Part shown: positions 1 to 64,000 of the stretch, in pieces
Layout: the number at the start of each line of letters is the position of its first letter
How positions within the stretch are numbered: the first letter of the stretch is position 1
Assembly (NCBI GenBank): GCA_001931905.2
Contig: MSJI02000906.1
Coordinates: forward strand, 62,001 to 126,000
DNA from: Cladosporium sp. IMV 00045
Lineage: Eukaryota; Ascomycota; Dothideomycetes; Cladosporiales; Cladosporiaceae
Length of the DNA stretch: 64,000 nucleotides
Reading direction: 5' to 3'
The notes under the pieces: generated by a model
What the model saw: only the letters and a program-made list of their open reading frames with translations
The model's database searches: none
Told to the model about the DNA's origin: nothing
Made by a program: the position numbers and the translations under genes

Positions 1-591
<591 letters not shown>

Positions 592-1707
592 ACTTGACGT
601 TTGCGATGCGATCAGGAAAGAAAGACGAAAGAAAGAAAAGGATAAGGCTCAGCTGGTTCTGTGGCTGTGTTTTGATGTTAGAAAGAAGAAGCGTTGAAAG
701 ACCTTTGAGACGATACAGGAAAGGTGTTGTTAGGAAAGAAGGAAGGGGAACGGGACAAGACCTTTTCTTTTACCTTGCTATTGTTTTGTTGGACTACAGG
801 CGCTTTATGTTTTTTAGCCTCTCGACGGATGAGATACAGAAATTCGAAATTTTGACTTTTTTTATTGTGCTAGAACGCAGTTTGCCCGTACTTTTGCTTG
901 TTCGATTTGCACCTTGCTTCCTACTGAGTTGAAGTGGATTCCAACCCATCGCGTAACCGTCATCAAACACGTGAGGATCATGAGGATTGGCATTTGCAGG
1001 CCCGTCGTTGAGGTGAGACATGACATTCGAGGCAGGTTAGGTCGGTAATCGTGAGGGAATTTTGAACTCTCTCAATCTCGCTACCTCGTGGACCGAACAC
1101 CTATGCAGTCAGCATAAGGGAGCAGCGCAGCAAGGTACATACGTGTAGCTAAGGTAGATGTGTCGCGCACCGTGTACATGTATGTATTGTTGTGCTTTGG
1201 GTCTCGTGCTCGCGAGAGCTGGGTCTGGGTCGGTTTGATGATTACTGGCTTGTAGAGGTGTTGTTTTGAGATGGTTGCAGTACCGTGTGTGTCATTGGAA
1301 TAGTGCAGGTCAAGGTCAAGGGGAAGAGAAAATCGGAGATTCGACAACTCGGATATCCTTGAGCCGGTCATCGTCTTAAGGGGGAGAAGAAAGCTCTGTG
1401 CTGCCTCCATGGGAGACAAGGATTCAGATGTTGACCGATCTGAGCTGGCTTGCTGCGCACTTCTTTGGGGAAACTTCGCTGCCGACAGCAAGGAGCTCAG
1501 CAGGGAGAGTCATCAAGCGCCATCCCAATGCTCGAACGGACCTTCGAGTCGATTAAACGGTACCAAAAGCCTGGCGGGCCTCGAAAGCGACGGCTCGTGA
1601 CTGCCATGTCACCCAAATTCCATCGATCGAGCAGAGTCAAATACAGAACGGGCTTCCGTTCAGTCTACGAGCAGCAGAGTAGAGCAGACGCAGAGTTGCA
1701 CGGTAGC
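592..1707. other. Intergenic region between convergent genes
   Basis: This 1.1 kb stretch holds the GFA1 3' UTR and the 3' flank of the convergent phosphoesterase gene. Short open frames occur on both strands but none shows a recognisable domain or plausible splice sites. I see no RNA gene or repeat. Confidence 0.6.
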
Positions 1708-2529
1708 TTAGACCCTAATGATAGCGGTCATCTTGAAGCGCCTATACCGGAAGGCTTTCTGCCGCCAGTTCAGTCGATCAGAGTCATTGCAGAGCTGGTT
1801 GCTCACTAACAGCGTGTTTCCGCGACGAAATCTCGCGTTCCAGTGGGTATGGCCGAAAATCCAATGCGTCACATTTTGAGCGCCGGGACATCTCTGCACC
1901 TCGTCGAAGGCATTGCTGGCGAAGCACTGGTTCAGCGTACTTCCTTCATGGGCAGGGTGACAAGTCTTCTCGAACGCTGGAGCATAGTGAGTTGCGATTA
2001 CGATTCGCCTTTCCGTTCCGATTGAAGAGACCTTCCCCTTTAGCCACTCCAGATCCGCCGCGTGCGCTGCGTTATGCTGGTCTATCGTCCATTCCTCGAT
2101 ACGTTTGAAATCATTCGTGAGTCTCGACCGATCCGGTCCGATGTGCGAGTACAGCGTACAGCCTACAATTGTCGTATTTGAGTTGGGAACATCGTAAGTG
2201 GTTCGATTGAGGAAAAGCACTCTGCCTTGGGTGGCAGGGTCGTTTGCGATTTCATCAATCAGCTCCTGACCTCTTGCGTGAGATGTGCCGTAGTATTCGT
2301 GGTTTCCACCGACGAGGAGGACTTTTTCGAACATTCCACAGCATTTCATGATGAAGTCTCGGTATTTTTCAAAGTCGCGAAAGCGGCCGACGTCGCCGGC
2401 AAGGATGAGGATCGATGATGCTGGAGAGGTCGACAGGTCATAGTTGATTCTCTCCAGGTGGAGGTCGGACATGTACTGGATTGTAGACTTTCGTGCCCTT
2501 GTGAGCTTGAGCCTGGATAATGACCACAT
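1708..2529 (-). CDS. Calcineurin-like metallophosphoesterase
   Basis: Single-exon protein of 273 aa. It carries the metallophosphoesterase metal-ligand series in order: SDLHLE (Asp22, His24), LAGDVG (Asp46), GGNHEYYG (Asn76, His77), THYAP, and GHTH near residue 228. The family hydrolyses phosphomonoesters or diesters with a binuclear metal centre. The substrate cannot be told from sequence. The ATG at 2529 gives 19 residues before SDLHLE; the internal Met20 is an alternative start. No signal peptide or membrane segment is seen. It converges on GFA1. Confidence 0.85.
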   Translation of the reverse strand: MWSLSRLKLTRARKSTIQYMSDLHLERINYDLSTSPASSILILAGDVGRFRDFEKYRDFIMKCCGMFEKVLLVGGNHEYYGTSHARGQELIDEIANDPATQGRVLFLNRTTYDVPNSNTTIVGCTLYSHIGPDRSRLTNDFKRIEEWTIDQHNAAHAADLEWLKGKVSSIGTERRIVIATHYAPAFEKTCHPAHEGSTLNQCFASNAFDEVQRCPGAQNVTHWIFGHTHWNARFRRGNTLLVSNQLCNDSDRLNWRQKAFRYRRFKMTAIIRV

Positions 2530-3697
2530 TGCTGCGCAAAGATTCGTGTATATAGGTACCTAGTTAGATCGTTGTAGGTACAGTAGTGTTTATACTGCGA
2601 CTGGAAAGACCTGCTACCCCTGCCAAGGCGGCACCCTACATGTGTGTTGGAAAAAGATGATTGGTACCTGTTGCTCCCGGACGGCATCTTACCACCTCGA
2701 AAGCTGGCATGCAGATTTCGTGTGGGACTCCTACGTCGCCTGACGTGTGCAGCTTCATTGTGGGCCATAGTACTTCCTTTCGACCTTGCGGATGTACATA
2801 CATGTGGGCAAGAGTACATAGGCGCACATATGAAGGGATCCGAAACAATCTGTGCGTCTGAGGAATCAGAAAGCGAGCCGATGATCTACCAAGGCATTGA
2901 CTTGACTTGATCCGTCTGTTTGTGCAACCTCACTGTAGATATTGATAACATGTTTCTACCTGCGACTCGACAACTTACTACTCCATGATGCTTCAAGCAG
3001 CATCGCGCAGATCGAGTCGTCGCCTCGTTCGTTCCATACCAAACGATCAAAGGCCAAGCGATCGACTTCGCCATCAATCCGCGTCTGGGACACCAGCCCA
3101 CTCCACTCCGACTGTTGCGTTCTCAGATCTTGGCTGGGTGGACTTTAGTGATTTCTTGTTTGCGGAATTCCTTAGATAGGCAGAATCGTCGGTGGCATTG
3201 GCATCGCCGTGCACCGGAGGCGGAGTACTGCAACCTGCTCGACGGTGAACGGTCAGTTTGAAGACCTAGCCTTTTCCTCTTTGCTTTTCGTTTTACCCCC
3301 TTAATGTAGCTTGCTGCTGCTGGCTTGGTTGGGTTGCTTGGAGTTTTCTTTCTTCGCTTGTTGAGGCACGTGGCCTGGCATGGTGTACAAGGAAGGTTTG
3401 GGAACAATGGAAGAAGCGTTTACTGAGTCGTTTTGCTTCATGTCATTCTTTTTCTTGGAATGTGATGTTGAAGAGAAACGAAAGTTATCAATTGCTTACC
3501 TTGCAGTCAATGAGTGCGCAGTACATGCAAACCACGGCGTACCACGCCTGATCTCCACTCGGCTGGCTCGCTCACAACTTTGGCCAAATCGGCGTAGCGA
3601 AACGTCTCGCCCGAAAAAGCCGTCGGGCCCTGGAAAAAGGATATATTTGACAATTCAAACATCTTCAAAACCACCACATCCAGACCCGCAAAACCCC
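2530..3697. other. Intergenic region
   Basis: About 1.2 kb between two minus-strand genes. It should contain the promoter of the phosphoesterase and the 3' flank of the Myb-like gene. No open frame with recognisable protein similarity was found. Confidence 0.55.
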
Positions 3698-4825
3698 TCA
3701 CCCGTCAGCCTTCTCACCACCCTCAGCAGTGATCTCCGTCTTATAAAACCCCCGCCTCATCCTCGCCAACCTCTCCTGCAACGCCCTCCTTTTAACCCCA
3801 GGAAACATAGCACAAACCTGCCCGAGCGTCTTCTCCCCCTCCAAAACCGGCAGTAACGCCCGCCTCATCTCCAAACTCTGCCTCATCGAAGGCGCAGGCC
3901 TCCGCGCCCGCTCGAGGCGATGCTGCAACATCTCCAACCGCGCCCCGACCGCCTTCGCGTTCTTCTTCGAAGCGCTCCGGCTCGCGATCTGCGCGTGCGT
4001 CAGCCCCGCCTTGTGCAAGCGCAGGAGCTCCTCGTCCTGCTCGCGCGTCCAGCGCCCGAAGCCGCGGAGGGCGCGCAGACCCGCTTCGGGTAAGAGGCGA
4101 CGGCATCTGGTGCGCCAGGCGACTTGGATGTCTGCGACGGGGCGGTTGAGGAGGGCGGCGGTCTGGCGCAGGCCCATGTTGTGGTTGAGGCGGAGATCGA
4201 TCATGCGCTGGATTTCCTCGTCCGTGATGTCGTCTTTTGCCGTGTCTGGGGGTGCTTGCACGGCTTCGGGGCTGAGGTACCAGTGCCAGCGGCGCTTGAT
4301 GGATTCCAACGTGCGGCCGGGCAGGTGCTCGAGCATGTCCTTGTATCGGAGGCCGGCGGCTTGTAGGGCTGCGATGGTGGCGTCTTCTTCGGGCGTCCAT
4401 GATGTTCCTGAGCTGGGGGGTGCTGGATATGAGAGTCCTTGGTACTGGCCGAGGAGTTGGGTTTGCCGTTGTCGGATGCCCACAATCGACCTGTGTTTTA
4501 GGGACTTTGCGATTTCGCTCGTTTTGGAGCCCTTTTTCGCATGGTCTAGGATTATGCGATCCTCTTCTGCGGACCAGTGAAGTGGTTGCAGGGAGTTGTG
4601 GCTGACGATGTTCGACTCGGTCTTCAGAGGCCTTCCACGTCGTCCGGATGCAGCGTCTGCCCCAAGTTTGCCCAAGTTCGCTTTCTGCTTTGGCGGCCTT
4701 CCTCGTCTCTTGGGCGGAGTTTCTGGTACATCGCCGGTGGCAAAAGCTCTCCTGAGTAGCGTTCCAAGATCCATGGGTCGAGCATACTGCACGCCCGGCC
4801 TTAGACTACGAGAACAGCATTGCAT
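3698..4825 (-). CDS. AT-hook and Myb/SANT-like DNA-binding protein
   Basis: Single-exon, 375 aa. Two AT-hook cores sit near the N-terminus (KRRGRPPK and GRRGRPLK, about residues 39-68). Several Myb/SANT-like helical repeats follow: WSAEEDRIILDHAKKG, WTPEEDATIAALQAAG with GRTLESIKRRWHWYL, a third unit around DEEIQRMIDLRL, and WTREQDEELLRLHKAG. The aromatic spacing and the repeated (S/T)xEE(D) openings are typical of the fold. A role in nuclear DNA binding is inferred from these domains; no target is evident. The ATG at 4825 is the longest start, but Met18 (MDLGTLLRRAF) is also plausible because the first 17 residues look unstructured. Confidence 0.75.
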   Translation of the reverse strand: MQCCSRSLRPGVQYARPMDLGTLLRRAFATGDVPETPPKRRGRPPKQKANLGKLGADAASGRRGRPLKTESNIVSHNSLQPLHWSAEEDRIILDHAKKGSKTSEIAKSLKHRSIVGIRQRQTQLLGQYQGLSYPAPPSSGTSWTPEEDATIAALQAAGLRYKDMLEHLPGRTLESIKRRWHWYLSPEAVQAPPDTAKDDITDEEIQRMIDLRLNHNMGLRQTAALLNRPVADIQVAWRTRCRRLLPEAGLRALRGFGRWTREQDEELLRLHKAGLTHAQIASRSASKKNAKAVGARLEMLQHRLERARRPAPSMRQSLEMRRALLPVLEGEKTLGQVCAMFPGVKRRALQERLARMRRGFYKTEITAEGGEKADG

Positions 4826-5548
4826 GCTGTTTTAATTTTTCGTTCCCCAAGGGGCTGGATTTGGTCGTAGAATTGCTTTTTGGCAGCCAGAAGAGAGAAA
4901 GAAAGCATTAGTCAATTGGCGATGGTCGCGTGTTGTGTTGTGTTGATTGTTTTTGTTTAGTTAGACATGTTTCGAGCGAAGGTGAATGAAAATCCGATGT
5001 AGTTTTCCGGTTGTGTGCAATCTCGTGTTCTTGTGGTATAACGTTATACACGCGATGTGAAGGTGGACCGGTGGAGTGAGAAGTCGCATGTGAGGTCCGA
5101 GCGCAGGCCCAACTTCATCGCGTAAATAGTTCTGGCAAATTGGGTATCTTGGGTCCGATATCACTTGAATCGAGTTCGCGAAAAAACGATGCTGATGTCA
5201 CGATCACAAGCTCTCATGTTCAATCGATCCGTCACGAAATTTTACAATTTAAAAAAGCTTCCAAGTTCCTGAATGTTGTTCTCACCAAAATTGGTGAAAC
5301 GATTTATGGATACCAAGTACCGTATGCTTATAATCTCCGATTCGAACCCGTCCGAGCCTTTGTAAAAATAAAAAGCGGTCATGATGCACATAAGATATCG
5401 TCGTCCCGGTCTGTCCCAACAACGCCAACGCTAAGGAAAATCCAACAATTTCGGCTCTCCATGCAAAATGAAAGAAAAAAGCCACTCCCGGATCTCTACA
5501 AGTGCAGAGTCCCAAAAGCACAACGCTGCCACCCACCACTCCACCCAT
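4826..5548. other. Intergenic region
   Basis: About 720 bp holding the promoter of the Myb-like gene and the 3' flank of the protease gene. It is locally AT-rich with no supported gene. Confidence 0.5.
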
Positions 5549-6480
5549 CTACTTCTCGTTCTCATCACCGATGCGAGGCGGGCTCCTGCTCTTCGAGTTG
5601 CCCTTGACATTAGGCGAATGGCTTCTGCTCCTCCTCCGCTCACCCTCCTTACGCCTGGCCTCGATGACGCGCAACATCTCTTTCCGCCCGTTGTACGCAT
5701 CCACCTCTTTGCCGCGCATGCTCATGCTGATCTTGTCCTGCGCGTGGGCCCTGAGGAGTCGCGACATGAGCAGGTGCTGCATCAGCAGGCAGACATACAC
5801 TCCGCAGTCCGAGCTGTTCTCCTGCTGCGGCGAGTCGTCGAGGTTGATGAATTTCAGCGGCTTGCCGAGGAGTTGGCTGATGCGGTGGGACACGAGCTTC
5901 GCTTCTTGGATATTTGACGGGGTGAGCGAGTCGTAGTGGAAGGCGACGCCGTCGATCACGGAGACGAGCAGTAAGCTCCAGTGCGAGCCGCCTTCGGCAA
6001 TGTCGACGCTGCGGCAGTCATTGATGGGTAGGAAGATGTGGGTGGTTTTCTCGAAGTCTGGAAGGGCGGATTTCAGGCTGAGGGGGTCTTTGGTGTTGAG
6101 GAGGAGGAAGGCCATGGAGGGTCGCAGGAGGACGATGTTGGCTTTGGGGTAGTCGCGCAGCTTTTCGTGCTCAAGGTATTCCTGCCAGAAGGCGATCACG
6201 TTGTCCGTGAGCCAGTCGTCCTTGATGCACTGGACATCCTCGCGCGTCAGGCGCACATCTTGGTAGGAGAGGTAGGCATCGTCTGGGGAGAGCTAGGCAC
6301 GCGTCAGATGGCTTGAGCAGATTTGGATGCAGTCGGTCTTGTCCATACCATATCGCCAAAATGTTTGCTCACGCGACCGCCGAAAGGATGGAAGCCTGAA
6401 TGTGAGCCTTTGCCAGAATGTGCAGGCGAGTTGCGTCCAGAGCTGCGTCCAGACGAGGGACCGGGTTTGGTGAGCGGCAT
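5549..6480 (-). CDS. DEN1/NEP-type (Ulp1-like, C48) cysteine protease
   Basis: Two exons, 6480-6349 and 6292-5549 (56-bp intron, phase 0), give 291 aa. The catalytic series of the C48 family is intact: His148 in GGSHWSLLLVS, Asp165 in FHYDSL, Gln201 and Cys207 in PQQENSSDCGVYVC. The size and the LSYQDVRLTREDVQ lead-in resemble the NEDD8-specific group (SENP8/DEN1, fission yeast Nep) rather than large SUMO proteases. The predicted role is removing NEDD8 from cullins or processing its precursor; this is inference from the family. The C-terminus is rich in Arg-Ser dipeptides (RRRSRSHS), unusual for the group and possibly a nuclear signal. The start at 6480 lies in a separate 44-codon exon, and a stop in frame just before 6292 supports the splice. 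Confidence 0.85.
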
Positions 6481-7027
6481 GTGTGCTGTTGTTGGTGAGG
6501 GAGAAGGTAGATATGCAGAGTGCCTAGAGTGCGTGGAGTGAAGCAGGGGACGCGCTCGTGCGTGTGCTGAGGCTATGTTCGGCAGAGGTGGAGCGGTATA
6601 GCGGGTTTGGTGGGTGAAGGCAGTGTGAAAGTAGTGACGAGGGTCTCTTTGCAGGGACCAGCAGATTGATTGATTGGATCGAGATATGTAGATGAGGATG
6701 AAGCAAAACTGACGCGCGCAATCCGATTTGGCGGGGAAAGAAACGCCGACCAGATTGCCAGCGATGACGTTGCCTGCTCTGCCGAGGACTGGACTGGACT
6801 CCAGCCTCATATTGGCAAGGCAATCATCCTTACAATAGTGTGGTTTGTCCTCACTTCATCTCTACCGCCACTTGAGTCTCGTGGTATTGATTCAGGTGAT
6901 AGTCCTTCATCGACGACCACCATTGCAAAGCATGTGTCAATAGTCTCGCCACTTCACCTTGCCCACTTCCACCATTGCTTGGTCTCTCCTCGTCCGCCTC
7001 ACGCGTCCAGGCTATCCATCTCCCACC
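6481..7027. other. Divergent intergenic promoter region
   Basis: About 550 bp between two divergently transcribed genes, so it should carry both promoters. No distinct motif was recognised. Confidence 0.5.
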
Positions 7028-9626
7028 ATGCTTGAGACAAGAGGCTCAGGCTTTGGTGGCCACCGCTCCTCTGACTCTACCTCGGGAGCTGCTATCCTTG
7101 CTGCCTTCATCCCGACCTTGTTCTTCGCCCTCATCTACCTCGCCATCTTCGTGGCCATCAGAAACAGGTTTCAGAAGCATTACGCCCCAAGGACCTTCCT
7201 AGGCACCGTTCCCGAGAAGGACAGAACCCCGGCTTCTCATCCCTCCGGTGCAGGATGGTTCCATGATTTCCGCAAGCTGCCCACGCGTTTCGTCCTGACG
7301 CATAACTCATTGGATGCATTTCTCTACCTGAGATTCCTCAAGTTGACCATTGCTATCTGCTTCCTTGGAAGCTGTCTGGCGCTTCCCATCCTTATTCCGA
7401 TCAATGCCACTGGCGGTGGGAATGCTTCGCAGCTTGACAAGATCACATTCAGCAACATTGCGAAGAACAGTCACCTCTGGGCCCACACTGTCGTTGCGTG
7501 GGTCTTCTTCGTCGGGATCTTGCTCTTGATTGCCAGAGAACGCTTGTTCTTGATTGGAACGAGGCAGGCGTATCTGCTATCGGAATCTCGTTCCAAGAAG
7601 CTTTCTGCAAGAACTGTACTCTTCTTGAATGTGCCCAGAGAGGCGCTTCTTGCAGAGAACTTGCAAAAGTACTTTGGAAGCCAATCAGAGCGCTCATGGC
7701 CCGTCAAGGACCCCGGCGACATCGCCAAGCTGGTGCAGCAGCGCAATGATGCTGCAATGCAACTGGAGTCAGCAGAGTACGATTTCATTGCTCGCGCGGA
7801 TAAACAGGCTCGACGACAGCCCAACTCATCAGCTTCCCTGGAGAACGGCAGGGCAGGCTTAAAGGTGCAGAGACCATCTTCACGACAACCACCTTTGATT
7901 GGAACAAAGCACGACTTGATTGAGAAGTCCAGGACTGCCGTGGTTGATTTTGCAAAGCAGACAGAAGAAAGCCGTGCCGCTCCTGGTGGCAAGTTGCCTG
8001 GTCAGTCGGCAATCTTTGTCGCTTTCTCTAGTCAAGCAGCAGCCCACAGGGCTTTTGAGCAGCTAAGCTTCAAGACACCCGCCATACCTCTGGAGGACCG
8101 CTACTTGGAGGTGGTTCCCAAGGAGGTGTTGTGGGGAAACGTGACTTTGCCCATGCCAAAGCGCCTGTCGAAGGCGTCCCTTGCCCTGGTGTTCGTGATT
8201 GCTTTTACAATCTTCTTTTCCATCCCTGTCAGCATCATCGGCACAATCAGCAACATCAGCTATCTTGCGGACCAACATGACTGGCTTCACTTCTTGAAAG
8301 ATCTTCCCGATTGGCTGATGGGCCTGATCTCGGGTCTTCTGCCCCCTTTCTTGGTCAGCTGGTTTGTGTCTTATGTGCCCAAACTCTTCAGACGTAAGTG
8401 ATCTTGAATTCAACCTCACCTGCATACCCACTAATCACATTTTAGATATTGCAAAATTGTCTGGCGAACCCACTACGCCGCAAGCTGAGCTCAAAACGCA
8501 GGCTTGGGTCTTCTTCTTCCAAGTCTTCCAGGTCTTCCTGGTCACTACCTTCTCTTCTGGAGCAGCTGCAGTTGCCTCGAAAATCATCAAGGAACCACAC
8601 TCGGCTCCTGCGCTTCTGGCTGAAAGCTTACCGAAAGCCTCCAACTTCTACTTGACTTACTTCCTCATTCAAGGCCTGACCAGTGCCGCCAGCAATGTCT
8701 TGAACTACTCGGACCTGTTCGAGTATCTCTTCTATCAATACTTCTGGGACAAGACGCCGCGTGAGAAGTTCGCGTCATACTCACAAATGAAGGGCATTTC
8801 TTACGGCAGCCTTTACCCGAAGTTTACGAATCTGCTGGTGATTGCGATTGCATATTCATGCATTGCGCCACTGATTCTTGCATTCGCCACCGTCGGTCTG
8901 ACCTTCTACTACATCAGTTATCGCTATAATCTGCTGTATGTCTGCTTGAACAAGATCGATACTCGGTCCGAGAACTACAAGCGTGCTTTGCAGCAGATTC
9001 CAACGGGGTTGTATCTGGCCGAGCTTGCGCTTATTGGGCTTTTCAGCGCGCGAAAGGCGACTGCTCAGACCATCCTGATGGTGGTTCTCCTTATTCTCAC
9101 AGCAGCGATCAACCTGGTGCTTGACCGCATTCTTCGCCCTCTGGAGCTCTACCTTGGCCTTGACACATTGCAAGAAGTCGAAGTTCCGCTCCTCGCTGAA
9201 GAAGACAACGTGCCAACAGACGACGAAATCGCTCTGCATATGTCAGCCCACAATCGCCGACTTGGGCTCCTGAAGCTTGGAGAGGGGCCTGCAACCCGGC
9301 TCTCAGAATTCTTCGACACCTTCATCACATCTGCTCGTGATCAAGTGAAAGGCTGGCTCGCCACGCCAGATCGCGAAGATGACACCCCAGCTCCGAGCGA
9401 TGAAGAGCTGGCCAATGCTTACGAGAACCCTGCTTTCACGTCCAAGACACCAAAGCTCTGGCTGCCCAGGGACAAGTCGGGCACATCGAAGGATGAGATC
9501 AGGGAGAATGAGGAGGTTGGTATTCCCACCACAGACGATGCAGCGGAGATCGATGAGAATGGGAGACTTCAGTACATGAGGGACTTCGAGCATGTGCCTA
9601 TCTGGAAGAAGCCAAAGAGCTTGTGA
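7028..9626 (+). CDS. CSC1/OSCA-type (DUF221) calcium-permeable channel
   Basis: Exons 7028-8393 and 8446-9626 (52-bp intron GTAAGT..TTTAG, phase 1) encode 848 aa. The architecture is that of fungal Csc1/Rsn1/Phm7 proteins: one N-terminal membrane helix (residues about 22-46), two more helices, a cytosolic loop of about 190 residues, then a block of helices that starts near PKRLSKASLALVFVIAFTIF and continues through exon 2. The family forms osmosensitive or mechanosensitive cation channels in plasma or internal membranes. The splice is supported by loss of frame after LFRR and by exact phase matching to HIAKLSGEP. The C-terminal tail is acidic and hydrophilic. The start is the ATG in ACCATGC; upstream in-frame sequence is not protein-like. 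Confidence 0.9.
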
Positions 9627-10078
9627 ATTGTCTGATGGAAGAGGCTCTTGAATGTCCGGCTGTAATTTCCTTTCGAGAATGTGTTTTGAATATGATGAGC
9701 TCTGGAAGCTCTGTTCACTATGTAACGAAGCAACATATCTGAAGCATTCCTTTACGGAACTAGATTGATTTTCGGGTTGCATTTGCCCGTCGGGTCATCC
9801 TTAACGCATTCACTGGCAGCAGGGTTTGAGTTATTTCCTAGCGTCCTTCGATTGAAGCAAGACGATGTCACGCCTCTTCGTAACGGGAATCCTGCCGAGT
9901 AGCTAATGCAACGATCTACATGCGATTCATCGCGTTCTAGGCAGCACTGCCCCTCAGTTCAGCTCTCCACCCACTTCATCTGTCCATCAACGTCCAGACT
10001 TATACCACTTGAAAAGCCCGCTCTCCAGTCTACCGAACTAATCCCTATATCACCATCAAATGAACAAAGCTCGCCACA
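9627..10078. other. Intergenic region
   Basis: About 450 bp between co-directional genes, with the channel 3' UTR and the ATPase promoter. Nothing distinctive was seen. Confidence 0.5.
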
Positions 10079-11614
10079 ATGGTCGACGAACCTTTCACCC
10101 TCATAGAAGAAACAAGCGAGACAGGCCCGCACCACCTCTTCGACAATGTCGTCGACTCATCATCCGCAAAGATGGCCGATCACGATCTCGTGTACCTAGC
10201 AGCGCTGCGTAAAGCCAATCCGGGAATGATCGTGACCTGTATCCCAGCATACAACGTCAACTTACGCTCCTTCGCCGCGTCTGGATTCGCTACTTGCGAG
10301 CTCGACACCGAAACCGACTCCTTCGCCAGCTGGAGAGGCTACATCGCTCCCGCCGTCCGTTCAGATAAGGGACATCTGGGCGAGCAGATCCATTTCGCCA
10401 AATACCACTACAAGTGGAACAACTCAGACTTCATCCTCTACACCATCGGCAACGTGCAATACGTACTAAAAGAACGCCTCCCATCTGAACTCCCCCTCGG
10501 CCCCTCCCACCTCACCGACAAACTCATCACAACCATCGGCGCCTGGCAAGACAGCAGCCTCAACCAAACCGTCCTAGTCTACGACGGGTACTGGCAACGC
10601 AGCAGCGCGCTCTGGCAAGCCGCACGCTCCGCCTCCTGGGACAAAGTCATCCTCGGCGCGAAAATGAAACACGACCTCCAAACCGCGGCGAGCAAATTCT
10701 TCGACTCCCAGCCCATCTACGCCGACCTCGGCGTGCCCTGGAAACGCGGCCTGATCTTCCACGGCCCGCCTGGCAACGGCAAAACAATCTCCATCAAAGC
10801 CCTCATGCACTCCCTCCTCTTCGAGCGTCAGCACCCGATCCCAGCGCTTTACGTCCGCAACGCCCCCAACGCCTTCCACATCCGCAACGTCTTCGCCACG
10901 GCGCGGCGGCTGGCGCCCTGCATGCTCGTGCTGGAAGATGTGGAGACGATCGTGACGGCGCAGACGCGGAGTTACTTTTTCAACGAGCTGGACGGGCTGG
11001 AGAATAACGATGGCTTGTTCGTCGTGGCGTCGACGAATTTTCTCGACCGCTTGGATCCCGGGCTGTCGAAGCGGCCGAGCAGGTTTGATCGCAAGTATGA
11101 GTTTTCCTTGCCGGGGGAGGGAGAGAGGAGGCTTTATTGTGAGTTCTGGAGGGGGAAGTTGAAGGGTAAGACTGGCGTTGAGTTTCCGAGGAGGCTTTGT
11201 CCGGCTATGGCGAGGATTACGGGGGGGTTCTCGTTTGCGTTTTTGCAGGAGTGTTTTGTTGCTACGTTGTTGGGGCTTGCGAGGGATGAGGAAGGGGTTG
11301 AAGTGGGACGGGGTTTGGAGAGGCTGAGTGTCAGTGACGGCGATGATGATCTGGAGCAGTATGTGCTCTGGCGAGCGTTCAAGGCGCAGGCGGAGGCGTT
11401 GAGGAAGCAGATTGAGGATGGTGGTGAGGAGGTTGAGGGTGGGATGCAAGACAGGCATGTTTGCCAGTCTATGGAAGAGCAGGAGAAGTGGGCTCGAGTC
11501 GTGGAGCCTGTGGAACAGATCGGTGGGATGGCGCAGCCTGGTATGCTTCCTGAGCTTCTTTCTGGGTTTGGGAAGACGAGGGTGATCAATTCGTCGGCTT
11601 TTGCATTGGTGTAG
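10079..11614 (+). CDS. BCS1-like AAA ATPase
   Basis: Single exon, 511 aa. The AAA core is clear: Walker A GPPGNGKT (residues 229-236), Walker B LVLEDVE (about 283-289), sensor VVASTNFLDRLDPGLS and arginine-finger region RPSRFDRKYEF. The order and wording of these motifs match fungal BCS1-like proteins. The mitochondrial BCS1 N-terminal membrane segment is absent, so this is probably a soluble paralogue and not the Rieske-protein translocase. The C-terminal 100 residues are acidic and poorly conserved. The start is ATG in CACAATGG, a good fungal context. Confidence 0.85.
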   Translation: MVDEPFTLIEETSETGPHHLFDNVVDSSSAKMADHDLVYLAALRKANPGMIVTCIPAYNVNLRSFAASGFATCELDTETDSFASWRGYIAPAVRSDKGHLGEQIHFAKYHYKWNNSDFILYTIGNVQYVLKERLPSELPLGPSHLTDKLITTIGAWQDSSLNQTVLVYDGYWQRSSALWQAARSASWDKVILGAKMKHDLQTAASKFFDSQPIYADLGVPWKRGLIFHGPPGNGKTISIKALMHSLLFERQHPIPALYVRNAPNAFHIRNVFATARRLAPCMLVLEDVETIVTAQTRSYFFNELDGLENNDGLFVVASTNFLDRLDPGLSKRPSRFDRKYEFSLPGEGERRLYCEFWRGKLKGKTGVEFPRRLCPAMARITGGFSFAFLQECFVATLLGLARDEEGVEVGRGLERLSVSDGDDDLEQYVLWRAFKAQAEALRKQIEDGGEEVEGGMQDRHVCQSMEEQEKWARVVEPVEQIGGMAQPGMLPELLSGFGKTRVINSSAFALV

Positions 11615-11869
11615 GGCTGTTGGAGATGGATTTGGAGATTTCTTTGCCAGCTTGTTGGAAGTGGGCTCCAGATAGGTCGTACGGAGATGCGGAGTAGCGA
11701 CAACAGGATATATGAATTCTTGAAATAGTTGGCGTGTTCGCTCGTCTCGGAGTCAGTTTTGCGTTGCGTTCTAATATGCTGAATTTGGCGTTGATCAAGT
11801 GAATATTGTACTAGATTGACAACAACATACCATATATCCCAATCCGAGTCCACAAATCTGTACACAAAT

Positions 11870-13339
11870 CTACACCTTCCGATTCCTACACCCCCCAACC
11901 TCAACCTCAGCCACCTTCTCCCCCTCACCACTCTCCACCCCATTCACCTCAACCGCCTTCTTCCTCTCCGCAGCCGAGGGAGTCTTCCTGAACTTCGCCT
12001 CAATCTCCTCCTCCGTAAACCTCCTCGTCTTCGTCCTAAGCATATCCGCCAGCTCCCGCTGACTCATACCGATCTGGTCGCCCATGGGCACGAGGCGCGC
12101 GGCGAGGTACATGTAGTCCTTGCGCATGAGCTTGAACGTCATCATGAGGTAGTCGATGTTGTGGAAGACGAGGGCGCGGCCGTCGCGGTAGGCGGCTTTG
12201 CTTTCCAGGAAGTGCACGGGCTGCTCGCGCCAGTGGCGCCGCGGGTTGAGGTGGTGGCCTGTGTGGTAGCCGTCGTTGAAGCAGAAGCGGTTGCTCTGGG
12301 AGTGGGGTTAGTGGGGTGGGAAGAGGGAGAGGGAGGGGTTTGGGCGTACTGGCACGTCGACTAGGGTTATGCTGGAGCGGAAGTCGGAGTCGGGTTCGAG
12401 CTCGTCGACGAGGGCGTGCTGGCCCCAGTTTCCGATCATGAGGCCGAGTCGAAGCAGGCAGAAGGGGATTAGCAGGACGAAAGTCGAGGCGTGCGCATTG
12501 ACGTGGGCGGTCATGAAGTAGAGGAAAGCGTAGGCACCGTATTCGGATGCGGCGGATTGGAAGGCCAGTTTGTAGTTCCTCTTGCGCGCGAAGTAGAGTG
12601 GCAAATCGAGCCAGATGAGGAACAAGAAGCGGCCGACGTAGTGCGCGAAGTGCCAGATGTCGTCTCTCTGGTAGCGCAGAGTGGAAGAAAGATCGTTGGG
12701 CCCATTGCCTTCGACGTGGTGGTGCTTGACGTGGTGGTAGTAGTACGAGTCCCATGTGTGGCCCATCAGAGGTTCCAAGACGTATGGGAAGCAGAAGTCG
12801 AAGACAGCCCAGTCTTTGGAGAGTACGCCACCGTTGTGGATGTGGTTGTGCATCAAGAGAGTGAACGAGCCTGCGCACCAGAATGTGAAGGCCGTGTGGA
12901 TGATTCCGTGGATGTAGGAGAAGTTGTAGAAGAGGTACACCGCGCTGGGAAAATTGACGAATGTATAGAGGAGGATGTGCGTGAGGAAGACAATATCGGC
13001 CGGGTGGCGGACAATTTTTGAGGCCAGTCTTGCATATGGCCGGACGATGTACTCGTTGATGATGGGATGGATGTCCTTGTCGTCCCAAGTAACGAAGACA
13101 GTAGGCTGGAACTGGGCATGTGTCGGATCATTCAGTGCTCTCAGACGGTCCAAAGCGCCTTTGTCGGTCTTTAAGAGTTCTGTGTCATGTCTCTTCGCAT
13201 TGTCGATTTTCTCGGATTCCGCCGGAGATTCCAGAGTTTTTGATTGTGTTTGGTGGCCGGCCTTGTCGACATCGTTGAATAGATTCTGCAATACTACAAT
13301 GTCCGGCTCCGTGAGGTATGGATGTATAGTCGAAGCCAT
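11870..13339 (-). CDS. Membrane fatty-acid desaturase-like enzyme
   Basis: Exons 13339-12350 and 12295-11870 (54-bp intron, phase 0) give 471 aa. Three histidine boxes of the membrane desaturase/hydroxylase superfamily are present in order: HNHIHN, YYHHVKHHHVEGNG and GYHTGHHLNP, the last formed just downstream of the splice. They coordinate a di-iron centre. Hydrophobic helices flank the boxes (FLTHILLYTFVNFPSAVYLF, STFVLLIPFCLLRLGLMIG). The substrate cannot be assigned; an ER-membrane lipid is the natural guess. The C-terminus is hydrophilic and Lys/Glu-rich. The gene converges on the AAA ATPase, whose stop lies only 255 bp away. Confidence 0.85.
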
Positions 13340-14284
13340 CGCTCGTGATGGACCGGATAAAAATAACTACGACAAAAAAATATATTTACAAAATGGCTAA
13401 TGGAAAAAGAAGAATAGTGAGAAGGAAGTCGGTGCTGTTAAAAGGAGGCAGCATAACAGGCCGTGCGGATCTACGAATTTCAAAATAGCATGAAGGCACC
13501 AGCCGTCCAAGTCGAGCCCTGCTCTCTCTCTCTCTCTCTCCCTCCCCGGCGTCCGCCATGGTCAGAAACTCCGGCAGTCGGTCAGCGAGGAGGAAAAGCT
13601 TCCAGTGCAACTTGTCTTGTTTCGGCACTGGCCACGAGTCCACAATTATTGTGGGTTTCGTTGGAAAGATTAAGCGCGTCGAACAACTTTTATTTGTCCC
13701 CGCGTCTTGCGCCTGCAAGAGGCTTTTGGTGGTGTTGACATGCAACTAACATAGTCAAAGTGCCTAGGAAATGGCACTCTTTGCCAAAATACTCCTTGGA
13801 AAGATATCAAAGTGACAAGAATTGATCATGTCCTAGAGCATTCTTATTGTCTTTTGTTTTTTTTTTTTCCCGGCATTGCTTTAATATAGACCAGCCAACA
13901 GGCTTTCGGCAAGGCGGCTGGAGAAGAGCTTGTCTGTGTTCAAGCAACAACATTTCGACGTCCTTCCGAAGCAATACCTCGCAACCACGATGATTGCCAA
14001 TGATAAAGTGTATACCTCGTTCCAAAGCTATGAGAAGCCAACCTCGCGTTCCCATCGGACTTTTCTGCACAGAGACCTCGACTTTGGCTCCAGCTTGATG
14101 AGATCATGGGCAAAACTGTGGAATCATTCGAGGAAAAATGATGGATCACAAACACTTGCTAAATCAATACATATTTGAAGGTGACACGCACTAGGAATTC
14201 GCAAACAAAATCACACGTGTCTGCCTTGAAGCTCATACCTTGACAAAACTACTAATCGTACAAGTCAACTGGTCACCAAAAGCC
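13340..14284. other. Intergenic region with short microsatellites
   Basis: About 950 bp between divergent genes. It contains a (CT)n run at 13522-13540 in the desaturase promoter and a T tract at about 13857-13869. No supported gene. Confidence 0.55.
13522..13540. repeat. (CT)n microsatellite
   Basis: A pure CT dinucleotide run about 180 bp upstream of the desaturase ATG. Pyrimidine tracts of this kind are common in fungal promoters. Confidence 0.9.
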
Positions 14285-15288
14285 ATGACCGACAGAAACT
14301 CTCCAAGCCCAAGGTAAACAAGCCCAGACTCCCAATCTGACGAGTGTATCAACGAAGGATTCCAAAAGCTCTCGGATCGCCGTACAGAACTCCTCCAACA
14401 ACTCTTTATCGACCACCTCACAGTCGAAACCGCAGCTTCGCAGCTAGCTCTAGCCACCATCCCAAATCCGAACGTGGACATAGGGGACTGCGAGGACAAC
14501 CTCTGGGACTTATGGAGGACCATACCCATGTTTCTGAAAAAAGACCCAACCCGCGCGCAGAAGTGTGCTGATCTCATCATTGCAATCTCTGAGCTTCCTC
14601 CTGCTCTTACCAACTCGGGAGGGCAGCTGGTCATAGATGATGAGTCGAGGCGTGTCTGGGAGGATACACCTGCGCTTGGGTGGGAGATGAGTGAGCAGTG
14701 GAATGGTAAGTCCTACGGTCTAAGCGTTCCTTTCTAGTAGAACATAGGCAGCTGACAAACACCCCAGACGACTTTCCTACCGATCTTCCAGCACGAGAAA
14801 ACGCCGTTGAGTACTTCGTAGCGCGGAGCTTCGTCATCGCCGCGTTAATGAACCACAACGAGGAGCGCTTCAACTACAGCCTGCACATGCTGTGGACTTT
14901 TCGAGAAGCCTTGGAGACACCGCTGCCATCTCACGAGGTGGATTGCTTTATCCCAGGCGCGGCGAAGCTCATTGGAATCGCAGGCGAGAGGATTTGCTCC
15001 TGGCATTATGAGTTTGAGTCTGGGCCTCTGGTGGGTGCCCCTGGTAAGGGAGGCCCGTTGTGGAATGGATTGTATAGGTTTTGCAGAGAAAGATGGGAGT
15101 TTTGGCAATGTAGGTTTCTTGAATTGGCTGGCGATGCTCGGGTATGGGGTGTGGCTCGAGAGAAGGCAAGGGAGGCCGGGTTGGATATGAAAGAAATAGG
15201 AAACGCTGTGTACACGGATTTGCGAATGGTCTCGTGGCGAATTGTAGAGATGGACGGTATATCTTCGCGACTTATACAACCAAATTAG
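14285..15288 (+). pseudogene. DUF3632-family protein, 5' end interrupted by a stop
   Basis: The body matches fungal DUF3632 proteins of unknown function: DECINEGFQKLSDRR, LWDLWRTIPMFLKKD, GPLWNGLYRFCRERWEFW. The second exon begins at 14768 (intron 14706-14767, GTAAGT..CCCCAG, phase 1) and ends with TAG at 15286-15288. The open frame extends upstream to 14318 without any in-frame ATG. An ATG at 14285 is in the same frame and followed by a plausible start (MTDRNSPSPR), but TAA at 14315-14317 separates it from the body. Either a nonsense mutation has hit the gene, or a 5' exon is spliced in that I could not find. About 320 codons if read from 14285. Confidence 0.6.
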
Positions 15289-15804
15289 ATTAATATCCGT
15301 GAGTACATGAACGCATCCTTAATTCATGTGTGCCCCTTTCATCAGCTTCTACATTGGCTGTGAGAGACGTAGGCTGGTGAACGATACCTCACATAGTAGA
15401 AAGGCAGGTCGAGTAGCTTGAGGTGAGCAATCCATGTATCAAGAAAGCGACCTGTACAATAAAACGAAATGCGACTGTCATGTGATTCCTCTACACTAGT
15501 GGCCCCATCGAATTCCTTCGTCGTACAAATTCCAATCACGATCAACAAGCACAAGCTGATCCCCGCTGTGAAGGAATGGCCGGCGTCAGCTGAAAGTCGC
15601 TCCATCCTGGTCTATTTGACGTCTCGCGAAAACACAGCCACACCCTACATCTTACAGAATCCTGTTTCCGTTATCTTTTGCTGTCTTTGATATATACCAA
15701 GTGCAGCAACTCTGAACTGACCAACCCACCTATCCGTCACCATCCAAAGCCAGACTGAAGCACCATCAACAACATCCAACCATCCAACCCATCCACCACC
15801 AACA
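15289..15804. other. Intergenic region
   Basis: About 515 bp between two plus-strand genes. The last 150 bp is rich in CCAAC/CATCCA repeats, typical of a fungal 5' UTR. Confidence 0.5.
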
Positions 15805-16482
15805 ATGTCCCAACTCGCCCCCTTCAACCCGCCTCTAGGCCCCCAACCCGCCAACCCAGCCTTCTACTCCCCCACCGAAAGCACTCTCCAAATGAAAGAG
15901 AAAATCCTCTCCCTCTCCGGCGACAGCTTCACCATAACCACCGCCACCGGCAGTCCCGTATGCCAATGCACGGGCAAAGTCTTCTCCCTGCACGGCACCA
16001 AAGCCTTCACGGACATGCAGGGCGGGGAGCTCTTCACTGTGAAGAAGAAAATGCTGGCCTTGCACAAGAGTTTCGTGTGTGAAAGCCCTGCCGGCCACAG
16101 CTTTGAGGTCAAGGGGCATTTCTCTATCGGCTCGAGTAAGAGTAGTGTGCATTTCAAGAACGCGGCGGATGGTAAGGAGGTGCAGTTGGATTTGAAGGGG
16201 GATTGGTTCGATAGGAGTGCGTCGATTACGTTTGAGGGGAGGCCGGTGGCGGATGTTAAGAGGAAGTTTTTCAATGCGAGGGAACTGTTTGGGGATAAAC
16301 AGACGGTGAGTTTTACTGGCTTTCTTGATATCTGGAGCCCTTCCGGATTGATTTGCTTTTCCTGTTTTGTTGCTGGGGCTAACGATTTCTACTAGTACTT
16401 CGTCACCGTTGCGCCGAACGTCGATCTTACTTTGATCGCGGCAATTTGCGTCTGCTTGGACGAGCGCGAGAATGAGAAGTGA
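15805..16482 (+). CDS. LURP-one-related / Tubby C-terminal-like protein
   Basis: Exons 15805-16305 and 16396-16482 (90-bp intron GTGAGT..ACTAG, phase 0) encode 195 aa. The pattern of beta strands with MKEKILSLSGDSFTI, FTVKKKMLALHKSFVCE, FEVKGHFSIG and ITFEGRPVADVKRKFFNAR is that of the LOR/Tubby-like fold: a small barrel around a hydrophobic helix. Exon 2 supplies the final strand and helix (YFVTVAPNVDLTLIAAICVCLDE), which completes the fold and supports the splice. Fungal members are soluble or membrane-associated and their molecular function is not established. Confidence 0.8.
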
Positions 16483-16763
16483 TCAGAAAGCATCGAGGGA
16501 AGCTACGGCGGAAGAAACGGGCAGAATGCTTAATGACCTAATGATATAACGTTTGGCTGGTATGAGAAGCTGCTGGGGTCGTTTGATGAATTCAAAGTTG
16601 CATTATTCGCTCCTCATGTGCTGCCTTTATATCAGATGTACCAGAAAGTACCAGGTCTCATGAACTACTCCGGACATACTTCAGCTTCTTCTGTTTTCCG
16701 CAAGCCTTTGTATTCCAGCCCCTGGCAAGTGCGAACGCCTCCACCACCTACCCTTCCACCTCA

Positions 16764-18239
16764 CTAAACGCCCTTCACCCAGTCCATACCACTTTTGATA
16801 TCGCCATACCAAGCCATAAGAATATCCTCGTAATAGTAGGACCTCGGCTTCCACTGACCACGATCGCCCGCCTTGGGCAGAATGCTCTCGCCAGCCTTGA
16901 CATACGTGCTGGTCAAATTCAAGACCGGCAGGTTTTTCATTTTCTGCTTCTCCGCCTGACTGCATCGCGGCACGACATGCGACACGCCTTCTTTCTGCAT
17001 CTGCTTGAGGATCCGACACACCATCTGCGCGGTGGCGTCTGCGCCGAGCGTCCAGGAGGCATCCACGTAACCAATTGTCATGGCTGCGTTGGGCAAATCT
17101 TCCAGCATGACGCCTTTCCAGAAGTACTTGTTGCCAACGTCATAGGGCACGCCGTCGACGGAGACTTTCATGCCGCCGGCGATCTGAATTTTGAGACCCG
17201 TGGCGGTGACGATGATGTCGGGGTGGAGTTCTTGTCCAGACTGCAGTTTGATGGTGTCTTCGGTGATGGTATCGATGACGCCGGTGGCGATGCTGGACTT
17301 GCCTTCGCGTAGGGAGGCATAGAAGTCGCCATCTGGGCAGAAACACAGACGCTGTTGGAAGACGTTGTACTTCGGGGAGAAGTGGGGGTCGACGGAGCAG
17401 GTGGGTGGTAGTTCCTTCTTCGTGGCTCCCTTCACCATTTTCTTCGCGGTGCCTGGGCAGTACTTGAAGAATGTGACGAGCAAGAAGGGTATGAGGATCC
17501 ATTTGAAGCGGATGAGTCGGTAGGCCAGAGCGGCGGGCAGCCATGCTCGCATGAATTTCTCGGCTTTGTCTTCTGTTGGCTGGGAGAGGAGGTAAGAAGG
17601 GCTACGTTGGAGCATCGTGACATGGCTTGCATCCTTCGCGAGAACTGGTAGCAATGTCACAGCCGTAGCACCGGAGCCGATGATGACCACGTTCTTGTTT
17701 TTGTAGTCCAGGTCCTTCTTCCAGAATTGAGGGTGGACGACTTCGCCTTTGAAGTTGTCAATGCCGGGAATGACTGTCTGCAGCGGCTGCTCGTAGTCGT
17801 AGTAGCCCGTACAGAATTGAGCCCATCGAGCGCGAATCGTCTTCTTCGTCGAGCCATCAGCCGTGACATCGAACTTCCACGCCTTCTCCTCGCTAGACCA
17901 ATCAGCAGCGTCAACCCTGTGGTTGAAATGAATTCGCTTGTCAATGCCGTACATCTCTGCAGACTCTTTGACATATTTGATGATGAGATCGCCTTGGGCA
18001 ATGGAGGTGGTTTCGGTCCAGGCTCGCCAGGGAAATCCAAAGGTGTAGAGATCGGAATCAGAACGGAGACCCGGGTATTGGAAAAGGCTCCAGGTTCCGC
18101 CCATTTCGTGCCTTCCCTCCAGAATGATATAGCTGAGTTCAGGGTTGCGCTCTTGCAGACGATAAGCACAGTCAATTCCAGAGATGCCAGCACCGATGAT
18201 GACTACATCGTAGTCCGCTGTGTTTTGTACTGACGCCAT
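16764..18239 (-). CDS. Baeyer-Villiger-type flavin monooxygenase
   Basis: Single exon, 491 aa. An FAD-binding GxGxxG lies at residues 16-21 (GAGISG), an NADPH-binding motif at 188-193 (GSGATA), and the class B fingerprint FKGEVVHPQFW at 163-173 in between, close to the FxGxxxHxxxW(P/D) signature. Such enzymes insert oxygen next to ketones or oxidise S/N atoms using NADPH and O2. The region around residues 245-275 is hydrophobic (FKWILIPFLLVTFFKY) and may contact a membrane. No other biosynthetic genes are adjacent, so I infer a stand-alone catabolic or detoxifying role. Confidence 0.88.
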   Translation of the reverse strand: MASVQNTADYDVVIIGAGISGIDCAYRLQERNPELSYIILEGRHEMGGTWSLFQYPGLRSDSDLYTFGFPWRAWTETTSIAQGDLIIKYVKESAEMYGIDKRIHFNHRVDAADWSSEEKAWKFDVTADGSTKKTIRARWAQFCTGYYDYEQPLQTVIPGIDNFKGEVVHPQFWKKDLDYKNKNVVIIGSGATAVTLLPVLAKDASHVTMLQRSPSYLLSQPTEDKAEKFMRAWLPAALAYRLIRFKWILIPFLLVTFFKYCPGTAKKMVKGATKKELPPTCSVDPHFSPKYNVFQQRLCFCPDGDFYASLREGKSSIATGVIDTITEDTIKLQSGQELHPDIIVTATGLKIQIAGGMKVSVDGVPYDVGNKYFWKGVMLEDLPNAAMTIGYVDASWTLGADATAQMVCRILKQMQKEGVSHVVPRCSQAEKQKMKNLPVLNLTSTYVKAGESILPKAGDRGQWKPRSYYYEDILMAWYGDIKSGMDWVKGV

Positions 18240-19136
18240 CGTAGTGGTGAGTGGCGGTCAGGAGTACTGCGTTGCCTATAGCCTACGAGAATGAAAAATT
18301 GGGTGGCCCGTATTTTAACGTCAATGAGACAGAGCTGGGAAGTAGAGAAGACTGACACACTCCAGCCCCAGGTAAGGAAGTGAAATGGATGATGGGAAAG
18401 TCAATAATAAGTCGACTCCTAGGCATCATACGAATCTCAACGGAGCCTCGGCTCGGATCTGGTTCGTACGAGGGTACGAGCTAACGAATAGAGGATCGCC
18501 CTTTCCCCGGCCCCACACTCATCTCCATCGCTGCCACAGCTGCCGGGTGGCGTGCCCCGACCACCGTTGCACATTTTCTGCATAAGATAGGGATATCATG
18601 CATAGACCGTTGCGTTAAGCATTGCGCTCACAGGTTGTTCCATGCTCATCTAAAAGCCAAAGAGTCTCACCGACAGGCGAATATACATGCTTATAGTTGA
18701 ACTATTTCGCAGGCAGATCAGTCGAGATTGATACTTAACGTCCCACAGTATCTCCTGGGTTCTCTTTGACTCGCGCCAACAGATCAGCTCATCCGGAAAC
18801 CCACCGTGATGCAATGGTTCAAAGTGACTTCATCTTCAAGAAATTGAACGGCAACTAAATGTTTGCCAGATTTGTTTTGGGCAATGCATAATCATGAGTT
18901 CCAGAGCCACGACCACAGAAGCCGATTCTTATCCGCGATACGACGATCAGACAAGATCTCGGTTCGCACTAAGGGTGCATGTAAGGTTCAGGGAGTGACC
19001 GCACGACTGACTTCATCCTTGGAGGGTCGGTACTTGATACTGATGCTCTTCTCTCGAAAAGAAATTTAAACCAAAGCCTGTGAATTCTCGACTTTCTCTC
19101 GCAATGGACCTTCGTTCCAAGATACGAAGCAACAGC
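18240..19136. other. Intergenic region
   Basis: About 900 bp upstream of the monooxygenase gene. No coding sequence or structured element is supported. Confidence 0.5.
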
Positions 19137-19277
19137 CTACTCCTTCCCGAAATGCATCGTCTGTCCAATGAATTGCCTGTTGTTGGATCCACCGCTTTGG
19201 TTGTAGTTATGCTGAGTACCTGTGCCAGTATTGACATTCTGTGGGCCACTCCCAGGATAGACAATGTCTGCAGTCAT
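19137..19277 (-). CDS. 46-aa Asn/Gln/Gly-rich ORF (possible terminal exon)
   Basis: ATG at 19277, TAG at 19139-19137. The peptide begins MTADIVYPGS and continues with GPQNVNTGTGTQHNYNQ, SGGSNNRQFIG and QTMHFGKE. Its pseudo-repeats of Asn-x-Gly and Gln-x-x, ending in a Gly-His/Phe-rich tail, resemble in composition the short amyloid-signalling tails found at the ends of ascomycete NLR-associated proteins. That link is inference; I cannot assign a class. An in-frame stop lies nine codons above the ATG, so it is either a tiny gene or the last exon of the decayed gene on the same strand at 19428-19871. Confidence 0.4.
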   Translation of the reverse strand: MTADIVYPGSGPQNVNTGTGTQHNYNQSGGSNNRQFIGQTMHFGKE

Positions 19278-19427
19278 AAAACTATAACAACATGAACATC
19301 AATCAATACAAGCTCTACCATCAATCTGTTGGATATTCGCGCGGAGAGCGCCACACGCACATCCTTGCTCAACCTTTCTCATCCGAATATACCACCCTGA
19401 TAACGAACAAGCAATGTCCCATGCGAG

Positions 19428-19871
19428 TCATCGTTCTGTGTGATCTGCAAGAGCATGGGTAGGGATCCAGCATGGTCGAAAATGTAACGTGGGTAGAGTA
19501 TCTCGCGGCGCGCGTCGATGCTTGATGGTCTGTTGTGATCGAGCCATTTCGCCAGTCACTCCGCGACACTCTTTGACATTATGGTGTAGTAGGTCAAAGA
19601 TATACTTGTCTGCAAGCTGGAGCATGAACCACGCGTTCGCTGTGGTGATCTTGTAGCCGCTGTTGTCGAGGCGGTCGTGGAAGAGCTGAAGCCAGAGCTT
19701 AGACGGCACCAGGTCAAAGGTGTATTTGCATGCGAGCTGAGCAGGTTGCGAGTCTGTGGCTTGATGTCGTCGAGGCGGTCGCTTCGTCGCCGCCAGGTCA
19801 TCGTCTTTGAGCTCGTGATCGGATTTCTATTTGTCACGGTATGCGGGCGTGAAGATCTTCTGGAAGTAGCC
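19428..19871 (-). pseudogene. Decayed BTB/POZ-like gene fragment
   Basis: From 19871 downwards one frame reads GYFQKIFTPAYRDK, an in-frame TAG at 19829-19827, then KSDHELKDDDLAA, LACKYTFDLVPSKLWLQLF and NAWFMLQLADKYIFDLL. The LKDDDLAA and LADKYIFDL blocks resemble the second half of fungal BTB/POZ domains. There is no start codon or upstream half in frame, and the reading degrades after about 19560. I take it as a pseudogene remnant; the BTB assignment is tentative. Confidence 0.4.
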
Positions 19872-20220
19872 GCATCCCGTTGGCTATGGCAATGATCGCT
19901 GTTCTTGGAGTGGTCTTTTTTTGAGAATTTCGGTGACCGGATTGAGCGTCTTCGTGCGGGACAGATCGATGGTCGGTAATGGCGAAACATCGAGCAGTCG
20001 CGATCGCTTATGTGGCGTTTGCATTGTCGACGGTGTCCTTGCAGTCGCTCATGCCCTTGTTGTGCCGACTTGATTGTATGACTTGCTCGGGACTGAACCG
20101 CAACCCAATTCGGACCTGGCTCGTCTGGATATCACTGGTCAGTACGTTTTCCACCATACTGCTTGTGAGTGATGTTACCTCTCATTTTCCATGAATCTCC
20201 TTGACGTCCTGTCACTTCTC

Positions 20221-20231
20221 CCCCCCCCCCC
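20221..20231. repeat. C homopolymer followed by (CT)n
   Basis: A run of eleven C bases followed by a short CT stretch, about 100 bp beyond the hairpin repeats that lie 3' of the helicase gene. Confidence 0.9.
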
Positions 20232-20323
20232 TCTCTCTCCCTGATATACCTCGCTCGCCTGGGGGCTCGCTTGTGTTTTCACACTTGCCGCCCCGGCCGC
20301 GAGGTGTTAGTGTTTTTTTTCTT

Positions 20324-20351
20324 CTTTGAAGGGAAGTTGATCCCTTCAAAG
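20324..20351 (-). repeat. Perfect 11-bp hairpin, 3' of the helicase gene
   Basis: The inverted arms CTTTGAAGGGA (20324-20334) and TCCCTTCAAAG (20341-20351) pair without mismatch around a 6-nt loop. It is followed in the sense direction by an A-rich stretch. It lies about 335-360 nt past the helicase stop codon, so it could belong to the 3' UTR. Confidence 0.85.
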
Positions 20352-20355
20352 GCAT

Positions 20356-20456
20356 CGGGGTTCTTCATGCTTACTCCCCGGGAAACGCACTGGAGTTCTT
20401 CATGCTGACTCTCCAGGAAACGCACAGGGTTATTCAGGCTAACTCCCAGAAACGCC
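20356..20456 (-). repeat. Three tandem 32-35 bp hairpin repeats, 3' of the helicase gene
   Basis: Three head-to-tail units (20356-20389, 20390-20424, 20425-20456), each ending on the plus strand with GGAAACGCA or a close variant. Each can fold. The outer stems differ but keep pairing (CGGG/CCCG, CTGGA/TCCAG, then GG/CC extended by wobbles), while the interior GTTCTTCATGCT is conserved in two units and diverged in the third. In the sense direction an unpaired A or GA sits at the same place in each. Confidence 0.75.
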
Positions 20457-20684
20457 GGACAAGTCTGTCGTCTGTGTATCTTGATCAGCAGCTGCTCAAT
20501 ATATTGGAACAAGATTTTCTTACCATGCAATGCTCATGACTGTGTTGGCGGCCGGCGAGGCAGACGTGGTGGCGACCCTGCGAGAATGTCAGCGACTGTC
20601 CCAGAGCAAGATCACCCTTGAGACTTACCCAGCTCAATTTCCTTCTGGATTTGCGTCTGGCTCGCTCATGGTCACCTCCGGGGC

Positions 20685-23600
20685 TTACTGGCCGGCTGCC
20701 TCGGGGACCTCGCCTTCCTCCAACTGACCACCAGCCGGTCCGGCGGGCAAGTCTTCGTCCATCTTGTCGCCAGCTTCGGCTGCAGTGTTGGGCCTCTTTG
20801 CTGGCGGCTCGTAGGGCTGACGAGGGTCGGCTTCCTCGTGAGCAGCGGGCCTCTTGCGATCGCGTTCGGCATCCCTTCTCTGCTTGCTTTCCTTGACGGA
20901 AAGCGTGAAGAGGGTGTCTGCAAGAGCGCTGCCCGCGTCATCGACCGGGCCCGGAATCCTGACATAAGGGCGGGGATCGCCACGGCCGCGACCACGACCA
21001 CGATCACCACCACGACCACGGCCACGACCACGGCCGCGAGGAAGATTGAGGCCGGTCCTGTTCATCGGCGGGGCGAACTTGCCGAAGATCGAGTCGTCAA
21101 GTTTCACCTCTCTTCCTTCGATCAGGGCGGCCATGTGCTCCCCAGACAGCATATCCTTCTCACGATAGAAGTCATCGAGGATCAGGCCCAACCTGTGCAG
21201 CTTACCACCCTTTTCGAAGACACCGCTTCCGTGGATCTTCGACTGCATGAGGGCACGGACATTATCCACCGTGATGTGGTGGATCTGGGCGCGCGAGAAG
21301 TTCACGCAGAGCTGATTGGACTTGCGCGTGAAACCCATTGCAGTCGGGTTGCCGGGGGCATTGCGAACCATGCTGTGGAGAACAATTGGAGCCTCACCAC
21401 CCTGTACAGCGCCCGTGGTGAGGACCGGAACCTCTACAGCCCTGACCTCTCTGGTACCGACGGTGTTGACTTCCTTGGCCAGGAGTTGCTTCTTGATATA
21501 TTGAACCTGCCCATTGTAGCCCGTAACGATCATGATATCGTTATGCTTGATCTTGGGGAGGATCGGCTGTCCAAGCTCCAGTTTCGGCTCGAACGCAAGA
21601 AGATATTTGACGATCTCGACGATGAGATCGGCTTCCGCTCGGTTGTACAAAGACTTGTCGTTATTGTACGGTGTGGACGCCACGCCTGGGCCGCTGACAT
21701 CCACCATGAACCTGGTCCTGCCGTTCCAGAAATCCCCGAGGCCGGCGAAGGCCTGCTTGATTGTCTTTTCCAGCAGGGACTCGGTCTGCACAGCTTGACC
21801 GTCTTCCAGGGCATCCTTGTACCAGATCCTGGAGACCATGGCTGAGATATCCGGTCTCATGCGGTGCTGCACAACAAGCTGGACCCTCTCCCTCACAGAC
21901 AGGTCGCCGAACAGCATTTCGAATGGCGACTTGGAGACGTCCCAGAAGCACTCGTTGGAGCCCTTGGTAGATGGCACTGGGCCCTGCTGCTCCGGATCAC
22001 CAGTCGCCCAAAAGAGCTCCAGCGACTTCATGTGGGCAGCTGCCGGTGTCGAGCTGTTCGGGAGCGACTCTTGGGCGTACTCGTCGATGATGAGGATCCT
22101 CGGCTGGTAGAACGACGTCAGGACCGGGTGGGCAGACCCGATGTTGGTGCAGAAGACCACATCTACCGTGCTGAAGTATCGCTTGTTCCAGGTCTCCTCC
22201 CATACCTCGAGATCCGAAAGAATCTCTTTCTTGTGGTCCGGGGTTGCGTCTCTGAGTTGCCTCTTCAGGAAGAAGTAGTCGCGAGCGTCCTTGCACCATG
22301 GAGACGTTTTGTTCCCTGCAATGCCCTCTATGAAGTCCTTGCGCTGCCTGTTGAACTCGTACTCCGGGTGCATGCCGCCGCCGAGCATTTGATTGCTTCT
22401 GCTCGCATTGTCGATTGCCTCCCAAACAGCAAGCGCAGGAACGTCGTCGTCCGGGTCAGCAGAGTCTGAAGCCTTCTTCAAGTCCGCCAAGGCTTGCTTG
22501 TTGGCCTCGTTGTCGGTGCGCACCTTGGACATGTATCCAGAATAGGTACCACCACGGAAGCGACAGATCTTCAGAGGCGTCTCGGATCGCGCGACAGCCT
22601 TGAGAAGGGTTCCCAAGTTTTTGTCAACAGCAGCGTGTGATGGGGCACACACCATGACTGGCCTTTTGTTGATACCCGCCAAGCCACCAACGTTGACATG
22701 AGCGTGCAGGGCGGCCATTGCGACGTAAGTCTTTCCAGTCCCCGGAGGTCCCCAGACAACGGTCAGGCCCGACTCCGAGGTGAACGAGTAGTCAGCTGCC
22801 GACCTCTGATTTTGGTTGAGGCCGTAAGACGCCAGAGTCCTTCTGAACTCGTCCTTTGCTTTGTCTGAGTTCTTGACCTCGTCTGCGAGTGAAGAGACCT
22901 TCTCGATTGTGCGAGGCGCCTCCAGCAACACAGAAGTCAAGTCGACTCCTTCCTCGCGGTGCGTGCCACCGGCGAGTTGGATCATTGCAGCGTTCTGTCT
23001 ATCGCATGGTGTGCCGTCGTCAGTGAGCTTGATGGAGACATTGACAATGGTCACTGCCTTGGGGAGCTCCTGCTGGCCCTTCTTGAGGTAGACCGACGCA
23101 CACAGATCCATGCCCAGGCCATAGGCATCTTCGACAACGACTCCCTCGAAACGACGCCCTTCGAACTGACCGTCGGTGATTTCAATGGAAAGGCGCGTGT
23201 TGACGGCAGGTACTGGCACCGCTTCGTCGGTGAAGATCTTGCCTTGCTGCTCGCCGAGGCTCATCTGCACGAAGTAGGAAGACTTGATGCTCAGGGGCCA
23301 GATCTCAGCCTCGATATTGCCGTTGTGCTTGTTGATGCAGTCCTGGATCTCGGCAATGCCGTTGGCTCTGTTGCGTGCAATACCCAGACGCATAGCGAAG
23401 GCCTTGGTCCTGGCATCCGGATACACCTCGAGAGTCCTGAACATGTTCCAGCTTTCCGGGGTTGCGCTGACAGGCTTTTGGTTCTGGGACGTCAGGCGCC
23501 AGCTCTTCACCAAGGGCAGAGGCGGCATGCAGTCCTCGACCCTGAAGTCGCTCGAATGGATGTTGCTCTTCATTGCATTTGCCTGACGCTTGTAGAAGGG

Positions 23601-24914
23601 GAAGCTGCCGTTGCGGGCAACCTCGAAGAAAAGCTGACGCATGTGAGATGTGAAGAAGTTGTAGACCTTCATGCCTTCTTCAGTGTAAAACCACGTGCGG
23701 TACACCGTGAAATTCCAGCACGTCAACAGGCCGTAGATAGTCCAGTCGCCTTCGGAAAGTGTAGGATCGCCGAAAGGCATCTCATCCTCAGAGAGGGCCT
23801 TGTCACCTTCCTTCCTGATCTGATCCAGGTCTGCGTTGCTGATATGCCTGAAGATTGGTTCAGAGCTCGGCACGTCATCAAGGACGCTCTTCGAACGATC
23901 CTTGCGCCAAACGTCGACGTCAGTTGCCCACAACATTCCAGTGCCAGTCTTCGATCTGGGTTCAAGATTTGCACTGGCGTCCAGAAATCCAGTGAGACGA
24001 TCATCGTCTCCTGCTGAGTGCTGTACGCCAATAGAGGCGATGCTCCCGTCGTCATTCTTAGTCACATCGAAGTTGTTGACAAAGAAGTGGACATGGACCG
24101 GGGGGGAGTCATCGTGCCCACGATTGACTGAGAGGTAGAATCCAGGGACCTGACTGTGCATGTTCCAGTGGAGCTTGATCTTGCCCGCCTGTGTTCCCTT
24201 TGCCAGCGGAGTGTCCTTGACCTGGGTTTCAACTTCCATCGCATTCGGATCGTTGACCTTGTCATCTGCGGTGGCTTCCGGCTTTTTATTCCTCAAAGAA
24301 CCGACCGTTCCGAGGATGTTGTCGTTTTGACGGAAGGTGATCACCGCCGCCGCTTTGGTCACGAGAGTCCTGTTGAGGCTGACCTTCGAAGCCTCGGGCT
24401 CATCTTGACCGCGCAACGAGTGCCAGGATGCGGTCGAAGGCACATAGAGCGAAGCATTGGGCGGGGAAACACCCTCAGGAAGTCTCGCCACGATCGATTC
24501 GTTCGGCTGCAGCGGCTGCCAGAGTTTCCTTTCGATCGCAATAAAGTCCTCGACCGGAATGTCCTCGTCTTCTTTTTCCTTAAGAGCAGTCTGAGACGGT
24601 CCGTCTTCGATGTCTGAGAACTCGAGAACGTCGTCGTCGTCGTCGTTGACGTCCTTGACTTTCGGAGCCTGCTTTTTAGTCGCATCCGAGTCCTTGGTTG
24701 CAGAATTAGAAGAGCCCGTGCCATAGGCTTCGCGCACCATCTCTTCCACCTCAATTTTCTCGGCTTGCTTCGCCGCGGCGCGATCCCTCTTCAGCTGTCT
24801 TTTGGATTTCACCTGCTCGAAGGCTGCCTCCTCTCCTGGCATGGGCACCGTATCCTCGGGAACACTTGGGTTACCGGGGTTGGCGGGGAGGCCGAAAGTA
24901 GTCTTGGGAGACAT
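20685..24914 (-). CDS. UPF1-like SF1 helicase with RGG tail
   Basis: Single-exon gene of 1,409 aa. The N-terminal 700 residues are mixed acidic and structured sequence without a domain I recognise. From residue 722 the superfamily 1 helicase motifs follow in order: GPPGTGKT (722-729), motif II DEYAQE (about 943), VVQHRMRPDIS, GAVQGGEAPIVLHSMVRN and the motif VI region CVNFSRAQIHH (about 1205). This is the UPF1/SMG-2-like wording, so RNA or DNA unwinding by ATP hydrolysis is predicted. Residues about 1290-1315 form an RG-rich RNA-binding tail (GRGRGRGRGGDRGRGRGRG), followed by Lys/Arg/Pro/Glu-rich sequence. The ATG at 24914 opens MSPKTTFGLP; the frame extends upstream into the hairpin leader but that part is not protein-like. 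The stop overlaps a GTAAG, so a spliced longer C-terminus is possible. Confidence 0.88.
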   Translation of the reverse strand: MSPKTTFGLPANPGNPSVPEDTVPMPGEEAAFEQVKSKRQLKRDRAAAKQAEKIEVEEMVREAYGTGSSNSATKDSDATKKQAPKVKDVNDDDDDVLEFSDIEDGPSQTALKEKEDEDIPVEDFIAIERKLWQPLQPNESIVARLPEGVSPPNASLYVPSTASWHSLRGQDEPEASKVSLNRTLVTKAAAVITFRQNDNILGTVGSLRNKKPEATADDKVNDPNAMEVETQVKDTPLAKGTQAGKIKLHWNMHSQVPGFYLSVNRGHDDSPPVHVHFFVNNFDVTKNDDGSIASIGVQHSAGDDDRLTGFLDASANLEPRSKTGTGMLWATDVDVWRKDRSKSVLDDVPSSEPIFRHISNADLDQIRKEGDKALSEDEMPFGDPTLSEGDWTIYGLLTCWNFTVYRTWFYTEEGMKVYNFFTSHMRQLFFEVARNGSFPFYKRQANAMKSNIHSSDFRVEDCMPPLPLVKSWRLTSQNQKPVSATPESWNMFRTLEVYPDARTKAFAMRLGIARNRANGIAEIQDCINKHNGNIEAEIWPLSIKSSYFVQMSLGEQQGKIFTDEAVPVPAVNTRLSIEITDGQFEGRRFEGVVVEDAYGLGMDLCASVYLKKGQQELPKAVTIVNVSIKLTDDGTPCDRQNAAMIQLAGGTHREEGVDLTSVLLEAPRTIEKVSSLADEVKNSDKAKDEFRRTLASYGLNQNQRSAADYSFTSESGLTVVWGPPGTGKTYVAMAALHAHVNVGGLAGINKRPVMVCAPSHAAVDKNLGTLLKAVARSETPLKICRFRGGTYSGYMSKVRTDNEANKQALADLKKASDSADPDDDVPALAVWEAIDNASRSNQMLGGGMHPEYEFNRQRKDFIEGIAGNKTSPWCKDARDYFFLKRQLRDATPDHKKEILSDLEVWEETWNKRYFSTVDVVFCTNIGSAHPVLTSFYQPRILIIDEYAQESLPNSSTPAAAHMKSLELFWATGDPEQQGPVPSTKGSNECFWDVSKSPFEMLFGDLSVRERVQLVVQHRMRPDISAMVSRIWYKDALEDGQAVQTESLLEKTIKQAFAGLGDFWNGRTRFMVDVSGPGVASTPYNNDKSLYNRAEADLIVEIVKYLLAFEPKLELGQPILPKIKHNDIMIVTGYNGQVQYIKKQLLAKEVNTVGTREVRAVEVPVLTTGAVQGGEAPIVLHSMVRNAPGNPTAMGFTRKSNQLCVNFSRAQIHHITVDNVRALMQSKIHGSGVFEKGGKLHRLGLILDDFYREKDMLSGEHMAALIEGREVKLDDSIFGKFAPPMNRTGLNLPRGRGRGRGRGGDRGRGRGRGDPRPYVRIPGPVDDAGSALADTLFTLSVKESKQRRDAERDRKRPAAHEEADPRQPYEPPAKRPNTAAEAGDKMDEDLPAGPAGGQLEEGEVPEAAGQ

Positions 24915-25124
24915 TTTGAAATAAAAGGCCTCAATATTAGAGAGCCTTGAAGAACAGTGCTGCAATTAAGCAGTCACTGAAGGAAAGTGCTGCGATTAAG
25001 CAGTCACGGGGGTTTTTTTTTAGAGGGACTCGCAAATCGAGATCCCTATGGTGCTGCGTTTTAGCAGACACCAGGAGAGAGAGAGAGGGAGACACCAGCG
25101 AGGGTGTCTCGGAGCGATATAAAA
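24915..25124 (-). promoter_or_regulatory. Helicase leader: six consecutive stem-loops and TATA-like element
   Basis: Reading in the sense direction from 25124, a TATA-like element (CGATATAAAA on the plus strand, 25115-25124) is followed by stem-loops at 25089-25110, 25050-25072, 25024-25047, 24987-25007, 24956-24978 and 24925-24948, ending 10 nt before the ATG. The first is a plain 8-bp hairpin. The other five share one plan: lower stem of 3-5 bp, one unpaired base on the sense 5' side, upper stem of 3-4 bp (CTGC/GCAG, CTCG/CGAG or CTC/GAG), and an AT-rich loop of 5-7 nt. The lower stems differ (GGTG/CACC, AGGGA/TCCCT, GTG/CAC, AGTG/CACT, AAGGC/GCCTT on the plus strand or its complement) yet all pair. 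Very similar elements precede the gene at 45691-49677. Confidence 0.85.
24925..24948 (-). repeat. 24-base leader hairpin, copy 1
   Basis: Plus-strand arms AAGGCCTC and GAGAGCCTT around AATATTA. It is identical over all 24 bases to the copy at 49772-49795. Confidence 0.95.
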
Positions 25125-25382
25125 ATTTTAAACACAGAAAAAAAGAGCGCCGTGTTCAAAATGGTTTTGTTATTGTGAAATCAAAGGAGTCAGCGAGCGC
25201 GAAGCGCAAATCTACTTTTCGACGCGGCTACGCAACAATGCCAAGCACAAACGACGGGAGGGGTTGCGGGAGGGTGCGCGAAAACGGAGGAAGGAGCAAC
25301 CCGCGAATGCGACACTTTCGAGTGAACGAATGATTGGCTCGCTTGTCGGTTGACATCATCGCAAACGGTCAGTGAAACGTTG

Positions 25383-26640
25383 CAGACGGTGAAGATACTA
25401 GCCTATGGTAATATGGAAGATGCCGAGAGACTCGAACGAGATACTGATCATCTCCTTGGTACCAAACACCCGACCCAGTGATGAAGTTGCTGATACCAGC
25501 ATACGGTGATACGACGATTGCTGAGATACCCTGCTGAGATATCGATCATCTCTTTGGTTCCAAGCAATCGATTCAGTGCTGAAGTTGCTAATACCAGCAT
25601 GTAGTAACGCGATGAGTCCTGGGATACCCGGCGGAGATATCGATCATCTCCGTGGCCTGTAACGGTTTTACCAATGCGGAAGCCGATGATATGAGCTTCT
25701 AGAGACCGAGGCGAATCGTGAGAGACTCTTTCCGAATGTTGATGATCTCCTTGGTCCACATGACGAAACTCGCGACGAAAGCCGATGATATGAACATAAT
25801 TCAAACGTGTCCTGGGAAAGTCGATTTCAGCGTTGATCATCTCCTGCGTTCGTGTGAAGCCATTCACTACCAAAGATGATGATACGAGCTTGTGGAAACC
25901 AGATGCAATCCTGAGATACTGGACTTGCAAGTCGATCATCTCCGTGGTCAGAATCCTTCCATGGCGCATCAAAGGGGAGGATGCGAGCCCATAGAAACCA
26001 TGGCGTTCTTGAGAGACTGGACTTCGGGACACATCATCTCCTTGGCTGATATCACTCGATCGGGTGCTCAAGGGGGAGATACGAGCCTACGGAAACCATG
26101 GTGATGCCTGAGAGGCTGACCTTCAGAAGCCATAAATTTCCTTGATTAGGAGCCTTCGAGTGACCCCTGAAATTGATGGAACGAGCCCCTTGGTACCAAG
26201 GAATTTCGTGAGAGCATAGTCTCATGAATTCAGCACCTAGTTGGCGTATGGCGTTCGATTTTTTTCTGAAGTCGACGACACGTGCATGCAAGACGGCAGA
26301 GACCAACCGAGTCAATTCCCGGGAGATGAGAGTCCATTCTCGATCTTCTCGGTGGTTCAAAATGACCATCCTGCTGCCGAAGGTGATTGTATCTGCACGC
26401 AAGGCAACGGGGGTTTACCAAAATGGTCTCAGGGAAGGTTGAACTTGTTTCGCAATCGTATCTCTGGTTTGATGCATCTGTCCAGGTGCTGAAGTCGATG
26501 ATGCACGCATTCCAGACTCCTGGATTTCGTCGAAACGATTTCCGAGAGCTATGATCTCCGCATCGAGCATCTCCGTTTGTGAGTGGCGTTTCATCGGCGG
26601 CGGAAGCCGAGGATAGCTCCAGCGATGGGACAGAGATTTA
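25383..26640. repeat. Diverged tandem array, unit about 98-110 bp, about 12 copies
   Basis: Successive units share a core near GATATCGATCATCTCCKTGG and a second block near GATGATAYGAGC. The core recurs at roughly 25445, 25542, 25640, 25740, 25838, 25936 and 26033, then becomes weaker to about 26640. Units are diverged by substitutions and small indels. An open frame crosses part of the array on the minus strand, but unit length is not a fixed multiple of three, so it is unlikely to be coding. The array lies directly upstream of the helicase leader. Confidence 0.75.
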
Positions 26641-26933
26641 ACTCGATTTAACGTCCATCTCCGGGACTTGCAGCATACAATCAGCCGCTGAGCGCGATGA
26701 TACATACAGTAAAATGGAGGAGATACATTTTTGATGCCGCAAATCACGAGGGTATCTTTTACGATAGGATAACGAAGTGAAGTGAGGTCGAGTGAAGTCT
26801 ATCGGTGGGTGTTACATTCCCCGAACAATCTCCTAGAGATCCCCGCAACAGTCTGTCGCAAATAATAATTCAAGATTTGAAGTTCTGAAGAAGGTCAAAA
26901 CTACAACCAAAGCAACGCCACCAGAAAACTACC
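26641..26933. other. Intergenic region, FCF1 promoter side
   Basis: Just under 300 bp between the end of the tandem array and the FCF1 start codon. Nothing distinctive. Confidence 0.5.
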
Positions 26934-27585
26934 ATGGGTGTCCAGAAGAAAACGCGCAAGTTTGCGACCGTTAAGCGAGTCATCAGTCAGCGCGATGACC
27001 GCCTGAAGAAAAACCAGCCCACCCCTCTGGACCAGCAGAAGAAGAAGAACGGCGGTAAAGATGAGCTCGTGCGAACAATGTAAGTCTTCATAGAGCCTCC
27101 CTCTGCGCATCTGCTTGATCAATACTGACTCTCTCTTCAGCCCACAAGCGCCTAGTGGCATGTTCTTCCAGCACAACACCGCTCTCCAACCGCCCTACCA
27201 GATCCTCGTCGACACGAACTTCCTCTCCCACACCGTCCACCACAAACTGCCCCTCATGTCGACTATGATGGACACTCTATACGCCTCCTGCACACCGATG
27301 ATCACCGACTGCGTCATGGCCGAACTGGAAAAGCTGGGACCCAAATACCGCATTGCACTGCAGATCGCCAGAGACGAGAAGTTTGAGCGCTTGAAGTGCG
27401 ACCACAAGGGCACATACGCCGATGACTGCATTGTGGACCGCGTGGTCAAGCAGAGAGTGTACCTTGTTGCGACGAACGACAGGGACTTGAAGAGGAGAGT
27501 CAGGAAGGTGCCCGGTGTGCCAATCATGAGTGTCGCCAAGGGCAAGTACGTGATCGAGAGGCTGCCCGATGCGCCTGAGAAATAG
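26934..27585 (+). CDS. FCF1: rRNA-processing PIN-domain protein Fcf1
   Basis: Exons 26934-27079 and 27141-27585 (61-bp intron GTAAGT..TTCAG) encode 196 aa, close to the yeast length of 189. Fcf1 is an essential nucleolar component of the small-subunit processome, needed for early pre-rRNA cleavages of 18S. The N-terminal basic stretch MGVQKKTRKFATVKRVISQ leads to a PIN domain with conserved acidic sites in ILVDTNF, DCVMAEL, YADDCIVD and ATNDRDLKRR. The splice joins ELVRTI to PQAPSGMFFQHNTALQPPY, matching the family exactly. An ordinary core gene directly beside the repeat array. Confidence 0.95.
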
Positions 27586-28443
27586 GCGAGTAACTCTGGA
27601 ACGGGCTTGTAAAATTTGGGTGCTTTTTCGGGGTGGTCTGATCATTAGCGAGGCGTACGGCGTTTTTGAGAGGAAATTTGCATGGTTATCTGAGAAGGAG
27701 CTTGACGAGTCTCGAGTCTGAGATTTTGCGAAAATGAAGCAGGAAGAACGACGCAAAATACAAATCATCAAAATGGTGGCTTTACAAACAATGGATGGGC
27801 AACGAAAGCTTTAGGTAGGTAATGTCTACTTCGTCTGAAGTCCACAAGTAGATGGTACTGTATTGGATGGTCTACCATTTCTCTGTACTGCGATACTATT
27901 ACATCCTGTCCATGACTTACGATCTTGAATGTTCTGACTCGCCTTTACTGAACCAAGGACAAAGTCATCAATCTAGACGCCACTACAAATTGTGTCTTTT
28001 AAGAAGCATGCGTGACTTTTGTCAACTATCAACCGGAGTTCGAGCCTCAAGTACTTAGCCTGCCGTAGCAACATGCACATGCCTTGATCTATTGCGAACC
28101 AACAGTCATTGCAAGCATGCGCTCTACAGCCAAGAGAGCTTCTTGTCGAATCTACTACGGCTCGGGAAGCTCGATTGCGTGCTGCTTTCCTGCCTTCAAC
28201 ACGCAAGCTTCAATCGTCGTTCCACGTTCTTCTGATCGAAGGATCAGATGGGGTAGTCTAGAAAACAGTCGTACAATCACATGTTCCAGATTGGTAGGGT
28301 TCACAACGGTTCAACTGCGGAGTCCGCCGGGATAAAATGATCGACCGGAGCTAGCAAGTCACGTGTCTTCACCTGTGAAGCTCTACATGCAGTTCTGCCC
28401 CACGTCCCCCCCTCTTGGACAAATCAAGGTACATATCGTGATT
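27586..28443. other. Intergenic region
   Basis: About 860 bp between two plus-strand genes. No coding or structural feature is supported. Confidence 0.5.
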
Positions 28444-29052
28444 ATGTTTTCTCGCTTTGCTCGTTCCTCCAGCTCCATCACTCCTCGATTCTTCAAACCA
28501 ATTCCCACCACTACCACCCCCAGATACTTCTCCTTCACAGCAGCCAGAATGGGTGTCACTAAGCAGGTCATCGCTCCCGGCAACGGCGTCGACAAGCCCA
28601 AGAACGGCGACACCATCACCATGGAGTACACCGGCAACCTCTACGACCCCAGTGCTCCTGACGGCAAGGGCACCAAGTTCGACAGCAGCATCGGTCGTGG
28701 TGACTTCACCATCAAGATCGGTGTTGGCCAGCTCATCAAGGGTATGTATTCGCGTTTAGGGAGGAATCGGTTAATCCATCTTCTGGGCATTGGGTATTGA
28801 CAACTTTCAGGTTGGGACGAGGGCATCGTTCAGACCGATGGTGGCATGTCTCTTGGCGAGAAGGCCACTCTCCTCATCACTGGCGACTACGCCTACGGTG
28901 ACCGTGGCTTCCCTGGCCTCATCCCCGCCAACGCTACTCTGATCTTGTAAGCTATTCTCCCACGAAGTCTTGAAACGACCCCTTGCAGACAATAGCTGAC
29001 AGTATATCACAGCGACGTCCAGCTCAAGGGCATCAACGGCAAGAGCATGTAA
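28444..29052 (+). CDS. FKBP12-type peptidyl-prolyl isomerase with alternative start
   Basis: Three exons, 28444-28741, 28811-28946 and 29013-29052, give 157 aa. The FKBP fold is complete: [47 protein letters not shown] (with the active-site Trp), [26 protein letters not shown]. It catalyses cis-trans isomerisation of prolyl bonds and is the receptor class for FK506 and rapamycin. The ATG at 28549 gives the usual cytosolic protein of 122 aa. The upstream ATG at 28444 adds 35 residues ([17 protein letters not shown]..) that are basic, Ser/Thr-rich and free of acidic residues, like a mitochondrial presequence. Both introns match the phase needed for the conserved sequence. Confidence 0.93.
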
Positions 29053-29744
29053 GCGTTCACGAAAAGATAAGAAATAACAGGGAAACTATCTTGTAGACGG
29101 CGTTGGACGCTCGCGCGGCCACGGGACATACGAAAAGTACAATGAATTGAGAAGACAAGTACAATCAAAAGCAAGCTTATCCAGAACAAGGTTTTACACC
29201 TGCCGTGTTGGTACATCTCACTATCAAGCCAATGCTAGCAATTGGCACCGTTCCCTGTTGGGAGGGCATGATCTTCAACGGAGGTCAGGATTCTCTTGCT
29301 ATTTTCCAATTCACGCTTCACACGCAGTCACTGTGAATGCCTTTGAGCTCGCTGCCATTCAATTTCCAAGTCTGCGGCACCCAAGCTCCAAAACATCGCA
29401 CAGAGACTTATCTTCTCGACGAGACAATCGCTTCCAGATGTCAAATAGAAAACCCCATGTTCAGAAGCTCTGACCGAGCAGGCTTCGCAAGTGCAGTACT
29501 GGAGATGTACTGCAAGCGTAAACCGATACATGATACTGCTCACCCAGCAAAGTCTGCCGTATTCGTAATGTGCGCTTATTCACAATCATCAATATCATTT
29601 GCGAGCTTTGTATGGTAATGGTCAATAAACACATGCCGTAGGAGGTACCGATCACTCAGTATAGCTGTCTTCAAGAAGACCCTTGATAACGTCACCTCTC
29701 TCCAGACTTGGCGCGTGTTCGGACACTTCCTGTCGCGTCTTCCA
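29053..29744. other. Intergenic region
   Basis: About 690 bp with the FKBP 3' UTR and the promoter of the next plus-strand gene. Nothing distinctive. Confidence 0.5.
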
Positions 29745-31685
29745 ATGAACAGCGCGATCTCATATTCAGAGACTTTTTGTTATCAGCATCTTGAACAGCA
29801 AAACAGACACCCACCAGACGGCGACCCAATGGTGCAGTGCCCAATTTGCGACCGACCCGTCAAAGAGACCAATATCAACCTCCACCTCGACTCAGAGTGC
29901 AAGTCATTCATCGACGAACCCTCGCCGCCGCCGACGACACAACAACCGAGCAGATCAAAAACCGCCGCTTTCTTCTCAACACCCGCCGCCAAAAAATCTG
30001 CCAATCTCAAAGAGCCGCATGCAGGCTCTTCACCACTGCCAAATGGCTTCAGCAGTACCCAGCAGACGCCCTCGGTGAAGCAATCGCTTCCTCCATCTTT
30101 CTCGACCCAACCAGTAAACGGGACCAAGCGACCTGCCTCAGACGAAGATGTCCGACCTGATCGCAAGACAGACAAGAGCACATCCGGCCCTGCGCCAAAG
30201 AAAGCGAAAAACAGCCATGCACCTCTGGCAGAGCGCATGCGACCACGTACCCTGGACGAGGTAGCTGGTCAAGAGCTCGTGGGACCGAACGGTGTGTTGC
30301 GAGGATTGATCGTGACGGATAGAGTTCCTTCGATGGTTCTTTGGGGTGGGCCTGGCACGGGAAAGACTACGATTGCTCGTTTGATTGCGCAGACTGCTGG
30401 GTGTCGGTTTGTGGAGATCAATAGCACGTCAAGCGGGGTTGGGGAGTGTAAGAGATTGTTCGACGAGGCGAAGAATGAGCTGAGGTTGACTGGAAGGAAA
30501 ACGATCATCTTTTGCGATGAGATACATCGGTTTAGCAAGAGTCAGCAGGATGTCTTTCTTGCGCCGGTTGAGGCGGGACAGGTCACATTGATTGGAGCTA
30601 CGACTGAGAACCCAAGCTTCAAAGTCGTGAGCGCTCTTCTCAGTCGATGCAGGACGTTCACATTGGCGAAACTGGAGGACAAGGACATCTTCGAGATCCT
30701 CAAACGAGCCTTGTTCAACGAAGTCCCAGACCTCGCACCATCATCATCGAGCAGCCAACCATCCTCCGCCTCATCCTCCCAACCCACAACCAACAGCCAC
30801 CACCTCCTCACCGAATCCTCCTACTCCCTCCTACACTATCTCTCCAGCTTCTCCTCCGGCGACGCGCGCACCGCCCTAAACCTCCTCGAACTCGCCCTCG
30901 ACCTCACCACCAACCCAACCACAACCACCGCAAGCATCAAGTCCTCCCTCACCCAAACCCTCGTCTACGACCGCGCCGGCGACCAACACTACGATACGAT
31001 CTCCGCCTTCCACAAATCCGTCCGCGGCTCCAACCCGGACGCTACCCTCTACTACCTCGCCCGCATGCTTCAGTCAGGCGAAGACCCGCTCTACATTGCG
31101 CGGCGGATGGTCGTCATCGCGTCGGAAGACGTCGGGCTGGCTGACAATAACATGCTCTCCCTCGCTACGGCCACTTACGCCGCGGCGGAGAAGATCGGCA
31201 TGCCGGAGTGTCGAATCAATCTGGGTCATTGCGCTGTTGCGCTGGCTCTCGCGCCGAAATCTGTGCGTGCTTACAGAGGGCTGAACGCGGCGTATAGTGC
31301 GCTGAAAGAGCCGGGGGTGGCGGGTCTGCCTGTTCCGGTGCATTTGCGCAATGCGCCGACGAAGTTGATGAAGGAGCTGGGGTATGGTGGGGAGTATAAG
31401 TATAACCCTGACTATAAGGAGGGGAGGGTCAAGCAGGTTTATTTGCCAGAGGGGTTGGGTGAGAGGAGATTTCTTGGCGAAAGCGATTTGGGGGAGAAGG
31501 TTGATCCAGATGTTGGGGAAGAAGATCATGCTTTACCTGAGGCGGGTGGAGGACGAAGCAGAAGTGTGGCGTCTGGTAATGATCGAGAGAGCAGAGCGGC
31601 CACGCCGGGAGACAGTGAGCAAGAAGATGGTGAAGGGGAAGACGAAGATGGCTCAGGATTATTCCTCAACCCAGATGGCGATTGA
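29745..31685 (+). CDS. MGS1: DNA-dependent ATPase MGS1/WRNIP1 (RarA family)
   Basis: Single exon. A start at ATG 29745 gives 646 aa; ATG 29829, immediately before the zinc finger, is also plausible. A UBZ4-type ubiquitin-binding finger (VQCPICDRPVKETNINLHLDS then EC) leads, followed by a low-complexity linker, the AAA core with Walker A GGPGTGKTT (about 200-208) and Walker B IFCDEIHRF (about 255), sensor GATTENPSF, and the C-terminal RarA/MgsA domain (KSVRGSNPDATLYYLARML, VIASEDVGLADNNML). The family acts in the nucleus at stalled replication forks with PCNA and polymerase delta. The acidic C-terminal 80 residues are unconserved. Confidence 0.93.
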   Translation: MNSAISYSETFCYQHLEQQNRHPPDGDPMVQCPICDRPVKETNINLHLDSECKSFIDEPSPPPTTQQPSRSKTAAFFSTPAAKKSANLKEPHAGSSPLPNGFSSTQQTPSVKQSLPPSFSTQPVNGTKRPASDEDVRPDRKTDKSTSGPAPKKAKNSHAPLAERMRPRTLDEVAGQELVGPNGVLRGLIVTDRVPSMVLWGGPGTGKTTIARLIAQTAGCRFVEINSTSSGVGECKRLFDEAKNELRLTGRKTIIFCDEIHRFSKSQQDVFLAPVEAGQVTLIGATTENPSFKVVSALLSRCRTFTLAKLEDKDIFEILKRALFNEVPDLAPSSSSSQPSSASSSQPTTNSHHLLTESSYSLLHYLSSFSSGDARTALNLLELALDLTTNPTTTTASIKSSLTQTLVYDRAGDQHYDTISAFHKSVRGSNPDATLYYLARMLQSGEDPLYIARRMVVIASEDVGLADNNMLSLATATYAAAEKIGMPECRINLGHCAVALALAPKSVRAYRGLNAAYSALKEPGVAGLPVPVHLRNAPTKLMKELGYGGEYKYNPDYKEGRVKQVYLPEGLGERRFLGESDLGEKVDPDVGEEDHALPEAGGGRSRSVASGNDRESRAATPGDSEQEDGEGEDEDGSGLFLNPDGD

Positions 31686-33117
31686 GCAGAGGCTTTCATT
31701 TGGATGAGTACAAAACCGAATTTTACGATTTGGATGAACCGTTCACATTGGAAAGCATCTGAACACAACTCAACAAGGCCCGAAGTTGCAGACACGGCTC
31801 AAGCGACTCCCATCCTGCCGCCAGTGCATCACCTCGCGTAGAGGCCGCATGCAAACCATCACACCCGCCAGACAAAACCATCAAGCCATCGCTCGGCGCG
31901 AGTGTAAAGCACGACAGCACTCGGGAGTTTGGCATGCAATACTCGTTGCATGCCCAAACCTCCGGTAAAGAAAGTAGCAGCGAACCGGCCTGGTATACTG
32001 GACTCTGCCACATACAGAGTTGTGTTATGTTATCTTGGATACAGAGCGCAGCGTATCATCAGGATGCAAAACCAGGGACACAAAATGCAGGATTGGGATA
32101 CAAGGATAAGGTAGTCAGGGCAGTGTGGGCATGGGTTCTGCGGTGGCATTATGCCTGCTTTGACTGCCGAAAAGTTTGGTTTTCCGGGTATGCATACGGG
32201 TACACATGTGTTTATTGGTATATGTACCTTACAGACATATCAAGAAGCGTGCATTCACTTCACTCAACATGAGCAACATGTGAGAGAACGCACCCAGCTG
32301 ATCCTCAAATCGAGTGAAGTACGCATGCCTTGCAACCGCTCCAGGAACGTCTCCTGTGACACATTCACTCTAAGCACGCAAGTCGAACCGAATCGAAAAT
32401 GAGAAACCACTTTCAAGCATTTCATCAAATGTCAAGAATTAATAATTCATTTCTCGAATCAAAGCTCAGCTAATAGTTACAGTCACACTTGCGCCCTGCC
32501 ATCTTACAAAGTAAAGAGCGAGCAACGGAGTCTTCCCTTTTCCGTAAAGAGCGAGAGTCAAGAGCGGCGAGAAAGCAAGAAAAGAAGAATCAAGCGCATT
32601 ATTAGAACCAATGGTATGCAAACACAACAACCCCTCTTTTTTGTCCTTCACCATCGGTTCCTCCAAAACACCAGCTCTGTCACCTCCATAAAAGCAGAAA
32701 AGTCCATCATCAAAGAAAACCAAAGCATCAACATTAGCTACTAAAGTTACGTTTGAGTCGCCTGCTGCGTGCAGGTAGGTAAGGTCGTGGTACACATTAT
32801 CCTCGTCGTGAATGCGTAGCGCGGTCGTGAAAAGGATCGTTGAAGTGCCATTTCCGGAAACACCTGTGCTGTGCGTCGTGTAGTTGCGAATGCTTGTGCT
32901 GTGCGAAGAGACGTGGATAAACAGGTGCTATGCTTTTCTTGTGCACAAAAAAAGCAGACAAGCGGTGCGAGAAGAAACAGAAAGTAAAGCATATCGCCAG
33001 CGATACAGTCATTAAGCGTTGGTGCCGCGTTGCGTTGCGGTCATTGTGAGGTCGTGGAGGCGTGAAGTCGTGCGAAAGTCATGTGAGTGTTGGCAGGCCA
33101 GGCGATGTTAACCGTGT
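31686..33117. other. Intergenic region between convergent genes
   Basis: About 1.4 kb. Short frames on both strands lack domains or convincing splice sites. No repeat or RNA gene recognised. Confidence 0.5.
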
Positions 33118-35030
33118 CTAGTGATCACTCAGAGGTGCCGAGACAGTACCCTCATCATCATCACCAGGCAGGCCAGTAGTGCCCTCGAAGAAAAGCGGGT
33201 TTGCCCCGTTCGTGTCATTGGCATTGCCAAAGTTGATGTCAAGCGTGCCGAAAGCGGCGTCATTATTGAGCCCGAAGACATCCCAGTTGTGCATTTGAAG
33301 AGTGCTGTCATTGGTGAAAGATTGAGTGACGGGTGGGATATGCGTTCCAGTCGAGTACTGCTGCTGCATATTTAGAAAGCCGCCTGCACCCAGCAAGGAG
33401 TTGTTCGAGTCTTGAGTCACGGGAAAGAGAGGCTGATTGGTGAAGGCACCGAAAGCAGACAAGTCTCTGGCAGCATTGGACTGATTATCCGCAGCTCTGA
33501 ATCCAGCAGAGGAAGGCCTTTGCTGGGGACGATATGGCTGCGGCAGCGGTGCATAGTAGCCACCATTGCCGAGCTGATTGATGGCGCGACCATACCCAGA
33601 CTGCGTGTTCTTGCTCTCCGTGTGAGTGCTCGGGAATGGCTCAGGAAAGCTGGCAGTCAAGTAGTTCATGCTCGCAGGACGGTCGAAGGTAATGTCCGGT
33701 CCAGTGTTATCCCGGTGAATGCTGAGCCCAGACCGGCGTTGTGCTGGGCGGTGTCGGCCATAAGTGAGGCCATCATCCTCGTCGAAGTCATCGCTACCGT
33801 CAATGTAGTGTGAGCGAGCTTTGCCGAAGGATGGATGGTGTGCACCATTACGGCGGTTGCTGCGAAGGTTGCGGCCACCATTGGGATCTCTCTCAGCGAG
33901 AACAGTCTTGGGGCGGCGACGAGTTGTGGCTCTCTTTTTGACAGGAGGCTCGTCCGGCTCGGGTGTGGTCTCGCCTCTCAACGGACTGTCAGCCGAGTTT
34001 GGCTCTCCGGAGATGACACGCTCTTTCTTGAACTCTCCAGCATGGTCGAAGATGAGCTCCGTAGGTGTCACAATCTCACTGGTTGCTTGAAGCTGCACGA
34101 TGACCGAGAATGCTTTCTTCTGGTTGCGCTTGCGACGCATCTCCGGCGTAGCCGAGTCGAAGATATCCATGCCAGGCCAGATGTCACCCTTGAGTCTTGC
34201 CATGTCATTCGGAGGGTCAAGCGGGTCCTGCTCTTCCCCAAAGTAGCCGGACCCATGTAGAGAGCCTGCCATGGAGCCGGGCCACGATGTGTTCTCATCA
34301 CTCATCTTGCGTTTGCGGGGAATGTGAGGTCGCGGATAGCCATAGGTAGAGGTGTCGTCGTCGTCGTCCTCATCGTCATCAGCATCGGATGCGTAGCTGT
34401 TGGAAGTTGCGATGTGAGAAGGAGATGGACCGTACGGCATCGGGTGCCATCCATTGGTGGTGGCCGCGTAGCCTCGAGTGCCGTCAATGATGTCGTAGGA
34501 GGGTAGCAAGCCTGGTGTGGATGGTCTCGAGTTTGGCTCTCTCTTGATCTTGGGCCCAAGCTGTGGGTCAAGCAGGTTGTTGCGAAGACTAGCCTCCCGG
34601 CGAGGGACAGGCATGGAAACGGGAACAGAGCCGCTGCGTGAGGAGGATTGAGGTCTTGGTGCTGCTGTGAAAACAGTCAGTCGGGCAGCTCGGAAATTAC
34701 TCGTAAGGCAAATTGCAAAGTGAACGCACCTCCATTGATTCGTCGGCCACTCCCTGCGGAGCCTCTGTTTCTCCTCTCCTTCTGGCTCATGCGTTCACGC
34801 ATCAAATCATCCAAATTCCACTCCTCATACCACCTATCATAGTCCTCGACATCTCGGTGAGCAACCGGGTCGGTGCTGACCCGGACCTTCAATTTGAAGT
34901 AATTGCTGAGATGCTGCTTGCTCGCTATATGGGTAAGTAGATGGCTGGTATCGCTGAAGAACGGCTTCTTAGGACATATGTTGCAGTGGAGTGGAATGCC
35001 GGTGTTAGCGGCTGCTGGGGTGTGCGTCAT
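33118..35030 (-). CDS. Fungal protein with N-terminal C2H2-like zinc finger
   Basis: Exons 35030-34730 and 34664-33118 (65-bp intron, phase 1) give 615 aa. Near the N-terminus CNICPKKPFFSD followed by HLLTHIASKQH forms a C2H2-like finger of the U1/matrin spacing, often RNA- or DNA-binding. The next 80 residues (FKLKVRVSTDPVAHRDVEDYDRWYEEWNLD) look conserved and helical. The remainder is long, disordered and Pro/Ser/Asn-rich with basic patches (RKRKM, KKRATTRRRPKT) that could be nuclear signals. I do not recognise the family beyond the finger. The splice joins RINGG to AAPRPQSSSRSGS in phase; the ATG at 35030 is the first in frame. Confidence 0.75.
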
Positions 35031-36150
35031 TGTCGATGGTGGTGGTGCCGGGGAGGCGAGTGATGCCGGTCGATGCTGGCGGCGGATGCCCCTGGCTGGC
35101 AGATTGAAGGAGTTTTGCTGGCGAGGGCTGCTGGCGAGGGTCTGACTGCGTGAAAGGAGTGACGGAGGAGGTGATGTTGTGGGCGCTGGAAGCAGCTGGC
35201 TGCAAGAGGTGTACCTGGCTGGGGGTGAGGGAGTGTGAGAAGATGAGCAAGGACAGTGAGTGACCAACGCAAGACAGAAGACAGTGCAGGAGAGTGTGGT
35301 AGCACCCAGGGAGGTGAGAAGTCGAGGTTGCGGAGGGTGATGTCGATTTCAAGGAATGGGCGGACGAGAAGAGCAGAGGCAGCTCGCCGCCTGCCGGACG
35401 ATAGTCGAGACAGAGAGAGAGAGCGGCGGAGAAAGTAAGACGGGAGTAGTCGAAGGAAGGTGTATGAGCTGATGATGTCTGGGAGGCCGAGTGAGGGCAG
35501 TTGCGGGTGGTTGAATGTTTGCGAATTTCGAGTGAGGGTGCTGTGAGGTGAGTTGCTCTTTCCTGGCTGTCTTCATTGCTCTTATTGTGTGGTGCGTTTA
35601 AGCTTTGGTCTTCTCGCGCTAACCACACGGTCACGTGCACAAAGAACGCGTGAATGTCTACAGAATGGTCTTGGAACTCGAAGTCGACGTGATGAACGTT
35701 GATCGTGATTTCATCTTATTAAGGAGGGTAGTCAATGGCGAGTATTGATGGTTGTTTTGGGATTCGGTCCTAGGTAAAGGCTTCTCACACGATCACCGCC
35801 AAGAACATTGTAAGTGAACGTCGCCGGCGACAGAGGACAGCCATGCACCACCAGCTGCCTCCACGCGAACGTCAGCTGAAGATAGGATATTATAACAAAA
35901 GAGATGTGGTGGATCCCAGTACCCCAACGCTCTTCAATCGCAGCGCTGAGAATATTGCTGGAATAATACCCAACTGGAATTTTCTTTCCTCTCGTACTGT
36001 AGCCCGGCTTCATTGAAGTGCTCAGCTCGGGTTATTAGATTACGAGAGATTTGTACAGAAGTAAGGCTCTGGCGTGCGAGGCACGTGGGTCGTATGTTGC
36101 GCAGGGACGATTGGGAGGCTTCATTTATTTTCATTTAATGCGGACATGTC
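35031..36150. other. Intergenic region
   Basis: About 1.1 kb upstream of the zinc-finger gene and downstream of the prenyltransferase gene. CT-rich on the minus strand; no gene supported. Confidence 0.5.
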
Positions 36151-37326
36151 TCATCGGCCGGCGACTTTGCTGGTGATGTGCTTGGGCATGCAGCTAGAAG
36201 ACGTCAGATAAGCATGTTCGAGGCATCAAGAGTCAAGACTTACTATGCAGGATCCACTTCAATCAAGTCAGGATGGCCAAGCAAGCTCAATCCCGCGATG
36301 CCAAAGCACAGGTGAAAGACATCCACCATATCGCCCGGCCGGTCAGAGATGCCGCCCTCTTCAGGGTCCTGGCATGCCAAAATGAACTTCGTCAACTTCG
36401 CAGAATCGATCCAATGCAGTCGGTCAATCATGGCCATGCTACTGATCACCCACCAGCTGTAGCAGACATCGACGAGCTTCTCCGGTCGACCGTTCAAACC
36501 TCCACTGGCTTGCTGGCGCTCGCTCAACCACGCTCCAAGTCTGTCCTTACCTTCCTCACCCAGAAACGAGTCAAGCTGGCCAGTGATTGTGAGAGCTGCC
36601 GTACACACAAAGACTTGGCCCGAGTGAGACTCTGCTCCTGGTGATGTACCAAATCCACCGTCAAAGTTCTGACAAGCGCGGATGTGCGAAATAGCAGCAT
36701 CGACATCGATGAGAGGAGTTTCACCCGGCCGCTGATGAGGCATATAGCCAAGCAGGGACAGCGAGTTGAATGCACCGTAGAGGAAGCGGGTGTCCGTCTC
36801 GCCCCATTCATCGCCTGCGAACGTGCCATTTGACTGCTGCAAACCGGCGATGAATGTGGCGATCTTCCTCTTGCCATCAGGTATCCTCTTCTCAAGCTCC
36901 GCGAAGTCGTCCGTCATGGCGAGAATCTGCACGGCAGAAATGGTATACAACATGTGAGCATCATGCCCAGGCGCTGCTCCAAAGCCTCCATTCTCGCACA
37001 AACAGCTGAGTGCATAATCAAGCACGCCCTCTGCAGGAAGCGCATCGGGATGTTGCATGAAGTGAAGCGCGACAAGACCCCAGTAAACTCCGCTAACCCT
37101 CAAGTGTTCGGTGAGGTGGTACTCGAGCTCATCGCGACGCTAGTAACAGCGTCAGCGTAAGTCCGAGCCCGGTTTCGATCCAGTTGATGGAAGGAAAAAA
37201 GGAACAAAAGCATACGGTGTCCAGCTTCTGCACGTAGGCAACGTGCTTGTCGACGACGAGCTTGAGGTCGTCCGGTAGCTGGCCGCCCGCGACGCGTCCT
37301 CTGCCAGGCCCGGCAGCGAGAGACAT
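36151..37326 (-). CDS. BET2: Rab geranylgeranyltransferase (type II) beta subunit
   Basis: Three exons, 37326-37216, 37139-36244 and 36193-36151, give 349 aa. The enzyme attaches geranylgeranyl groups to Rab GTPases together with the alpha subunit and Rab escort protein. The prenyltransferase alpha-alpha barrel repeats are visible (CENGGFGAAPGHDAHMLYT, NFDGGFGTSPGAESHSGQ, QEASGGLNGRPEKL-type blocks). Zinc ligands match the family: Asp and Cys in LVDVCYSWWV and His in DVFHLCFG. The last exon is only 43 bp. It replaces the in-frame TAG created by the donor site with YCMPKHITSKVAGR, which matches the conserved Bet2 C-terminus. The first exon starts at MSLAAGPGRGRVAG. Confidence 0.93.
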
Positions 37327-38840
37327 GACGGTGAATTGTGGTACGCCACTGGCTCCGTGGGGGATCGTGCGCAAATTGCGGCTTTCAGGCTGAGGCGGTG
37401 CAGGGACGGACAGGAGAGAGGGAACTACGCGTTTCGTGGGATTGGATAGGTTAAAAGGGGATGGAATGGGGGAGTTTGACGTGCAAGAGTAGTGAGGGAG
37501 CGCGGCTCTGAGACACAGACGAGCAAAAAGTGGAGTGCGGCACAGGACGGTGATTATGATGTCGAAAAAAGGGACCTGCGAGACTTGTCGGTACCTGATT
37601 GGGTTCGCGTTAGTGAAGTTGGCTGGCGGGTAGAGCCGAGCGCGTGCAACAAGGGGAGTTCGTCTCGGTTTTAGCGGCATGACTTGCAGATGGGAAAGGA
37701 ACGAGGGAAGTGAAGTATGTGCGCGGCGTGCGTGCGTGCGTATGTTTGTGCGCGCTGGCGAGGATGATGAGAGTGCGATAAGCGCGCGGAGAGAGACGGT
37801 CTGTGTGGATCACGACTCTGGCATTGGCAGAGACAACGATGGACGAAGCATGTTGGATGTTGTATATAGGTGCAAGTAAGATAGGCTCTCTGCCTAAACG
37901 CCTACACTAGTCTCTCCTTAAAACGGTCAAAGGGATACAACGTGTTGAATGTATGAATACTCGCGCAGCCACAGTTGATGGAGTTGTAGTTGTTTCCTCC
38001 TCCCCTCCTCTCTCGGTTGAATCACTGTTATTGTTATTTCCTATCCCACTCAGCCAGTGTCGTACAATATTCCTAAACCGTCTTCATCGGAACGACGACT
38101 GCCTCATTAGGACGGCCAGCTGAGACGCCTCATCGAACGGGCCGCGTGGATTGTACGACTCCCATTCACTTCTCATCTCTTTTCGGCGACTTCCACAATC
38201 GCCTTGCCTCTGCTAGACGTATTGCGTCTGATCTTTTCTTTCTTCCATACCAGCAACATCCCGACAACACACGACTTGACACGATTTGACGCCCACCGCT
38301 AGACGCAGCTGCGCAGGACGAAGCGCCTAATATCTTAACATCGCCGGATATTGCAGGCAAGAAGAGCGCCATTCGCGCATACCCCATGAGCACGTCCGCA
38401 TAGCTGCATCTTGTTGCTTTTGTTTGGAGTGCAGATTGCAGCAACAATAGCAGAAAGGTACGTCCCTGTCGTGTTGTCGTTGTCGTTGTTGCGGTGTTCT
38501 TTGTCCTCACACCGCCAGCTAGCCGGCGGTATTGTTACGCAGCCGCCAACCAATGCGGCCAGCCAGCAAGCCAGCCAGTGGGAGGACTTGACAACACACT
38601 CCACCTCCACCCTCCCCTCGCTTGTCAATATCAACCACCACCACCACCGCCAATCTGCTGCATCCTGACTGACAGCGGCTGCCCGCATGTAGCAGCACGA
38701 TAGTCGTCGACATATCGCGCGTCCCATGAGTGCTTGACGCACGCACGCGCCCTCCCTCGCTCTCTGCCTCCAACGCCCCGTTGGCGCTAGGAGCTCGCTA
38801 TCCCAAGGGTCGCTGGCTGTACCCACACCGGCGTGGACCC
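37327..38840. other. Divergent intergenic promoter region
   Basis: About 1.5 kb between divergent genes. The part next to the RhoGAP gene contains short upstream ATGs (for example ATGAGTGCTTGA near 38726) that could act as uORFs. No other feature. Confidence 0.5.
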
Positions 38841-41386
38841 ATGCACCACATCGCTTCCCGCACCGCCGATCTCCGAACCATAATGCCACGACACGGCAAC
38901 CCCAAGGAACTGACCATCAACCTCACGGCCGTAGACGACAGGCATGCCCCTCCCGACCGTCCCATTAGCAGCCCGATAGCCCTCGAGGGCATAGACTTGT
39001 CGACCATTGACGGAGGAGTCGGCCTCACATCACTGCCGCCACTCCCTGCCTCGCCGCCGGACTCATCCCCTTCGTCGCGAAAAACGAGCGCCCCGAAAGG
39101 CATCCTCAACACCCTCAAGAGCCGGTCACGAGAGGTCTCCAGGGAGAGATCCAGAGAAAGGAGTTCGCAAGACCAGCAACGAGACACAAAGAAGCAGCCG
39201 CGCCAGATGCAGGAGCAGGAAGGTCGGCTGCCTGAGAGCAGCAGCATGTCCAAGATTTACCACCTGCGAAAGGCGCCGGGTAGTACGCCGGAGCTTAGCT
39301 TGGTGAGCAGTGCGGATGGCGCTGCCAAAGGACAGAATGAAGGTATGCACAAGATTTCATTCACATGTGAGAAGTTGAACACCGGTGAAGCACGTGTTTC
39401 ATTCCCAAGGCAGAAGTGCAGCTAGCAGATTGCGCAATGGCGAGCTTGTGACAATGGCAATATCTACTCGTCACTTGGACGCTCACTCTGCTCTTCGCTT
39501 CAACACCACAGTTCGCTTCAACATTGCAACATACCATTGTTCAGTGCTGAAAAACTGTGGCCTGTTCGCAAGCAACAGCCTCTTTGCCATTATTGAAATC
39601 TGCATTCACCAAAAGAGCAACCTCACTAACAATTTCAACAGACGCAAGTCAGGCAGAGTCAAGGCCACAGCCTACACGCCAACCGAGCGAAGACAGCACG
39701 ACCCGGAAAAAGGAGAAGCCTTTTCGCAACCCTCTCACAAGATCCCGCTCAATACGAAGCGACTCACAATCGAAACAACGAAAACCGAGCGGTCTCTACC
39801 CACCGCCTCCCGGTGAACAACCACCAAACTCCGCACCCCTCACAGGCAACTGGTCAAACGCAGACATGAACATGTTCGGCTCCAAAAGCAAGAACAAGGA
39901 TTCTCGTGGCAAGTCTGCCGATCGCGCAGTCTTTGACGACAGCGACGAGAACGCCCCTCCTCACCACCGCAACATGGCCATGCAGGGCCCGAAAGAGAAG
40001 CCAAATGCCTTCGTTTCTGGCAGCAAGAACGTGCTTGGCAAGGCCAAGACGGGTGGTGGCATGTTTCTCACGCGCCTAGGCAAGATGGCGCGCAGCAGCA
40101 GTCACAGCGAGAAGGAGGTTCCGGACGCTGAGTACGTGCTCAAGGTCATCACTCTGCCGCTAGTTGAGCAGACCCGAGTTACCAGGATTTCAAAGAGGAT
40201 TGAAGCCTCGAAGGATAAGACCGAATACTGGATGCCGAGTTTGCCATGGCGTTGCATCGACTACCTCAACCTCAACTGCGAGTCTGAAGGCTTGTACCGC
40301 GTGCCGGGAAGTGGCCCGCAGGTCAAGCACTGGCAGCGCCGCTTCGACCAGGAACTGGATGTTGACCTCCTTTCCGAGCAAGAGCTCTACGACCCAAACA
40401 CCATCGGCAGCATGCTTAAGACCTGGCTGCGCGAACTCCCCAGCGAGATCTTCCCGCAAGAGCTCCAACACTCTCTCGCCGTCGAACTTCAGAAGGACAA
40501 CCCGAACTTCAACATGATGGGTCAGCCGGCCCCGCAGAAGCTTCGCGATGCACTCTCAGAACTTCCGCCATTCAACTACTACCTCCTCTTCGCTATCACG
40601 TGCCATCTCAGCCTGCTTCTTTCACACCAGGAGCGCAACCGCATGGATTTGAACAACCTCTCCATCTGCATTGGACCGTGCCTCAACCTGGAGCGCTGGC
40701 TCTTCAACTACCTTGTCGGAGACTGGCGCAACTGCTGGCAGGGATGCTGGACCGAAAAGCAGCAGCTCGACGAGGAGAAGCGTCTCGAAGACCCCGCCTA
40801 CATGCCACCGCCCTCTAGCAGCGGCAGCACCACCCTCCGCTCTCCGTCAACTCGTGGCATTGGAGAAGCCATGAACAGCCTCGATCTTGAGGAGCGCGCT
40901 GTCAGCAGTGGCGGCGAATCGGGCGGCTCCAGTGGACGTCAGACCAGCCCGAACAATGGCCAGCCTCGTCGTAGCAACGACTCCCGTATCAACCACACCC
41001 AGCAGCAGTCCCGCAACACAGGCTCCTCTCGACCCACTCGTCCCAGCGCCGAGAACATCCGCGACGCCACCCTCGGCCGTGCGAGCAGCGGCAACCGCCA
41101 CCGCGAGCCAAGCTATGTCCCCGCCAGCATGCGCGATCCCCAGGTGCAACCGCAGCCTTTCAACAGCGTCAACTACGCTACCGGCCATCGCCCGGCGCAT
41201 ATCTACACGCAGCAGCAGGATCAGCGTCGTCCGACCACTTCAGACACCCGTGGCTCCGCCGGATCTCCTCGTGAAGGCTCCGTTCCCGCTGCTTCGACCA
41301 CTCGTCCTTACCGCACTCATCGCCGCAGCCAGAGTGATCTCCCCCTCTCACCATCGCACACCAGCTTCCCGGAACACCCTCGCTGA
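38841..41386 (+). CDS. RhoGAP-domain protein
   Basis: Exons 38841-39342 and 39642-41386 give 748 aa; a start at ATG 38883 is also possible. The RhoGAP domain spans roughly residues 350-545: IPWRC-like entry (MPSLPWRCIDYLNLN), arginine finger Arg387 in EGLYRVPGSG, LLKTWLRELP-type helix (MLKTWLRELPSEIF), and NNLSICIGPCLN. It should stimulate GTP hydrolysis on a Rho-family GTPase and so act in polarity or cell-wall control. Both flanks are long, disordered and Ser/Arg/Pro-rich. The 299-bp intron is the longest in the window; GTATGC..TTCAACAG is in phase and joins QNEG to the ASQAESRPQ stretch, but an extra small exon inside it cannot be excluded. Confidence 0.85.
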
Positions 41387-43989
41387 AAACGTCCTTTGAT
41401 TTGGTCAGTGTTTTACGCACCAGACGAAGAGCAAAGAACTGCTTCGCAACCAAAGCATTGGACCTTCAACTCGACCCTCGCCATCAATCATCCTTGCAGC
41501 GTTTTACTTGCTCTTTGCATGCATGCTATTCGACCTACGGAAAATCAAAATCATTCCTGTCCGCGGCGTCCTTACTGCATTCCTGCAACCCTTCGGATAC
41601 CCCAAGTTCTGCATTCTTGCTCTTTTCTGGCCTATTTTGTTTGCTTGCGTTCTGCTTTGGACAATCGACGACACCACAGAAACACCGATAGGAGTATACC
41701 AGGCGTTTCTCTGGACCCTCCTGGATTCTGGATTGCGAGATTAAGAAGTCATCGGACGAGCGTGTGGACGAGTGATATTGGCCTCCATGCATTCACCAAA
41801 AATACCCACCTGGCGAGAAAGTTCGGTCATCAACCAAAAATGACCCGAAGAATCGAGAACGAGTACGAGACCGACTTTCAGAGAACGAAAAAAAAACCCC
41901 CCCAAATCCCATCGGGAGATGACGACAGCTCACCCGTCTACCTCCTTTTCACTGCGGCATTTCGGCACAAGCCGCGTCAAAAGCACACGATCAAATACCC
42001 CTTTCAAAAATTCGAAGAACTGGAGTATCAATCAAATTTCTCAACATCAGCTCTCGATCACGAAGGAAAAAGCGAGAGCCTTTTCTTTTTTCTTTTGAAA
42101 AATTCCCCCTTGTGTTTTCAATTCTGAATATTTTCGGAGCTCGTCACCACTGCTACTGCTGCTGCTGCTGCTGCTGCTGTCGCGGAGGGAATTGTACCCG
42201 CGGGCTACTGCGAGGCTTGGAGGAAATGAATGGATGGCTTGCATGCCTGGGAGTTGGTCTCGGTGGGCTGGAGTTTGCTAGGTGGAAGGTGGTCTTCTTG
42301 ATATGGGTCATCCAGCGGTGCAACACAATGGCATATGACAGGCGGTTGGGTAGACAAGACGAGCTCCGTGAATTGGTTTCTTTCTTCTTTTTTGTATTAG
42401 TATTAGTGATTTGTAGATGTGTGGCATCAATTGAGATGAATAAGAATTGAAGAGATTCTGCTTTGCTTTGTTTTGCTTTACCTGTTGATCGTGATGGTAT
42501 TTGACTCTTGACTCTCATTAGAATGATGCTCGGATTCGCGATATACCTACCCACTTGGCTGCGTCGTCTACTGTACGACACATCGATCAGATGACTTCCT
42601 AGTAACGCCGATCTTCTTTGACTCAGCTCGACGAACAATCTTGTGGTTTTCCCGGTGTCAGTGGGTTCCTTCGCTTTGGTAGAGCTTTGATTTGATTGAT
42701 GGCCATGTTGTAATGATATTTTGACTCCAGACATTTTCTACTCCGTGCTAACTAAGACTTTACATCTTTGCAAGATCCATGCTGGTGGCTGCGTCCAACG
42801 ACTATGCTTCCAAGATCCCTTCGGTCTGACAAGGCAAAAGGGTCTGTAATACTCCCTTTTCATCTATCTTTTCGAGAGACACCACCATGCCAAAATCAAC
42901 AAACCCCCTCGGCCGGACGGCCGGGAACTTTACATATATTTGTATAACTCATATTTCTTCTTGTTTCCGATATTAGAAGCGCTGGGTGTTCCTAGCGATT
43001 CTATCGGGCATAAGACGTAGATGAATATTTGGATGTATATACGGTGACTAGATACATATAGCTACATGAGCTGTTGGTGTTACAATAAATGTGAAGAAAG
43101 ACAGAGACACATATATTGCTTATTCTGCAAATGAGTCTTGTATTGGCGGGGGAGTGGCGTGGTGACCAGAATGTGGTGTCAGACGGGTAATTTTCGTCAG
43201 TCTTGATGTGTGTGATCATGGTTTCACATCATGAACCATTGGTGTCGATAAAGGCGTAGATGTTGGAAACGCGAAAGCCAGATTGGTTCCAAGGACTCGG
43301 TATGGAATGGTCTCGAAGGCCTGGTGGAGACGGCCAACCAAAGCGCCGCCGGAAGCTGGCAATGTCCACCTACGTGACAGTGCCTACGTGACAGTGCTTG
43401 TCTCGAATCGACAACCAGTACGTTGATGGGCTGACGATTCCTGTTGAACAACCTTCGGAGGTGTGTTTGATTCGAAATTCAGGTAAGTCAAGCACGTAGA
43501 TGTGGCTTATTCTGCAGACCTTTCTGTCTTTGTTCATTGCGATATGTCCATTATTATGGTGCCTAAAGGAAGACAGGTAGTGTCATTTCCGCAGCGGTAG
43601 AAGACTTTGTCGAGACCATGCTTAAACCAGCCAAGCGATGCTGGCGATTCTGCCGGATCTCAAGTCTTGACTGGATAGATTTGGACAGCGCATGGGTCGC
43701 TGAGACCACAGCTTGACTTGATGTCCTGTATCCATAAATCACACAATGGTGTTGCTCGCCAGTGGGAACGGGCGTCTCGTCTGTCCTGACCGCACGTGTG
43801 TATAGCCATTGCTCGTACAACGGTCTCCCGTCTTCTGCTGCGTGGTCATTGATGTTGTGTTGCGTCCGATTCTGGCGCACACTTGAGCGAGGTGCCCACG
43901 CGATCGCGAGAAAAAACGACATGGCGGTTCAATGAAAAACTTGTCCTGTTGTATCGCTGACAACAGCTCGTGCTGGATGATTTGTGTTT
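41387..43989. other. Intergenic region with CTG microsatellite and short duplications
   Basis: About 2.6 kb. It contains a (CTG)8 run and an exact 14-bp tandem duplication (CCTACGTGACAGTG at 43369-43382 and 43383-43396). Open frames up to 243 codons occur, but composition is UTR-like and no domain is seen. Confidence 0.5.
42156..42179. repeat. (CTG)8 microsatellite
   Basis: Eight uninterrupted CTG units, in non-coding sequence downstream of the RhoGAP gene. Confidence 0.95.
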
Positions 43990-44679
43990 AATTTGAGAAG
44001 GACGTGTCCTTGCAGCCTTGCTTCCCTGGTTTTTGCGGGTGGAATCCAGGCATTTCCGACAGAGATCATGGCGTGTCATTGTTCGACATCACAGTTGTTC
44101 CCAGCAGAATCCTGTTTCTCACTTTGTTAGAAGATGCTCGTGTCAGTCAATACAATGTCAGCAGAGACATACCTCTGCAGCACCATACACAACTTGAACA
44201 GCTCGCGTGTCGCAAGGTACTTTTTCTGCCTTTCCAACTCTCTCTTCATGTTCTGTCTTTCCGGCGTTCGTCGTACTCTCGGTACAACCGAATGTATCCT
44301 CTCGAGCCCTGGCCCAGAAATCGACAATGACTGCGCCACTTGCACTTCCATCACCCACGTCTTGGTCCGCTTGATCCACCTGATGTGGTCGTCTCTGTCA
44401 TGTCCCGTCCACTGGTTTCCCGGACCGCGCAGCCTCCTGCTGGGCTTTACCAGCCAGTCTTCCAATTTCTTTCAACATCAGTCACGTCCTTCTTGACGGG
44501 CCCTGTGAGCTTGATTGTATTGATTCAGATACCAGTGCGTTTGCCACTGCAAGTCAAACTGCTGAGGATGCAAAGGCAACCCGTGCTTCGCATCGCTCGT
44601 GCCAGAAAATCCTGTGCTCAAAAATTTCTTCGATTTGTTGAAGTCCCAGCCTGACACGGAAGAAATTGTCGCATTTCTT

Positions 44680-45190
44680 TGGTGAACAAGATTTACGATA
44701 GGAAGTCGTCGATGACAGATCGGGTTTTGGGAAGATGCGGCAGAGTCTTCGCCGTGCACTGCAATTGTTCTTTGGCGCTCTCTCAGATCACGTCCTTAGA
44801 GTATCCGATAATTGCACTGCACGAAGTCAGCAAGATTCACTCATTCGAGCGACATCCATTGACGGAAGCACCTACCGTCAGCCACAATGGTGGCTGGTCC
44901 AAACAAATCGTTAGTTGCGATGGCAACTTTCTAAAGGCTCGTGTTCAGTGTATTTAGGCAGGCCGGGCCATCTGTCATTTGAGTTGCTACCGGGCTTCTG
45001 CTTGTATCGACCTGGACATAAAGAAGTCAGCATGGCTTCCCTCGTCGACTGACATCCGTTCGTTGGTCACATACTGTCAGCCACGGTGGTGGCTGGCCCG
45101 AGCACAAAGAAAAAAATCCTCGGCTGTCTTTCTGCAATGACGATCGTGCAATAGGCTCGTGTTAACTGTATCAAGTTAGCTCAGGTCCAT
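44680..45190. repeat. Degenerate duplication with conserved hairpins, 3' of the protease/zinc-finger gene
   Basis: Two diverged copies of about 180-200 bp. Each contains GTCAGC followed by a GACATCC block, then a hairpin with 7-bp arms CAGCCAC/GTGGCTG (44879-44896 with loop AATG; 45078-45095 with loop GGTG), and then GGCTCGTGTT about 45 bp later. The rest of each copy has drifted. Confidence 0.65.
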
Positions 45191-45591
45191 CTGCTGGTCA
45201 AGATGTAGTTCATCTATAAAACGCAGTTCTGTAATCGTCGTCAGCTTGATCGTGATTTCAATATGGGCGTTACCGTCAATGACAATGAGATGACTTGGAA
45301 AGGAGATCCAATCGCTCAGAAACGATTGCACTCCAAGTCTCACAAAAACAAGCGACTTTCTTTTGCGGATGGCATTTTTGTCCAAACCGGGGAGAACGAT
45401 TGGTTTCTGCGGCGTATGTGAGATGGCCAGCAGCTTGCGTGACCCGAATGTGTAGATGCCAGTGAGAAAATCGAAGCTCCTTCCAGTCCGGCTGATGCAA
45501 GATATACTCTGACTGCATCAAGTGCATGCTTCAACGCTCATTTCCATGCCTTGAGAGGCTTGGCTGGCATTTGAAGCTTTTTCAGCACTTC

Positions 45592-45690
45592 TCACGAGTC
45601 CAAGGCTTGTCGGCGGTATGAATCAACGTGTCTTTGAAAGGCATCGTGGTGTTTAGATTTCCCGCCACGCCATTCACAGACATAGCGCTC
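45592..45690 (-). pseudogene. Remnant of a ninth zinc finger beyond the stop codon
   Basis: After the TAA the same frame reads ERYVCEWRGGKSKHHDAFQ, RHVDSYRRQALDS and then TGA at 45594-45592. The linker HS-stop-ER lines up with HSEER/HSDER of the other fingers, and Cys, Phe-like spacing and His are partly kept. This looks like former coding sequence, or sequence reached only by read-through. Confidence 0.6.
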
Positions 45691-48600
45691 TTAAGAATGA
45701 CGTTTCTTGTGCCTTCGAAGGTCTCGAACCGTCTTGAAATCTTTCTCACATACTTCACAGATATGTGGCCGTTCATCTGAGTGACGACGTGTCTTGTGAT
45801 CTTGAAGGTCTCGAACCGTCCTGAAACCTTTCTCACATACTTCACAGACATGTGGCCGTTCTTCTGAGTGAGTGTACAAGTGTCCCCGAAGATCACCAGC
45901 TGACTTGAAGCCTTTCTCACACACTTCACAGACATGTGGCCGCTCTTCAGAATGAAATTTCGCGTGCATTCGAAGCTCTTCCGCTAACCTGAAAGCTTTC
46001 TCACATATTTCACAGATATGTGGTCGTTCCTCTGAGTGAATTTTCGAGTGTCTCCGAAGATCACTAGCTGTCTTGAAGCCTTTCTCACATACTTCACAGA
46101 TATGTGTCGGCTCAGCATGATACTGCGCGTGCCTCGAAAGTTCCCCAGCGCTCTTAAATCCTTTGTCACATACCGAGCAGATATGTGGTCGTTCCTCTGA
46201 GTGAATTTTCGAGTGCGCCCGAAGGTCTCTAGCTGACTTGAAGCCTTTCTGACATATCTCACAGACGTGTGGCCGATCTTCAGAATGTAGGCGCTCGTGA
46301 TTTTGAAGACGAGAATCACTCCTGCATTTTTTGCCGCAGGTCCTACAAATGTACTGGGGACGTCCGTTCTCACCTAGCGCCACGGCGTTGGTGAGTCGAG
46401 CCGCCATGCCTGCGAAGCTCGAGTCGATCACATGGCGTGTAATTTCTGCGCTAAGATGGCAGTGTTCTTCGCATACGACGGCGGTGTCAAATGAAGATCC
46501 ACGCGACCATGTCATTGTCGGCACATGATTCTCGTGTGCCACCAGGCCGCAAACCTCACACCGTTTCTGTTTGTTGGATAAAGGGAAACTTTTGCGGTAA
46601 GTTCCCGTCAACTGGCATGCGACTTGGTGCTGAGGTCGCAGATCCAGGTGCAGCTTTTCGAACTGCGGCTGGAGCGAGTAGTCTTCTTTAAAGCATTGCA
46701 CCAGAGTTGTCGCGGTGAGATACCGTGATTCCGTGGAATCATCGCTGTGCGCATCCTCGAGGTCTCCATTCCTACTCTCGATCAAATACAAATCAGCCAG
46801 TCGACCAATGCTGACAGTGGTCCAAGCAGCTCCGGTGTCCGAATCAACAAAAAAGTATTCCCGATTCCAAGACCGCTTTTGTTGACAAACGACAGTCACG
46901 CAAAGGTCCAACGCCTTGTATCTGTCCCGCAGAATGGACCAAGTGGCATTGTTGGAGGTGGCTCCATCCACGCCAGATGTAAGAATGACCACCTGCGGCC
47001 GAGTCGTCAAAGTCCTGGCCCAGTCATTCGCATCGTCCAGCAGTTTCCTGACGCGCTTTCCGGCATCTCCAGCCTGACCAGGGAAATTGGCATCCAACAA
47101 GACGGCTGTGCTGCTGTCGCAAAAGCAGTAGTCCATCCAGTAGCCGCTTGAACCATAGATGTCCTCGACATCTACATCAGACCAATCTGCGATCTCTTGT
47201 GGCATGGATGTGCGGTTGCCGAACGCGTTGTGGAATGCAAAAACCTGGCTTTCGGCCCTGTCATACATCCCATCAAAGGCCTCCTCAAGGCCCTGGTCAC
47301 CACTTGACCTGACAACTGAAACGACCAAAAGGACATCCTTGGCAATGCAGTCGATCAGCTGTGGTGGATTGCTTGGTGGCGAAAGGAAGGCGCGGATTGC
47401 CTCGGTTGATACGAGCCTGCCAGGACCATTGTTGACTCTGTACCAAGGGCCAGCACTTCCGTGAGGGTCTTCAACGTCGTCCAGATCCTCGTCTTGTAGG
47501 ACGGTGTATCTCTTGAAGATGGCTGGCGTCCGCTCCAAGACAGCAAGAGTTCTCTCGAATATGACCGATTCTTGCTCGTCAACGGAGAGACTGGCCTCTT
47601 CAGCGAGATTTTTCACTCTATCCAAGACCAACTCCTGAACTCTGTCCTGAGTGAGAATGGGCAGATGATTCTGACCCACAAGAACGTCGCACGCGATTTG
47701 CCTCAGGTTGAACCTCCAATCATCGCCCAATTCCTTGAAATGGGGCTCAGTGTCAGAACCTTCAGAGTCACTCTCCGAATCTGCGATCGGAACGCGAGAG
47801 ATTTTAGGCAACCTGTATGTCATGCCCTTCTTGGGCTTGCCGCCGGATTTGCCTTTCCTGCCTTTGTTGGCGGACTTGTTGTTTTTGGCCTTGTTGCCGG
47901 ACTGGCTACTCTTGGATCTGCTGCCTGGAGGATTGCCTTTCTTTGAATTACTGCCAGACTTGCCCTTGCCGGACTCCTCATTGTCAGAGTGATGTCCATT
48001 GTTTGCCGCAGAGTTGGAGTCACCAAGGGCTTCCGCAACCTCGACCGGACCGGGGCTCGTCAGTTGCTTCAACAAGACGTGTTGGTAGATGTCTCTCATG
48101 ACATCCCAGCGTAGGGCCTGACCGTACAAGGTGGGAGCCACTTTGTCCAGCACGCCACCAGTCAGGCTTTGCGACAATGCCACCTGCTTTGCCAAAAATA
48201 CAGACCAGAAGCCGCAATCGGTGGTGTTTGTCTGTTGTGGACACTCCATGACCTCAGGGATAGGCCCAGAGAAGTTGACATCAGCCCAGCCGAGATCAGG
48301 TCGTTTCTTGATTAAGCTGAGTAGCTGTGGTAGCTCTTTAGCAAGGATACTCAGTGTATGTCCGCGCTGCCGGTTTGACATGGTGTTGTACAGACGAACA
48401 TGACCGTTCTCCTTGGCATCATCGATCTCAATCTCCACCGAGACCCAGTGGACTTGCGAGATGTTGTAAACCAGCAATAGCCGCTTGGTGTTAGGGGGCA
48501 TGAGGCCAGCTGGATACAATGAAGGATCGAATGGATCGTCTGCACTATCGATTGCCCGGTGCTTGTCCTCACAATTGCATCGGAAAAGGCTGTCCTGGAT

Positions 48601-49677
48601 ACTTTCTCCGGGCAATTGCTTCACAGAGTCTGTATTCATGTATTCGAAGTCGCTCCTGCAAACGAATACACTCAATGATCCAATAGGTGCAATGTACGCA
48701 TCATGCTGGAGGACCTCTTGATTTGCGAGGGCAATCTTGACATCCAGAATATTGTCGGGCGCCCATGCTTCCAGATCCCAATCATGCGGGGCGACTGACA
48801 GCATGTCTTTGATCCTGAAACTGATCTCAACGATGGGACTGGAATCTGACGTTGCATCGAGCACCTTCGGTGGTTGGGATTCGGCCAAGGAAGTGGCAAT
48901 GGCCTTGTTCTGGAAGTGGCGCATGCACTCGCGCAGAGGCTCGGCAAACGCATTGTTGTCGTTGGTTTGCAAAGTCTCCATGAGCTGTTGGAGTTCGTCG
49001 TCCTGCTCCTTCGACTTCCTCTGCGCTTGGTTCATCGGCGATTGAACCCCAGCAAGCTTTTGCTGTTCTGCCCTTTCCTTGGCCTCAGAAAGGATTTGAT
49101 CACGGAGCACTTGGACCTGTTCCTGGTGTTCGTCTAGGACCTCTCCACTTCCGTTGGAACCTTTAGGCGGAGGATAATCCTCGTCATCGTCCATTTGGAG
49201 CTGGAAATCGTCCTCTACTTGAGAGAAGCCATCCGCACCGGGCAAACCTTGATTTCCTTGCTGCTGCGAGGCGCGCGGTGATCTCTCTCTGGGCGAATGT
49301 GTTGCGCCAGCAGTGCCACCGTTCACTGTCTCATCCAGACCGTCGGTGTGAGTTGGCGTTTCATCACCATTGCGAACTGGTAAAGAAATACGCTTGCTGG
49401 AAGTCCCATTAGCAGAGTCCGAGCCAGGTGAGAAGGGTCGCTTGGAAGCCGATCCATCAGCGCGTGGCACTCGACCATGCTCTTGGAGATATTGTCTCTC
49501 CCGCTCATCCTGTGGGCTGCGTGTTCCGTTCAGCAATGCAGCGTTCTCGTTGTCGAATTGGTGTCGCTGCTGCCAGCCAGCCTCAGGCCCGTTCTTTGGA
49601 GCCCTGGCGTTGGGGCCCTGTAGCTGCTGACGAGCCCATTTCGGCGGTCGTGCTGATCTCTTGTTGTTCTTACCCAT
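45691..49677 (-). CDS. Ulp1/C48-like protease domain fused to eight C2H2 zinc fingers
   Basis: Single-exon gene of 1,328 aa starting MGKNNKRSARPPK. Residues 1-250 are disordered. About 285-520 form a Ulp1-like cysteine peptidase: His410 in QVHWVSVEIEID, Gln481/482 and Cys488 in PQQTNTTDCGFWSVF. The position expected to be Asp is Asn431 (VRLYNTMS), so activity is uncertain. A Lys/Ser/Gly-rich linker follows (about 560-640), then 450 residues of unknown fold. From about residue 1107 eight near-identical fingers run head to tail (pattern HICEVCEKGFK..DLRRHSKIHSEERP). Their similarity indicates recent tandem expansion. The stop TAA falls in the linker after finger 8. Such a fusion is unlike cellular SUMO proteases; C48 domains do occur in proteins of several eukaryotic transposons. 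Confidence 0.8.
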   Translation of the reverse strand: MGKNNKRSARPPKWARQQLQGPNARAPKNGPEAGWQQRHQFDNENAALLNGTRSPQDERERQYLQEHGRVPRADGSASKRPFSPGSDSANGTSSKRISLPVRNGDETPTHTDGLDETVNGGTAGATHSPRERSPRASQQQGNQGLPGADGFSQVEDDFQLQMDDDEDYPPPKGSNGSGEVLDEHQEQVQVLRDQILSEAKERAEQQKLAGVQSPMNQAQRKSKEQDDELQQLMETLQTNDNNAFAEPLRECMRHFQNKAIATSLAESQPPKVLDATSDSSPIVEISFRIKDMLSVAPHDWDLEAWAPDNILDVKIALANQEVLQHDAYIAPIGSLSVFVCRSDFEYMNTDSVKQLPGESIQDSLFRCNCEDKHRAIDSADDPFDPSLYPAGLMPPNTKRLLLVYNISQVHWVSVEIEIDDAKENGHVRLYNTMSNRQRGHTLSILAKELPQLLSLIKKRPDLGWADVNFSGPIPEVMECPQQTNTTDCGFWSVFLAKQVALSQSLTGGVLDKVAPTLYGQALRWDVMRDIYQHVLLKQLTSPGPVEVAEALGDSNSAANNGHHSDNEESGKGKSGSNSKKGNPPGSRSKSSQSGNKAKNNKSANKGRKGKSGGKPKKGMTYRLPKISRVPIADSESDSEGSDTEPHFKELGDDWRFNLRQIACDVLVGQNHLPILTQDRVQELVLDRVKNLAEEASLSVDEQESVIFERTLAVLERTPAIFKRYTVLQDEDLDDVEDPHGSAGPWYRVNNGPGRLVSTEAIRAFLSPPSNPPQLIDCIAKDVLLVVSVVRSSGDQGLEEAFDGMYDRAESQVFAFHNAFGNRTSMPQEIADWSDVDVEDIYGSSGYWMDYCFCDSSTAVLLDANFPGQAGDAGKRVRKLLDDANDWARTLTTRPQVVILTSGVDGATSNNATWSILRDRYKALDLCVTVVCQQKRSWNREYFFVDSDTGAAWTTVSIGRLADLYLIESRNGDLEDAHSDDSTESRYLTATTLVQCFKEDYSLQPQFEKLHLDLRPQHQVACQLTGTYRKSFPLSNKQKRCEVCGLVAHENHVPTMTWSRGSSFDTAVVCEEHCHLSAEITRHVIDSSFAGMAARLTNAVALGENGRPQYICRTCGKKCRSDSRLQNHERLHSEDRPHVCEICQKGFKSARDLRAHSKIHSEERPHICSVCDKGFKSAGELSRHAQYHAEPTHICEVCEKGFKTASDLRRHSKIHSEERPHICEICEKAFRLAEELRMHAKFHSEERPHVCEVCEKGFKSAGDLRGHLYTHSEERPHVCEVCEKGFRTVRDLQDHKTRRHSDERPHICEVCEKDFKTVRDLRRHKKRHS

Positions 49678-49771
49678 GATGATAGATGCACGCTCAGTTA
49701 AGAGGTACAAATGGGGATGGGGTGGGGGGTGCAATCGCAATGAAGCGTTGCAGAAGGGAGTTTTGTTTTAG

Positions 49772-49795
49772 AAGGCCTCAATATTAGAGAGCCTT
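49772..49795 (-). repeat. 24-base leader hairpin, copy 2
   Basis: Identical to the 24 bases at 24925-24948 in the helicase leader, about 24.8 kb away in the same orientation. Confidence 0.95.
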
Positions 49796-49905
49796 AAACG
49801 TTCCTGCAATTAAGCAGTAAACAGGGATGCCCAAAAGGCCTGCAATTAAGCAGAACCGATTGGGGTTTGCACTCGCAATGAAGCGGTGCAGGAGGAGTGG
49901 TTTGA

Positions 49906-49929
49906 AAGGCCTCAAAATTAGAGAGCCTT
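49906..49929 (-). repeat. 24-base leader hairpin, copy 3
   Basis: Differs from the other two copies by one base, in the loop (AAAATTA for AATATTA); the stems AAGGCCTC and GAGAGCCTT are unchanged. Confidence 0.95.
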
Positions 49930-50299
49930 GCGCATGTGTGCTGCAATGAAGCAGACACACGAGGAAAGAGGGACACAACGATATAAAACGATGAATCGAG
50001 ATGGAAAAAGGCTTTATAATTGCCGATGTGGAAGAAAAACAGATAAATTCTTCTTGAGAGATGGCGATAAGTCCCACGAGGTGAAGTCGAAGTTGCAGCG
50101 TGCCTTCCATTCGTTCGACAACTCAATCTCAACCTCATGTCTTCAAGCTTCGCCAACACACACCTTGCTCAATCGTCCTCTCTTCACACTGTGCTCTGGT
50201 GTGGCTGCTGGTATAATTCCGGCGCCTTTCGAAGCATGCGCTCGTCAGATCTCGTCCTATTCAAGCGTCAGCCAACCGAACAAGCCATCTCCCGCCGTC

Positions 50300-52110
50300 T
50301 GCGACCTACAACCAAGGCAGCTTGGTCTCTCCAGCGCCTGTAGCGAACGCGCCGTCCCTATTACCGCGACAGACCCGATGGCACCCAAAGGCAACCGTTA
50401 TTGCTCTGATGCGGGCCCACAAGAACACAGCTTTACCGCCATGCCCACACATCGCCATGCGTGCATTCGCTGGTCCCTTCGAAGGCAGCTCGGTCTTAAC
50501 CAGCGCCTGCGATGGGTCCAGCATGAATGCCACTGCGTCCATCAACAATTTTGCAGCCGCCCATCCTTCTTCATCTCCAATAGCCAAGACCCTGGTCCCA
50601 TGCCTTCTTCTTCTCGAGATACTCCGCCTTCTTTGCTTCTGCAGCCGCTTTCGCTTTGCGCTCGATCTGAGATTTCAGAGCCTGATGCTCATCACTGGTG
50701 CTGAAATACCGGGCAGCAAAACATTTGGGATCGTAAGGCAACGTGCGAGCTCTTTACGCGAGCGGATTGCTCAACCTTTGAGATGGTCCTCCATGGCTTG
50801 CAGTCTTTTCATTTGAGCTTGGAAGGGCAGAAGAAGATTTTGAAGAGCTTCCACCAGGACGTTCGGTGCATATTCTGTGAGCAAGAGGCGGATGCGGTTG
50901 TAGAAGACGTGCGGGTCGCAGTTGTTTCCAGCTTGGCACCCACCATACCACGAATCCTCTACCAGCCCCATTGGCGAAGGCAGCCTGGTTTGCTCCAGCG
51001 CGAGTAGCCAAGGCTGCTCACCATCTTCGAATGGAGCAATGCATCGGCACGCTCCTCAGCAATACTTCTCTCGCCGTCTCGTCCCAAGAGGAATGCCCTT
51101 CAGTCTGGCTGTCGAAGCGAAAGCAGCTTGGTCTTCTCCAGCGCGATTAGCGAAAACAGTTCAGCAATCCCTTTCGAATCCCGACACATTCTCCTCGGCA
51201 ACACTCCCCCCCTCTCCCCTCAGACTCCTTCACGGGAGCGAAACGAGACCGATCGCTCACTGTCGACAGCGAAAGCAGCTTGGTCTTCTCCAGCGCGATT
51301 AGCGAAGACAGCTCAGCAATCCTTTTCGAACCCCGACATATTCTCCTCGGCAACACTCCCATCAGACTCCCTTACGACAGCGAAACGAGGCCGATCCGCC
51401 AAGGCCTCACTGTCGACAGCGGAAGCAGCTTGGTTCTGTCCAGCGCTAGTAGCCAAGGCAGCTCTACAATCCCTTCCGAGCTTCGAGATACCCCTCCCCG
51501 TTGATATACTCATCTTTTGATCGAAAAAAGCGACAGCCAGTCCCAGTGGTCAACAACAACCAAGCGCCGGAAGCGAAAGCAGCTTGGTATTTTCCAGCGC
51601 GAGTAGCGAAGGCAGCCCAGCCTCGTATCCAGCCTCGAAACGCCACTCCCCGATACTCTCTTGACTTCGTGATGACCAAGACCGACAGCAAGGCACAATG
51701 GTAAACATTGCAGTGCCGTTAGCGAAAGCAGCTTGGTTTCTTTCCAGCGCGAGTAGCGAAGGCGGACTGCGTATGCGCACGTACTACTTATTTTCCAGAT
51801 CCGGCTGGCTTCGTGGCCTACAGCGAGCAACCAATGCACACCGAACGAATCTCTTGAGCCAACAACGGAAGCGGCTTGGTCTCCTCCAGCGCGAGTAGTG
51901 AAGGCAAGCCAAGACAGTTTTGACACATACCGGTGCCGACGTGACTTCCCGAATCTCGGTCCACTAATAGATCCCTCGTGGCAGCTCACCCTCCACTCGA
52001 CCGGACGTCCTTACGCACGATCATGAACCGAGCTCCTCTTCAACTTCAGTGCCTATAGTGAGGGCGGCTTGGTACTTTTCCGGCGCCTGCAGCGAGGGTG
52101 TCTCCGTCCA
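50300..52110. repeat. Diverged tandem array, unit about 140-150 bp, about 10 copies
   Basis: A core beginning GCAGCTTGGT and continuing TCTCCAGCGCGAGTAGCGAA recurs near 50320, 50490, 50985, 51125, 51275, 51425, 51575, 51730, 51870 and 52060. Between 50985 and 52060 spacing is mostly 137-152 bp; the first part of the array is more decayed. Sequence between cores is partly conserved (CGACA..TTCTCCTCGGCAACACTCC in two adjacent units). It lies directly upstream of the second hairpin leader, in the same relative place as the array at 25383-26640. No coding potential is evident. Confidence 0.75.
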
Positions 52111-52881
52111 GTAATTTCAAGTTCTCTGTCGTGAACAGCAACGGCAGTAGCGAGGCTTTCTTCTAGCTTCTTCCCTCGGTTCAGGGAAATTCTACATGGG
52201 TTTGTAGCTTGTCTCCGGTGGCCTGAATTTTGTCATATTCATTCTGACCAGTTGCCTCAGTATCGACTGCGTACTCCTGCATTCACAGGCTCGATTCTCC
52301 AGGTCAGCACTCAAGCATATCTCAGTAAGTGCATGTGATGTCCTCCAACAGAGCGTGTTTGATGCTAGCATAGAAAGTACATGCAACGGCTGAGAAGATT
52401 GACGATAAGGAACGCATTGTCGATGGTGCTGTATGGATTTTCAAGTAGAAGCGTGAAGGTAAGTGTGGTGAAGCGGTTGTTGCGCCCGCGGGAGGCGGGT
52501 TCTATTCCTGGCTGGCTCGGCTGGTCGGCCCATCAACTAACAGGAAGTCGCAGATCTCGTCACGTGTTTATTCGTCGTTGCCTCCCCAAAGCAAAGCCTC
52601 CTGCCCTGCCTTTGCTATCGCCCCTGCTCCTGCCGTGTTACAGCATCTGTACTTGACAAACGGTTACTTGCAGCACTCCGTCATTCACGAGGCAAACCTT
52701 GGATCTTTGCGAAAGGAAGGAGCAGTATTATTATCACCGACTGCAAGAGCGGGACTACACCAAGACATACCACTCAGGCAAGGAGTTTGGAGAAAAGGGC
52801 TGGACACAACTACAACTCTCAAGAACGCCCCGTCACACCAATTGCACTCCACCACAAATCAAGGTCGCGCAGCAGACAGCC
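52111..52881. other. Intergenic region upstream of the Csi2 gene
   Basis: About 770 bp. A GGTTCTATTCC near 52498-52508 looks like a weak B-box, but no tRNA fold could be completed. The last 250 bp is an open frame continuous with the downstream gene but is not conserved-looking and is probably 5' UTR. Confidence 0.5.
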
Positions 52882-53967
52882 ATGCGCCTCACCACGAAGA
52901 AGACGCAGCTCTTTGCGTTGTTTGCCTTAGCGGGTGTTGCGCCTGTTGTCAAGGCGCAAGCCGACGACAGCGATCTCCCCGACCTCAATGATGAAGACGA
53001 CGAAGAAGAGACGACCAGCAGCAGTGCTGAATCAACCTCAGCATCTTCTTCCGCCGATTCCAGCAGGACTACAGCAGCATCGACGTCGGCGACTGCGACC
53101 GACTCTTCGTCTGCATCGAGCTCAGGATCGAGCACCTCTGGCGCCTCCAGCACTGTCGACAGCGCGCCCACCGACCTGCCCACAATTGCAGGTGCTGGCA
53201 TTCCTACCATGATTGTCCCATACACCGCGAATGCGCCTTTCATGCAACACTCCAGCCTGCCGCAGGGTACCGTCTTCATCGTCGTCGGCGCTGTGCTCGC
53301 TTTCCTCGGCGCATGCGTACTCTTCTGGCGTGCGCTCGTAGCCTGGTCGATCAACCGCAGTGTCAAGCAAGCTGCGATCGCATCCGTCACTGGCAGCGAA
53401 AAAGCAAGCAAACAATGGGGCGGCAGCAGCACCGGCTACAACCCAGTCAAGGGCGGTCTGTATAAGGATACTGGTTCAAGCATGTCTCTGGAAGCTCTGA
53501 ACGCCGCCGGCAAGCCCTTGAAATCCGAAAACCCTCGCAAGCAGCCTCCTCCCGAGGGCCTCTTCTTCTCCCCGACCGCACAGCACCGCATGAGCGACGC
53601 AAACCTCAGCGCCCGCCCGCTCTCCCAAGTCATGAACAACCGCAGCAGCACCTATCTTCCCGCTGGATACTACGCCAACTCCTCCGCGCAGGCCGGCGGC
53701 GGCGCTGCCACGGGCACAATCGGCGGCAACCTCGCTCCCTACGCCCGCCATAGCACATACGATTCTCCACCTACAACCCCCGGCCTCAACTCCCGCCACC
53801 TGCGTACCGGCAGCCGCGAAGGCATGGGCAGCTCGCGCAACTCCTACCTCGACGCCTCGCCCCGCCACGGCCAGGGCAACGACAACCTCCCCGGCAGCAG
53901 AGCACCGAGCGCTTACTTGGAAGATCTCTTCGAGAACCACGGCTCTGGACCCAGAGAGCGCTTCTAG
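52882..53967 (+). CDS. Csi2-like membrane protein (chitin synthase 3 complex)
   Basis: Single exon, 361 aa from ATG 52882. An N-terminal signal peptide (MRLTTKKTQLFALFALAGVA..VKAQA) is followed by a Ser/Thr-rich acidic ectodomain of about 90 residues, the conserved block NAPFMQHSSLPQGTVF, one transmembrane helix (IVVGAVLAFLGACVLFWRAL) and VAWSINRSVKQAAI, then a disordered cytosolic tail. The order and juxtamembrane wording match fungal Csi2 proteins, implicated in Chs3-dependent chitin deposition. The frame is open upstream of this ATG, but only the start at 52882 yields a signal peptide at the N-terminus. Confidence 0.8.
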   Translation: MRLTTKKTQLFALFALAGVAPVVKAQADDSDLPDLNDEDDEEETTSSSAESTSASSSADSSRTTAASTSATATDSSSASSSGSSTSGASSTVDSAPTDLPTIAGAGIPTMIVPYTANAPFMQHSSLPQGTVFIVVGAVLAFLGACVLFWRALVAWSINRSVKQAAIASVTGSEKASKQWGGSSTGYNPVKGGLYKDTGSSMSLEALNAAGKPLKSENPRKQPPPEGLFFSPTAQHRMSDANLSARPLSQVMNNRSSTYLPAGYYANSSAQAGGGAATGTIGGNLAPYARHSTYDSPPTTPGLNSRHLRTGSREGMGSSRNSYLDASPRHGQGNDNLPGSRAPSAYLEDLFENHGSGPRERF

Positions 53968-54524
53968 GTTACGGCAGGGGTGCGCGCAATTCCTGTCGGT
54001 AGATAAAACTTGGGGCAGTTTTCATGAATCTTGTGCATAGCGGCGTGTTCGTTCACGCGAGTGGGTTTTGTTTGAAAGGGCAAGCTTTGAATCGGCGTTT
54101 TTGTGGGGGGAGGGGGAATGATTGTGGTTTTTGTTCTGCTTATACCGGATTCCAGAAAGTGCAAAAGAAGCGGCGGTCTATGGTGGGAAAGTAATTCGGG
54201 GCCAGCGAGATTCGGCAGGGATTTAAGCTTTTTTTCAAGCGGCGTTTTGTAGTTCTGCTTTCTTGTAGATACATTTGACTTTTTTCCAGATAGGCTTGAG
54301 AGAATCAACAGACTCGTTTTGATCTTCCCATCGTCCGCTACTCACTAATGCTTCTCGATTTCGTAGTACGCTTAGCAGCGCCTGGCGCGCACCTGCAGAT
54401 GTTTGAACTCATTCTCCGTCTCTTCGTCGTAGCAAAAGAAGTGATGTCTTTGACAAAACTTCATTGTAAACATATCTAGCGTTCAAATCTTCCAATACTC
54501 ATCACACACGCGAGAAGTCAGCCC
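53968..54524. other. Intergenic region between convergent genes
   Basis: About 560 bp of 3' flanks. Nothing distinctive. Confidence 0.5.
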
Positions 54525-56330
54525 CTAAAGCTCCATCTCCTCCCTACCATCACTCTCATCCTCATCGTCAAAATCATCCATGTCCCCTTCCGTATCGAAC
54601 GCCATCAACTTCTCCCCCTTACTGACCGTCCCCGCCTCAACGACAAACCCAGGCGCGACCTCACACTCCGTCAACTTCGTCCTATCGTCATCGCCCTCCC
54701 CATCACCGCCCTTCTTCTTCTTCGCCTTCGCCGGCTTCTCGCCCTCACCCGCTCCCTCAGCAGGCACCGCGGGCTCAGCGGGTTTCATGCCCTCGATCTT
54801 CGCGCGTCGACCGACGATACACCCCGTCAACTGCACGCCATCGCCCACCGTGACGCCGTCCATGAGCAGACAGCGCGTAAGGCGGGCGTTGGCGCCAATC
54901 TCGCAGTTGGCGCCGATGATGCTTTCTTTGACGTTGCTGCGCGTGCCGAGTTTGACGTTCTCCGCCACCAGGCTGTCTTCGGTGCTGACGCGCGCTTGCA
55001 TGCCGACGTTGGCGGTGGGGTGGATTTTGTGCTCGAAGGCGAGGGGGTGGTCGGTGCTGGTTTTCCTCGCGAGGTACAGGGAGATGTTGAGGAGGGCGGC
55101 GGTCGTGTCGATGCGTCGGATGAGAGGGTGCGTGGGGCTGGGGGAGGTGGTTGTGGGTGGGAGGGAGGGCTGGACGTAGGCGAGGAAGGGGGGTGGGTTG
55201 GTTGATTGTGTGGGTGTGGTGGCGGTGGTTCTGACTCTGCTGGCGAATGCGGGTGGGTTGTTGTTGGAGGGGGTTGTGTGCTTGGAGGAGGTTGTTGAGG
55301 ACATGGTGGAGATGTCGATCTCTTCGCCTGTGGTCATGTCGTCTTCGTTTGAGCTCTCTGCGCCTTGGTCGCCTAGGATCTCGTCCAAGCCCAGTTTTGA
55401 TCCGAGTCCGTCTTGCCATGCCGCCTTCGCCCACCAGCCCAGAACATCCTCTGAAATTGAGTCGAATCTATCGTTCTTCGCGGCAAGCTCTTTCACCCAC
55501 TTGGGAAAAATGTAAACATGCGCATCTCTGTGCTTCGTCTTCATCTTGACCCTGCCGTGCTTCGCGATCAGACTTTGCCTGATCTTCAGACTCTTGCTGC
55601 TATCCTCCTCGATCAGGTCTTTAAGTGTATCCGTAGGCATGCTCGTCACCAGCTCCTCCACGTCCGGTCTGAGAGAACCGCTGGGCGCAGGTACAGGTGG
55701 CTGCGGCAGAGGCACTGTAGCGATGAAGTCGGTCTCGTCTTTCTTGTGGCTGATTCCTTCAAGTCCTTGCGTCGGGTAGAAAACACCCATACCGCTCTTG
55801 TGGTGTCCCGCCTTGGCCAGAATTGACAGAGGGTTGAGGGTGAGCCATTGCTGAATGATCTTGCTGCCCTCAACCTCGGAGATCAGATCGCAGGGTAGTA
55901 TGACAAAGTCGCTCGTGATCGCCTTTTGCACTTCTGGAAGTCGCAGCAGCTCGCCCGTACCTGTCGTTTGCGTAAGATCGGCCGGCGCAAGCACTTCGGG
56001 CTTCGGTGAGAGACTCGTGAGGGCAGGGTTTGTTTTGAGCGCAGACTCGAGTGGAGGCGCAGATTCGGGAGGAGTGATCAATGTGATGTCTGTTCTCGGT
56101 CAGCATTCCATTTAAGACATGCGAATGGTTTAGGCGCGTCGCCTCAACATACCTGTGACTCCCATGCGGTAACACCAGTCGAGCGGATACCAGACCATAG
56201 GCCGATTTGCTATGGGAATAAGCGCTTTGGGAAGATCTTTAGGCGAGGATGTGAAGGTGTTCAACGAGACTCCAGGTCCGCAGAGGATGAAGGCCTGTAG
56301 GCCTGGCGAAGGCTGGGTTGCGTGAGGCAT
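54525..56330 (-). CDS. GCD1: Translation initiation factor eIF2B subunit gamma
   Basis: Exons 56330-56153 and 56089-54525 (63-bp intron, phase 1) give 580 aa, close to yeast Gcd1 (578). The subunit is part of the catalytic epsilon-gamma arm of eIF2B, which exchanges GDP for GTP on eIF2 and is the target of the integrated stress response. The N-terminus shows the nucleotidyltransferase-like start (LQAFILCGPGVSLNTF, DLPKALIPIANRPMVWYPLD), FVILPCDLISEV follows, and the C-terminus has left-handed beta-helix hexapeptides (GTRSNVKESIIGANCEIGAN, VTVGDGVQLTGCIVG). Two inserts are low-complexity: Ser/Thr/Pro-rich before the hexapeptides and Lys/Glu/Gly-rich inside them. The splice joins GVT to DITLITPPES, as in the family. 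Confidence 0.93.
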
Positions 56331-57266
56331 TGTGGTGATCGATCGCAAAGAGTTGTATGTGCGCGCGGAACGCGACGTTAGGTATTGGAGGTGCTGTTGT
56401 TGTGTAGAGGATTGTGCTCACCGCAGCCGTCGGTGCGAGTATACCACTAGGGTTGAAATGTGTATGTAGCAAATTATTGGCGGTTTTGTTATAGTCGAGG
56501 CGAACATGTGAGTCTTAGGAAGTTTTGGAAGGGAGCTGGCCCCTCCTCCTTCCCCACGTCGTTTCTCAATTCGCGATTCCAGGACATCCAGGACACGAAC
56601 ATTTCAACTTCCTTCACCAACAAGTCTTGTTGTTATATCAAGATCCATTTCTCGCGGCAATGACAAGCAGCGTGATGTTTGTGATGCGTATTGGCCAGAT
56701 ACAACGCCCTCTCAACGAAAGGATGAAGTTCCTTTACCCAAACGCATTCAACCTTCAACAAGATTGCCATCGCATTGAATAGTGTATCGGTTACCACGCG
56801 ACACGCATACCTCTGACCCAACCCTGATCTGATCTACAATGAGCTTGCCACCATGCTATAGCATCTCAGCAATGCAATGGAAGACGCGGGTCTTTTCTGG
56901 GTCTATGCTAAGACGCTACCCGCCAGATACGGACAAGCCGAGTTGAGTATCTATTGCAAGCTATGCCGGTAGCACGATGCCTGCAGGTGAACAGCCGATT
57001 CGCAAGCACCCAATTTTTCTCTGATAGCCTCAGGATCGTGGGAAATGCGTGGCGTGACAGGCCTGCACGTCTGACATGGCTCGTCTAGATACATGTAACC
57101 ACACCCTCTTCTTCCAGCTGCAAGAGCTCCGCCTCGACACAGCCAGCCTTGTTCAGCGTCATGCTCACATACAGCGAGGAGATTCTTTCAAGGCTCGCTG
57201 GACCAACATCTTCACACAGTCTCCTGAAAGAAAACCTCTAGTTCACAAAAGATCTTACTTGCAACC
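56331..57266. other. Divergent intergenic region
   Basis: About 940 bp between GCD1 and the NLR gene, carrying both promoters. No gene or repeat recognised. Confidence 0.5.
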
Positions 57267-60200
57267 ATGTCTGGCATCGAAGCCGTAGGAGCCGCGGCAG
57301 CCATCATACAGCTTGTCGACTTTGGTGGAAAGTTACTGCTTACCGGCTACGAGGTCTACAAGTCTAACGAGGGAGCGACAGCAAATGTGATAAACCTTGA
57401 GACCGTCCGCACTGAGGTTGAAGCTCTTTCCGTGAAGCTCGGCCAACCTCCGCCGAAAAACACCTTGCTATCGGGAAACGAGAAAGCTTTGTGGGAGCTG
57501 GCGGACAGAGCTCACAGCCTGGCATGGCATTTGGGCCTCTTGCTACAAGACTTGAAGCTGAAAAAGGGAAATGGCAAGCAGTCTTCAAGACCTGGGGTGC
57601 CATCAGGCAATCCTGGAGAATTTTGCACAAAAAGGATTACGTCGACGATCTAGCCAAGCAGCTGAAGGAGATCAAGGACTTGCTGGACACTCGTTTGCTT
57701 ATGATTTTGAGGTGAGTACAGATCGCCTGCTCCATCTGAACATTTGAAATGACATTTTGTGGCTTTTAGAGACGAAAATTCCCTCCTGATCAAGCTTGTC
57801 AACGATGAGATTCTGGCCAGCAAACACGCCCACTATGCAAACATCATCAACTTGCAGCATCTCAAACGGGATCTGCTCGCCACTGCGCAACAGTATCACC
57901 AAGCTTCACTCGCCGATACACAAAAGAAAGTGAATACCATCTTACAGAGCATCGGAACTCAGCTAGATGATCTTGCAAAGCGGAGCATCGGACTGTCAAG
58001 ATCAGAGCGCATCCTGTCAAGCCTCTGTTTCAAAGAAGTCGAGACTCGTGAAGAGCGCATCGACAGCGCGGAGACTGGGACCTATTCCTGGGCTTTTGGT
58101 TCTTGGGACGTCGATGGCCACGGGATGCAGACTCATCTTGTCAATTGGCTGGAAAGAGAAGCCTCAAAGCCGTTCATGATCACTGGAAAACCAGGCTCTG
58201 GCAAATCCACGTTCATGAAGTTTGTTGCTCGCCATTCAGAGACGCAAACAGCTTTGAAGCGGTGGTCTGCAGATCGTGATTTGATTATCGCAAGCTTCTA
58301 CTTCTGGAGTTCCGGCGACCCAATGCAACGGTCCAAGAATGGCCTTGTCAGGAGTTTGTTGTATCAGATCCTCTGCAAGGATCCTGGCATGATTCGAAAG
58401 ATAGTACCTCAAGCCAGGTGGGAAGACGCTTCCATGGAGAGGCACGCTTACAAGTCATGGACAAACGAAGACATCTTGACGGCTTTCCAACTCGTCGTGA
58501 AGCATGAGATCGAGAACCTCAACTGCAATTTCTGCTTCTTCATCGATGGCTTGGATGAATACGAAGGACCTGATCTTGAGCTTGTTCGGCATTTAGGCAC
58601 GCTGTCCTCGTCTCGCCGTGTCAAGCTTTGTCTCTCCAGTCGACCCCGAAATGTCTTCCTTCAACATTTTCCCAGCTCTGGACCTTGCTATCTAGAACTA
58701 CATCACCATACGCAAGACGATATAAAGCAGCTCGTGGAATCGAAGTTCCTGGAACTCGATGGGTTGATGGACATCTCACCTACTGAGCTTGTTCCTCTTC
58801 AGGAAGCTGTGGTTGAAAGGTCCGATGGCGTCTTCCTTTGGGTTGTGCTCATTCTGAAAGAACTCGTCAAAGGGCTCGAACCACCTGTTACAGTTCCAGA
58901 GTTACTTGATCGGCTTTCGATGATGCCCCCGACCCTGGATGCATACTTTCAAAAAATTCTCGATGGACTCGACAAACGATACCGCCGTTTCACGGCTAGA
59001 CTTCTCCTAATGTCGAATCTCGCGATCTTTAACATGTCTCTTCCAGAGGCCTATTGTCTTTGGGAATTGAACCAAACGTACGAAGACTTCTTGCCTGCAG
59101 CTCGGATGCTTGAACATAGAGCGCGTTCGCTACCGACGAATTGGAAGATGGAAGCCATGACACGCACACGAAAGTGTTGCGGTGATCTTCTACACGTCGA
59201 CATATCTGGCCATCTCGAGAAGGTGCACAAAACAGTTGTGGACTTTTTGAAAGTGCAAGATGTCAAAGCACATCTGTTAACCCTCGCTGAGTGGAGTGAC
59301 ATTTCTGACTTACATTTGAACTCCTGCCGGGTGTCAATCCTAGCGGCAAGCTATCCGGGGCTGGAAGAACCATCATTCATCGCTGGTTCATTCGCAAGTC
59401 ACGCCAAGCTGTATGAAATTCTTATCGGACAGCCATGTACGGAACTTGTCCACCAGTTCGACAAGACTTTGTGCTCATCTTATATGAGAACACACTCAAC
59501 ACACTGGATTTTTGATGATCATGAGAAAAGGCACAGGATTTTCCAATGTCCGAAAGTCTTGTGGACACCCCCAACAGCTCTGGCGCTGTTAACGTGGGCC
59601 TCCTCACATGATCTATGTCTGTTCGTCAAAGAAGAGTTAACCAAGCTCCCTCAGTACAAGGTAGCTGTTGTTTCCCAGTTCTTGTTGCATGCAATCCTTC
59701 TACGTGGTTCCCGGACAACACACTTGACTTCGTGGAATCCCCGTTCGATGCTAAGCATTCTTTGCACACATGAGGCATCTCTCAACATAACAGTCCAATA
59801 TTTTACTCCTGCTGGCTCTGGGAACGGTCCATCTGATTGGGATATGAGTCTGAAACCGCCTCCGCATCAAATCCCATCTGAAGTGGAATTTGCCAACCGA
59901 GCGGATGGCTTGACTGTCTGGGAACTGTACCTTCGCACAGAAAGCGGACGAGATGAGGCTAAAAATTTGCAACTGGTAGAAGCTTTGTTCGAACTCGGTG
60001 CGGACTTGAATTGCAAACTACCAGATTCTTGTTCAAACATTGAGGAGGCGGTTTTAAAATTAGTTACCTACGGACAGAGAATAGACGACCACATCAAGAA
60101 GCTGGCTCGTATTGCGCTTTTGAGGCGAGGATACATACCGGAGCCTACCATTGATGAGAAGATCCATTCTGGAGGGGAACATTCTGAGGCTCACGATGGC

Positions 60201-60269
60201 GAAGAAGACTCCGATCCTCGTTACGAATCCCAGAGTGCTTTGGATGAGCTCGCGGAGAAAGCAATCTGA
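57267..60269 (+). CDS. NACHT-domain NLR-like protein with a -1 frame break
   Basis: ATG at 57267 opens MSGIEAVGAAAAIIQLVDFGGKLL-type sequence, the fungal NLR N-terminal domain (Helo-like/Fungal_N), with helices to about residue 100. The frame then changes by -1 near G-AAAAA-GGG-AAA (57561-57573), after which WQAVFKTWGAIRQSW continues the same domain. One intron (57712-57769, GTGAGT..TTTTAG) leads to a 2,500-bp exon with NACHT motifs: Walker A GKPGSGKST (about residue 287) and Walker B FFIDGLDEY. Total about 980 aa if the frame is bridged. No ankyrin, WD40 or TPR repeats follow; the C-terminus is about 450 residues of unassigned helical sequence. Family role: incompatibility or immune-like signalling. 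The break may be a true mutation, an assembly error or recoding. Confidence 0.75.
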
Positions 60270-60595
60270 ATTGGGAGATCCTCAGAATGGTTTCATGGCT
60301 TATTTTGGGCAGTTGTGTGGCTCTTGTGCTAGGCCTACGTGTTTGTTTACTCTCACTTACCTTTTTCCAGTCTCAAATTCGGAGGTGTGCTGCGTCTTCA
60401 TGTTCGAATACCTTATCATGTGAGTGTAATCAATCACATATCATGACGGCCAAGTGAATTGTGAAGACAAGCTCTTTGCCGAGGTAAGACTGCGAGCATA
60501 GGATTTTCTTATTTCAGCATAACTTTAATCGAGCTTTGTCATCACGAACTCGCCCTTCGTTTCATTCATAGCTTCACCAATATATTAAACCCTGA
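60270..60595. other. Intergenic region between convergent genes
   Basis: About 325 bp of 3' flanks. Nothing distinctive. Confidence 0.5.
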
Positions 60596-61747
60596 TCACC
60601 TCCCCCTAACAGCCATCCCCACCGGGGTATCGAACAACTCCACTAACCCAGCGCCCACACACTCCGCCAACACACACTCAAAGCGCATCCCGTAGAGCTC
60701 CTTCCACCTCTTAGTCTTCCCCGGCAGAACCCCACCCCACTCTCCCCTCTCCCTCTTCAACCGATTCACCGGATCGTTCGGCGTGTTGCCCTCCCACTTC
60801 TCGCGCAAAATCCCTAACGTTGCCTCACGATGCCGCGGCGAGATGCCTTTCAAAAGCAGCAGCAAATGCTGCCGTGCGGCGACTAGCAATTTTAGATAGA
60901 TCCCCGTCCCCGGCAGCGCGAATGTCATCTCCCGCTCCTTGCCGCGCACCAGGTCTGAAGGCCGATTCTCCCGCGTCGCGAGCGTGCTCCCGCTGCCTCC
61001 GCTGTCGTGCACGGCGCCTGCGCCTCCTATCGCTGCGAGAGTGCCTGTGGCGGCTCGTGAGCCGGCGGAAGAAAGGGAGGAGAGGGAGTTGGACGTTCCA
61101 GGCGGGAGGAAGAGGTCGCCTAGTGAAGCGGAGAGGGCGGTGGGGGAAGTGAGGAAGCCGGCGTTAACAAGGTCGCGTTCCTCAGACGAGGAGAGGTTGG
61201 AGGTGGGAGCCGTGGGTGAGGCGCGGTGGGTTTGCAGAAGGGCGATGTATTTCTCTTTCAAACTTTCGTCTAGACCCTTTTCCTCTCTTATGCGTTGTAT
61301 CCAGTCTTCCACCAGTACCACGCCTTCTCCCACAGCTGCGCCGCCTCGCCCTCGTCCCGGCACGGTGAGTTTCCTCACTTTCCCTTCTGCGATCAACCGC
61401 GCCAGCTCCCGCTCAGTAGCAGTGCTACTCCTACTGACGGCGTGTAAATGCGCCAGCGTGACGATAGGTGGTAGGCCTTTCCTAAAACGCAAGACTTCCG
61501 ATATGCGCTCGCTGTTCATTCCCGCCGCCCGTTCGGGTATGTCGTCAAAAGCTCTGCTTTGGATGTATCGCATGAGGCTGATCACATCTTGCCGTACGCC
61601 GCTGGTTGCTAGTGTGGCTACCAGGCCTGTGTCGTCTAGCCTTTCTTCTTTGTCCGCTGCGGAGGTAGTTTTGGGTTTACTGCGCTGGGCGTTGGAGAAG
61701 GGAGAGGAGGTTTTGCGCCGGATGAGCGGGTTTGTTGATTTTGGCAT
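60596..61747 (-). CDS. Stk19-family protein
   Basis: Single exon, 383 aa from ATG 61747. The Stk19 signature is spread along the protein: DVISLMRYIQSRAFDDIPERA, ERELARLIAEGKVRKLTVPGR, GEGVVLVEDWIQRI, LVNAGFLTSPTAL and GTGIYLKLLVAARQHLLLLL. In animals STK19 is now mainly described as a winged-helix DNA-binding factor in transcription-coupled repair, and the fungal role is unstudied as far as I know. The start at 61747 is the first ATG; the frame is open a little further up. The fungal version carries a Ser/Gly-rich insert before the final domain block. Confidence 0.82.
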   Translation of the reverse strand: MPKSTNPLIRRKTSSPFSNAQRSKPKTTSAADKEERLDDTGLVATLATSGVRQDVISLMRYIQSRAFDDIPERAAGMNSERISEVLRFRKGLPPIVTLAHLHAVSRSSTATERELARLIAEGKVRKLTVPGRGRGGAAVGEGVVLVEDWIQRIREEKGLDESLKEKYIALLQTHRASPTAPTSNLSSSEERDLVNAGFLTSPTALSASLGDLFLPPGTSNSLSSLSSAGSRAATGTLAAIGGAGAVHDSGGSGSTLATRENRPSDLVRGKEREMTFALPGTGIYLKLLVAARQHLLLLLKGISPRHREATLGILREKWEGNTPNDPVNRLKRERGEWGGVLPGKTKRWKELYGMRFECVLAECVGAGLVELFDTPVGMAVRGR

Positions 61748-62454
61748 GGTGGTGTTTCTTGTAAAGATCACTTAGAGTGAGGTCTGCTAGGCTTTCCTAC
61801 CTTGCGAGACCGAGGAGTTCAAATAGCGTGGTTGCCTGGCGAGGCAGGACGAGAGAAGCATCCTGGATTTGGCAAGGATGAGGTAATCATCCAGGGACTG
61901 GATGGAACTGTGCTGTCTCACATGAAGCTGCGACTTACATGCATATCGTCGTTACGGTTGTCCCATTTTGCTCAAGAAATTCAATGCGGTGCCAGAAGAC
62001 TCGGGGAGAACGAATTGATTGATATTCCTGAGGAGATTATCCCGACATGCCGGTGCTTGGTAAAGCCGTCCGGCCACTTGGATTTCACATGATTGACACC
62101 GTCGATAAGAGCATTGGCGCTAGAGGGTGGCTGTGTGGAGAGATCGACCCCTAATTGATATCCAAGCCTCTTTGGCAGGAATTTTGCCGCTTTCGAATGC
62201 TGTGAGACTTTGTTAGGCCCTTTCAACGCCTCCCCAGCCCCCAAAGGCGCGACGTCATCGCCTCATTCGCGCGTCAGCTATCCCAAGTCTTGAGGTCTGC
62301 CAGCCTGCACGCTGCTGATCAAGACCTATAGCTTTAGCAGTATTGCATGTAGCACCAAGAGGGAGAAAGAGCTCCAGTAAGTATCTCTTCACCCACCCGA
62401 GCACACCATGACCTTCACCGGACTCTGTCTTTTCCCCACCGCCGTCTCAATGCC
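61748..62454. other. Divergent intergenic region with a uORF
   Basis: About 700 bp between divergent genes. The last 50 bp carries a 16-codon uORF (62408-62458) that overlaps the next start codon. No other feature. Confidence 0.5.
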
Positions 62455-62458
62455 ATGA
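62408..62458 (+). promoter_or_regulatory. uORF overlapping the acyltransferase start codon
   Basis: ATG at 62408 reads MTFTGLCLFPTAVSMP and stops at TGA 62456-62458, so stop and main start overlap as ATGA. The arrangement would favour termination-reinitiation or leaky scanning if the main start is the one at 62455. Confidence 0.45.
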
Positions 62459-64000
62459 TTAACATCTTGACGCCTCCTCAGACCCCGACGAAACCACCTC
62501 GCCTTCTCTTGAGTACTCCGCATCGCAAGAGAGTCGTCTCCATCAATCCGCCAGGGTACGTAAGCCCGAGCATGGCTCTCAACACCGAGCCCGCAACCCC
62601 GACCGTGGGCGAGAAGAACGCTCAGTCGCCAAAGAGCTACGCCGACGTTGCCGAAGAAGCGCTCGAACGCGACAATGACGACGTTTTCGACGAGGCCGCC
62701 ATCAAAGAAACGCCACCACCGAGCAGTCTCCCCCGCAACCACAGTCAACCCAGACCATTGGGCGAGGTGTTCGAAGAAGATGAGATGGCGCTGCAGCCCG
62801 GAAGCCCGACCTTACGTCACGTAGCTGGCAGGCTTGAGAGGAACCAGAAGGCCAAGAACGGTGAGGTTGGCGCTCCTGATTATGCCCAGGTCGTGAAGGA
62901 AGCCGAGCCGACATCGCCGCACGTCGAGGAGCAGAACGGACCTGGATATGTCGGCGCGACCCAGAATGGTCAATCAGGAGCTTCCAATACGGACGGTGCG
63001 CAGAACGGTCATAGTTATGCAGAGGCCGTCAAGGAAGCGGAGCCGACTTCTCCGCACGTTGATGAACAGAACGGTACTGGATACGTTGACGCGACAAAGA
63101 GCTCTCAGTCAGCTGCGCCTGGTACTGCCGCTGCCAATGGTGAAACATATGCCGATGCTGTGAAAGACGCTGAGCCGACTTCTCCGCATGTCGATGAGCA
63201 GAACGGTCCCAATGCGAGGAGTGAAGTTGGTTCAAGCTCAAGCAACAACAACGCGACTTCCTCCGGAAATGAAACGCCAACCAGCTTTACGGGAATTGGC
63301 AGGGACGACACTCCTCGCTCCCCTACTCCTAAGAAAACACATAAGAAAGTGTCGTCCAAGTCTCTCAATGGCACAGCCAAGAAGCAAGCCGACGACGGTG
63401 TGATGCAGTACCAGCGCGAATGGAACCAAGGCGTCACTCCAGCCGCTCCTTCTAACAATGGAGTCGTCTTCGAGGAGAAGTACAGGAGTAAATCTGGACA
63501 AAACCTCGTAACCGCGGAGGCCGAGAGCAACCTCGAGAACACCAGCTTGCAACAGCGCGAGAACAAGGACATCACCACTGAGACCAATGCGACACGTAGA
63601 CGCCAGAGAAAGAACAGTGAGCTCGTTAGTGGTCGACGAGCTGGCGCCGGATGGTCTAACAGTGCTATCAGGTGGGCGCCAGCGAACGTCCCTCTGCAGC
63701 GTCGACTACAGACGGCAATGGTCCTTTTGCACACACTCTCTATCGCAGGCGGCCTGGCGATGTTCTTCCTCCTATGCTGCATCCCGATCCTTTGGCCGAT
63801 CCTCCTGCCCTATCTCATCTACGTCCTCCTTTCCAGCGCCGCGACGTCAGGCGAGCTGAGCCATCGATCAGAATTCCTAAGGAGCAGCCGCATCTGGTCG
63901 CTCTTCGCATCCTACTTCCCTGCTCGCCTGCACCGCACCGTCCCCCTCGAGCCTACGCGCAAGTACATCTTCGGCTACCACCCCCACGGCATCATCTCCC
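62455..64000 (+). CDS. DGAT2-type diacylglycerol acyltransferase, 5' part (partial)
   Basis: Open to the right edge; 515 codons are visible. An extended disordered N-terminus of about 415 residues includes three tandem repeats (see 62881-63207). Then a hydrophobic hairpin follows (GGLAMFFLLCCIPILWPILL and PYLIYVLL) and the enzyme core begins with SRIWSLFASYFPARLHRTVPL and KYIFGYHPHGIIS. The HPHG box is the DGAT2 active-site signature. The enzyme acylates diacylglycerol to triacylglycerol at the ER and lipid droplets. ATG 62455 is the first in frame; ATG 62572 (MALNTEPATP) is an alternative. The remainder of the domain is outside the window. Confidence 0.88.
   Translation, partial: MINILTPPQTPTKPPRLLLSTPHRKRVVSINPPGYVSPSMALNTEPATPTVGEKNAQSPKSYADVAEEALERDNDDVFDEAAIKETPPPSSLPRNHSQPRPLGEVFEEDEMALQPGSPTLRHVAGRLERNQKAKNGEVGAPDYAQVVKEAEPTSPHVEEQNGPGYVGATQNGQSGASNTDGAQNGHSYAEAVKEAEPTSPHVDEQNGTGYVDATKSSQSAAPGTAAANGETYADAVKDAEPTSPHVDEQNGPNARSEVGSSSSNNNATSSGNETPTSFTGIGRDDTPRSPTPKKTHKKVSSKSLNGTAKKQADDGVMQYQREWNQGVTPAAPSNNGVVFEEKYRSKSGQNLVTAEAESNLENTSLQQRENKDITTETNATRRRQRKNSELVSGRRAGAGWSNSAIRWAPANVPLQRRLQTAMVLLHTLSIAGGLAMFFLLCCIPILWPILLPYLIYVLLSSAATSGELSHRSEFLRSSRIWSLFASYFPARLHRTVPLEPTRKYIFGYHPHGIIS
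62881..63207 (+). repeat. Three in-frame protein repeats in the acyltransferase N-terminus
   Basis: Units at 62881, 63016 and 63148 encode YAxxVK(E/D)AEPTSPHV(E/D)EQNG with spacings of 135 and 132 bp, separated by Ser/Ala/Gln/Asn-rich linkers. A weaker related stretch (KSYADVAEEALERD) precedes them. The conserved SPH and acidic patches could be phosphorylation or docking sites; that is inference. Confidence 0.85.

Follow-up and report, generated by a model that had tools for sequence, protein, structure and literature searches.

The two genes

The window, by which we mean the whole 64-kb stretch of DNA that was analysed, carries two large genes on the same strand:

20688..24914, minus strand: gene 1, SF1 helicase, 1409 aa (Pfam AAA_11/AAA_12)
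45694..49677, minus strand: gene 2, Ulp1-like (C48) protease domain followed by zinc fingers, 1328 aa (Pfam)

Gene 1 encodes a UPF1-like helicase core and an RG-rich C-terminal part, and its closest relatives of solved structure are UPF1/NAM7 (E 2e-18). In the product of gene 2, residues H410, Q482 and C488 are invariant in an alignment of five sequences, and eight canonical C2H2 zinc fingers could be counted C-terminal to the protease domain. The preliminary description called the two genes unrelated, which is right in so far as the proteins have no sequence relation, but the genes look like partners, since for a homologue of gene 1 and a homologue of gene 2, both from one source, the longest contig has 14,668 bases, and since the hairpin arrays described below adjoin helicase copies or fragments elsewhere in the genome. 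Genes 1 and 2 may thus form a two-gene module. Scans of viral contigs with alignments of both proteins found no relatives. In a literature search by title and the start of the abstract, partly among the best matches listed and therefore a weak test, no description of such a helicase and protease/zinc-finger pair was found.

The hairpin arrays

Upstream of each ATG, on the minus strand and hence the sense strand of both genes, lies an array of short hairpins, six in leader 1 and eight in leader 2. They are given below in the sense direction, with the bulged base in square brackets and the loop in round brackets.

Leader 1 (before the helicase ATG):
24925..24948, minus strand: hairpin 1.6, AAGGC [T] CTC (TAATATT) GAG GCCTT (hairpin scan and fold)
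24955..24979, minus strand: hairpin 1.5, CAGTG [A] CTGC (TTAATT) GCAG CACTG
24987..25007, minus strand: hairpin 1.4, GTG [A] CTGC (TTAATC) GCAG CAC
25024..25047, minus strand: hairpin 1.3, AGGGA [T] CTCG (ATTTG) CGAG TCCCT
25049..25073, minus strand: hairpin 1.2, TGGTG [T] CTGC (TAAAAC) GCAG CACCA
25089..25110, minus strand: hairpin 1.1, perfect 8-bp stem without bulge, GAGACACC (CTCGCT) GGTGTCTC (fold)
25115..25124, minus strand: TATA-like TTTTATATCG, common to leaders 1 and 2 (read directly)

Leader 2 (before the protease/zinc-finger ATG):
49687..49709, minus strand: hairpin 2.8, TGTAC CTC (TTAACT) GAG [C] GTGCA
49730..49752, minus strand: hairpin 2.7, TGCAA CGC (TTCATT) GCG [A] TTGCA
49772..49795, minus strand: hairpin 2.6, AAGGC [T] CTC (TAATATT) GAG GCCTT
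49800..49822, minus strand: hairpin 2.5, GTTT [A] CTGC (TTAATT) GCAG GAAC, one U-G pair
49837..49857, minus strand: hairpin 2.4, GGT [T] CTGC (TTAATT) GCAG GCC, one U-G pair
49868..49890, minus strand: hairpin 2.3, TGCAC CGC (TTCATT) GCG [A] GTGCA
49906..49929, minus strand: hairpin 2.2, AAGGC [T] CTC (TAATTTT) GAG GCCTT
49936..49960, minus strand: hairpin 2.1, GTGTG [T] CTGC (TTCATT) GCAG CACAC
49979..49988, minus strand: TATA-like TTTTATATCG, 18 nt 5' of hairpin 2.1 (read directly)

All 13 hairpins reported before are present, 12 of them with one bulged base and the other (25089-25110) as a perfect 8-bp hairpin, and we add a fourteenth, hairpin 2.8, which lies 9 nt 5' of the gene-2 ATG. A single-base bulge is thus found in 13 of the 14, on the 5' side in ten and on the 3' side in three. 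The bulged base is T or A in 12 and C in one; hairpin 2.1 would add a second C in an alternative register, whose 3' bulged C is slightly favoured by the score over the 5' bulged T given above. Three lower stems contain a G-U pair. Both arrays sit between the TATA-like motif and the ATG, hairpin 1.1 being 4 nt from the motif. The leaders resemble each other over stretches of 63 and 79 bases, and leader 1 contains a 30-nt tandem repeat (24948-25007). Further upstream of both genes there are other, diverged tandem repeats.

The arrays far exceed what chance produces. In 200 dinucleotide shuffles, leader 1 yielded 0.32 bulged hairpins on average and never more than 2, where five were observed, and leader 2 yielded 0.50 and never more than 3, where eight were observed. 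When anchors were picked on upper stem and loop only, with no selection on the lower stem, all 13 leader anchors had a lower stem of at least 3 bp across a one-base bulge, a feature shown by 11 of the 132 anchors in the rest of the window (Fisher p = 2e-12), and the two leaders are the only places in the 64-kb window with clusters of at least four hairpins per 250 nt.

Folding and strand

The sense fold of each leader is a string of short hairpins with G-poor single-stranded linkers between them. Compared with shuffles, the sense strands gave fold z scores of -8.3 (leader 1), -8.8 (leader 2) and -8.2 (the array at C637, see below) and the antisense strands -5.9, -2.1 and -4.1; in leader 1 and C637, all 200 shuffles fell short of the antisense strand as well. 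The energy per base, -0.35 and -0.315 in the leaders, is ordinary for the window (random segments: median -0.286, first percentile -0.424); what sets the leaders apart is therefore their arrangement and not the overall stability. The fraction of G among unpaired bases in the sense fold is 0.03 and 0.013 in the leaders, where 391 random segments of the window have a median of 0.163 and 0.03 as first percentile; the low overall G content of the leaders (0.17-0.18) accounts for part of this, and among eight other upstream regions one came close (0.038). Sense ATGs before the start number 0, 1, 1 and 0 in leader 1, leader 2, C548 and C637, and antisense ATGs 1, 9, 7 and 7, counts that are not independent since the units are repeats. 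Wobbles in the unfiltered set (8 G-U against 4 A-C) show a mild and weakly informative preference for the sense strand.

Copies elsewhere in the genome

The family has further copies in the genome, at the loci C178/C473 and C548/C637, and in each case a helicase copy or a helicase fragment lies next to the array. The C548/C637 arrays, which were found via helicase fragments, are leader-like and contain units of one type, three in C548 and five in C637. A BLASTP comparison of the frame after the C637 array with gene 2 gave no significant similarity (E 0.08). The helicase copy in C178 is 62% identical to gene 1 and lacks both an array and the first 137 residues; by eye, the uninterrupted 1125-aa protein P0002 has the same shorter form. 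Predicted structures of P0002 and of a part of the gene-2 protein were poor (mean pLDDT 36.8 and 38.9), probably owing to a lack of relatives. The C473 array lies 3' of the C178 helicase copy and is decayed. It has 10 ATGs inside, folds more weakly (z -4.1, 20 shuffles) and gave no cluster under stricter scans.

Pattern searches of the genome, which reach near-identical sequence only, gave no other credible copy, and arrays with other stems may therefore be missed. A pattern for the start-proximal hairpin had three matches at 0 mismatches and its control two at up to 1 mismatch. One poorly designed pattern had 14 matches, 13 of them away from the known loci, and 5 in the reversed control. A two-mismatch match in C918 equals the control count of one and was treated as chance. 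Within the same limit of near-identical sequence, the pattern and DNA searches lend no support to a dispersed repeat.

Covariation

The preliminary description had also claimed covariation within the family, and this is borne out against shuffles among paralogues of one genome. In eight hairpins of the CTGC type, 5 of 9 pairs have changed on both sides, and the covariation score of 0.341 (0.087 in shuffled sets) was reached by none of 500 shuffles. This set comprises all six window anchors of the type and two from C473; other hairpin types were excluded, as were four or more C473 units that on inspection by eye differ in bulge, stem or loop. Among the C548/C637 units 2 of 9 pairs are doubly changed and the score was reached by 3 of 500 shuffles, while as many doubly changed pairs turned up in 38 of 500 shuffles and as many pair types in 482 of 500; six distinct units out of eight entered here, the other two being an identical copy and a C548 unit whose loop has 10 bases. 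The shuffle controls leave the kinship of paralogous units in. Since the units are paralogues within a single genome, the covariation is not a phylogenetic test. The start-proximal hairpin keeps its loop and upper stem and differs in the lower stem at three sites, two of which are homeologs: the C548/C637 counterpart of hairpin 2.8 is AAGCAC CTC (TTAACT) GAG [T] GTGCTT. That the lower stems are different and still paired holds for the pairing, but there is no covariation between the AAGGC hairpins at 24925 and 49772, which have the same sequence. The arrays have conserved structure with covariation, as is characteristic of structured cis-regulatory RNAs in 5' UTRs.

Comparison with known systems

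An Rfam 15 scan of the window with E up to 1 matched no family. Iron-responsive elements are 25-30 nt UTR hairpins, found in the ferritin 5' UTR and the TfR1 3' UTR, with stems split by an unpaired base; TfR1 mRNA has five of them, and one protein system coordinates several mRNAs, according to the part of the source consulted (PMC4112806). The leader hairpins likewise have a lower and an upper stem with an unpaired base between. They are no iron-responsive elements, however: their bulged base, found on either side, is usually T or A and rarely C, unlike the unpaired C or UGC/C bulge of those elements. The loop differs too, as had been noted earlier, there being no CAGUGH among the loops of the 13 bulged hairpins (TTAATT, TTAATC, TTCATT, TAATATT, TAATTTT, TAAAAC, ATTTG, TTAACT), and the sole CAGTGA in the leaders sits in a lower stem. 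The SDC motif, also a fungal hairpin upstream of one gene, lies in the 5' UTR of SAM decarboxylase and represses a reporter through its stem, as was demonstrated by breaking and restoring pairs; as far as the consulted part of that source goes (PMC5640933), it is a single hairpin of typically 11 bp before another gene, with uORFs and alternative splicing nearby, whereas the leaders contain arrays. Our literature search, again by title and the start of the abstract and partly among the best matches listed, found no fungal leader with tandem hairpins and no such self-regulation at the RNA level, and is a weak test. The MS2-type operator of RNA phages, which lies near a start codon, has a four-base ANYA loop and, two pairs below it in the 5' arm, a bulged A. 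The likeness consists in a short bulged hairpin with a small A/U loop, AUUA in the C548/C637 units, but the loops in the window have 5-7 nt, the upper stems of the hairpins have 3-5 bp, the ATTA loops of C548/C637 go with a 3' bulge and a 5-bp upper stem, and there are arrays instead of a single site.

Interpretation

The observations that need an explanation are the hairpins and their enrichment, the covariation, the position 5' of both ATGs and the recurrence beside helicase relatives. The best explanation, to which we give an even chance, is that the arrays act in the 5' leaders as strand-specific RNA elements and jointly control the mRNAs of the two-gene module. Shape, with its lower and upper stem, single bulge and AU-rich loop, is preserved better than stem sequence, which is what one would expect if one hairpin-reading protein bound at each of the repeats. 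One protein could bind several hairpins at once and slow the scanning of ribosomes, so that both mRNAs would be held down and then released together. The earlier proposal of a shared regulator or of self-regulation fits here as a conjecture: the regulator may be the gene-1 or gene-2 protein, which would give a feedback. Transcription of the arrays, folding in cells, protein binding, repression and the identity of the regulator are all things that we infer.

The same inverted repeats could instead act as DNA, as sites for a DNA-binding protein, e.g. the gene-2 protein with its eight canonical C2H2 fingers, or as cruciform promoter sequence, RNA folding being incidental. Transcription usually begins further downstream of a TATA box than 4 or 18 nt, the distances at which the arrays begin from the common TATA-like motif. 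This motif, TTTTATATCG in both leaders, is a possible promoter element, and if both are TATA boxes, one or more 5' hairpins would probably lie outside the mRNA; hairpin 1.1 in particular might do so, and part of each array may be promoter, with other diverged tandem repeats further upstream of both genes. A protein that reads sequence would however have no need for pairing that is kept while the lower stems vary, and the better sense folds and the G-poor linkers also make a DNA-level element unlikely.

It is similarly improbable, in our opinion, that the hairpins are non-adaptive palindromic repeats without a regulatory role, whose short units multiply in the promoters of a decaying mobile or fast-evolving module through template switching and local duplication, although there is tandem duplication of units (24948-25007, the common 63- and 79-base stretches, the three units of C548 and five of C637), decayed and orphan arrays exist, and template switching alone can give paired changes. 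Correction of quasi-palindromes should remove bulges, yet nearly every window hairpin keeps one, and the pattern searches, for near-identical sequence, put the units at module loci and not dispersed. Very unlikely, finally, is an array for RNA stability or processing, in which the hairpins would stop 5'-3' decay or serve as cleavage sites for an endonuclease, an RNase III enzyme for example. The beads-on-a-string fold would suit it, and G-poor single strands would presumably offer few sites to G-specific nucleases, but with 7-9 bp in total the stems fall short of the usual substrates of RNase III or Dicer.

Building on joint control by RNA elements, one could speculate, at rather long range, that a selfish or conflict-driven module marks its own mRNAs with repeated, shape-defined operators, which are read by its own helicase or zinc-finger protein and diversify fast, in stems and loops but not in geometry, along with a changing zinc-finger array, and that each copy would thereby have a private RNA code.

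The earlier interpretation survives as regards a real family, its covariation and more copies in the genome, and is doubtful where it calls the genes unrelated. The hairpin arrays point to a pair of a helicase and a protease/zinc-finger protein of which our literature search found no description, and with stems that change and a geometry that is constant, recognition by structure only becomes directly testable. If the arrays have no function, they are a clean case of palindromic repeats that mimic covariation; if they are functional, they would be an unusual fungal case of coordinated control, at the RNA level, of two partner nuclear genes.

Two leaders with hairpin arrays

The genome compared comprises 49.87 Mb in 954 contigs, the window being a 64-kb part of contig C902, and the two leaders precede these genes:

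20688-24914, minus strand: gene 1, an SF1 helicase with UPF1/NAM7 as nearest solved relatives
45694-49677, minus strand: gene 2, a Ulp1-like C48 domain with eight canonical C2H2 fingers

The sense strand carries both arrays. Leader 1 holds one perfect and five bulged hairpins (lower stem, one unpaired base, upper stem, loop) and leader 2 eight bulged ones, including a start-proximal hairpin (49687-49709) additional to those of the preliminary description. Over 200 dinucleotide shuffles, bulged hairpins averaged 0.32 for leader 1 and 0.50 for leader 2 (maximum 2 and 3), and the family claimed to precede both ATGs is present in numbers far above these. Since a hairpin search yields paired stems by construction, we used an anchor test in which only upper stem and loop were specified and a lower stem was then sought beyond one bulged base; it was present at 13 of 13 leader anchors, against 11 of 132 anchors in the rest of the window. 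Within the window, only the two leaders form clusters with at least four hairpins per 250 nt.

Further arrays in the genome

The exact pattern CTGCTTMATTGCAG was found at nine genome sites: the two leaders account for four, the end of contig C178 for two and the start of C473 for three. As these contig ends have 1334 identical bases in common, the C178/C473 sites amount to three distinct ones. With two mismatches allowed, a looser pattern gave nine matches, eight at the leaders and C178/C473 (the shared contig ends again being counted twice) and one at another place, and its control one. The unit pattern of a further locus, C548, matched seven times, always in C548 or C637 (control none), and the start-proximal pattern CTCTTAACTGAGNGTG had three mismatch-free matches, at gene 2, C548 and C637, with two control matches at one mismatch or fewer. 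Such patterns are blind to hairpins of the same shape spelled with other letters. Further copies of the family thus lie at C178/C473 and at C548/C637, the latter arrays having been noticed by way of helicase fragments; in two stricter cluster scans C637 clusters in both, C548 in the looser one only and C473 in neither.

C548 and C637 are homeologous loci, where the array precedes an ATG in the start context ATCATGGG, by eye the same as in gene 2, and is followed on the other strand by a helicase fragment with 40-42% identity across some 170-190 residues. BLASTP similarity between the C637 reading frame and gene 2 was not significant (E 0.08), so it is only the start-proximal hairpin and the start context that point to a gene-2 relic. 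Direct repeats about 79% identical (3212-3387 and 4919-5104 of excerpt L051) bracket array and helicase fragment, and their four genome matches all lie at that locus and its homeolog. The C473 array, 3' of the C178-type helicase copy, looks decayed: its seven hairpins compare with 1.9 on average, and at most 5, in shuffles, and it has ten ATGs and a fold z of -4.1 (20 shuffles).

Covariation

Among eight hairpins with a CTGC upper stem (six from the window, two from C473) both sides have changed at 5 of 9 pairs, and 90.3% of cells pair. The covariation score, 0.341 against 0.087 shuffled, was reached in none of 500 shuffles and was at most 0.158 once the partner was slid by 1-3 columns. This bears out the covariation first described within the family; the evidence is strong, but as paralogous copies in one genome are related, it does not amount to a phylogenetic test. 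The C548/C637 units, GTGC-CGTCC-ATTA-GGACG-N-GCAC with upper-stem variants CGCCC/GGGCG and CACCC/GGGTG, have 2 of 9 pairs doubly changed and one broken cell in 54; shuffles matched the observed score in 3 of 500 cases, the doubly changed pairs in 38 and the pair types in 482.

Fold, strand and start codons

In its minimum-energy fold, leader 1 forms precisely the string of six hairpins; that of leader 2 contains seven of the eight, the start-proximal one appearing in the centroid fold. Fold z against shuffles was -8.3 sense and -5.9 antisense for leader 1, -8.8 and -2.1 for leader 2, and -8.2 and -4.1 for C637. Energy per base is ordinary, -0.35 and -0.315 in leaders 1 and 2 against a median of -0.286 and a first percentile of -0.424 in random window segments. 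Unpaired bases are poor in G, with fractions of 0.03 (leader 1) and 0.013 (leader 2), for which low overall G is part of the explanation; across 391 random window segments the median was 0.163, the first percentile 0.03 and the lowest value 0.017, and the fractions in eight further upstream regions lay between 0.038 and 0.235. ATGs ahead of the start codon number 0, 1, 1 and 0 in leader 1, leader 2, C548 and C637 on the sense strand, and 1, 9, 7 and 7 antisense. Wobble pairs show a weak preference, 8 to 4 in favour of sense. The single upstream ATG of leader 2 opens a five-codon frame, MRKAL (49918-49935, minus strand), which starts directly after hairpin 2.1 and has as stop codon the first three loop bases of hairpin 2.2 (49906-49929). 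A TATA-like motif lies upstream of both arrays:

TTTTATATCG, 4 nt 5' of hairpin 1.1 (25089-25110)
TTTTATATCG, 18 nt 5' of hairpin 2.1 (49936-49960)

If the motif does act as a TATA box, the transcript may not include the first hairpin or hairpins.

Other repeats lie around the genes. Upstream of both helicase copies are diverged 98-99 nt tandem repeats, seven or eight copies found (25421-26575; excerpt L016, 1-740), to whose DNA the zinc-finger protein might bind. Upstream of gene 2, at 50328-51898, diverged repeats have a CCAGCGCGAGTAGCGAAGGC core at 33-nt and about 150-nt spacing. Three tandem 35-nt units (20358-20455) adjoin a perfect hairpin that lies close to the helicase on its 3' side; the outer arms of two can pair with different letters (CGGGG/CCCCG, CTGGAG/CTCCAG), and fold z is -3.2 on one strand and -3.5 on the other.

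Probable association of the two genes

In the protease region of gene 2, H410, Q482 and C488, which we take to be catalytic residues, are invariant in an alignment of five sequences. In a protein search of the whole genome, the gene 2 of the window was the one full-length copy recovered. The candidates scored included only three close helicase proteins, and two of these are apparently from the species of Cladosporium sp. IMV 00045 or a strain of it. The database homologues P0003 (helicase, 46%) and P0006 (gene 2, 38%) have the same source and the same longest contig listed, 14,668 bases, from which we infer that they sit on one contig. The two large genes had been described as unrelated; this holds for their sequences, but by association they are probably related. 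The coincidence, together with the C548/C637 loci, suggests a two-gene module.

Loci in the genome are paired by long matches of roughly 83-92% identity, and the window locus has its counterpart, rearranged by an inversion, in C178/C473. On C178, as read outside its positions 31001-39000, window 14.5-19.2 kb keeps its order and is followed by 36.0-26.8 kb inverted and then by a 62%-identical helicase copy, and C473 resumes at window 52.7 kb. The inversion (19.2-52.7 kb) separates two subgenomes, with the helicase and gene 2 at or near its two ends. The same protein search found no gene-2 copy for the inverted locus. The C178 helicase copy has two stop codons and is without the first 137 residues, and no bulged-hairpin array was found upstream of it; the database homologue P0002, an uninterrupted protein of 1125 aa, is by eye of the same shorter form. 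In a region that differs between the subgenomes, NLR-like NTPase genes are seen near the module: a NACHT gene at 57759-60269 and, in C178, an apparent NB-ARC-like frame, judged by eye (excerpt L067, 5919-6563).

A candidate regulatory RNA

The leader hairpins are like iron-responsive elements in plan and in repetition, TfR1 being described as carrying five (PMC4112806), but differ in loop and bulge. The likeness first noted, in geometry but not in loop, is upheld, and since the hairpins fail the loop and bulge tests, identity with these elements is ruled out. A hairpin in a fungal 5' UTR, the SDC motif, is described as repressing its gene (PMC5640933). For a fungal tandem-hairpin leader, RNA-level self-regulation or the helicase/gene-2 pair there was no literature match among the matches listed, and we regard the arrays as a candidate cis-regulatory leader RNA, a known kind of element, pending proof of transcription and function.

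A shape kept despite changes of letters, the strand bias, the open linkers and the placement before both starts argue that the hairpins are RNA sites for a hairpin-binding protein, possibly the helicase, the zinc-finger protein or a host protein. The most economical role is control of translation. Repetition of the hairpins would give avidity where such a protein reads the arrays, and a family common to both leaders would let the two genes respond together.
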